From the IMG/VR virus record IMGVR_UViG_3300025141_000592, positions 1-27,464 of that record: a DNA stretch of 27,464 nt; one strand, given 5' to 3'. The notes under the pieces are model-generated. The model saw only the letters and a list, made by a program, of their open reading frames with translations. It made no database searches and was not told where the DNA came from. Positions within the stretch are counted from its first letter, which is position 1; each line of letters starts with the position of its first letter. The DNA is from a virus. The translations under genes and the position numbers were made by a program. Positions 1-27,464 of the stretch are shown here, piece by piece.

Positions 1-879
1 GGATATATATGTAATGCAGGAACAGTAGCAACAGCAGGAGCTTTAACTGACGCACCAAAAGTTCTACACGCAAGATTAACTGATTATGGTACTTTGCCTT
101 ATTTTAAAGGAATGACAAATCAAACTACTTATGGTTTTAATGCAATAGCAATGAATACAGTAGAAGTAGAAATGTATAACAGCTCAGGCACTCAAATAGG
201 TTTTTTTACAATGACACCTACTACTTCAAATGGTGGTGGTGCTTCAACAAATTTATCAGAAGCCAATTTAATATATATAGGTTGCTTCCCTGCAAACTTT
301 GATGGTGCAGGATATTCTGATTGGACTACACATAAAGCAAATTGCGCCTATTATACTTTACGACCTGAGAACACATCAGGCATACCACTTGGTCAGGAAT
401 ATAGAATAAATATTATATGCGATAATGGTAGGGGTTATGAGGGTATCAGGTTAACTTGGTTAAACAAACACGGAACTTGGGATTACTATACATTTAATAA
501 AAAGTCAGTTAGAAGTCTTAGCACTAATAGAAAGACTTACACTCAACTGAGTGGTACTTGGAATGAAGCTACATATAAATTACACGGCTCAACAGGAGGT
601 CGTAAGAATTATAAAGTAGATACAAAAGAAAAAATCAAAATGAATACAGATTATATTTCAGAGGACGAATCTGTATGGCTAGAACAACTAATAAACAGTC
701 CTGAAGTTTATATTTTAAATGGCTATCAATCTGATGTAGGAGGTACTTTAAGAAGATATGTGCAACCTGTAACGCTAACAACATCAAGTCATACTAGAAA
801 GACCGTAGCTAATGATAAGCTCATTCAATATACTTTTGAAGTAGAAAGAACTAAGAACCTAAGAACACAGTCTGTATAA
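1..879 (+). CDS. Distal tail / baseplate-type structural protein, 5' truncated
   Basis: The frame is open from the first base, so the N-terminus lies outside the window; 292 residues are visible. The protein is rich in Thr, Asn, Gly and aromatic residues and looks beta-rich. Its middle has an IRLTWLNKHGTWDYYTF stretch. This WLNKxGxWD pattern is one I associate with tail or baseplate proteins of Bacteroidota phages (family memory, not a search). The stop overlaps the next ATG by one base (TAATG), so the two are probably translationally coupled. The next two genes are also tail proteins, which supports the call. Exact role (hub, distal tail or receptor-binding part) cannot be read from the sequence. 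Confidence 0.6.
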   Translation, partial: GYICNAGTVATAGALTDAPKVLHARLTDYGTLPYFKGMTNQTTYGFNAIAMNTVEVEMYNSSGTQIGFFTMTPTTSNGGGASTNLSEANLIYIGCFPANFDGAGYSDWTTHKANCAYYTLRPENTSGIPLGQEYRINIICDNGRGYEGIRLTWLNKHGTWDYYTFNKKSVRSLSTNRKTYTQLSGTWNEATYKLHGSTGGRKNYKVDTKEKIKMNTDYISEDESVWLEQLINSPEVYILNGYQSDVGGTLRRYVQPVTLTTSSHTRKTVANDKLIQYTFEVERTKNLRTQSV

Positions 880-3680
880 TGAGTGTACAACTTATAATAT
901 CACCTCAGAGTGCTGTATCAGCTACAACATCAACTTCATCAACTTCAACAACAGAAGATACTTCATTAAATTTTATTGTAGATGGTGAGACTTTTTCATC
1001 AATTAACACTTCCTCAACCACAGAAGTAGCTACTGACCCTTTTGGTATATATACTAACTCAGTTTTAGGCTCAGGTAGTGCAGCAGTAAATGCAGTTGCA
1101 CCCAACACTTGGTATAGATGGAGATACCCTGATACAGGCACACAACCTGATTACCCTGTGCAGAGCGGAAGTAATTTACTACTAAATAACAACACTACTC
1201 TATCAGGAACAACTAATGGATTTTATCAGAGAGTACAATTGCCAAGTGCTACACTTTCAGGTAATCATTGGTTTAGATTACATATAAGAGCAAAATCAGC
1301 AGGTTCTTCTGAATTGAGATTAAGGCAGTACAATACGACAGCTTCTAACTTTAATCATATTGGGAATAATGCTTTTCTATTTACAAGTTCTAATTTTGCT
1401 ACAAAAACTTTTGATTTTGAACTCCCTTCTTTTGCTGACCAAACTTTGTTTTTTCGCATTGAAGGTGACCCTGAATTAGAAATAGAATATATTAGAGTAC
1501 ACCCATTAATAACAACTACAACTACAAATAATTTTGTTGATATTCATAATCAAGTAATATTAGACCTATATGAAGATGAAACAATACCTTTAACTTTAAG
1601 TGTTGATGACTTTAAAGATGTAGCTACTAAAACGCAATCTTATTCTAAAGCGTTTCATTTACCTGCTACTAAAAAAAATAATAGGGTATTTGGAAACTTA
1701 TTTGAAGTTACAAAAGCAACAGGGGATTATACTTTTAATCCGTATAAAAAGACATCTGTAATGTTAAAGGAAAATGGCTTCATAGTCTTTGAGGGCTTTT
1801 TAAAACTAATTGATATTGTAGATAAGAAAGGTGAAATAAGTTATAATGTAAACTTGTACTCAGATTCAGTAGCACTTATGGACGCTATGAAAGACTTAAC
1901 ATTTGCAGACTTAAATCTTTCAGAATTAGACCACGATTATGATTTAACTTCAATAGAAGCAAGTCAAACAGGTGCTTTACCTTTATTAAATGCATTACAA
2001 GCTGATAGTTTTGCAGGAGCAGCAGGAGATACGACTACTTCTGTTTTAAAGTACCCATTTTTAAATTGGGCAGGTAGTATTAGAAGGAACGCAACATCAG
2101 GACAAGTGAGTGACGGAGCAACAGCAAATAGACCATCATTAAAAAGACTAGAAGATGGATTTAGACCTTTTATAAATGTAAAGTATTTAGTAGATAATAT
2201 ATTTAAAGACGCAGGGTTTACATACTCATCTGCATTTTTTGACAGTTCATATTTCAGTAATTTATATATGGATTTTAATTGGGGTGAAGAACCTGACGGT
2301 GCAGCACCTTTAAGAAATGACTTTGTAAAAAGAAAATCAGACACTTCAGCTTCACTAACATATGTTGCTGAATCTCCTAATTGGACGAATGTACCTGTAA
2401 ATTTAGACAATGGTAGTGGTTCTCTTGATTTATGGAATAACTCAAATTATTCTTTTGTTTCAGATGTAAACAATTTACATTGTACAGGGTGGTTTAAGAT
2501 AGAAGTAAAAAATAAATGTGGTTTAAATTGGGATAATTGGACAGTTGATATGAGAATTTGTGTATTTAATTCAAGCGGCTCTGTTATAGAAACTATTGCA
2601 TTTAAATCAGTTTTGATAGACCGATGTAAAAATGATTCTTTGTCAGGAAGTTTTGATGTTGTATTAAATAGTGGGGATTATATTCAAATGGAGGTACAGA
2701 CATTTAATAGTGATAACGACATATATATATCAGACGATTGGCCGTGTTATTTAAACATAACTTATAACAACAATTCAGTACAAGTTCCTACTCTATTAGA
2801 TACAGCTAGAGGTGAAATGGTACAATGGGATTTCTTAAAAGGGTTGTTTACAATGTTTAATCTTATAACATTACAAGATAAACAAAATCCTTCTAACATA
2901 CTTATTGAACCTTACAATGATGTTTTTAAAGATGATGTTACTGTATTAGATTGGACGCATAAAGTAGATGTTTCAGATATTAAATTAAAAGCATTAGATT
3001 TAAAAAAGAGGGTTGTTTTCAAATATGAAGAAGATGAAGATGATTATCCTTTTAGAGTGTATAAAAATGCAACAGGTGGGTATTTGTATGGAAGTTTAAC
3101 GCTTGATTCTTCACAGCTAGATTTGTTATCAGGTGAAGATGAGGTTATTGCTAGTCCTTTTGCTGCTACAATTATGAAACCTTTGTTTGACGATACACCT
3201 GAATTGACAGCACCTTCTATTTATGGTACAAATGAAGAAGTTACTGAATTTGGTTCTATTAAAAATCTTCCTAGAATTTTATTTGATACAGGAGTATATA
3301 CAGCTTCAGATACTTTTTATGTTCCTTCCCAAAACGGAGTTAGTGGTGATAATAAATCTGCTTACAGTTTGTTTTCTCATACTTCTACTGTACCTGCAAC
3401 TGCAAATGATGACGATTTAAACTTTGGAGCTTGTCAGTTGATAGGAATAGGCGTATCACCTGTAAACAATCTTTATTCTACTTACTATGATAGATACTTT
3501 CAGGAGCTTTACAGTCCTGATGTAAAATCTATGACACTAAAAGTTTTATTAACTCCAAACGATATTGCGAATTTCAACTTCTATGACAAAGTATTTATCA
3601 AGAATAGAGAATATAGAGTGGACAAAATAAACTACAAACCAAATGATTTATCAACTGTGGACTTTATACTTATAACATAA
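879..3680 (+). CDS. Large tail/baseplate protein with putative carbohydrate-binding-like module
   Basis: A 933-residue virion protein, probably part of the tail tip. Residues about 5-50 are a Ser/Thr-rich low-complexity segment. Residues about 100-210 are beta-rich and resemble a jelly-roll or carbohydrate-binding module (NHWFRLHIRAKSAG, FFRIEGDPELEIEYIRVHP). A conserved-looking block follows at about 225-330 (LYEDETIPLTLSVDDF, QSYSKAFHLPATKKNNRVFG). The C-terminus ends in VFIKNREYRVDKINYKPNDL, a pattern I associate with baseplate proteins of Bacteroidota phages. The gene starts inside the preceding stop codon and its own stop overlaps the next ATG (TAATG), so genes 1-4522 form one tail operon. 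The module assignment is by eye only; host adsorption is an inference. Confidence 0.65.
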   Translation: MSVQLIISPQSAVSATTSTSSTSTTEDTSLNFIVDGETFSSINTSSTTEVATDPFGIYTNSVLGSGSAAVNAVAPNTWYRWRYPDTGTQPDYPVQSGSNLLLNNNTTLSGTTNGFYQRVQLPSATLSGNHWFRLHIRAKSAGSSELRLRQYNTTASNFNHIGNNAFLFTSSNFATKTFDFELPSFADQTLFFRIEGDPELEIEYIRVHPLITTTTTNNFVDIHNQVILDLYEDETIPLTLSVDDFKDVATKTQSYSKAFHLPATKKNNRVFGNLFEVTKATGDYTFNPYKKTSVMLKENGFIVFEGFLKLIDIVDKKGEISYNVNLYSDSVALMDAMKDLTFADLNLSELDHDYDLTSIEASQTGALPLLNALQADSFAGAAGDTTTSVLKYPFLNWAGSIRRNATSGQVSDGATANRPSLKRLEDGFRPFINVKYLVDNIFKDAGFTYSSAFFDSSYFSNLYMDFNWGEEPDGAAPLRNDFVKRKSDTSASLTYVAESPNWTNVPVNLDNGSGSLDLWNNSNYSFVSDVNNLHCTGWFKIEVKNKCGLNWDNWTVDMRICVFNSSGSVIETIAFKSVLIDRCKNDSLSGSFDVVLNSGDYIQMEVQTFNSDNDIYISDDWPCYLNITYNNNSVQVPTLLDTARGEMVQWDFLKGLFTMFNLITLQDKQNPSNILIEPYNDVFKDDVTVLDWTHKVDVSDIKLKALDLKKRVVFKYEEDEDDYPFRVYKNATGGYLYGSLTLDSSQLDLLSGEDEVIASPFAATIMKPLFDDTPELTAPSIYGTNEEVTEFGSIKNLPRILFDTGVYTASDTFYVPSQNGVSGDNKSAYSLFSHTSTVPATANDDDLNFGACQLIGIGVSPVNNLYSTYYDRYFQELYSPDVKSMTLKVLLTPNDIANFNFYDKVFIKNREYRVDKINYKPNDLSTVDFILIT

Positions 3681-4522
3681 TGGATTATAAAAAAGGATTT
3701 AAAGTAAAACCAAAAGAAACTAATAGACTTGGTGAAGTAACTTTTACTGATGGTACTCACGACTTCCCACCAAATCAATTACAATGTGAAGCGTACGGCT
3801 ATAAGTACGATAAGACATTAGGAGTTTGCTCTGCTTTTAAATATAATAATAAAGTAAATGCACTACTTAATAATAAATCTAATAATGTAAGGGGTGGTGA
3901 AGCTTTAGTAGGAACAGAAAACTCACTTTTAAATGGTGAAGGTAATATAACAAAAGGGGATAATCGTAACGCTTTTATTACAGGACAAGAAAATGAAGTT
4001 GAAAAAGGAGTAAGCAACACTTCAGTTCTAGGTGGTAAAATGGGTAAAGCAATAAGAGATGGTGAAATAGTCTTAGGTGGTGGTTCTTTTAATTTAGGGG
4101 CAGGTTATACACAAAGCTCTAAGATTCAATTGAGTGGTAAAACTACAGACGCAACTCCTACAAACTTAACAGTACAAGATATAGTAGGTTCATATATTAC
4201 ACTTCAAACAAACAGCCTAGTTGGATATGAGATTTATATTACTCGTTTAGAAACAGGAGGTACTTCAGGAACGGCAGGAGATTTCAGTTATAAAGTTAGG
4301 AGGGGAGCAGTTAGATGTAATGATTCAGGAACAATTGACATTTATACATTTAACACTAAAACAATAGCAAAAGATGGTGCTACAGCTAGTTTTCAAGTAG
4401 TAGATAGTACAACAGATGGAATACCAAGTATAACAATAGAAGTAACTGACAGGGCTAATGTAAACAACCTATGGTCAGTAACAATTTACTTACACGAATT
4501 AAGAACAAATATCGCATTTTAA
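3680..4522 (+). CDS. Tail fibre / appendage protein with YadA-like beta-roll repeats
   Basis: A 280-residue protein. Residues about 60-140 contain short degenerate repeats of about 14 residues built on Gly, Asn and small hydrophobics (RGGEALVGTENSLLNGEGN, then NAFITGQENEVEKG, then NTSVLGGKMGKAIRDGE). This is the look of trimeric left-handed beta-rolls such as the YadA head, which also occur in phage fibres. Two Cys residues (in LQCEAYGY and GVCSAF) lie near the N-terminus. The C-terminal 120 residues are predicted to be beta-rich and could form the distal domain. It starts within the upstream stop (TAATG) and ends two bases before the tape-measure-like gene. Fibre function is inferred from the repeats and the neighbours. 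Confidence 0.6.
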   Translation: MDYKKGFKVKPKETNRLGEVTFTDGTHDFPPNQLQCEAYGYKYDKTLGVCSAFKYNNKVNALLNNKSNNVRGGEALVGTENSLLNGEGNITKGDNRNAFITGQENEVEKGVSNTSVLGGKMGKAIRDGEIVLGGGSFNLGAGYTQSSKIQLSGKTTDATPTNLTVQDIVGSYITLQTNSLVGYEIYITRLETGGTSGTAGDFSYKVRRGAVRCNDSGTIDIYTFNTKTIAKDGATASFQVVDSTTDGIPSITIEVTDRANVNNLWSVTIYLHELRTNIAF

Positions 4523-4523
4523 A

Positions 4524-6227
4524 ATGGCAAATGAAATAGTAGAATTAGAAGTAAAATCAAACATTGGTGAAGTTACTGATGGTATTGATAAGGCAACAGC
4601 AAGTACTAAGAAACTTGATGACGCTACACAAAAGGGTGCTAAAGGATTTAAAGGAATAGGAAATGCTGTAAAAGGAGTTGGTACGGCTTTAAAAGCAGCA
4701 GGAATAGGTTTAGTTGTTGCATTATTTGTTACACTTAAAGAAGCTTTAGAAAGAAACCAAAAGGTAATGAATACAGTCAATACGATTATGACTACTGTAT
4801 CAACTACATTTAATCAAGTAGCAGATGTTCTTGTTGATGTATATAATTGGGTTACAAAATCTTCAGACAGGTTTGACGGATTAACTAAAGTTATTAGTGG
4901 TTTAATGACAATAGCCTTAACTCCTTTGAAATTATCTTTTTATGCTATTAAGCTAGGAGTTCAATCTGCTATGTTAGCTTGGGAAGATAGTTTTTTTGGT
5001 GGAGGTGATGAAGGAAAAATAGCAGAACTAAGAGTTAGTATAGCTGAAACAGCAAATGATATTAAAGAAGTAGGATTAGCAGCTATTGATGCAGGAAAAG
5101 ATATTGGTAATAATATAGGTGATGCGATTGGTGAGATAGGAGCTATTGGAGAAATAGCAATAGATGGTATTTCTAAAATAAGTATTAAAGCAAACTATGA
5201 ACAAGCAAAAGCAACAACTGCTGCTCAGAATAGTTCAAAACTAGCTGAAGCAGCAATACAAGGACTTATTGAAAAATATGATAGACAAGCAGAATTACAA
5301 AGACAGATAAGAGATGATGAAACTAAAACTTTTGCTGAGAGAATAGCTGCAAATAAAGAGTTAGGAAGGATATTAGAAGAACAGGAAACAGAGATGTTAA
5401 AATTAGCAGATACTAGAGTTGCTTCTGCTGCACTTGAATTAGCTGCTAATAAAGACAATATAGATTTACAAGTAGCTTATCAACAAGCGTTAAATGATAG
5501 AGCAGGAGTTGAAGCACAAGTAGCAGGTTTCAGAAGTGAACAAATGACTAATGAAGTTTCTTTAAATAAAGAATTAGCAGCTGTAAAGAACGAACTAATG
5601 TTAGAGGGGTTACTTGGTATGGAGTTGGAGTTAGAGGAACTGAGAGTAGCTTATGAGGAAAAGAAAAGACTAGCAGAATTATCAGGTGCAGATATGACTG
5701 CAATTACTGAAAAATACGAAAGCGAACAAGCTAAAATAAAGAAGTCATACGAAAAGAAAAAGGAAACTTTTGCTAAAATGTCAGCTGAAGCTCAACTTGA
5801 TATTATGAGCCAAACAGCAGGGAATATGATTAAGATATTAGGTGAAGAAACAGCAGCAGGAAAAGCTATGGCTGTTACACAGGCTACTATTGATACTTAT
5901 AAAGGTGCTACAGCAGCTTATGCTTCTATGGCAGGTATTCCTGTAGTTGGACCTGCATTGGGTGCTATTGCAGCAGGAGCAGCAGTTGCTTCAGGTTTAG
6001 CAAATGTAAAAGCTATTTTAGCAACAGGAGGTGGTGGTGGTTCTGCTCCAAGTGGTGGCTCTGTACCTACAGCAGGTGCTGAAGCTCCTGCCCCTGAAAT
6101 GATGTCAGGAGCATTTGAATTAGGAGGTGGTCAAGCACCTGAACCTGTTAAAGCGTATGTAGTAACAGATGAGATGTCAGATAGTCAAGACCAATTAGCA
6201 AATATTAGAAGAAGGGCAACAATCTAA
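4524..6227 (+). CDS. Tape-measure-like tail protein
   Basis: A 567-residue, mostly helical protein. The N-terminus has a TMP-like KxLDDATxKGAKGFKGIG stretch and a hydrophobic segment at about 55-72 (AAGIGLVVALFVTL). A long Ala/Glu/Lys-rich coiled-coil region covers about 200-430. Near the C-terminus a hydrophobic Ala/Gly block (ATAAYASMAGIPVVGPALGA and following) leads to a Gly-rich linker and ends in LANIRRRATI. Tape-measure proteins set tail length and are ejected with the DNA. The length is short for that family and would suit a short siphovirus tail. It lies after fibre genes and directly before the head module, which is unusual for a tape measure, so another internal tail protein is possible. 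Confidence 0.7.
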   Translation: MANEIVELEVKSNIGEVTDGIDKATASTKKLDDATQKGAKGFKGIGNAVKGVGTALKAAGIGLVVALFVTLKEALERNQKVMNTVNTIMTTVSTTFNQVADVLVDVYNWVTKSSDRFDGLTKVISGLMTIALTPLKLSFYAIKLGVQSAMLAWEDSFFGGGDEGKIAELRVSIAETANDIKEVGLAAIDAGKDIGNNIGDAIGEIGAIGEIAIDGISKISIKANYEQAKATTAAQNSSKLAEAAIQGLIEKYDRQAELQRQIRDDETKTFAERIAANKELGRILEEQETEMLKLADTRVASAALELAANKDNIDLQVAYQQALNDRAGVEAQVAGFRSEQMTNEVSLNKELAAVKNELMLEGLLGMELELEELRVAYEEKKRLAELSGADMTAITEKYESEQAKIKKSYEKKKETFAKMSAEAQLDIMSQTAGNMIKILGEETAAGKAMAVTQATIDTYKGATAAYASMAGIPVVGPALGAIAAGAAVASGLANVKAILATGGGGGSAPSGGSVPTAGAEAPAPEMMSGAFELGGGQAPEPVKAYVVTDEMSDSQDQLANIRRRATI

Positions 6228-6263
6228 AATCAAATAAAGCAATAAATAATCTATTATATATTA
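6226..6263 (+). promoter_or_regulatory. Repeated phage promoter-like element, copy 1
   Basis: CTATTATATATTA at 6251-6263, 32 nt before the ATG of the first head-module gene, lies in the only sizeable gap (55 nt) between tail and head genes. CAAATAAA at 6231-6238 starts exactly 20 nt upstream, as in copies 2 and 3. The longer string AAAATCAAATAAA also recurs at the same distance in copy 2. The promoter role is inferred. Confidence 0.6.
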
Positions 6264-6282
6264 CAACCTTAAAATAAATACT

Positions 6283-6669
6283 ATGAACAAGCCAACACCA
6301 ATAGGAAAGAAAACATTTGCAGAATACGAAAAAGAAGTAAACGATTATAAAGAATTTAACTTAGGTAAAGTTGAAAAAGTTGAGTTAGGTTTAGTAGATG
6401 ATTTAGAGAAAATAATTCAGAATACAAACTCAGAATACAAAACAATGCTAAAAGAAAAAGATAAATTCTTTAAAGCAAATGATGATTTAAAAAAGGTAGC
6501 AAACAAAGTATTTGAAGGTGAACAAAAAATACTTACACTTAGAGATAAATTAGTTAAGGCAGTAAAAGATTTAGGTGTTGAAAATCCTGATATTGTAACA
6601 CGAGCTGAAAAACTTGCAGCGATATATTTTAAAGAAGCAGATATGATGTTAAAAATAGCAAAATATTAA
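6283..6669 (+). CDS. Helical coiled-coil protein of the head module (paralogue of the 7622 gene)
   Basis: A 128-residue, Lys/Glu-rich, almost wholly helical protein of unknown function. Its segment KVEKVELGLVDDLEKIIQ is clearly related to KTEKVELSVVNDLKVILK in the 7622-8035 product. Its AVKDLGVENPD corresponds to AKELGVDPKD there and IKELGVSEKEA in the C-terminal part of the protease at 6671. It is the first gene after a CTATTATATA element and ends one base before the protease gene. Position suggests a capsid-assembly factor such as a scaffold, chaperone or protease partner; this is inference from neighbours only. Confidence 0.55.
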   Translation: MNKPTPIGKKTFAEYEKEVNDYKEFNLGKVEKVELGLVDDLEKIIQNTNSEYKTMLKEKDKFFKANDDLKKVANKVFEGEQKILTLRDKLVKAVKDLGVENPDIVTRAEKLAAIYFKEADMMLKIAKY

Positions 6670-6670
6670 T

Positions 6671-7609
6671 ATGAAACCTAAAACTAAAATAGTAGAATTA
6701 GTAATTTCAGACGAAAACGAAGCTCTAACTATTGACGCTATTTCGTTAGTTACTTCACCTGCAATAGAACAAGACTTTGTTTATTTCTCAAAAGAGAAGA
6801 ACAATTTAACTTTTGCAAAGGTAGATGAAGAAAAAAGAGAATTAATTTCTCCTGCTTTGATTCCTAACAAACAAATATTTAGATATGATCCTAATACTGA
6901 TAGTGAATATTATGTTTACTTTTCTAAAGAAACAGTAAAAAAAGCTTCACATTTATATTTGAAACATAACAATCACCATAAAGCAACTGAGCAACATACT
7001 GATAGAGTTTCAGGAGTTCTTACAGTTGAAAGTTGGATTAAGGAAGGTGAACAAGATAAGTCTAATTTATACGGCTTTGACTTGCCAATCGGCACTTGGT
7101 TCGTGAAAATGAAAATAGAAAATGATGAGGTGTGGAACAAGATTAAAGATGGAACTTTGAAAGGTCTTTCAATCGAGGGGTATTTTACTAATAAATTTGA
7201 ACAAATGAATAAGAAAGAATTTACAACAGAAGAAGTTAAGACTGCACTAAAAGAATTGTTAAAACCTAAATTAAGTAAAGTTAAAAAGATTAATTTTAAT
7301 ACACAAAAAGAATTATTTGATTTGTTAGATAAATTTTGGAAAGATTTTGACAAAGCAGTTTTGCCTTTTGAAAAAGTAGAAGGCACTTTGAAGGGAATGA
7401 TTAAAAGTGCAGAAAAAGCAAAAACAACTGCTAAAGAATATATAAAAAAAGCTGACCAATTTAATAAGCAAATAAAAGAATTAGGAGTATCTGAAAAAGA
7501 AGCAAAAGCAGGTACATATATAAAACAAAAACAAGAAGATATAAAAAGTGCAGATAATTGGATAAGAGTTATAAAGAAATTTATAGCTGATGCTAATAAT
7601 GTAGATTAA
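6671..7609 (+). CDS. XkdF-like prohead protease with C-terminal coiled coil
   Basis: A 312-residue protein. Residues about 1-185 match the XkdF-like phage serine protease pattern: ISLVTSPAIEQDFVYFSK near the N-terminus, then RVSGVLTVESWI, LPIGTWFVKMKI, NDEVWNKIKDG and LKGLSIEGYF. Candidate catalytic residues by analogy with prohead proteases are His109 (in EQHTD) and Ser167 (in LSIEGYF); the remaining member is not assigned. The enzyme would process capsid and scaffold proteins during maturation. Residues about 190-312 are a Lys/Glu-rich coiled coil related to the separate proteins on both sides. It may be an autoproteolysed scaffold tail. It sits upstream of scaffold and capsid genes, as expected. 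Confidence 0.75.
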   Translation: MKPKTKIVELVISDENEALTIDAISLVTSPAIEQDFVYFSKEKNNLTFAKVDEEKRELISPALIPNKQIFRYDPNTDSEYYVYFSKETVKKASHLYLKHNNHHKATEQHTDRVSGVLTVESWIKEGEQDKSNLYGFDLPIGTWFVKMKIENDEVWNKIKDGTLKGLSIEGYFTNKFEQMNKKEFTTEEVKTALKELLKPKLSKVKKINFNTQKELFDLLDKFWKDFDKAVLPFEKVEGTLKGMIKSAEKAKTTAKEYIKKADQFNKQIKELGVSEKEAKAGTYIKQKQEDIKSADNWIRVIKKFIADANNVD

Positions 7610-7621
7610 TAAAACTATAAT

Positions 7622-8035
7622 ATGAAACCAACACAAGAACAAATACTAAGTGCTTTAAACAAGCTAATAAGAGAAAACAAAACTGAACTTAAGACTGAGA
7701 AGGTTGAGTTGAGTGTTGTTAATGATTTGAAAGTTATTTTAAAATCTTCAGAAAAATTAAAAAAAGAAAGTAAAGCAAATTTGAAATCAGCAGAAAGTTT
7801 TAATAAGCAATCTGTGCAGTTATTAAAAAAACAAGAAACTTTAGATAAGGAATTAGTTAAAGCTGAAAAATCAGCAAAAAAAGTATATAATGAATTTATT
7901 AGTGGTGCAAAAGAATTAGGTGTAGACCCTAAAGATAGTCCTGCTTTTAAAATAAATGAAGAAATACTTTCAAATTTATTATTATCAAGTACTGAAGATG
8001 ATATTAAAAGTGTTTTAACTATGAGGTTAAAGTAA
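7622..8035 (+). CDS. Helical coiled-coil protein of the head module (paralogue of the 6283 gene)
   Basis: A 137-residue protein, nearly all helical, with heptad-like Leu and Lys/Glu spacing (SSEKLKKESKANLKSAESFN). It shares the KTEKVELSVVNDL and KELGVDP motifs with the 6283 product and with the C-terminus of the protease. It lies 12 nt after the protease and is followed by a second CTATTATATA element. No catalytic motif is visible. A scaffold or protease-associated role is plausible from context but not shown. Confidence 0.55.
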   Translation: MKPTQEQILSALNKLIRENKTELKTEKVELSVVNDLKVILKSSEKLKKESKANLKSAESFNKQSVQLLKKQETLDKELVKAEKSAKKVYNEFISGAKELGVDPKDSPAFKINEEILSNLLLSSTEDDIKSVLTMRLK

Positions 8036-8072
8036 AAATCAAACAAACTAAATATTAATCTATTATATACTA
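8035..8072 (+). promoter_or_regulatory. Repeated phage promoter-like element, copy 2
   Basis: CTATTATATACTA occupies 8060-8072, and its last A is the first base of the scaffold-gene ATG. CAAACAAA at 8040-8047 starts exactly 20 nt upstream, and AAAATCAAA at 8035 matches copy 1. If TATTAT (8061-8066) acts as a -10 box, transcription would begin at about the A of the ATG and give a leaderless mRNA for scaffold and capsid. This is inferred from geometry. Confidence 0.6.
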
Positions 8073-8746
8073 TGGAACTAAAAGAACAAATCTTAAAAGC
8101 ACTCGGACTTTCTTCAGAAGTAAAGTTTGAAGTACAAGCAAAATTAGTGGACGGAACAATTATCGTATCAACAGCAGACGCTTTAGCTGAGGGTGTAGAT
8201 ATTTCAGTTCTCACAGAAGATGGAACTACTATTGAATTACCTATTGGTGAGTATGAAACTGAAGATGGTGTAACTTTTGTAGTTGAAGAAGCAGGTGTTA
8301 TTGCTACAATAGGTGAAGCTGAGGTTGAAGAAGAAGCTCCTGCTGAAGAAGAAGAAGTTGTTGAAGCAGCAGAATTATCTGAATTTGATTCATTAGAAAA
8401 GAGAATAGCAAACTTAGAAGTTGTTATTGCTGAATTGAAAGGTGATACAGAAGTAGAAGAAGAAGAATTAGCAGAGGAAACTACTGAAGAAACTACTGAA
8501 GAAGAAATTACTGAACCTTCAGAAAACCCTAGAACTGTAACAACTAAGACTACAGAAGTAGTTGAATTTTCAGTAGAAGAATTAAAAGCTGAGAATGAAA
8601 GATTAAAAACTGAATTAGCTAAACAACCTGCGGGAACTCCTGTAAGTACTAATAAGTTTACTGAAACAAAAAGAACGGTATCTAAAACTGACTTAAATAA
8701 AATGTCGGCACAAGAGCGTTTCTTATATAATATAAATAATAATTAA
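8072..8746 (+). CDS. Acidic capsid scaffold-like protein
   Basis: A 224-residue, very acidic protein directly upstream of the major capsid gene. Residues 1-80 form a beta-rich domain with repeated DG turns (KLVDGTIIVS, TEDGTTIELPIGEYETEDG). Residues about 85-155 are Glu/Thr-rich and disordered-looking. A short coiled coil follows (FSVEELKAENERLKTELAK), and the C-terminus is basic and polar, ending in SAQERFLYNINNN. This arrangement suits a scaffold that binds capsid protein through its C-terminus and is removed by the nearby protease. Gene position and composition are seen; the function is inferred. The ATG overlaps the promoter-like element, but no other in-frame start would keep the N-terminal domain. 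Confidence 0.65.
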   Translation: MELKEQILKALGLSSEVKFEVQAKLVDGTIIVSTADALAEGVDISVLTEDGTTIELPIGEYETEDGVTFVVEEAGVIATIGEAEVEEEAPAEEEEVVEAAELSEFDSLEKRIANLEVVIAELKGDTEVEEEELAEETTEETTEEEITEPSENPRTVTTKTTEVVEFSVEELKAENERLKTELAKQPAGTPVSTNKFTETKRTVSKTDLNKMSAQERFLYNINNN

Positions 8747-8759
8747 AAAATAAAAAAAA

Positions 8760-9659
8760 ATGGGTTTATCAATCACATCAAACTATGCAGGTAAAGACGC
8801 AGGAATATTTATTTCAGCTGCTTTAAAATCTGCAAAATCATTAGAGTTTTTAACTGTAATGGAAAATGTTAAGTACAAAGCAAATGTAAAAAAATTAGCA
8901 GGTGCTTCTTTAATTGCTGACGCTACTTGCGACTTTACTGACGCAGGAACTTTAACACTAACTGAAAAAGTATTAACTCCAAAAGCTCTACAAATCAATG
9001 TAGACCTTTGTAAAAAAGATTTACTAGCTTCTTGGGAAGCAAATCAAATGGGTGCAGGAGCTTGGAATAGAGAATCTTCTGACTTTAACGCTTATGTTAT
9101 GTCTTACTTAGCTGCTTCTATTTCTGATGGAATTGAAACTTCTATATGGTCAGGTGCTGACGCTACAGGAGGACAATTTGAAGGATTCTTAACTGCTACA
9201 ACAGGACAATTTGCTGTTGATGGTACAGTTGGTACTTCTACTGCTACAGCTGCTTATACTGCTCTTAATATTATAGAAAACTTACAAACATTAGTTGCTG
9301 ATATTCCTGCTGCTGTTTACGGAACTGAAGATTTACATATCTATATGAACCAAAAGACTTACAGATTTTATGTTTCTGCTATTTCTACTTTAGGATATGT
9401 TAATGCTTACAATATGAATGGTGATTACGCTCCAATGTTTGAAGGTGTTAAACTTGCTGTAACAAACGGAATGCCTGATAACCAAATGGTAGCTGCTCAA
9501 AAATCTAACCTATTCTTTGGAACTGACTTGCTTTCAGATGTAGAAGTTAAGTTTTTAGATATGGGTGCTTTAGATGGTTCAGATAATTTAAGAGTTATCG
9601 CAAAATATACAGGAGGTGTTCAGTTAGGAGTAGGTGCTGACATTACACACCAATCGTAA
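8760..9659 (+). CDS. Major capsid protein (HK97-fold type)
   Basis: A 299-residue protein with the size and composition of a major capsid protein: few charged clusters and many Ala, Gly, Thr and aromatic residues. It contains IYMNQKTYRFYVSA, a central segment resembling the A-domain region of such proteins. The gene follows protease and scaffold genes and is preceded by an A-rich leader (AAAAAATAAAAAAAAATGGG) without Shine-Dalgarno. Such leaders favour strong translation in Bacteroidota. A hairpin without a long U-run lies 15 nt after the stop (9675-9698). The HK97 fold is inferred from the module; I see no motif that proves it alone. Confidence 0.75.
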   Translation: MGLSITSNYAGKDAGIFISAALKSAKSLEFLTVMENVKYKANVKKLAGASLIADATCDFTDAGTLTLTEKVLTPKALQINVDLCKKDLLASWEANQMGAGAWNRESSDFNAYVMSYLAASISDGIETSIWSGADATGGQFEGFLTATTGQFAVDGTVGTSTATAAYTALNIIENLQTLVADIPAAVYGTEDLHIYMNQKTYRFYVSAISTLGYVNAYNMNGDYAPMFEGVKLAVTNGMPDNQMVAAQKSNLFFGTDLLSDVEVKFLDMGALDGSDNLRVIAKYTGGVQLGVGADITHQS

Positions 9660-9674
9660 TAAAATAAATAAAAC

Positions 9675-9698
9675 GGAAGTAGTGTAAAAGCTACTTCC
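9675..9698 (+). terminator. Hairpin after the capsid gene (attenuator or mRNA-stabilising)
   Basis: GGAAGTAG (9675-9682) pairs perfectly with CTACTTCC (9691-9698). A U-G wobble extends the stem and leaves the hexaloop GUAAAA (9684-9689). Only two T follow, so full termination is doubtful. Partial termination or 3' protection of the abundant capsid message is more likely. Confidence 0.55.
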
Positions 9699-9715
9699 TT
9701 AACCAAAAAAAAACA

Positions 9716-10303
9716 ATGCGTATGTTTTGTACAAGTATTACACGAGGTAGGGGGCTTGACTGCTCAAGAAGTTTAGGTGGCGTAAAGAATCTTTACCTAG
9801 GCGTATATAGTGAATTTGATTCACCAACAGATGGAACAGGTATTGCGATAGTTAATGCTGAGGTTACTGATATCGAAATGTCAGATAATACACTTTATAG
9901 ATATAGTTTACCAAAAGGTACAGGGAGTGTTTCAGAAACAGTTAATGGTTCTACTGAAGCAGGAACGATTTATTACACACCATCTATTACAGTTCAATTA
10001 AACAAATTAACTAAAGAGGACCAAAATGAGTTGAAAGCTTTAGCTCAAGCTAAGTTAGTTGTATTTGCAGAATTAAACCAAAGAAACTCAGCAGGGAATA
10101 ATGTTATTCTTTGTTTAGGTGTTAAGAATGGTATGCATTTAAATGCAGGTACTAACGCTTCAGGAGCTGCTTGGGCAGACCGTAACGGTTACGAGTGGAC
10201 ACTTGACGGACAGGAGCAAGAACCAATGAGTGTAGTTGCTGATTATACTTCACAGCCGTTTGATAACGCTGCATTTACAATGGGTACAATAGTTACATCA
10301 TAA
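9716..10303 (+). CDS. Tail-tube-like / major structural protein
   Basis: A 195-residue beta-rich protein starting MRMFCTSITRGRGLDCSRSL and then GGVKNLYLGVYSEF. The rest (VSETVNGSTEAGTIYYTPSI, VQLNKLTKEDQNELKALAQA) looks like tail-tube folds, where a beta sandwich carries a helix after the second sheet. It lies between the capsid gene and a strong intrinsic terminator, as expected for an abundant virion protein. I have seen this N-terminal Cys/Gly pattern in Bacteroidota phage structural proteins, but a head decoration role cannot be excluded. Confidence 0.5.
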   Translation: MRMFCTSITRGRGLDCSRSLGGVKNLYLGVYSEFDSPTDGTGIAIVNAEVTDIEMSDNTLYRYSLPKGTGSVSETVNGSTEAGTIYYTPSITVQLNKLTKEDQNELKALAQAKLVVFAELNQRNSAGNNVILCLGVKNGMHLNAGTNASGAAWADRNGYEWTLDGQEQEPMSVVADYTSQPFDNAAFTMGTIVTS

Positions 10304-10329
10304 TTTTCTTTTCATATTTTCTTGATTTG

Positions 10330-10358
10330 GGTGGGCTTTTGCTCACCTTTTTCTTTTT
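10330..10358 (+). terminator. Rho-independent terminator ending the head operon
   Basis: GGTGGGC (10330-10336), loop TTTT, GCTCACC (10341-10347) with one G-U pair, then TTTTTCTTTTT (10348-10358). It lies 27 nt after the 9716-10303 stop and before the third promoter-like element at 10394. It is the clearest intrinsic terminator in the window. Confidence 0.85.
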
Positions 10359-10373
10359 AAATCCTTTTTAATA

Positions 10374-10406
10374 CAAATAAATTCAACTATTTTCTATTAT
10401 ATAGTA
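10374..10406 (+). promoter_or_regulatory. Repeated phage promoter-like element, copy 3
   Basis: CTATTATATAGTA at 10394-10406, with CAAATAAA at 10374-10381 starting exactly 20 nt upstream, as in copies 1 and 2. It lies just downstream of the intrinsic terminator at 10330-10358 and 26 nt before the next ATG (10420). That is where a new transcription start is needed, and it is the best single argument that the element is a promoter. Confidence 0.65.
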
Positions 10407-10419
10407 GGATAAAACAATT

Positions 10420-10902
10420 ATGATACTTTTAACTTACGGCACAGCATATAATATAAACATAACAACTGAAGATGTTAGAATAGATACATCTGTACCTAGA
10501 ACTCAGATAAGACACTTATTGAAGTTTACGAATGATATGGATAAGGGTGTAAAATATGTTTATGGGCGTAGTGAATTTATATACGACAGATATACAAATA
10601 TCATACTAACACATAACACTACTGAAAATATAGTTGAGGGTAAAATAGATTTTTTACCTTATGGCTATTGGAAATATGAAGTGTATGAAGTTAGTTTTAA
10701 TGGAGCTTCAGTTGTTGTATCTAACACAACAGTACCTTTAAGTGAAACAGGTACAGCTTCTGACCAATCAGGGATATACGGAACAGTTAAGGGATTAGTA
10801 GAAGTAGGTAAATTATTAGTAGAACCACAAGATGGAACTGAACAGGTACAATATACACAAAGACAAGAACCGAGTTCAACAAATTATATATTTATAGAAT
10901 AA
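10420..10902 (+). CDS. Conserved virion-module protein of unknown function
   Basis: A 160-residue beta-rich protein with no catalytic motif. The C-terminal part, IYGTVKGLVEVGKLLVEPQD then EQVQYTQRQEP and NYIFIE, resembles a recurrent pattern (vGKLxV...eqVqYxq...nYI) of small structural proteins in Bacteroidota phages. It is the first gene after an intrinsic terminator and the third promoter-like element, so it heads the operon that includes the portal. A head or neck decoration role is inferred from position only. Confidence 0.5.
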   Translation: MILLTYGTAYNINITTEDVRIDTSVPRTQIRHLLKFTNDMDKGVKYVYGRSEFIYDRYTNIILTHNTTENIVEGKIDFLPYGYWKYEVYEVSFNGASVVVSNTTVPLSETGTASDQSGIYGTVKGLVEVGKLLVEPQDGTEQVQYTQRQEPSSTNYIFIE

Positions 10903-10914
10903 AAAAACAAAAAA

Positions 10915-11178
10915 ATGGCAATAGAAAATGTACAACAATTATTAATAGAGCAACTAGGTAAAAATGGTGGCACAGAAATATTCACTACAGCAGCACAAAC
11001 AAGTAAAGATTGGTATTGTATTCACTTCCCTGTTGAAAGTGTAGTAGCTTCAATAACAGTAGCAGACGCAACAGGAGAAAGTGCTTTACAAACGACTTTA
11101 CCTGCGGGAACAACTCTTTTTATGAATGTAACTGCAATCACTTTAACGAGTGGTGTTGGTATAGGGTATAAAGAATAA
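10915..11178 (+). CDS. Small beta-rich virion-module protein
   Basis: An 87-residue protein with a short helical start (NVQQLLIEQLGKNGG) and a beta-rich remainder ending ITLTSGVGIGYKE. The Gly/Thr-rich C-terminus and repeated short strands resemble small head-decoration or fibre-attachment proteins. It sits one base before the LamG-like gene. No domain is recognised with certainty and function is unknown. Confidence 0.5.
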   Translation: MAIENVQQLLIEQLGKNGGTEIFTTAAQTSKDWYCIHFPVESVVASITVADATGESALQTTLPAGTTLFMNVTAITLTSGVGIGYKE

Positions 11179-11179
11179 G

Positions 11180-11875
11180 ATGTTAGCACTTAAATTAGGA
11201 ATGAGTTTAGGGGGTTCTAATAGACCTATGGGTGCTTGGACACCTGCTAGTGAAGGAACTGATTTAGTTGCTTGGTATAAAAATAAAGAAGGAATTACTG
11301 AAGATGTTGGGGTTTCTGCTTGGGCAGATAGTTCTACTTTTAGCCACGATATGGTACAAGATACTGATAGTAAACAACCTGCTTATAATGCTTCTACAGG
11401 TGCTTTAACTTTTGACAAAACTGCTTCTCAAAGTTTACAGACTACAAGTCAAATAAGTATAAGTGATGACTTTACTGTTGGAGTAAGGTTAGACCCTTCA
11501 GCAATAAATGTAATTGTATTAGGTGATAATACTATAAACAATGAATTTTTTAAAATAAAAGATAGCACTACTTTAAGATTCAAATTATCACACGAAGGTA
11601 CTAATACTCATATTGATATTACTGTAAATGATGGAGATTTGACTGCTGACAATTATTTAGTAGTTACACGAGCTTCTGATTTAGTTAGTCTTTATGTAAA
11701 TGGAACTTTGCAAACTGATACAGAAACTTTAGCAGGTATAGTAGATATTGACGCTATAGGAGTAAGGTCGCCTGACGCTAATCCTTATGATGGAATTATA
11801 CAAGAAGTTCAAATATACGACAGCACAAGTGCAGAACTTACTGCAAACATAAATACTTATTTATCAAATTTATAA
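11180..11875 (+). CDS. LamG / concanavalin-like lectin virion protein
   Basis: A 231-residue protein. After a short start, residues about 25-231 follow the Laminin G_3 / concanavalin A-like pattern: LVAWYKNKEGIT, VSAWADSS, LTFDKTASQSLQTT, FTVGVRL, then VSLYVNGTLQTDTETL and IGVRSPDANPYDGIIQEVQIY, ending in a LTANINTYLSNL helix. Such domains bind glycans, and on virions they often decorate heads or tails. It lies between a small virion gene and the portal, so a head-surface protein that binds carbohydrate near the host is plausible. The fold call is fairly firm; the target and location on the virion are inferred. Confidence 0.65.
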   Translation: MLALKLGMSLGGSNRPMGAWTPASEGTDLVAWYKNKEGITEDVGVSAWADSSTFSHDMVQDTDSKQPAYNASTGALTFDKTASQSLQTTSQISISDDFTVGVRLDPSAINVIVLGDNTINNEFFKIKDSTTLRFKLSHEGTNTHIDITVNDGDLTADNYLVVTRASDLVSLYVNGTLQTDTETLAGIVDIDAIGVRSPDANPYDGIIQEVQIYDSTSAELTANINTYLSNL

Positions 11876-11876
11876 T

Positions 11877-13721
11877 ATGGAAAACAACATATATAGTGTA
11901 GATTTAAGCACTTCAATAGCACCTGTAGTACAAGAGGTGAGAGGTCGTAATTATATTGAATACGGAACAGCAGAATGGGCTAATTTATACCCTCAGTTCT
12001 TAATAGACTTATACTACAATTCTAGTACACACGCTGCCATTATAAACGCTACAGCTGAAATGATAGCAGGTACTGATATAATTGCTTTAGAAAACGATAA
12101 CTTAGAAGCTTTAGTAGGTCTTAAAAAATTCTTAGCTAATGCTAATGGGAAAGAAACCTTACACGAAGTAGTTAAGAAGTTAGCTTTTGACTTTAAACTT
12201 CAGGGTGCTTTTGCTTTAAACATTATATGGTCGCAAGACAGACAGAGTATTTCAGAGATTTATCATATTCCGTGCGAACGCATTAGAGCAGGGAAGCCAA
12301 ATGAATTAGGAGTAGTAGATACTTATTATATAAGTTCTGATTGGTCAAACCTTAGAGGTAATAAACCACAAGCTGTAGCAGCGTTTAATGTAAACGATAG
12401 AAGTACTCCAAGTCAAATCCTTTATACAGGTATGTATTCGCCTAATATGGATATTTATTATACACCCGATTATAATGCAGGTTGTAATTGGGCTTTAGTA
12501 GACCAAAGAGTAGCTGAGTTCCACCTCAACAATATAGAGAATGGTTTTAGTGGTAGCTTTTTTGTGAATTTCGCGAACGGAATACCTACTAAGGAGGAAA
12601 TGAATAAAACAGAACAAGCTATAAACAACAAACTTACAGGTGCTTCAAATAGTGGTAAAGTAGTTTACACTTTTTCTGATAGTAAAGAAAACACTCCTGA
12701 TATTGTACCTATTGCTATGTCTAATGCAGACAAACAGTATATTGCTTTACAGGAACTTCTAATGCAGAATATTTTAACGGCTCATAGATGTACAAGTCCT
12801 ATGCTTGTTGGAATTAACTCAGACAATGGTTTTGGTAGTAATGCAGAAGAATTGAATAACGCCTTTGAAATATATTTAAACACAGTTGTAAAGCCATACC
12901 AAAATCATATCTTAAAAACTTTAAATAAAATACTAACAGTAAATGGTATCAACCTGCCTTTAGAATTTGTGCAGAGCAAACCTATTACAACTATGTTTAG
13001 TGTTGAAGAAATGAAAGAGGTAATGACGGTTGCAGAGATTCGTCAAGAATTAGGGTTACCTGAATTAAAAGAAGAAGAGCAAGACTTTACTAAGATGTCT
13101 AAGATGACTGAATTAGACAACTTCTTAGAAACAGTAGAAGATATACCTGAAGATTGGGAATTAGTAGATGAGGAAGTAGTTGATGGAGAACACACTGATT
13201 TTGATTTTGAAGAAGAACTTAATACTATGGTTTCTGATAAATTAGAACTTACTAGTACAGGAAGGGCTTTACCAAGCAGAAAGTCAGAGCAAGATGGTAT
13301 TAGTAAAAAGACTTACGACTATTACAGAGTAAGATATGTATATGCAGAAGATAATTTCTTACAAAGAAAGTCAGGTAAGAAAAGAGAATTTTGCACAAGA
13401 ATGGTAGGTGCTAATAAACTATATAGAAAAGAAGATATTGAAAGAATGTCAAAACAACCTGTAAATAAAGGTTGGGGTAAAGGTGGTGCTGATACTTATG
13501 ATATTTTTCTCTTTAAAGGAGGTGCAAACTGTCATCATTTTTGGTTAAGGCAAATCTATAAAACTGTAATAGGTGAAAGCAAGACTACTAAGATAGATGA
13601 TGCAGAGCTTATAGGTTACACTAAAGCTAGGTCAGAAGGGTTTACTGCTAAGAAGAACGACAAAAGAGTTGCAATAGCACCTAAAAGAATGAAGAATAAC
13701 GGATTTGTTAAAAAAAGATAA
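11877..13721 (+). CDS. Portal protein with additional C-terminal GGANCHH domain
   Basis: A 614-residue protein. Residues about 1-400 look like a portal: EYGTAEWANLYPQFLIDLYY near the N-terminus, FALNIIWSQDR, IYHIPCERIRAGKPN, and ALQELLMQNILTAHRCTSPM. The portal forms the dodecameric DNA channel and head-tail joint. An acidic linker at about 405-455 leads to an extra domain of about 155 residues (SEQDGISKK, REFCTRMVGANKLYRKEDI, GGADTYDIFLFKGGANCHHFW). Cys552-His553-His554 could bind metal or form an active site. I recall this domain attached to various Bacteroidota phage head proteins but know no function. The C-terminus is very basic. The gene lies three genes downstream of the tail-tube-like gene. 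Confidence 0.75.
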   Translation: MENNIYSVDLSTSIAPVVQEVRGRNYIEYGTAEWANLYPQFLIDLYYNSSTHAAIINATAEMIAGTDIIALENDNLEALVGLKKFLANANGKETLHEVVKKLAFDFKLQGAFALNIIWSQDRQSISEIYHIPCERIRAGKPNELGVVDTYYISSDWSNLRGNKPQAVAAFNVNDRSTPSQILYTGMYSPNMDIYYTPDYNAGCNWALVDQRVAEFHLNNIENGFSGSFFVNFANGIPTKEEMNKTEQAINNKLTGASNSGKVVYTFSDSKENTPDIVPIAMSNADKQYIALQELLMQNILTAHRCTSPMLVGINSDNGFGSNAEELNNAFEIYLNTVVKPYQNHILKTLNKILTVNGINLPLEFVQSKPITTMFSVEEMKEVMTVAEIRQELGLPELKEEEQDFTKMSKMTELDNFLETVEDIPEDWELVDEEVVDGEHTDFDFEEELNTMVSDKLELTSTGRALPSRKSEQDGISKKTYDYYRVRYVYAEDNFLQRKSGKKREFCTRMVGANKLYRKEDIERMSKQPVNKGWGKGGADTYDIFLFKGGANCHHFWLRQIYKTVIGESKTTKIDDAELIGYTKARSEGFTAKKNDKRVAIAPKRMKNNGFVKKR

Positions 13722-13724
13722 GCT

Positions 13725-14225
13725 ATGGGTTATGTATTATTTATAAGTGAGAACAAATTAAAAGATAGCACAGCTATCAATGGGAATGTTTCGGTGGAAT
13801 ATTTACTCCCATATGTAAAAGTCGCACAGAAGAAGTATGTAGAAACAAAACTAGGTACTGACCTTTACGAGAAACTACAAGCTGATATTATTGCAGGAAC
13901 TTTAACAGGGAATTACTTAACTCTAGTTGATGACTACATTGGTGATATGCTTACGCATTGGGCGTTTTATGAGTGTATTCCTTTTTTGCGTTTCAAGATT
14001 CAGAATGGGAACATATATTCTAAGACTTCAGAAACAGGACAAGCGTTAAGTGAAAGTGAAGCGTCAAGTTTGCGTGAAGAAATTATGAATACTAGTGAGT
14101 ATTACACACAAAGACTTATTGATTATTTATGTAATAACAATTCTTTATTCCCTGAATACACAACTTCTAGTGGTGCTGATGTAAGACCTGACAAAGATAA
14201 TTATTTTTGTGGTATCAATTTATGA
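13725..14225 (+). CDS. Head-tail connector / completion protein (DUF6712-like)
   Basis: A 166-residue protein with the pattern LFISENKLKDSTAINGNVS, then LLPYVKVAQKKYVETKLGTDLY, LVDDYIGDMLTHWAFYECIP, YYTQRLIDYLCNN and FPEY. This matches what I know as DUF6712, helical proteins of the gp6-like adaptor type found directly after portal genes in Bacteroidota phages. It would attach beneath the portal and seal the filled head. It begins three bases after the portal stop. Confidence 0.65.
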   Translation: MGYVLFISENKLKDSTAINGNVSVEYLLPYVKVAQKKYVETKLGTDLYEKLQADIIAGTLTGNYLTLVDDYIGDMLTHWAFYECIPFLRFKIQNGNIYSKTSETGQALSESEASSLREEIMNTSEYYTQRLIDYLCNNNSLFPEYTTSSGADVRPDKDNYFCGINL

Positions 14226-14362
14226 GAAAACATTATAAAGTAAAAAAAGAAAACTTAACTAAATTAAAATCGTACTTAACTAATGCCGATAAAAAAAACA
14301 ATACAGGAAGTGTCCGAAGTAGCAATAGTAAACGGAACAGTCCTAAGCGTAACAACATTTAG
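14222..14362 (+). CDS. Possible 46-aa basic ORF coupled to the connector gene
   Basis: The ATG overlaps the connector stop (ATGA), a coupling used repeatedly in this window. The first 20 residues (MRKHYKVKKENLTKLKSYL) look plausible, but the rest is a Ser/Asn/Arg stretch that reads the holin gene in another frame. It may be spurious. Function is unknown. Confidence 0.25.
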   Translation: MRKHYKVKKENLTKLKSYLTNADKKNNTGSVRSSNSKRNSPKRNNI

Positions 14363-14471
14363 CAACTTAGAGTTGTTTTTAAAGATTTTACTACTAGCAG
14401 TTTCAATAGCTTATACTGTAGATAAATGGTATTTGAATAGAAAGAAAAATGAAGAAAAGGAAACTAAATAG
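14283..14471 (+). CDS. Holin-like small membrane protein
   Basis: A 62-residue protein with one hydrophobic segment at about residues 30-48 (LELFLKILLLAVSIAYTVD), followed by a short linker and a charged Lys/Glu tail (WYLNRKKNEEKETK). Size, topology and its place directly before a DUF5675 gene fit a holin that permeabilises the inner membrane at lysis. The start is ATG 14283. The gene overlaps the next small ORF at 14449. Membrane location is well supported; holin function is inferred from neighbours, and a second membrane protein at 15149 competes for the role. Confidence 0.6.
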   Translation: MPIKKTIQEVSEVAIVNGTVLSVTTFSNLELFLKILLLAVSIAYTVDKWYLNRKKNEEKETK

Positions 14472-14589
14472 TAAAAATCCAAAATACTTTAAAAAAAGTA
14501 CGGTTAAGTCAAATATTATCCGTAAGTTTGAGCACACTACAAAAAACGGAGTTAAGGTTTATTCATTATGGACGAAAGAAGAAAGTTAA
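14449..14589 (+). CDS. Small basic protein (46 aa) of the lysis cluster
   Basis: ATG 14449 opens a frame of 46 residues rich in Lys, Asn and Ser, ending NGVKVYSLWTKEES. It fills the 96-nt space between the holin-like gene and the DUF5675 gene and overlaps both (23 and 22 nt), consistent with tight packing. No family is recognised. Coding is likely because the space would otherwise be empty and the composition looks natural. Confidence 0.45.
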   Translation: MKKRKLNSKNPKYFKKSTVKSNIIRKFEHTTKNGVKVYSLWTKEES

Positions 14590-14996
14590 AAGCGAACCTA
14601 TTAATAGTTAGGGATAAGTTTACAAGCGAAAGCGTTTCAGGTAAATTGTACTTAAATGGTGAGTTCTTATGTTATACTTTGGAGAACCCGTGGTACAAGA
14701 ATAAAAGGAATGTAAGTTGCATACCTGTAGGTCTTTATGATGTTAGACTTAGATTACCTAGAGAATCTGCAACTAGGGATTATGTACACTTGTTAGTTAA
14801 AGAAGTGCCTAATAGATCTTACATCTTATTCCATATAGGTAATACGGCAAAAGACACAAAAGGTTGCATTTTAACAGGAATGTCAAGACAGGATAATATG
14901 GTTTTACATTCAAAGAAAGCACATACATTACTAATGCAAGTTTTATTAGATAATGAATTAGCAGAGAATATAGAATTAATAATTAAAAATAGATAA
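14568..14996 (+). CDS. DUF5675 protein, candidate lysis enzyme
   Basis: A 142-residue protein matching the DUF5675 pattern: GKLYLNGEFLCYTLENPWYK, CIPVGLYDVRLRLPRESATR, then VPNRSYILFHIGNTAKDTKG and CILTG. The H-x-G-N...D-T-x-G-C signature (FHIGN..DTKGC) is reminiscent of the His/Cys arrangement of YkuD-type L,D-transpeptidases, so a cell-wall-acting enzyme is possible. DUF5675 genes often take the endolysin position in phages. No other lysozyme, amidase or peptidase is visible in the cluster, which makes this the best lysin candidate. The biochemical activity is not established by the sequence. Confidence 0.6.
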   Translation: MDERRKLKANLLIVRDKFTSESVSGKLYLNGEFLCYTLENPWYKNKRNVSCIPVGLYDVRLRLPRESATRDYVHLLVKEVPNRSYILFHIGNTAKDTKGCILTGMSRQDNMVLHSKKAHTLLMQVLLDNELAENIELIIKNR

Positions 14997-14997
14997 T

Positions 14998-15156
14998 ATG
15001 AACTTCATTTTAGAAAATTGGTCAGAGCTTATTTTGGCTCTAATGGTTGTAGCAAAAGTAGTTGTAAATATGACGCCAACCGACAAAGATAATAAAGTAT
15101 TTGCTTATGTTGATGACTTTATTAATTACATTATTGCGGATAAAAGGAATGATTAA
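14998..15156 (+). CDS. Small single-TM membrane protein (52 aa)
   Basis: ATG 14998, one base after the DUF5675 stop, encodes 52 residues: a short N-terminus, a hydrophobic helix (ELILALMVVAKVVVN), MTPTDKDNKVFAYVDDFIN and a charged end. I recall similar LxxLMxxxKVVVNxTPTxxDNK proteins in phage lysis cassettes. Its stop overlaps the next start (ATGATTAA). It is likely a lysis-accessory or holin/antiholin partner, inferred from position and topology. Confidence 0.7.
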   Translation: MNFILENWSELILALMVVAKVVVNMTPTDKDNKVFAYVDDFINYIIADKRND

Positions 15157-15397
15157 CTTAAAGTTAATTGAACCAATTTCAAATCTACTTAACACAACTT
15201 TAGGACTATTTAAAGACACTAAAGGCAAACTAAGTAGTAAGCGTACAATTTCAGGGATTATAGTTATGACGGCTTCAGCTGACATAGTACAGAACGGAAT
15301 AGGTTTAAACAATTTAATTTTAACTTTTTTGGGTGTACTGCCTGTAATCTTTTCAATATTTGAATGTCAGAATACAAATCAATCAGACTTAGGTTAA
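15149..15397 (+). CDS. Holin-like membrane protein (82 aa)
   Basis: The chosen start is ATG 15149 (MINLKLIEPISNLL), which overlaps the upstream stop. An earlier in-frame ATG at 15101 lies deep inside the preceding gene and would add a frame-shadow sequence. Two hydrophobic segments follow a basic KGKLSSKRTI motif (SGIIVMTASADIVQNG and NLILTFLGVLPVIFSIF). Topology and position after DUF5675 suit a holin or other membrane lysis component. It overlaps the start of the metallophosphoesterase by 34 nt. Confidence 0.6.
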   Translation: MINLKLIEPISNLLNTTLGLFKDTKGKLSSKRTISGIIVMTASADIVQNGIGLNNLILTFLGVLPVIFSIFECQNTNQSDLG

Positions 15398-16092
15398 AAC
15401 CTGAAGAAGCAGAAGTTATTTATAATCTTAGGCAAAAAGAAACTAATAACATTTTAGTTATTGGTGATTTACACGAACCTTTTTGTTTAGATGGTTACTT
15501 AGACTTTTGCAAAGAACAATACTATGCTTATAATTGCACGGAGGTAGTGTTTATAGGTGATGTAATAGACAATCACTACTCTAGCTATCACGAAGCTTCT
15601 GCTGATGGAATGGGTGGCTTAGACGAGCTAGAATTAGCTATTAAGAAAATAGGTAGATGGCGTAATGCCTTCCCTGTAGCAACTGTAATTATAGGAAATC
15701 ACGATAGAATTATAATGCGTAAAGCTCAGACTTCCTCAATACCTTCTAAATGGATTAAATCTTTTAAAGAAGTATTAGAAACTCCTGATTGGAACTTTGT
15801 AGAACGATACGAAACAGATGGAGTGCAGTATATACATGGAGAAGGAGGTACGGCTAGAAGTAAGTGTCGTGCTGATATGATGAATACCGTTCAAGGGCAT
15901 TTACATACCCAATGTTATACAGAACACTATGTAGGAAAGAAGTTCAGAGTATTTGGAACTCAGGTCGGTTGTGGAATAGACCATAAGTCGTATGCTATGG
16001 CGTATGCTAAGTATGGTAAAAGACCTGCTGTTGGCTGTGCAGTCGTGCTAAACAATGGTCAAACTCCCATCAATCTTTTAATGCCTTTATAG
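15364..16092 (+). CDS. Calcineurin-like metallophosphoesterase
   Basis: A 242-residue enzyme with all the metallophosphoesterase signatures: GDLH (Asp35, His37), GDVIDNH (Asp66, Asp69), GNHD (Asn112-His113-Asp114), His158 in IHGEGG, and GHLH (His179, His181). These bind two metal ions and hydrolyse phosphodiesters or phosphomonoesters. The substrate in phages is unknown; nucleic-acid ends, cyclic nucleotides and nucleotide second messengers are all possible. It is the last gene of the late block, overlapping the preceding membrane gene. A 222-nt non-coding regulatory region follows. Confidence 0.85.
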   Translation: MSEYKSIRLRLKPEEAEVIYNLRQKETNNILVIGDLHEPFCLDGYLDFCKEQYYAYNCTEVVFIGDVIDNHYSSYHEASADGMGGLDELELAIKKIGRWRNAFPVATVIIGNHDRIIMRKAQTSSIPSKWIKSFKEVLETPDWNFVERYETDGVQYIHGEGGTARSKCRADMMNTVQGHLHTQCYTEHYVGKKFRVFGTQVGCGIDHKSYAMAYAKYGKRPAVGCAVVLNNGQTPINLLMPL

Positions 16093-16142
16093 GTACACCC
16101 CTTTACGCTCTAAGGCACTTTCACATCTTTTTAATGGTAATA

Positions 16143-16175
16143 TACTAGACAGCACTTAAAGTTGCTTATCTAGTA
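16143..16175 (+). repeat. Long inverted repeat in the early regulatory region
   Basis: TACTAGA (16143-16149) and TCTAGTA (16169-16175) are perfect inverted arms. Inside them AGCACTT and AAGTTGCT pair again with one bulged T. As RNA this is one long hairpin; as DNA it could be an operator. No T-run follows, so it is not a standard terminator. It lies 56 nt upstream of the host-type promoter. Confidence 0.5.
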
Positions 16176-16184
16176 AAAACACTC

Positions 16185-16203
16185 TTAACACTTAAATTGT
16201 TAA
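16185..16203 (+). promoter_or_regulatory. Palindrome TTAACA-N7-TGTTAA, possible operator
   Basis: TTAACA at 16185-16190 and TGTTAA at 16198-16203 form an inverted repeat 28 nt upstream of the -33 box. The same half-sites occur in the palindrome at 18965-18980 inside the initiator gene. A shared DNA-binding protein, for example the initiator itself, is a possible explanation. Confidence 0.4.
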
Positions 16204-16230
16204 TAACTTTGGTAAAAAGTATGTTAAAAG

Positions 16231-16261
16231 TTTGGTTAGTAAGTTTTTTTTTGTACTTTTG
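16231..16261 (+). promoter_or_regulatory. Host-type (Bacteroidota sigma) promoter for the early operon
   Basis: TTTG at 16231-16234 and TACTTTTG at 16254-16261 match the -33 TTTG and -7 TAnnTTTG boxes of the Bacteroidota primary sigma factor, with 19 nt between TTG and TA. Transcription would start about 16266-16270, leaving a leader of about 45 nt before ATG 16315. It faces the replication genes and differs clearly from the CTATTATATA elements before the late genes. Confidence 0.7.
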
Positions 16262-16314
16262 TACTGTCAATAATTAAAAGACAATAAAACAAAATTAATT
16301 AAAAAGAAAAAGAA

Positions 16315-16467
16315 ATGGCAAAAAAGAAAATCGTAAACAGAAACACAGGAGAACTAATATCAACAAATGAACTAATATCAACACTTGTTGAATTACAGAA
16401 TAAGTTAAAAGAACTAATTAACTATAAAGAAGCACTTGAAAAAGAACTAGAAGCTAGAAAAAAATAA
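16315..16467 (+). CDS. Small early protein (50 aa), N-terminus shared with the next gene
   Basis: ATG 16315, preceded by an A-rich leader, opens 50 codons: MAKKKIVNRNTGELISTNEL, then a short coiled coil (LVELQNKLKELINYKEALEK) and a basic end. It is the first gene after the host-type promoter. Its KIVNRNTG stretch recurs at the start of the next gene, and the DNA is 24/25 identical (16327-16351 against 16518-16542). A stable hairpin follows the stop. First-expressed small phage proteins are often host-takeover factors, but nothing here shows a function. Confidence 0.65.
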   Translation: MAKKKIVNRNTGELISTNELISTLVELQNKLKELINYKEALEKELEARKK

Positions 16468-16475
16468 ATTAATCA

Positions 16476-16493
16476 GGGGGTGTAAAAACCCCC
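16476..16493 (+). terminator. G5/C5 hairpin between the first two early genes
   Basis: GGGGGU (16476-16481) pairs with ACCCCC (16488-16493), closing the hexaloop GUAAAA. No U-run follows, so it is more likely an attenuator or 3' stabiliser that separates the first small gene from the rest. The same loop tops the hairpin after the capsid gene. Confidence 0.5.
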
Positions 16494-16508
16494 ACAAACA
16501 ATCAAGAA

Positions 16509-16748
16509 ATGAAATACAAAATCGTAAACAGGAACACAGGAGCAACTTACTTCTTAAACTCACAAGAATATGCAACATTTGTGCAAAGAAACAGCTTTTT
16601 CAAAGATGGTGTTTGTCAATATGACGAATACAATTTAACTAAAGAGAAAGCTAGAAGAAGAAATAAGATGTTAGACCTAGTTGCTCACTTGTGTATAATA
16701 GGAGCTTCAATCTTAGGTACTTTACTTTACATTCAAAACTACTGCTAA
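16509..16748 (+). CDS. Small early protein with C-terminal membrane segment
   Basis: A 79-residue protein starting MKYKIVNRNTGATYFLNSQE, followed by a basic stretch (KEKARRRNKMLD) and a hydrophobic C-terminal helix (LVAHLCIIGASILGTLLYI). It would be anchored in the inner membrane with its N-terminus in the cytoplasm by the positive-inside rule. It shares KIVNRNTG with the preceding 50-residue protein. Function is unknown. An early inner-membrane protein could act in superinfection exclusion, but that is only a suggestion. Confidence 0.6.
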   Translation: MKYKIVNRNTGATYFLNSQEYATFVQRNSFFKDGVCQYDEYNLTKEKARRRNKMLDLVAHLCIIGASILGTLLYIQNYC

Positions 16749-16749
16749 G

Positions 16750-17127
16750 ATGACAATACAAGACGCAAACTACTTAGAATTTTCTACTTATGTAGATTAC
16801 AACAAGCCGTTCTATTCAAATCTTTTTGGAAGAGATTTAGACAATACTAAAGTAAGAGCTGATGAATGGTATTTAAAGCCTATGTACGAGCAGTTAAGCT
16901 TTACTTCATACGACAAGGCTTCAGGTCATTTTAATAACGATATAAGCTATAACAGCAGATCAGTAATAGTTGTAGGAACTGAATTACAAATCTATAACAA
17001 GTTTTGTGAGATGATTGAGAAACACGGGTGGCAACTTCAGGATAGTTGGGATAGAGAATTAAAGCCTGAATATTTAAAACACTATAAATCAAATAATAAT
17101 TCACCAATAATAATTAATTTAATATGA
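16750..17127 (+). CDS. Hypothetical early protein (125 aa)
   Basis: A 125-residue protein rich in Tyr, Asn and Asp (YLEFSTYVDYNKPFYSNLFG, DEWYLKPMYEQLSF, WQLQDSWDRELKPEYLKHY). It appears soluble and mixed alpha/beta. No motif or family is recognised. It starts one base after the previous stop and overlaps the next gene by 4 nt, so it belongs to the early operon. Confidence 0.55.
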   Translation: MTIQDANYLEFSTYVDYNKPFYSNLFGRDLDNTKVRADEWYLKPMYEQLSFTSYDKASGHFNNDISYNSRSVIVVGTELQIYNKFCEMIEKHGWQLQDSWDRELKPEYLKHYKSNNNSPIIINLI

Positions 17128-17345
17128 CACCAATTGAACTACAAGAAGCCAAAGAGCTTCACAAAAGACTGCACGAAATAAATACTTTTCAATGTGTAGA
17201 TAACGAACTATACCTAAGAGGTAAAGATGAAATGGGAGAGGATTTTACAATATGTTTTGACGCTTTTAACTTCTTAGAATGGATAAACAAAGATCAGATA
17301 GAATATATAAAACAAAAAGTAATTGAGTATGTTGAAGAAAAATAA
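17124..17345 (+). CDS. Hypothetical small acidic early protein (73 aa)
   Basis: A 73-residue acidic protein, helical at both ends (IELQEAKELHKRLHEIN and NKDQIEYIKQKVIEYVEEK) with a short beta hairpin between (NELYLRGKDEMGEDFTICF). Its start overlaps the upstream stop by 4 nt (ATGA). Function is unknown. A 68-nt gap follows with a TACTTTTA string but no convincing -33 box. Confidence 0.55.
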   Translation: MTPIELQEAKELHKRLHEINTFQCVDNELYLRGKDEMGEDFTICFDAFNFLEWINKDQIEYIKQKVIEYVEEK

Positions 17346-17413
17346 TTTATTACTTTTACACCAAATTATTAACAGGCAAAAATATTCCTAGCCAATTAAC
17401 ATAGGTAGAAAAT

Positions 17414-17806
17414 ATGAAAACAGAAGCACTAAAAGAAAAGTACATTAAGTACAATCTAACAAAAGATGATGTCTTTAAACATCAGCACTACATTATCTTG
17501 ACAAGAAGCGGTATTGATAAGATACAGGCTTTGGAAAACATTCACATAGATTATGATGTTATTAAATGTGAAAAAGATTTTTGTGTAGTAAAAGCCAATG
17601 CAAGAAAAGAAGGAAAGGCAATTCAAACATTTGGATCAGCTTTAAAAGGAGCAGGTTTTAAGGACGGAAACACTAACTCGTGGTACACTATGGAAATGGC
17701 AGAGAAACGAGCAATGTCAAGAGCTGTACTGAAACTAACAGGTTTCTATGAGCTAGGAGTATTCGGTGAAGATGAAGCAGAAGATTTTAAAAAGAGTAAT
17801 AACTAA
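17414..17806 (+). CDS. Conserved replication-module protein, possibly ssDNA-annealing related
   Basis: A 130-residue protein with an alpha/beta N-terminal half (HYIILTRSGIDKIQALENI, FCVVKANARKEGKAIQTFGS) and the segment SWYTMEMAEKRAMSRAVLKL, then GFYELGVFGEDEAEDFK. The AEKRAxSRAVLxLxG segment resembles helices found in phage single-strand annealing and related proteins, and the gene sits directly before an SSB-like gene. The size is much smaller than Erf or RecT, so I call it only a conserved protein with a likely DNA-recombination or replication link. That link is inference. Confidence 0.5.
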   Translation: MKTEALKEKYIKYNLTKDDVFKHQHYIILTRSGIDKIQALENIHIDYDVIKCEKDFCVVKANARKEGKAIQTFGSALKGAGFKDGNTNSWYTMEMAEKRAMSRAVLKLTGFYELGVFGEDEAEDFKKSNN

Positions 17807-17820
17807 ATAAATAAATAAAA

Positions 17821-18141
17821 ATGGAAGTAACAGGAACAGTATTAAGAAAACTTGAATTAGAAACAGGAGTATCTAAAGCAGGTAAAGAATGGAAGAAGCA
17901 ATCAATAGTAATTGATACAGGTAACGACTTTAATAATGAAATATGTGTTAGTGCCTTTGGTGATAAATTAGAGCAAATGAACAAGCTAGAAGTAGGTATG
18001 GATGTATCAGTTCTTTGTAATGTTTATTCAAGAGAATACAATGGTAGATATTTTCATAATATAGATGGCTACTTTTTTACTAATCAGAGTAATAAATCTT
18101 CAGACAAAATACAGAATGGAGAAGAAGATATGCCTTTTTAA
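17821..18141 (+). CDS. SSB-like OB-fold protein (DUF3127 type)
   Basis: A 106-residue protein matching the DUF3127 pattern: MEVTGTVLRKLELETGVSKA, GKEWKKQSIVIDTG, then EICVSAFGDKLEQ and SREYNGRYFHNIDGYFF. It has a flexible linker and the C-terminal tip EEDMPF. OB folds bind single-stranded DNA, and an acidic tip ending in PF is the partner-binding tail of bacterial SSB. It would coat ssDNA at the fork and recruit replication proteins. Neighbouring DnaA-like, initiator and nuclease genes fit. Confidence 0.75.
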   Translation: MEVTGTVLRKLELETGVSKAGKEWKKQSIVIDTGNDFNNEICVSAFGDKLEQMNKLEVGMDVSVLCNVYSREYNGRYFHNIDGYFFTNQSNKSSDKIQNGEEDMPF

Positions 18142-18142
18142 G

Positions 18143-18652
18143 ATGAATACAGAAGATAACTTTAAAAACCTTTGCGACCTTACTACAAATTTAGTAGGGT
18201 TGCCTAAAGGCTCTCTAGCTTTAAAAACTAGAAAGACAGAATACCAAGTACCTAGAATGGTAGCAGCTATGATTTCAAGACTTGAAGATAAAACTCATAG
18301 GGATATAATTGCTAAAGTATTGGATAGAGATAGAACAAGCGTGAACCATTACGAAAGGTGTCACTCATCTAACTACTCATCATTCCCTTTGTATCGTGAT
18401 ACATTCAACAAAGTATTTAACGCTTATACGGAACTCAAAGACGCTAAATTAACTTTTATTGACTTGTTTAATTTACAGGAACATCTAAGAAAAAACGGCA
18501 TACACGATAGCTCAAAACATCAGACTACTATCCGTATTAGTACAGGTAAATTTAAGATAGCTGTAAATGTTTCTTACAAAGACTTCTATAATCAATTAGA
18601 ATTATGTAAGTTAGCCCTTCAAAATTATCAACACGAAATAGAAGTAATATGA
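18143..18652 (+). CDS. DnaA domain IV-like DNA-binding protein
   Basis: The start chosen is ATG 18143, just after the SSB-like stop; an earlier in-frame ATG (18065) lies inside that gene. The 169-residue protein carries residues about 10-75 resembling the DnaA C-terminal domain: TRKTEYQVPRMVAAMISRLE, HRDIIAKVLDRDRTSVNHYE. The RDRTSVNH segment corresponds to the RDHSTV-type recognition helix that reads DnaA boxes. The AAA+ domain is absent; the C-terminal half is mixed alpha/beta and unrecognised. It may bind origin sites or compete with host DnaA. It overlaps the initiator gene by 4 nt. Confidence 0.6.
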   Translation: MNTEDNFKNLCDLTTNLVGLPKGSLALKTRKTEYQVPRMVAAMISRLEDKTHRDIIAKVLDRDRTSVNHYERCHSSNYSSFPLYRDTFNKVFNAYTELKDAKLTFIDLFNLQEHLRKNGIHDSSKHQTTIRISTGKFKIAVNVSYKDFYNQLELCKLALQNYQHEIEVI

Positions 18653-19293
18653 AAGAAAAGCCAAGTTACTATGCCATTATCCCTGCTCAGGTGAGATATG
18701 CAAAAGAATTAACTCCTAACGCTAAATTACTTTATGCAGAGATAACGGCTTTGGCTCAAAAAGATGGTTCTTGTTGGGCTAGTAATAAATACTTTTCAGA
18801 GCTTTATAATGTATCAACAGTAACAATAAGCAGATGGATAAGCAGCTTAGTTGATAACTCCTTTATTATTAGGAAGATAGTTTATAAAAAAGGTACTAAA
18901 GAAATTGATAAGAGGTATTTACAATTAAGTCAAGAGGGTATTAACAATAATGATAATACCCCTATTAACAAAATTGTTAAAGATAACAATACAAGTATTA
19001 ATAATACAAGTATTAATAATATATCTATAAGGGAATTAAAATTTATTAATGATGTTTCTTTATTTGATTATGATAAAAATATTTTAGATAGTTTTACAGA
19101 TTATTGGACTGAGCCTAATAAATCTAAAACAAAAATGAAATTTGAACTTTGCCAAACTTGGGAAACAAAACGCAGACTAAAGACTTGGGCTAATAATCAA
19201 AAGAAATGGGATAAACCTAAGTCTAATAAAAAAACAATGAGTAAGTTAGACGCACAAATTAATGAATGGCAAAAAGCAAAAGAATTATTATGA
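18649..19293 (+). CDS. Winged-helix replication initiator-like protein
   Basis: A 214-residue protein. Residues about 1-85 form a helix-turn-helix/winged-helix domain (YYAIIPAQVRYAKELTPNAK, LLYAEITALAQKDGSCWASN, YFSELYNVSTVTISRWISSL) of the type in phage replisome organisers and plasmid initiators. A low-complexity Asn/Ser/Ile linker at about 96-125 is encoded by DNA packed with palindromes and direct repeats, a probable origin. The C-terminal part (SFTDYWTEPNKSKTKMKFEL, TWETKRRLKTWANN) is a pattern I associate with phage replication proteins such as those of DnaD type. It would bind the origin and recruit the host helicase. The ATG overlaps the upstream stop (ATGA). Confidence 0.7.
   Translation: MKEKPSYYAIIPAQVRYAKELTPNAKLLYAEITALAQKDGSCWASNKYFSELYNVSTVTISRWISSLVDNSFIIRKIVYKKGTKEIDKRYLQLSQEGINNNDNTPINKIVKDNNTSINNTSINNISIRELKFINDVSLFDYDKNILDSFTDYWTEPNKSKTKMKFELCQTWETKRRLKTWANNQKKWDKPKSNKKTMSKLDAQINEWQKAKELL
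18936..19022 (+). other. Putative replication origin inside the initiator gene
   Basis: Within 87 nt there are GGGTATTA / TAATACCC (18936-18943 and 18954-18961), TTAACAA-AA-TTGTTAA (18965-18980) and two 15-nt direct repeats, 18985-18999 and 19000-19014, each containing the palindrome AATAC-AA-GTATT. Very AT-rich DNA follows. Iterons plus an AT-rich segment in the linker-coding part of an initiator gene is the arrangement of lambda O. Origin function is inferred. Confidence 0.5.
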
Positions 19294-19469
19294 CAGAAAA
19301 AGAATTTTATAATTTATTGTTAGATGAATTAAATGAAATGCAGGATTATATATTATGTCCTATGGATATATTAGATACTGTTGAGGATTATATAGAACAT
19401 CATATAGATAAAGAAGTTAATAAAAGATTAGATGAAATGGACGATACAATAAAAAAAATTGAATTATGA
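19290..19469 (+). CDS. Small acidic helical protein (59 aa)
   Basis: The start is ATG 19290, overlapping the initiator stop (ATGA), rather than the ATG at 19266 inside that gene. The 59-residue product is acidic and helical (FYNLLLDELNEMQDYI, VEDYIEHHIDKEVNKRLDEM). No family is recognised. Tight coupling to the initiator suggests a replication accessory, perhaps a loader or inhibitor, but nothing in the sequence proves this. Confidence 0.5.
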   Translation: MTEKEFYNLLLDELNEMQDYILCPMDILDTVEDYIEHHIDKEVNKRLDEMDDTIKKIEL

Positions 19470-19834
19470 AACCATTAAAACAAGAAAACCTAAAAGATCT
19501 GACTGAAAAAGTCCTAGACTTAGTTGCTAAGACTTCAGTTGAAATAGGACACAGATCAGACGCACAGACTTTAGCTTCACTATCTAAAATATTTGCTGAG
19601 GACTTAATACAAGAAAAGCGTTTCGGTAATATGACTTTCAACCAAGTTCAGGACGCATTTAGACAGGGCGTAAGATTTGGAAAAGACGAACCCTTTTTAA
19701 ATATCAGAACCTTTTACAAGTGGGTGTATGCTCAGAAGAAGTTAGTAGACAATGCCTACTATGAAGTTCACACTTTAGGAAAGCCAAAGGATAAGACCTT
19801 ATGGTATCAAGAACCTGTAAAGCTATTAAGATGA
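19466..19834 (+). CDS. Conserved replication-region protein (122 aa)
   Basis: A 122-residue, mostly helical protein (NLKDLTEKVLDLVAKTSVEI, LASLSKIFAEDLIQEKRFGN, VQDAFRQGVRFGKDEPFLNI, RTFYKWVYAQKKLVDNAY). I recall similar proteins next to initiators in Bacteroidota phages and prophages, where they may act with the helicase, but no family name is certain. The start overlaps the preceding stop, and the stop overlaps a 19-residue membrane ORF (ATGA). Confidence 0.55.
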   Translation: MKPLKQENLKDLTEKVLDLVAKTSVEIGHRSDAQTLASLSKIFAEDLIQEKRFGNMTFNQVQDAFRQGVRFGKDEPFLNIRTFYKWVYAQKKLVDNAYYEVHTLGKPKDKTLWYQEPVKLLR

Positions 19835-19890
19835 TAGGTTGGGTAATAATAACAGCCATTGTAATGTGGTTAATAAGAAAATTGAAATGA
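19831..19890 (+). CDS. Tiny membrane peptide (19 aa)
   Basis: ATG 19831 overlaps the preceding stop (ATGA) and opens MIGWVIITAIVMWLIRKLK, a single hydrophobic helix with a basic end. Its TGA is overlapped by the start of the next tiny ORF. The same coupling on both sides and the lack of any other content in this 131-nt gap support coding. Function is unknown. Confidence 0.4.
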   Translation: MIGWVIITAIVMWLIRKLK

Positions 19891-19976
19891 AGATATTAAC
19901 AATCGTATGGGGAATAATAATTATACTTTGTCTTTTAGAAGCATATTTTTGTTCTAAGTTTGAAGATGAAATTTGA
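19887..19976 (+). CDS. Tiny membrane peptide (29 aa)
   Basis: ATG 19887 overlaps the previous TGA (ATGA). The 29-residue product has a hydrophobic helix (ILTIVWGIIIILCLLEAYF) and an acidic tail (KFEDEI). It overlaps the nuclease gene start by 11 nt. With its 19-residue neighbour it forms a coupled pair of membrane peptides. Function is unknown. Confidence 0.45.
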   Translation: MKILTIVWGIIIILCLLEAYFCSKFEDEI

Positions 19977-20391
19977 AAGAAAAGCACATAGAGAAAGACA
20001 GAACAAAGCTTTAACTCAGTTTTGCAATCACTTTGGTTTAACTTATGGTTCACATCAGGAATATGCTCACATAGACGCAGTTCTTTATAACAAAGGAAAG
20101 ATTACAGGTTTTGCTGAAGTAAAAGGAGTTCATAAGAATATAGAGGACAAACAAGATGTTATTGTAGCAATGAGAAAGTTGGTAAGAGCTCAACAGCTTC
20201 AAGTCAGTAGCGGGAAACCTGTAGCAATTATATGGGCTTTTAATAATGCAATAGTATATGAAAGAATAAATAACTTGAAAGGAATCTTTTATTATGGTGG
20301 CAGGAAAATTAGGGAAGGAAGTACCTTTGACCAAGAAATGCTCATTAAAGTATTAATTAAAAACCTAATAAGAATTGAAAAAGACAGTTAG
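19966..20391 (+). CDS. PD-(D/E)XK-type nuclease
   Basis: The first ATG in frame is 19966 (MKFERKAHRERQNKALTQFC); a TTG six bases upstream is less likely. In this 141-residue protein the core reads YAHIDAVLYNKGKITGFAEV then KG, giving the Asp...Glu-x-Lys signature of PD-(D/E)XK nucleases with a preceding helix. Strands and helices after it (PVAIIWAFNNAIVYERI) fit the fold. Likely roles are Holliday-junction resolution or processing of DNA ends in recombination. NinG, another junction-type nuclease, follows directly. The specific substrate is inferred. Confidence 0.65.
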   Translation: MKFERKAHRERQNKALTQFCNHFGLTYGSHQEYAHIDAVLYNKGKITGFAEVKGVHKNIEDKQDVIVAMRKLVRAQQLQVSSGKPVAIIWAFNNAIVYERINNLKGIFYYGGRKIREGSTFDQEMLIKVLIKNLIRIEKDS

Positions 20392-20785
20392 TAAATTAAA
20401 AAAGGAACTTGACAAGTGGTTTAGTCTTTACATTAGACTTAGGGAAGCAAACGAATATGGAATGGTACAATGCTTCACTTGTGGAGTAGTCAGGCACTAC
20501 AAAGATGGTATGCAGAACGGACACTTCCAAAGTAGGAAACATCTATCAACTCGTTTTGATGAGGAAAATTGTCAAAATCAGTGCGTGAAATGCAATGTCT
20601 ATTCTTGGGGGGAACAGTATAAATTCAGTCTAGCATTAGATGCAAAGTATGGGGAAGGTAAAGCTCAGGAATTACAATACTTAGCTAGAACAACTTTGAA
20701 GATAAGTCGTGTTGAATATGAGGAAAAGATAAGTTATTACAAATCACTTGTTGAAAAGTTAAAAAAAGAAAAAGGAATTGAGTAA
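20375..20785 (+). CDS. ninG: NinG-like recombination nuclease
   Basis: A 136-residue NinG/Rap family protein. It has a helical start (SKLKKELDKWFSLYIRLREA), zinc ligands Cys33-x2-Cys36 and Cys70-x2-Cys73, the NGHFQSRKH motif with His50, and RFDEENCQNQC. NinG proteins act on recombination intermediates with phage recombinases. The frame has a stop at 20369-20371 and no ATG before residue 30, so the start must be TTG 20375, overlapping the nuclease gene by 17 nt. An ATG start at residue 30 would remove conserved sequence. A second gene, TerL, shows the same situation. Confidence 0.8.
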   Translation: MKKTVSKLKKELDKWFSLYIRLREANEYGMVQCFTCGVVRHYKDGMQNGHFQSRKHLSTRFDEENCQNQCVKCNVYSWGEQYKFSLALDAKYGEGKAQELQYLARTTLKISRVEYEEKISYYKSLVEKLKKEKGIE

Positions 20786-20807
20786 ACTTTTTTATTAAGT
20801 TTGGCGT

Positions 20808-21164
20808 ATGATAGAACCAATTTATGCAAGTACCGAACATAAGTTTATAATCCAAAGCTATATCAATATGACACTAGAGTTCGTAAAAGATATTGCAACA
20901 CCAACCAAGTACAATAACTATTTAGAAGTATTTGAAATAATAATTGAATATCACAACGGATATGGTAAAGGCGTAAGAGAAAATAACTTTTACGATTGGA
21001 TTATGATAATCCCTATAAACTTATCAGTTATGACTAATGGGTTCTTTGCAGGAATTGAAACAAAGAGAAACGCAACAATAATAAGGTCGTATAAAACAAT
21101 ACTAAACGAGATACTTCAGGAAACAGTAGATAAGATAGAAACTTTAGAAATGACAAATGAATGA
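20808..21164 (+). CDS. Hypothetical protein (118 aa)
   Basis: A 118-residue, mostly helical protein (FIIQSYINMTLEFVKDIATP, YLEVFEIIIEYHNGYGKGV, YKTILNEILQETVDKIETLE) without recognised motifs. A TAAGTTTG string at 20796-20803 just before the ATG resembles a host -7 box, but the spacing to the nearest TTG is too short for confidence. It overlaps the sigma-like gene by 8 nt and may be coregulated with it. Confidence 0.5.
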   Translation: MIEPIYASTEHKFIIQSYINMTLEFVKDIATPTKYNNYLEVFEIIIEYHNGYGKGVRENNFYDWIMIIPINLSVMTNGFFAGIETKRNATIIRSYKTILNEILQETVDKIETLEMTNE

Positions 21165-21711
21165 AATATATAAAGTAATTGCTGACTGTAGGAGTGAGTT
21201 TGAAAAGATGTGTTATGGTTTAACTACTGACAAAAACACAGTAGATGATGCAGTACAGGAACTTATGATTTATATGCTTCAAATGAATCCTGAAGTTTTA
21301 TCTAAAATATATACAAAAGATGGTAAAGAAGGTTTAATAAAGTATGGAGCAGTTGCATTAAGAAGAAGTCTAACAAGTGTAAGAAGTGCTTACTATTATA
21401 AATACGACAAATACTATACACATATTGACGAACTAACAAGCACTTTAACTTACGAATACAAAAATACATCTGCTAAAGACCTTTACAACCTGCCTAATGA
21501 AGTTTTAGATGTTTGTAAGTATGAGCAACTAGAAAGTATAGATAACACCTTAGACGGCTTGTATTGGTACGACAGAGCTATATTCAAGTTATATTACTAT
21601 AAGGGAAAGACTTTATCAGGACTTGCTGAAGAAACAGGAATAAGTAGAAACAGTCTTTTCACTACAATAGATAAAGTAAGGGAAATACTTAAAAAGGAAT
21701 TGAATGAATAA
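21157..21711 (+). CDS. Sigma-70-family-like (ECF-type) transcription factor
   Basis: A 184-residue protein with the plan of a small sigma factor. The N-terminal part contains DAVQELMIYMLQMNP, like the region 2 helix DxxQExFxxl, plus LIKYGAVALRRSLTSVRSAY. After a variable middle, the C-terminus WYDRAIFKLYYYKGKTLSGL, AEETGISRNSLFTTIDKVRE looks like region 4, with a helix-turn-helix for promoter recognition. It would direct host RNA polymerase to phage promoters; the repeated CTATTATATANTA element is the obvious candidate target. A small HTH DNA-binding protein without sigma activity is the alternative. It is packed between overlapping genes on both sides. Confidence 0.6.
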   Translation: MNEIYKVIADCRSEFEKMCYGLTTDKNTVDDAVQELMIYMLQMNPEVLSKIYTKDGKEGLIKYGAVALRRSLTSVRSAYYYKYDKYYTHIDELTSTLTYEYKNTSAKDLYNLPNEVLDVCKYEQLESIDNTLDGLYWYDRAIFKLYYYKGKTLSGLAEETGISRNSLFTTIDKVREILKKELNE

Positions 21712-22108
21712 GTTTTTTGTACCTAATGAAATATATGAAGATAGAATAGCTATCTGTAAGAGTTGTGTTTATTATTTTAAACCTACAGGAACTTGTAAAG
21801 ACTGTGGCTGTTTTATGAAGATAAAGGCAAGACTTGCAACAATGGGTTGTAGTCAGAAGAAATGGGCAAAAACAACTGAAGTAGAAACTCCTGAAAGTTT
21901 ACCACAGGAAATAGTAGATGAGATATTAGATATGTGGAAAGATTTAAAAACAGGGAAAGCAAAAAACAAAGCAGCTAAAAAGAGAATGATTGAAACTTAT
22001 AACACCATTTTTAATACCAACTACAATGTAGGTACTAACTGTGGCTCTTGTATTTCAACTTGCTTTAAAGGAATAAAAAAACTATATGAAGAATATGCTA
22101 AGGGATAA
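21704..22108 (+). CDS. Cysteine-rich zinc-binding protein
   Basis: A 134-residue protein with two Cys groups. The N-terminal one, RIAICKSCVYY...GTCKDCGCFMKIKARL...MGCSQKKW, is a zinc-ribbon-like pattern known in small phage and T4-type proteins. The C-terminal one is CGSCISTCFKGIKK. The protein probably binds zinc and may contact nucleic acid or RNA polymerase. Its start overlaps the sigma-like gene (8 nt), so the pair may work together in transcription control; this is inferred from adjacency only. Confidence 0.6.
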   Translation: MNKFFVPNEIYEDRIAICKSCVYYFKPTGTCKDCGCFMKIKARLATMGCSQKKWAKTTEVETPESLPQEIVDEILDMWKDLKTGKAKNKAAKKRMIETYNTIFNTNYNVGTNCGSCISTCFKGIKKLYEEYAKG

Positions 22109-22186
22109 ACTTAACTTAAATAACAATGCGGTTATTTTCTTATTTTTTACTGAACCCTTAGCGTATTTAAAACTAAAACAATAGAT

Positions 22187-22684
22187 ATGGCTTCAACAAA
22201 TTTAAGTATGTTAAATAAAACATCAAACAATTCTTTGTCTGATGAGTGCTACACTCCTAATGAAGCAATATTACCTTTGTTAAATGAGTTGCCTAAAGAT
22301 AAAGTTTATTATGATTGCACGAGTGGCATTAGTTCTAATATAGTGGATTGCTTTACTTCTAATGATTATAAATGTGTATCAAGCAAAGATAGTGATTTTT
22401 TAACAGATGAACTTCCTGATGGAATTGATGTTATAATTACCAATCCTCCTTATTCTAAAAAAGATAAGTTTATTGAAAGGTGCTATGAGTTGAAAAAACC
22501 TTTTGCTTTATTACTTCCTGTAAGTTCTTTGCAGGGAATAAAAAGAGGAGAAATGTTTGCTAAAAATGGAATTGAAATACTAGCATTAAAAAAGAGAATA
22601 GATTTCACAGGAAAGGGTAGTCCTCACTTTGGAGTTGCTTGGTTTTGTCATAATATATTAAAGCAAAATTTAATTTTTAAATAA
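22187..22684 (+). CDS. Adenine-specific DNA methyltransferase-like protein
   Basis: A 165-residue protein. DVIITNPPYSKKDKFIERCY holds the NPPY catalytic motif of N6-adenine methyltransferases. KVYYDCTSGISSNIVD occupies the SAM-binding motif I position but lacks the usual F-x-G-x-G. DECYTPNEAILPLL at the N-terminus and GKGSPHFGVAWFCHNIL at the end match a family of short phage adenine methyltransferases. It probably methylates phage DNA against host restriction. The unusual motif I leaves SAM binding to be shown. A 78-nt spacer without clear signals precedes it. Confidence 0.65.
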   Translation: MASTNLSMLNKTSNNSLSDECYTPNEAILPLLNELPKDKVYYDCTSGISSNIVDCFTSNDYKCVSSKDSDFLTDELPDGIDVIITNPPYSKKDKFIERCYELKKPFALLLPVSSLQGIKRGEMFAKNGIEILALKKRIDFTGKGSPHFGVAWFCHNILKQNLIFK

Positions 22685-22690
22685 AATAAT

Positions 22691-22861
22691 ATGGAAAGAA
22701 CTTACAAAACAATTAAATGGATATTAAAGAAACATATTGATAAAGGAGTTAAATCTTTATGGACTTGGGAGAACGATAATTTTACTTGTATATTTGAAAA
22801 CTATGATGGTGATAGTAGGATATATACACCTCATCAACTTTTAAAACTATTAAGCAAATGA
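22691..22861 (+). CDS. Small hypothetical protein (56 aa)
   Basis: ATG 22691 opens 56 codons with natural composition (RTYKTIKWILKKHIDKGVKS, LWTWENDNFTCIFENYDGDS, RIYTPHQLLKLLSK). It starts six bases after the methyltransferase stop and its stop overlaps the next ATG (ATGA). No family is recognised. Confidence 0.55.
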   Translation: MERTYKTIKWILKKHIDKGVKSLWTWENDNFTCIFENYDGDSRIYTPHQLLKLLSK

Positions 22862-22992
22862 TAACACTAGCAATAATAGTAGCTGTCTTAATAATCATAT
22901 TTTTTGTAAATACAATTATAGAAAATAAGATAGCAATAAAAAACAACAAAGATTTAATTGATAACATAAATAAACTAAATGAAAGATATTAA
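22858..22992 (+). CDS. Small single-TM protein (44 aa)
   Basis: ATG 22858 overlaps the preceding stop (ATGA). The 44-residue product starts with a hydrophobic helix (MITLAIIVAVLIIIFFVNTI) and continues as a polar helix rich in Asn and Lys (KNNKDLIDNINKLNERY). It overlaps the DUF3310 gene by 14 nt. Function is unknown. Confidence 0.55.
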   Translation: MITLAIIVAVLIIIFFVNTIIENKIAIKNNKDLIDNINKLNERY

Positions 22993-23203
22993 CTATAAAG
23001 AAACACCAACACCTAATTACTATATTGGTGAAGTATTTGGATATGAAGCTAAAGACATAATTACTGACTTTGGACTTTCGTATAATTTAGGAACGGCTAC
23101 AAGCTACATACTCAGAAGTGCAAGAAAGCACGATACACAAATTGACTGTTTGCAAAAAGCTATTAATCACTTACAGTTTGAATTAGACAAACTAAAGAAG
23201 TAA
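22979..23203 (+). CDS. DUF3310-like protein
   Basis: A 74-residue protein with the DUF3310 pattern: YYIGEVFGYEAKDIITDFGL, LGTATSYILRSARKHDTQID, CLQKAINHLQFELDKL. The DUF3310 core (yilR...K....DL.KA..yl) is common in phages, sometimes fused to nucleotide-metabolism enzymes, but its activity is unknown. It precedes a 53-nt gap that holds the fourth promoter-like element and so ends the early operon in this model. Confidence 0.65.
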   Translation: MKDINYKETPTPNYYIGEVFGYEAKDIITDFGLSYNLGTATSYILRSARKHDTQIDCLQKAINHLQFELDKLKK

Positions 23204-23230
23204 GACCGAATAAAATAAATAAACAAAAAT

Positions 23231-23243
23231 TCTATTATATACT
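23231..23243 (+). promoter_or_regulatory. Repeated phage promoter-like element, copy 4
   Basis: CTATTATATACTA at 23231-23243, 26 nt before the ATG of the ParB-like gene and preceded by A-rich DNA without a clean CAAAYAAA box. It would start transcription of the ParB-like, Mom-like, tRNA and terminase genes, placing them with late genes. Confidence 0.55.
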
Positions 23244-23256
23244 AAGACACTACATT

Positions 23257-23850
23257 ATGAAACAACAAGTTAAGATAAGTAAAGTAAAGGGAAACCCTGA
23301 CAATCCTAGAATAATTAAGAACGATAAATTTAAAAAGCTAGTAAAGTCAATACAAGAGTTCCCTGAGATGTTAAAGTTAAGACCAATTGTAGTTGATGAA
23401 GAAATGGTTGTCTTAGGTGGTAATATGAGATTAAAGGCAAGTAAAGAAGCAGGACTTAAAGAAGTATGGGTAGAAGTAGCAGAAGGATTGTCAGAAGAAC
23501 AAAAGAAAGAGTTTATAGTTAAAGACAATGTAGGGTTTGGAGAATGGGAATGGGATATGTTAGCTAATGAATGGGATAGTGTAGAACTTGCAGAATGGGG
23601 TTTAGATGTATGGCAGAATGAAGATGATATTGAAACAAGTGATGAGTTTAGTTTACCTGATGGGGATAAAAGCAACTTAGAGCAAATAACATACACGCTA
23701 AGTAGTGAGCAAAGCAATATAATAAAAGAAGCAGTACAAGAAATAAAACATACTGAGGAATACAAGTATGTAGAAACTTTCGGAAATGAAAATAGTAATG
23801 GTAACGCTTTATATTTATTAATACAACAATGGGTAGGGCAAAAGAAATAA
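23257..23850 (+). CDS. ParB/sulfiredoxin-fold nuclease-like protein
   Basis: A 197-residue protein. Residues 1-80 carry the ParB N-terminal pattern: NPDNPRIIKNDKFKKLVKSI, LRPIVVDEEMVVLGGNMRLK, ASKEAGLKEVWVEV. The GGNMR motif is the CTP/phosphate-binding GxxR region. The middle region EFIVKDNVGFGEWEWDMLAN, ELAEWGLDVW resembles sequence that follows this domain in phage ParB-methylase proteins, but the methylase itself is absent. The C-terminus is acidic and helical. In phages such proteins are linked to DNA modification; the overlapping Mom-like gene supports that here. Segregation is less likely, as no ParA is seen. Confidence 0.7.
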   Translation: MKQQVKISKVKGNPDNPRIIKNDKFKKLVKSIQEFPEMLKLRPIVVDEEMVVLGGNMRLKASKEAGLKEVWVEVAEGLSEEQKKEFIVKDNVGFGEWEWDMLANEWDSVELAEWGLDVWQNEDDIETSDEFSLPDGDKSNLEQITYTLSSEQSNIIKEAVQEIKHTEEYKYVETFGNENSNGNALYLLIQQWVGQKK

Positions 23851-24506
23851 TAGTAAAAGTTATAACAAGTAAAGTTGCTAATGCTTTTGTAAAGAAACAA
23901 CACTACTCAGGTAAGGTTGTTCCTAATAGTACTTTACATTTTGGTTGCTTTTTAGATAAGCGTTTACACGGAGTAATGAGTTTCGGACCTAGTATAAATA
24001 AAAAGGGAACAATTAACTTAGTAGAAGGAACAGGTTGGAATGAGTTTATTGAATTAAACCGAATGGCTTTTAATGACTTTCTTCCTAAGTATAGTGAAAG
24101 TAGATGTATTAGTGTTGCTATGAAATTAATAAAGAAAAACGCACCTCACATAAAATGGGTAATTAGTTTTGCAGATGGAACACAATGTGGAGATGGAACA
24201 ATATACAGAGCAAGTGGTTTTAAGTTGGTTGGTATTGCTGAAAATACAGCTTTAAGAATAAACCCTAAAACCCTAAAACCAATGCACATAATACAAGCAC
24301 ACCATTTAAAAATGAGTAGTGAGTTTAGAAATTGGAAAGCTTATGAAGGTTATCAGTTAAAATATATATATTTTATTGATAAGAAAATGGAAAGTAATTT
24401 AACAAAGCCAATTATTCCTTTTAGCGAAATAGATAAAATAGGTGCAGGAATGTATAAAGGCGAAAAGATAACATTAAAAGAAAGAAAAGAAAATAAGCGT
24501 GATTAG
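23829..24506 (+). CDS. Mom-like DNA-modification acyltransferase
   Basis: A 225-residue protein resembling the phage Mu Mom family, a GNAT-fold enzyme that modifies adenines to N6-carbamoylmethyl-adenine. Seen: NAFVKKQHYSGKVVPNSTLH, FGCFLDKRLHGVMSFG, FIELNRMAFNDFLPKYSESR (the E-L-x-R motif), ISVAMKLIKKNAPHIKWVIS, then FADGTQCGDGTIYRASGF. Acetyl-CoA-type binding is expected from the fold. It would protect phage DNA from restriction. It overlaps the ParB-like gene by 22 nt, indicating coupled expression. The last codons overlap the 5' arm of the tRNA-like gene. The assignment is by motif only. Confidence 0.65.
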   Translation: MGRAKEIIVKVITSKVANAFVKKQHYSGKVVPNSTLHFGCFLDKRLHGVMSFGPSINKKGTINLVEGTGWNEFIELNRMAFNDFLPKYSESRCISVAMKLIKKNAPHIKWVISFADGTQCGDGTIYRASGFKLVGIAENTALRINPKTLKPMHIIQAHHLKMSSEFRNWKAYEGYQLKYIYFIDKKMESNLTKPIIPFSEIDKIGAGMYKGEKITLKERKENKRD

Positions 24507-24568
24507 CATATACAGTAATGCGTTGGCTATTCCAAGTCAAAGAAGGGGTGCAATTCCACCATCACGCT
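24497..24568 (+). tRNA. tRNA-Gly(UCC)-like gene with 8-nt anticodon loop
   Basis: The 72-nt element folds as a cloverleaf. The acceptor stem is GCGTGAT (24497-24503) with ATCACGC (24561-24567), all seven pairs perfect. The D stem is GCAT/ATGC (24506-24509, 24518-24521). The anticodon stem is TTGGC/GTCAA (24523-24527, 24536-24540) with one G-U pair, and its loop TATTCCAA has eight nucleotides. UCC is read if U33 is T24530. GGTGCAATTCC resembles the T-arm box, but the T stem is only four pairs with a 6-nt loop. T73 is the glycine discriminator of bacteria. G18 is missing and CCA is not encoded. It fills the gap between the Mom-like and TerS genes. It may be a divergent or decaying tRNA. Confidence 0.55.
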
Positions 24569-24586
24569 CTAATATAACATTGAAAA

Positions 24587-24940
24587 ATGGAACAGAATAG
24601 AACAAAGATTAACAAAGAGAGATTACTCAAAGCATTAGAAAGTTCTTTAGGAGTAATAACAACAGCTTTAAAAGCAACTGACCTAAGTAGAACAAACTTT
24701 TATAAGTGGTTAAAAGAAGATGAAGAATTTGCAGCTAAGGTTGAAGAAATAGAAAACATACAACAGGACTTTATTAAGTCAAAGTATTATGAATGCGTAA
24801 AAGACAAAGTACCTTCAGTTGTAATACACGCTGCAAAGACTAGATTAGGTTGGAATGAAACAAACAGAGTAGATATAACTTCAGGAGATAAAGCTATCAA
24901 TATGCCTGTTATAACATTTGTTGAAACTGATACTGAATAA
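24587..24940 (+). CDS. terS: Terminase small subunit
   Basis: A 117-residue protein with an N-terminal helix-turn-helix (RLLKALESSLGVITTALKAT, DLSRTNFYKWLKEDEEFAAK), a long helix (VEEIENIQQDFIKSKYYECV) and VPSVVIHAAKTRLGWNE, the usual plan of small terminase subunits. The N-terminal domain binds the packaging site and the central helices build the ring. It lies directly upstream of the large subunit and overlaps it by 23 nt. Confidence 0.75.
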   Translation: MEQNRTKINKERLLKALESSLGVITTALKATDLSRTNFYKWLKEDEEFAAKVEEIENIQQDFIKSKYYECVKDKVPSVVIHAAKTRLGWNETNRVDITSGDKAINMPVITFVETDTE

Positions 24941-26129
24941 GAAATACAATCCTTTATTTTCATCTGATGCTCGTTACTTTATTATAACAGGCGGTAGGGG
25001 TTCAGGAAAGTCTTTTGCTGTAACAGTCTTTCTTACTTTACTTACAATGACTAAAGGAATAAGAATACTCTTTACCCGGTACACTATGACTTCAGCTCAC
25101 TTGTCAATCATTCCTGAGTTCTTAGAAAAGATAGGGCTGCTAGGATTTGATAATGTCTTTAGTATTAATAAATCAGAAGTATTAAATACAAGCAACAATT
25201 CAGACATATTGTTTAGAGGAATTAGAACCTCAGCAGGAAATCAAACAGCAAGTCTAAAGTCATTACAGGGAATAAGCACTTGGGTATTAGATGAAGCTGA
25301 GGAATTAGTTGATGAGAATATCTTTGATACTATTGATTTAAGTATAAGGGAAAAGAATATACATAATAGAGTAGTCTTAATACTTAATCCTGTAACTAAA
25401 GAGCATTGGATATACAAAAGGTTTTTTGAGGACAAAGGTGTAGAGGGTGGTTTTAATGGCTTTAAAGACAATGTATGCTATATCCATACTAACTACCTAG
25501 ATAACAAAGAAAACCTCTCACAGAGCTTCCTAGAGCGTATTAAGAGCATAAAGCATAGAAACTTTAAAAAGTATCAGCACAAAATCTTAGGTGGTTGGTT
25601 AGATAAAGCAGAAGGAGTTGTCTTTGAGAATTGGTCAATAGGTGAATTTAATCCTGATGGCCTACAGACTTCCTGTGGAATGGACTTTGGTTTTAGTGTT
25701 GATCCTGATAGTTTGACAGAAGTAGCTATTGATAAAAAGAAGCGTAAGATATATTTAAAAGAGCATATCTATAAGAATGGTATTAAGTCAAATGAATTGG
25801 CTAAAATCATATTAGACAAAGTTGGTGATAAACTTATTATAGCAGATTCAGCAGAACCAAGACTAATAGCAGACCTTAGACATTTAGGAGTAAACATTAA
25901 ACCTGTAAAGAAAGGAACTATTGAAAGTGGGATAACTCGTATGCAAGATTATGAACTTATTATAACTCCTGAATCAACTAACATAGCCAAAGAGCTAAAC
26001 AATTACATCTATGCTGACAAAGGTTCTAAACTTTATGTAGACAACTACAATCACGCAATTGATGGTATTCGTTACAATGTTATTTATCATTTAGATAACC
26101 CTAATGCAGGTCGTTACTTTGTGCAGTAA
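24918..26129 (+). CDS. terL: Terminase large subunit (PBSX XtmB type)
   Basis: A 403-residue packaging motor with ATPase and nuclease domains. Seen: Walker A GGRGSGKS (residues 25-32), Walker B WVLDEAEEL with Asp125-Glu126, coupling motif ILNPVTKEHW, nuclease Asp256 in CGMDFGFSVDPDS, IADSAEPRLIADLRHLGV, and Asp382 in NHAIDGIRYN. It binds the portal, cuts concatemers and pumps DNA. In-frame DNA has a stop at 24912-24914 and no ATG before the Walker A motif, so translation must begin at TTG 24918 or TTG 24921, coupled to the small subunit. This is the best family anchor in the window. Confidence 0.9.
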   Translation: MLKLILNKKYNPLFSSDARYFIITGGRGSGKSFAVTVFLTLLTMTKGIRILFTRYTMTSAHLSIIPEFLEKIGLLGFDNVFSINKSEVLNTSNNSDILFRGIRTSAGNQTASLKSLQGISTWVLDEAEELVDENIFDTIDLSIREKNIHNRVVLILNPVTKEHWIYKRFFEDKGVEGGFNGFKDNVCYIHTNYLDNKENLSQSFLERIKSIKHRNFKKYQHKILGGWLDKAEGVVFENWSIGEFNPDGLQTSCGMDFGFSVDPDSLTEVAIDKKKRKIYLKEHIYKNGIKSNELAKIILDKVGDKLIIADSAEPRLIADLRHLGVNIKPVKKGTIESGITRMQDYELIITPESTNIAKELNNYIYADKGSKLYVDNYNHAIDGIRYNVIYHLDNPNAGRYFVQ

Positions 26130-26147
26130 ACTAAAAACAATAAAATT

Positions 26148-26160
26148 CTATTATATAGTA
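26148..26160 (+). promoter_or_regulatory. Repeated phage promoter-like element, copy 5
   Basis: CTATTATATAGTA at 26148-26160; its last A is the first base of the chaperone ATG, as in copy 2. With TATTAT (26149-26154) as the -10 box, the mRNA would begin at about that A and be leaderless. The upstream flank is A-rich (AAACTAAA at 26128) without a perfect CAAAYAAA box. Confidence 0.6.
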
Positions 26161-26813
26161 TGAAAGTTAAAATCAAAAAAGAAGGTAAAAAAGAAACCTT
26201 TAATTTAATTGATAGTTGGTCAGATGTAACTTTAGAGAAATGGGCAGAGCTTGTTTCTTTAAATGAGGGTACAAAATCTAAAGAAGCACTAGAAACAATT
26301 AGAGCTATGTCAGATATACCTAAGCAACTGATTAACCAATTATCACTTTATGATGTAGCAGGTATTATGGGTGCTATTTCTAAAATGCAAGAGGAAGCAA
26401 ATAATGAGCTACAGAATATTATAGAAATTGATGGAGTTGAATATGGATTTCACCCTAACCTTTCAGATATTACATTAGGGGAGTATGCCGATTTGGAAAC
26501 TTTCATAAAAGAAGGTGTTGATAAAAGTCTGCCTGAAATAATGGCTGTCCTTTACAGACCTATCACGGAACGCAAAGGGAAATATTATACCATAGAAGCG
26601 TATGATGGTGATATACGGCTCAGGGCAGAAGAAATGAAAAAGATGTCAGCTGAACAGGTGCAAAGTGCATTGGTTTTTTTTTGGAGTTTCGCCAAGCAAC
26701 TATTGATAATTTTGCCATTGTATTTAATGGAACAGACAGAAGCGATAGTGAAGCAACAGCAGACGAAACCTTTGCAAGTAAATGGAGTTGGTTCGGAGTT
26801 TTTCACAGATTAA
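26160..26813 (+). CDS. Tail assembly chaperone, short form
   Basis: A 217-residue protein with a helical N-terminal half (DSWSDVTLEKWAELVSLNEG, TIRAMSDIPKQLINQLSLYD) and a conserved-looking middle (IEIDGVEYGFHPNLSDITLG, EYADLETFIKEG, LPEIMAVLYRP). The end is helical (ALVFFWSFAKQLLIILPLYL). In tailed phages the gene before the tape measure usually makes a short form and a frameshifted long form that coat the tape-measure protein. A T9 run at codons 173-174 begins the overlap with a second frame lacking ATG. Chaperone identity rests on this organisation and family memory. The order relative to the tape measure is unusual here. Confidence 0.65.
   Translation: MKVKIKKEGKKETFNLIDSWSDVTLEKWAELVSLNEGTKSKEALETIRAMSDIPKQLINQLSLYDVAGIMGAISKMQEEANNELQNIIEIDGVEYGFHPNLSDITLGEYADLETFIKEGVDKSLPEIMAVLYRPITERKGKYYTIEAYDGDIRLRAEEMKKMSAEQVQSALVFFWSFAKQLLIILPLYLMEQTEAIVKQQQTKPLQVNGVGSEFFTD
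26675..26681 (+). other. -1 programmed frameshift site (T TTT TTT)
   Basis: A run of nine T (26674-26682) in codons GTT TTT TTT TGG gives the heptamer T-TTT-TTT in the zero frame. Slipping back one base at 26681 reads TTG GAG TTT and enters the ORF to 26932. Predicted fusion length is 174 + 83 = 257 residues. Confidence 0.7.
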
Positions 26814-26932
26814 CAAATGCAGATATTTCAAAACTAGAAACAATAGTGAAATTAAACCTTTATGAGTGCCTTACTTGGCTAAGTTATGAAACAGATTTAA
26901 ACGATACTAAAACAGTAAATAGAAATGATTAA
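26681..26932 (+). CDS. C-terminal extension of the tail assembly chaperone, read by -1 frameshift
   Basis: This frame is open from 26654 to 26932 but contains no ATG at all, so it is unlikely to be an independent gene. It encodes 83 residues after the slip: an acidic, disordered-looking region followed by SKWSWFGVFHRLTNADISKL, LNLYECLTWLSYETD. The W-x-W...L...D..kl...l.l.~cLt.L pattern is a typical domain encoded after the first chaperone gene in Bacteroidota phages. It would bind the tape measure through the long form. It overlaps the next gene's start by 8 nt. Initiation at TTG 26681 is the alternative. Confidence 0.65.
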   Translation: MEFRQATIDNFAIVFNGTDRSDSEATADETFASKWSWFGVFHRLTNADISKLETIVKLNLYECLTWLSYETDLNDTKTVNRND

Positions 26933-27428
26933 TAACAAAACATATCAGAATGTAGTTAGCGTGTTAAAAGCAGCAGGTGATTTACATAAACAAATAAACA
27001 CAACTACAGTTGGAGATATTTATGATGTAGATTTAGAAAAGAATACTAAATATCCTTTAATGCACATCAACCCAACAAGCGTTCAAGCTAACGAAAGCTC
27101 ACTAAGTTATAATTTTCAGATATTCGTAATGGATTTAGTAAGTGAAGATACTGATTGGTCAGGAGCTACTGTAATAAATCAAAGTAATGAGCAGGAAGTG
27201 TTGTCAGATTGCCTAAGTATTTCAACTGATATTATTGGAATGTTTAGACATAGTGATTGGCAAACTGAAAGTGGTTTTGATATACCTGTATATTTTAGTG
27301 GAGTAGGTCAAACGCTAGAACCATTCACAGAAAGATTCGACCAAAATGTAACAGGGTGGGTATTTACAATAGCAATAGAAACTGAGAATGACTTTCAGAC
27401 TTGCGTAATTCCTGTAGAAGCAAATTAA
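26925..27428 (+). CDS. Tail completion / terminator-like structural protein
   Basis: A 167-residue alpha/beta protein: helical start (YQNVVSVLKAAGDLHKQINT), then DIYDVDLEKNTKYPLMHINP, NFQIFVMDLVSEDTDW, a helix (LSDCLSISTDIIGMFRH) and TERFDQNVTGWVFTIAIETE near the end. The order helix, strand-rich core and a final strand pair containing VTGWVF is how I recognise tail-terminator or completion proteins in Bacteroidota phages. It lies after the chaperone and before another late gene. Family assignment is from memory, moderate certainty. Confidence 0.5.
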   Translation: MINNKTYQNVVSVLKAAGDLHKQINTTTVGDIYDVDLEKNTKYPLMHINPTSVQANESSLSYNFQIFVMDLVSEDTDWSGATVINQSNEQEVLSDCLSISTDIIGMFRHSDWQTESGFDIPVYFSGVGQTLEPFTERFDQNVTGWVFTIAIETENDFQTCVIPVEAN

Positions 27429-27450
27429 CTAACAAATAAATAAAAATAAA

Positions 27451-27464
27451 ATGGCAGATTTAAC
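27451..27464 (+). CDS. Start of a further gene (truncated by window end)
   Basis: After an A-rich leader (AACAAATAAATAAAAATAAA) an ATG opens with MADL before the window stops. It is probably a further tail gene of the same operon. It does not continue in frame into the first bases of the window, so it cannot be the start of the 1-879 gene without intervening sequence. Confidence 0.5.

Follow-up and report, generated by a model that had tools for sequence, protein, structure and literature searches.

The question raised by this locus is what reads a short sequence, CTATTATATANTA, that recurs before the late genes of a viral genome (IMG/VR record IMGVR_UViG_3300025141_000592; the 27,464 nucleotides analysed are called the window below). 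Five exact copies of CTATTATATANTA are present, all on the plus strand and none on the minus strand (Table 1). Four of them start where the original prediction had placed them, while the fourth copy starts at 23232 and not at 23231, which was one base early. As had also been proposed, every copy falls between genes and on the coding strand (intergenic DNA makes up 4.5 % of the window by our own gene list), and the distance from the first base to an ATG, measured as 32, 12, 26, 25, and 12 nt for copies 1 to 5, agrees with the 12-32 nt given there. In 1000 dinucleotide shuffles scored on both strands, the mean number of CTATTATATANTA copies was 0.032 and the maximum two, and no shuffle contained five or more.

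The element is larger than first described, having a general upstream part besides the core. The octamer CAAAYAAA reported at -20 in three of the copies is indeed there, but the upstream part is wider: AA[AC][TC]AAA (AAMYAAA) is located exactly at -19 in all five. The combination of CTATTATATANTA with this upstream part was not encountered once in 1000 dinucleotide shuffles. A loose 13-mer with two mismatches was rejected as evidence since it was barely enriched, 23 occurrences being found against 14.5 expected and a count of 23 being reached in 3 of 100 shuffles; this mild enrichment indicates that the signal resides in the exact, bipartite form.

A search of related phages that took gene context and shuffled sequences into account had been suggested as a check, and its outcome favors a phage-specific late-promoter class. 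In a survey of 244 loci in 152 contig groups, 277 non-redundant bipartite sites were found on the gene strand versus two on the other strand, and 128 of the groups had at least one site. Of 188 exact sites, 181 had the upstream element at precisely -19, as against none of the four exact sites on the other strand. Forty-eight sites in 11 long contigs sit at a few common places in the genome (the exact elements at position 351 of G001 and 23749 of G014 were left out of this listing, as their upstream part lies outside the search pattern), and only a few genes per genome have the element upstream. In the nine contigs with an unbroken early span, which accounts for 21 % of their sequence, 0 of 39 bipartite sites were located in that span. 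Upon scanning a viral collection with the bipartite pattern, at least 120 stretches were obtained, and 80 of 80 loci among the matches listed belong to this phage group. One exact site, in L104, seemed intragenic; this was rejected, since the upstream extension of the reading frame is due to chance and the relatives share a start codon at +12.

ORF 21157-21711 encodes a protein with a sigma-like sequence and a predicted sigma-like fold. Its residues 10-182 align with positions 9-165 of the 165 positions of the ECF sigma profile TIGR02937 (E 1.2e-9); the score of 38.0 bits is under the curated cut-off of 42.9 (the relative L091 scores 42.8), and the protein is thus named ECF-like and not filed as a member. 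Pfam sigma region 4 was matched with an E of 9e-5 and a score of 22.5, below the cut-off of 25.7. The best Foldseek match of the predicted model is an ECF sigma factor (E 2.6e-4); whole-model structural matches have TM-scores of about 0.3 and large rmsd values because the two domains are placed freely. The region 4 helix-turn-helix part of the predicted model (residues 119-184) could be superimposed on region 4 of sigmaE with -35 DNA (Z 10.6, rmsd 2.0, 66 residues aligned). With region 2 alone, Foldseek gave no match at E 0.001 or better. In a second-look ranking of region 2, seven sigma-type or PhyR chains came first with Z 7-9, a level that helical models can reach by chance; the best row had Z 8.7 (83 aligned, rmsd 3.9-4.1), and other rows had at most 5.0. 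Comparison of the sigma profile with PDB sequences yielded three weak rows only (E 0.25-0.49), one of which is FliA. A sigma homologue is present in all 11 long contigs. Two contigs found by their sigma gene alone carry three and two sites, with none on the other strand, and 11 of 107 rows with a window-type sigma have no site in the stretch examined.

The five elements are very probably late promoters of this phage-encoded ECF-like sigma factor, a reading in which the phage-specific late-promoter class of the original prediction would also be retained as the best account. The arrangement is that of phage-sigma late promoters: the sigma gene is located outside the late genes, and the repeated element stands before late genes and is absent from the early operon. 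We infer the following course of events from the sequence. The TAnnTTTG promoter at 16231 would be used early in infection by host RNA polymerase with the host primary sigma factor, giving transcripts of the early operon. The phage sigma factor, the gene of which sits about 70 % along this operon, would then join the host core RNA polymerase, its region 4 contacting the upstream part (YMAAMTAAAT, which spans bases 21 to 12 ahead of the core) and its region 2 the core TATTATATA. RNA synthesis is predicted to start at the purine of core position 13, after the pyrimidine at position 12. At approximately one third of the sites, the start purine would be the A of the ATG, giving an mRNA without a leader, while most of the remaining sites would have leaders of 2, about 13, or about 28-30 nt.

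Table 1 Features of the window; the places of the five predicted promoters are comparable to those of elements in relatives
Feature	Coordinates	Strand	Upstream element	Core	Predicted start	Setting or basis
Late promoter 1 (predicted)	6231-6263	+	CAAATAAA 6231-6238	CTATTATATATTA 6251-6263	A6263	Precedes ORF 6283, follows tape measure gene
Late promoter 2 (predicted)	8040-8072	+	CAAACAAA 8040-8047	CTATTATATACTA 8060-8072	A8072	A8072 is the A of the ORF 8072 ATG; ORF 8072 precedes capsid-like gene
Late promoter 3 (predicted)	10374-10406	+	CAAATAAA 10374-10381	CTATTATATAGTA 10394-10406	A10406	Precedes ORF 10420
Late promoter 4 (predicted)	23212-23244	+	AAAATAAA 23212-23219	CTATTATATACTA 23232-23244	A23244	Precedes ParB-like ORF 23257, terminase genes downstream
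Late promoter 5 (predicted)	26128-26160	+	AAACTAAA 26128-26135	CTATTATATAGTA 26148-26160	A26160	Upstream element touches terminase gene end; A26160 is the A of the ORF 26160 ATG
ECF-like sigma factor candidate, 184 aa	21157-21711	+				Proposed reader of the five promoters; profile and predicted fold
Terminator-like hairpin before late promoter 3	10329-10348	+				Hairpin scan
Host-type promoter, TTTG-19 nt-TACTTTTG	16231-16261	+				Before early operon; pattern match
Early operon	16315-23203	+				Contains sigma gene

The elements could also be promoters at which host RNA polymerase carries a sigma factor of the host (the primary or an alternative one), perhaps aided by a phage activator, the protein of ORF 21157 not being the reader. 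No phage RNA polymerase was found in the records searched, which makes use of the host core probable under either reading, and the early operon encodes other candidate DNA-binding proteins, such as that of ORF 18065 with its weak DnaA-like helix-turn-helix match. A host sigma factor is nevertheless an unlikely reader. As stated in the original prediction, the element lacks TAnnTTTG, the -7 element of Bacteroidetes primary-sigma promoters, which does not occur within -40 to +30 of any of the five copies. It also varies between phage sub-groups; such variation would be hard to account for with an unchanging host factor, although the hosts themselves may vary as well. Of six sigma motifs in Flavobacterium psychrophilum, three are TAnnTTTG variants, with sigma-54, TAnnTTGY, and a CGT box given for the rest (PMC9723704). 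The TTTG/TAnnTTTG pattern stands before the early operon in 4 of the 11 long contigs; since it also matches elsewhere, on both strands, only its place before the early operon supports a host promoter.

The position of the element relative to the start codon bears on what it does. A pyrimidine-purine step occupies core positions 12-13 in 276 of 283 sites. A count of 18 minus-strand contexts was left aside because contig halves stored in reverse are among them. In the 276 sites with an assigned ATG, the ATG is at +12 from the core start, that is, at position 13, in 95, at +14 in 79, at +25 in 18, and at +40 to +42 in 54. No ATG was nearer than +12, a limit imposed in part by the sequence of the core. 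In front of the MKQQVKI gene, the core precedes the start codon by 25 nt in 16 sites and by 12 nt in 30, and a 13-nt leader has thus been gained or lost with the element unchanged. The pyrimidine-purine step and the ATG offsets fit promoters with transcripts that would begin at position 13 and would often be leaderless; such a start would put the upstream element at about -32 to -25, nearer than the usual -35.

The same numbers could suggest a translation-enhancing mRNA-leader sequence in a phylum without Shine-Dalgarno signals, given that the core abuts the ATG in those 95 sites and that the flanks are A-rich. This explanation, which the original prediction had listed as an alternative together with RNA processing, is very improbable: the distance to the ATG varies (12 to 53, with one at 72) although the two parts of the element keep a constant spacing, few genes per genome carry the element, and 20 of 96 sites have the end of the preceding gene 3 nt ahead of the core. 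Moreover, a terminator-like hairpin is located 28-43 nt upstream of the site before ORF 10420 in seven of the nine contigs with such a site. In the window, copy 3 lies just after such a hairpin, as had been claimed, starting 46 nt beyond the end of the one listed first in the hairpin scan. At this place no terminator was found in G009 and G018, unlike in the seven other contigs; in the same scan, the other 39 sites of these contigs, used as a comparison set, gave one weak hairpin (-6.9 kcal/mol). As the terminator precedes this one place in seven of nine contigs, transcription must restart there. A site for the processing or cleavage of polycistronic late mRNA, in keeping with the location of the sites between genes of one strand, has hardly any probability left, since a terminator directly upstream would leave little to process, and the fixed bipartite spacing and the pyrimidine-purine step suit initiation. 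Equally implausible is a T7-like promoter of a single-subunit phage RNA polymerase, although promoters of that kind, like the element, extend as a single tight consensus as far as the start site: PF00940 was found in 0 of 22 records, which may be incomplete, with T7 itself detected as a positive control, and the largest unassigned open frame in the 11 long contigs has 450 codons versus 883 for T7 polymerase, the window lacking 1-2 kb of genome.

Next to the proposed sigma-dependent promoters of the window, diverged versions were observed in relatives. In Nonlabens phage P12024S, a cultured relative infecting Nonlabens sp. IMCC12024, another sigma-like gene (P12024S_33; Sigma70_r2 above its cut-off) occupies the same genome place, and another element, CGTTAATATA, keeps the register. 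This element was recognised by reading the sequences before gene starts, as de novo 11-mer counts were swamped by A-tracts. Six CGTTANTA elements in this phage have an ATG at +12. CGTTANTA alone is unremarkable there (13 on the plus and 6 on the minus strand); with an upstream part at -19 to -21, it occurs five times on the plus and once on the minus strand. A tblastn search of the window sigma against the phage records gave no match, and the link between the two sigma types was made by genome place and by profile, the latter relating them only weakly (probability 48 %, E 1.9e-4, first 50 residues). One sub-clade has ACATTATATA. Its loci fall inside one supported 8-row sigma clade, which also includes one CTATTATATA row (L178) and two rows without sites; the label needs two tree changes. 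The ACATTATATA rows differ from the others in some sigma columns (T169S, lying in what is predicted to be the recognition helix, is one such change), which with five rows is no proof. As motif and sigma are inherited together, divergence of both in parallel does not establish that the protein reads the motif.

On balance, we lean towards the view that sigma and promoter have drifted together in small marine flavobacterial phages into at least three forms (CTATTATATA, ACATTATATA, and CGTTAATATA), the change being seen at the examined late sites of a given phage. In this widespread group, the late genes would be controlled by an ECF-like sigma factor of the phage and by a bipartite promoter that often reaches the start codon, so that most late mRNAs would be leaderless or nearly so; such mRNAs are seemingly rare in the phylum. 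If so, the phages form a natural series in which shifts in sigma factor specificity can be followed. Compared with the original prediction, a general upstream element, a likely sigma factor, a putative start-site position, a leaderless arrangement, and diverged versions have been added. Searches of open-licence PubMed Central papers turned up no late promoter class described for phages of Bacteroidetes, and a letter search for CTATTATATA gave no phage paper by title among the matches listed. Promoter, likely sigma factor, and temporal programme could be read from the sequence for a group whose sigma has 322 relatives in the stretches of a single viral-collection scan. The element could help to predict late operons of marine phages that have not been cultivated, the pair could provide a candidate orthogonal sigma-promoter system for flavobacteria, and the group could be used to study leaderless translation and the co-evolution of sigma factors with their promoters.

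Other phages are already known to control their late genes by a sigma factor of their own, and the best reading of the present system is that it would work like the late promoters of phages 7-11 and phiEco32. The T4 late promoters are similar in having an AT-rich TATAAATA-like element before late genes and in using a sigma-family protein, gp55; they differ in that they are not known to have a -35-type element and need the sliding clamp and gp33. Phage 7-11 is a Salmonella podophage with a genome much larger than those of the phages described here. Its sigma factor SaPh711_gp47, the gene of which is located among the non-structural genes, associates with host core RNA polymerase, and bipartite promoters (GTAAtg-16-aCTA) precede its late genes while the early genes are on host promoters (PMC8948821). 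The promoter sequence is wholly unlike the one presented here, the 7-11 data were measured whereas ours are deduced from sequence, and the word "leaderless" is absent from the text of that paper (PMC8948821). The sigma factor phi32_gp36 of phiEco32 has a small conserved promoter set before middle and late genes, and sister phages differ in sigma and promoter alike, as is seen here; in contrast, the phiEco32 promoter is a single element, tAATGTAtA, without a -35 part, and its sigma factor has no homology to region 4 (PMC8948821, PMC4331800). In phiEco32, gp79 is known as an inhibitor of host sigma (PMC8948821, PMC4331800). With respect to flavobacterial host promoters, TAnnTTTG is the likely host class, and the early operon has such a promoter; leaderless mRNAs make up 5.5 % in the host data (PMC9723704), whereas leaders of 0 or 2 nt are predicted here for 174 of 276 sites.

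The exact element, CTATTATATANTA, is present in five copies in the window, all on the coding strand as originally noted, whereas shuffles of the window gave 0.032 copies on average. It belongs to a two-part element whose downstream part is a 13-nt core; AA[AC][TC]AAA begins 19 nt 5' of this core in all five copies. The fixed spacing of the upstream part had been correctly seen, but its restriction to three copies did not hold, the part being more general. The profile of 142 distinct sites, which group into 39 clusters at 75 % identity, reads YMAAMTAAAT at positions -21 to -12, with A at both -19 and -18 in all clusters, followed by a weaker AATTT at -5 to -1, directly before the core; the core is invariant in this profile because it was itself the search pattern. 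In a set of 283 sites for which the upstream part was required and core positions 11-13 were left free, position 12 was T or C in 276 sites and position 13 was A or G in 279. Of 188 exact gene-strand sites collected irrespective of the upstream part, 181 have it at -19, as against none of four sites on the opposite strand.

The window, of 27,464 bases, carries genes for terminase, portal, and tape measure. By terminase, the Nonlabens phages P12024S and P12024L are its nearest named relatives (63 % identity), so its hosts are likely flavobacterial. A terminase search yielded at least 80 loci from relatives; of the 600 candidate stretches among the matches listed, 598 proved related. These loci and the two Nonlabens records together hold 91 exact copies on the terminase strand versus 2 on the other, and the reversed pattern is absent from the terminase loci listed and from the Nonlabens records, which also lack an exact copy of the window's element. 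With later-added loci included, 277 non-redundant bipartite sites were located on the gene strand versus 2 on the other, an outcome in favour of the promoter reading for which a search of related phages had been proposed. The absence from genes noted in the window extends to relatives: none of 96 sites lies inside an open frame of at least 100 codons, and the single case among 188 exact sites is in a frame that is a chance extension. At least 120 stretches of the viral collection match the bipartite pattern. Among the matches listed, 79 of 80 stretches have two or more window-like genes; 99 sites lie on the same strand as the nearest of these genes, none opposes it, and one has no such gene. 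The remaining stretch, L334, has MNTHGGKR, the start of a gene that stands behind the element in other members. The bipartite element characterizes an entire phage group. Two contigs, binned as MAGs of Pseudooceanicola and Euryarchaeota (L270 and L271), carry the candidate sigma of the group with three and two sites, respectively, and are probably misbinned phages of the group. The start points of group contigs vary, as expected for a circularly permuted genome, and some 1-2 kb between the ORF 26925 homologue and the first tail gene in G001, G011, and G012 are missing from the window.

Features of the window and places of the element in the 11-contig survey
Feature	Position	Strand	Remark
Exact copy 1	6251	+	exact sequence match
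Exact copy 2	8060	+	exact sequence match
Exact copy 3	10394	+	exact sequence match
Exact copy 4	23232	+	exact sequence match
Exact copy 5	26148	+	exact sequence match
Host-type promoter	16231-16261	+	before early operon 16315-23203
ORF, candidate sigma	21157-21711		inside early operon, ~70 % along
Shared place			before ParB-like or small-terminase gene
Shared place			between large terminase and next gene
Shared place			after tape-measure gene
Shared place			before gene ahead of capsid-like gene
Shared place			after tail-type gene, before ORF 10420
Extra site in G017			before a small gene

The survey covers 48 sites from the window and from 10 further contigs measuring 27.8-31.0 kb. In the nine contigs with an unbroken early span, none of 39 sites lies inside it. 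The element is retained even where the gene behind it differs between relatives. Before the large terminase (e.g., in L048, L034, and L058), the same element precedes different short genes, starting with MNTHGGKR, MDKRINNGG, or MEHGGKR. In 20 of 96 sites, the preceding gene stops 3 nt before the core, so that its final codons contain the upstream part.

The core stands at variable distances from the ATG, although the element itself is constant: before the gene starting with MKQQVKI, the spacing is 25 nt in 16 sites and 12 nt in 30 others. The terminator noted before the third copy recurs: in a raw scan, a T-run hairpin of -13.7 to -15.2 kcal/mol was detected 28-43 nt before the ORF 10420 site in seven of nine contigs, versus one weak hairpin (-6.9 kcal/mol) for the 39 sites elsewhere. 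With TATTAT at positions 2-7 and YR at 12-13, the core has the layout of a putative -10 element and start. The ATG begins at core position 13 in 95 of 276 sites and at position 15 in 79. Leaderless genes are marked by TA-like signals ~12 bp before start codons (PMC3160421), which the core near the ATG resembles; leaderless mRNAs make up 5.5 % in Flavobacterium psychrophilum (PMC9723704). Phage AR9 offers a comparison case for leaderless phage mRNAs (PMC5312081).

A candidate reader of the element is the 184-aa product of ORF 21157-21711, which gives a full-length match to an ECF sigma profile (E 1.2e-9, below cut-off). Its structure model (pLDDT 77.7, pTM 0.44) has ECF sigma factors as nearest structures, with region 4 fitting closely. 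The region-2 part modelled alone reached pLDDT 90 and had no significant Foldseek match, sigma-type chains ranking first only in a second look. A sigma homologue was detected in all 11 long contigs; a T7-type polymerase gene was not found in 22 records, and the largest unassigned frame among the 11 contigs has 450 codons. The host-type pattern is seen at the equivalent place in 4 of 11 contigs, and it occurs elsewhere too. A gene at 21704-22108 overlaps the sigma gene's end; its product, a protein of 134 aa rich in cysteine (Pfam DUF6171, E 3e-9), may be a partner of the sigma. A homologue of this protein lies ~0.5-1.1 kb downstream of the sigma start in 10 of the 11 contigs and at the opposite contig end in G005. 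Beside the replication initiator gene, 18065-18652 encodes a protein of 195 aa that weakly resembles the helix-turn-helix of the DnaA C-terminus (E 0.0019, below cut-off).

P12024S encodes a Sigma70_r2 protein (above cut-off) shortly before its terminase; by profile, the two sigma types are weakly related. In the structural parts of P12024S, CGTTANTA stands before six genes, whose ATG is at +12 from the core start; five of the six also have AA[AC][AC]AA at -19 to -21. Alone, CGTTANTA occurs 13 times on the + strand and 6 times on the - strand of this genome, and with the upstream part 5 times and once. Relatives at 67-92 % sigma identity also carry CGTTANTA, and each of three at 48-50 % has a single site whose ATG is at +15. 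CGTTAATATA and CTATTATATA share register when aligned on the ATG. Another 12 loci, all belonging to the window's group, carry ACATTATATA or ATATTATATA without CTATTATATA; their five sigma rows sit in one eight-row clade (support 99/86), which also has two rows without sites and one with CTATTATATA. Such a pattern fits the pairing of sigma and element without proving it, since the two are inherited jointly.

In conclusion, the repeated element is real, and the sequence evidence (its places, the variable ATG distance, and the terminator) strongly supports a dedicated phage late-promoter class with a candidate sigma and predicted start sites. The class is apparently new for this phage group. In the main text on North Sea flavophages (PMC8776804), the words sigma and promoter do not occur. 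Late promoters read by a phage sigma are as a kind already known from other phages. Among open-access papers, the closest described systems are phages 7-11 and phiEco32, which combine a phage sigma, the host core, and their own late promoters (PMC8948821, PMC4331800). In these too, both the sigma and the promoter vary between sister phages. The system described here would work like those of 7-11 and phiEco32, the comparison being one of mechanism.

Follow-up and report, generated by a model that had tools for sequence, protein, structure and literature searches.

The stretch of DNA analysed here (the window, 27,464 nt) constitutes the whole virus record. The features that concern us belong to a replication gene cluster and to the repeats embedded in it.

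17,821-18,141, + strand: DUF3127 / single-strand DNA-binding-like protein of the same replication cluster (Pfam, 1.1e-23; phrog_4932, 1e-17)
18,143-18,652, + strand: gene with weak similarity to DnaA domain IV (Bac_DnaA_C below cut-off)
18,649-19,293, + strand: replication initiator gene, 214 aa, with an HTH_36 winged helix at about residues 20-93, a disordered linker at 98-120 and a C-terminal domain at about 120-214 (Pfam HTH_36, PHROGs, AlphaFold2 model)
18,820-18,834, + strand: codons V58 to R62 of the recognition helix (strongest residue-base couplings, hold-out, predicted helix 57-69)
18,936-18,961: inverted pair GGGTATTA (18,936-18,943) / TAATACCC (18,954-18,961), with G- and C-type cores, read from the sequence
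18,941-18,956: iteron 1, imperfect dyad TTAACAATAATGATAA, two mismatches to the dyad
18,965-18,980: iteron 2, perfect dyad TTAACAA-AA-TTGTTAA, 24 nt from iteron 1, proposed initiator dimer site
18,984-19,021, + strand: 15-nt element TAAYAATACAAGTAT in 2.5 tandem copies, proposed unwinding element
19,014-19,100: very AT-rich stretch (15% GC) adjoining the repeats

The gene at 18,649-19,293 is identified as a replication initiator by Pfam HTH_36 (E 1e-13, 51.3 bits against a cut-off of 25), a family matched by 38/38 aligned relatives, and by the PHROG replication-initiation profiles phrog_19658 (3.2e-28) and phrog_270 (2.3e-22). The 'O-like' profile phrog_678 gives a distant match across residues 7-204 (6.9e-10). 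The Pfam lambda O domain is absent both from the initiator (E up to 0.1) and from the 25 families listed for its relatives. Pfam RepA_N does not match the window initiator either, whereas the Rep of plasmid pUSA03 scores 2.5e-32, and a PDB sequence search with the initiator returned no relative. In the AlphaFold2 model, helices at 46-53 and 57-69 are followed by strands at 73-79 and 86-93, a disordered stretch at 98-120 and a helical C-terminal part. Foldseek with the predicted winged helix retrieved 4pt7, 4pql and 5kbj (best E 2e-3, TM with respect to the target up to 0.49); the top matches for this predicted fold, at E of about 2e-3, include the N-domain of a plasmid RepA_N initiator and a Rep-DNA complex.

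The original prediction also pointed to a DnaA domain IV-like protein encoded directly upstream. The neighbouring gene is there, but its Bac_DnaA_C match is sub-threshold (E 0.0014, 19 bits against 31.5), and copies 75-95% identical to it stand beside all three N-terminal types of initiator described below. It therefore provides no evidence for this origin in particular. On the other side of the initiator, the gene at 19,466-19,834 encodes a 122-aa protein of unknown family, which is 80-98% conserved beside all initiator types among the relatives listed.

The repeats lie where they had been reported earlier, as read from the sequence and also found independently. The three types of symmetrical element described at that time do exist, but the pattern is more regular than three types would imply: it consists of two dyads followed by 15-nt repeats. 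Both dyads are in one register, 24 nt apart, and each is preceded by a GGG or CCCC core, with the 15-nt repeats coming next. The two full copies of the latter, TAACAATACAAGTAT (18,984-18,998) and TAATAATACAAGTAT (18,999-19,013), are identical at 14/15 positions, and a partial third copy extends to 19,021; AATAC-AA-GTATT occurs at 18,988-18,999 and at 19,003-19,014. The AT-rich DNA said to follow the repeats was likewise found, and a GC content as low as the 15% of 19,014-19,100 is seen in only 0.28% of 87-nt windows. The repeats encode residues 96-125 of the initiator, a predicted disordered stretch, and the view that this part of the protein is a linker agrees with the disorder at 98-120 in the AlphaFold2 model.

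As a null model for the cluster, residues 96-125 were re-coded synonymously 5000 times following the codon usage of the phage itself. The summed length of inverted arms reached the observed value in 6/5000 re-codings and their number in 1/5000. Taken singly, the longest arm is nothing exceptional (640/5000), and the tandem repeat stands out less clearly (73/5000), since the encoded peptide is itself repetitive. When 2738 sliding windows of 87-90 nt are ordered by total arm length, the repeat site comes first, and for close symmetry the cluster is the strongest in the window. Its 15-nt array has the top Tandem Repeats Finder score (69), the exact dyad TTAACAANNTTGTTAA occurs a single time, and the 15-nt element is confined to this site, all within the window. 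The GC skew of the window is monotonic, with no inflection at the repeat site, and is uninformative because nearly all genes are on one strand. DnaA boxes number two in the window, which is the chance level, and none is near the repeat site.

Scanning viral contigs, we obtained 80 loci with related initiators. Absence of the repeats from related phages with the same initiator would have spoken against an origin, and the comparison found them present. To separate DNA from protein constraint, we used a codon-degenerate search whose pattern admits every codon of NNTSINNTS, which yielded 57 distinct initiator contexts. In the downstream 15-nt repeat of these initiators Thr is encoded by ACA in 114/114 cases and Ser by AGT in 107/107, whereas matches in unrelated frames have mixed codons. 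Among 41 initiators with N-domain identity below 75%, the element uses ACA in 36/36 and ATT in 34/34 instances, although the choice of anchor somewhat favours ACA in this count and the codon-degenerate search is the cleaner test; at other conserved positions of these genes, from 2 to 6 codons are in use. One gene of Lactobacillus phage LJ contains two identical copies of the 22-mer GGGTATACCGAAAAATCGGACA, 23 nt apart, in frames 0 and 2. Constraint on the protein cannot produce such a two-frame arrangement.

Initiators of the relatives are mosaics, in which we distinguish three N-terminal types, N1 (that of the window), N2 and N3. Each has its own DNA element in the linker: TACAAG in N1 (27 distinct), ACTAAT in N2 (21) and AATAAG/C in N3 (13). 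The C-terminal types, on the other hand, are common to different N-types (DYWTE in N1 and N3, DFYESK in N1 and N2), and at the loci listed the flanking genes have 75-98% identity between N-types. Since every N-type retains a linker element of its own and the C-terminal types and flanks are shared, the DNA-binding domain moves with its linker DNA as one cassette, domain and repeats being swapped together. The N3 loci, of which L035:3047-3763 is an example, have an unrelated N-terminal domain (LLSSSAFL type), with AACTAGTT palindromes and the AATAAG/C array in the linker, and might possibly represent another type of embedded origin.

In relatives of the window initiator, a CCC or GGG core is followed by an 18-nt segment carrying a dyad in fixed register (i+j=19), and the distance from this segment to the 15-nt element is nearly constant. 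The upstream dyads change in sequence while symmetry is kept: the arms read TTAACAA in the window, TTGAC in Staphylococcus phage 77 and Enterococcus phages, ATGGAC in one further locus (L133), CATGAAC in Ceridwen and CCGA in LJ. Pairing in the fixed register is 0.73, compared with 0.49 for arms exchanged between sequences (0/2000). By centre, it is 0.66 at this one and 0.17-0.37 at others. The 15-nt element is constant whereas the dyads vary, which suggests that it may be recognized by some invariant component of the machinery or in single-stranded form. This two-part layout, dyads and then the 15-nt element, is found in phages and prophages of Bacteroidota, Bacillota, Fusobacteriota and other phyla.

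We then asked which residues go with which bases, comparing 88 protein columns with six arm positions. The strongest coupling is between residue 62 (R62) and position 6 (z 14.3), and the next between residue 58 (V58) and position 4 (z 11.0). Both pairs remain the top two at redundancy cuts of 90%, 75% and 60%, and the two residues, four apart, both lie on the predicted recognition helix 57-69. Rules learned on 68 sequences were applied to held-out prophages from GTDB genomes, each less than 90% identical to the training set, with the dyad register set by a rule blind to both helix and dyad. V/I58 went with A or E/R58 with G in 23/24 cases, and R62 with C or K62 with A in 26/28; for neither rule were any of 10,000 permutations as good. 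At a 70% redundancy cut the counts are 16/17 for residue 58 and 19/21 for residue 62, such cuts lessening shared ancestry while part of it remains. Two of the hold-out misses, L343 and L344, resemble register errors. The pairings would be chemically sensible, with Arg62 contacting the G opposite C, Val58 the T opposite A and Glu58 the C opposite G. Taken together, these correlations suggest that two initiator amino acids read two bases of the site in relatives across many phyla.

Several known systems have a comparable organization. The lambda origin lies in the middle of gene O and consists of initiator-bound inverted-repeat iterons with an A-tract, and of an AT-rich region (PMC7466680). In lambda and its Stx-phage relatives, as in the window, inverted-repeat iterons are followed by an AT-rich tract in the central part of the initiator gene (PMC7466680). 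The differences are that the window protein is of the HTH_36 family and has only a distant O-like PHROG match, that the window has two clear dyads whereas lambda has four iterons (four to six when relatives are included), and that the AT-rich element of the window is a tandem 15-nt one. In contrast to lambda, no separate P-like gene was identified in the window. The kinship of the window initiator with lambda O, judged by these matches, is thus distant. RepA_N plasmids such as pSK41 carry their origin within rep, in the stretch encoding the linker (PMC5703833). They resemble the window in the winged-helix N-domain, in the origin inside the rep linker region and in a separable C-terminal domain, but the likeness to the window protein is one of predicted fold only, without a Pfam RepA_N match. 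The rep gene of pUSA03 carries 23-nt iterons and then a 15-nt AT-rich array. It had been considered as an example of the pPR9-like type, as it is named in PMC5703833, and was set aside because it is RepA_N at the position read. The pPR9 initiator is a hybrid with an HTH_36-like domain on a RepA_N C-terminus and, like the window initiator, has this N-domain, internal repeats and then a 15-nt array of the TTAATAATAC type; its mini-replicon replicates autonomously, according to a review (PMC5703833). It differs in being very distant in sequence, its domain giving no significant match to that of the window, in an HTH_36 score below the cut-off and in having another iteron sequence. Tandem arrays of 15-nt AT-rich units come after internal iterons at L350:601-650 and L354:19387-19431, in a RepA_N and an HTH_36-like plasmid initiator; the 15-nt period is common to three initiator types.

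The lactococcal P335 phages BK5-T and ul36 have a homologous N-domain (33% identity) and iterons in the same register as the window, but another AT-rich repeat (of the AATAAATCA type) and another C-terminal domain. In the BK5-T record, the depositors marked a repeat region where the iterons lie; a paper on the BK5-T origin was not found in the literature searched. Staphylococcus phage 77, Lactobacillus phages LJ and c5, and phages of Enterococcus, Fusobacterium and Cellulophaga share the N-domain family and the two-part linker layout of the window, whereas their dyad sequences are phage-specific; none of these sites is marked as an origin in the records seen.

Could the repeats be simply a by-product of an Asn/Ser/Ile-rich, low-complexity linker duplicating by slippage? 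The peptide does repeat itself (NNTSINNTSI), and the tandem repeat alone goes only mildly beyond the synonymous null, at the 73/5000 given above. Nevertheless, synonymous codons are frozen in relatives, LJ reads identical DNA in two frames and the arms co-vary with the recognition helix, so we reject a pure protein-repeat reading as highly improbable. Nor do mRNA hairpins acting in attenuation or stability appear to account for the palindromes. Predicted folding is better than that of shuffles (z -3.35) and arm changes are compensatory, yet base pairing does not predict coupling to two residues of a recognition helix, the 15-nt element is kept in sequence beyond what pairing alone needs, and an Rfam search matched no family. 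This reading, too, was rejected, its probability being very small.

The residue-base coupling points to DNA binding and is silent on its purpose. Hence, the initiator might bind its own gene mainly as an operator to limit expression, with the origin elsewhere. We regard this as quite unlikely: the sites are deep within the coding sequence, an AT-rich repeat array comes after them in relatives, and the layout matches that of experimentally supported origins (PMC7466680, PMC5703833). Binding to the dyads could also serve autoregulation in addition to replication. Finally, the boundaries between N- and C-terminal types fall at the linker, as would be expected if the repeats were a recombination joint that lets phages exchange initiator domains. 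But swapped domains bring different linker elements, and the dyads go with the DNA-binding domain instead of being common across types, which leaves this explanation with hardly any likelihood on its own. The roles of joint and origin might, of course, coexist.

The layout, the identity of the initiator, the repeats in relatives and the co-variation between residues and bases all agree, and the original prediction of a lambda O-like origin inside the initiator gene is very probably correct. The sequence itself shows the identity of the gene, the repeats, the constraint at DNA level, the co-variation of the dyads, the coupling of residues to bases and the swapping of cassettes. From these we consider it highly likely that the 87 bp are the phage replication origin, embedded in the linker-coding part of the gene for the phage's own initiator. 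HTH_36 winged-helix dimers would bind the dyads at 18,941-18,956 and 18,965-18,980 through helix 57-69, V58 reading base pair 18,967 and R62 base pair 18,969 together with their symmetry mates. Bound initiators would open the 15-nt AT-rich repeats (18,984-19,021) and the adjoining 15% GC stretch, the C-terminal domain would recruit the helicase machinery, and replication would start at the 87-bp site.

Taken alone, the proposed origin is an unremarkable case of an established class, alongside those of lambda O, RepA_N plasmids, BK5-T and pPR9. Two things go beyond this class, namely the proposed residue-base code and the occurrence of the two-part layout across phyla; no description of a two-residue code or of the widespread 15-nt element was found in the literature searched. 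It is tempting to speculate, and on the present correlations we think it rather probable, that a common code operates in HTH_36 initiators of several phyla. Within an 18-nt dyad segment, base 4 would be A or G depending on whether residue 58 is V/I or E/R, and base 6 would be C or A depending on whether residue 62 is R or K; a shared 15-nt unwinding repeat would come next. The gene alone would then reveal where the origin lies and what its specificity is, and the DNA-binding domain and origin would form one swappable cassette. Most phage and prophage origins are, to our knowledge, unmapped. If the code is true, sequence would suffice to locate the origin of any phage with this common type of initiator and to predict the compatibility of that origin with others. 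The relatives would also offer a set of naturally matched initiators and sites in which to follow how replicon specificity changes when protein and site are in adjoining parts of one gene.

Several other features of the window deserve mention. The gene at 23,829-24,506 encodes a Mom-like DNA modification protein (phrog_1384, E 1.7e-47), and the adjoining ORF at 23,257-23,850 looks ParB-like, by eye only. Weak similarity to sigma factors or regulators was detected for the ORF at 21,157-21,711 (phrog_36, 5.7e-6; phrog_1740, 2.6e-5). A 31-nt direct repeat, 90% identical between 16,321-16,351 and 16,512-16,542, lies over the start of the ORF at 16,509-16,748 and resembles a duplicated gene start.
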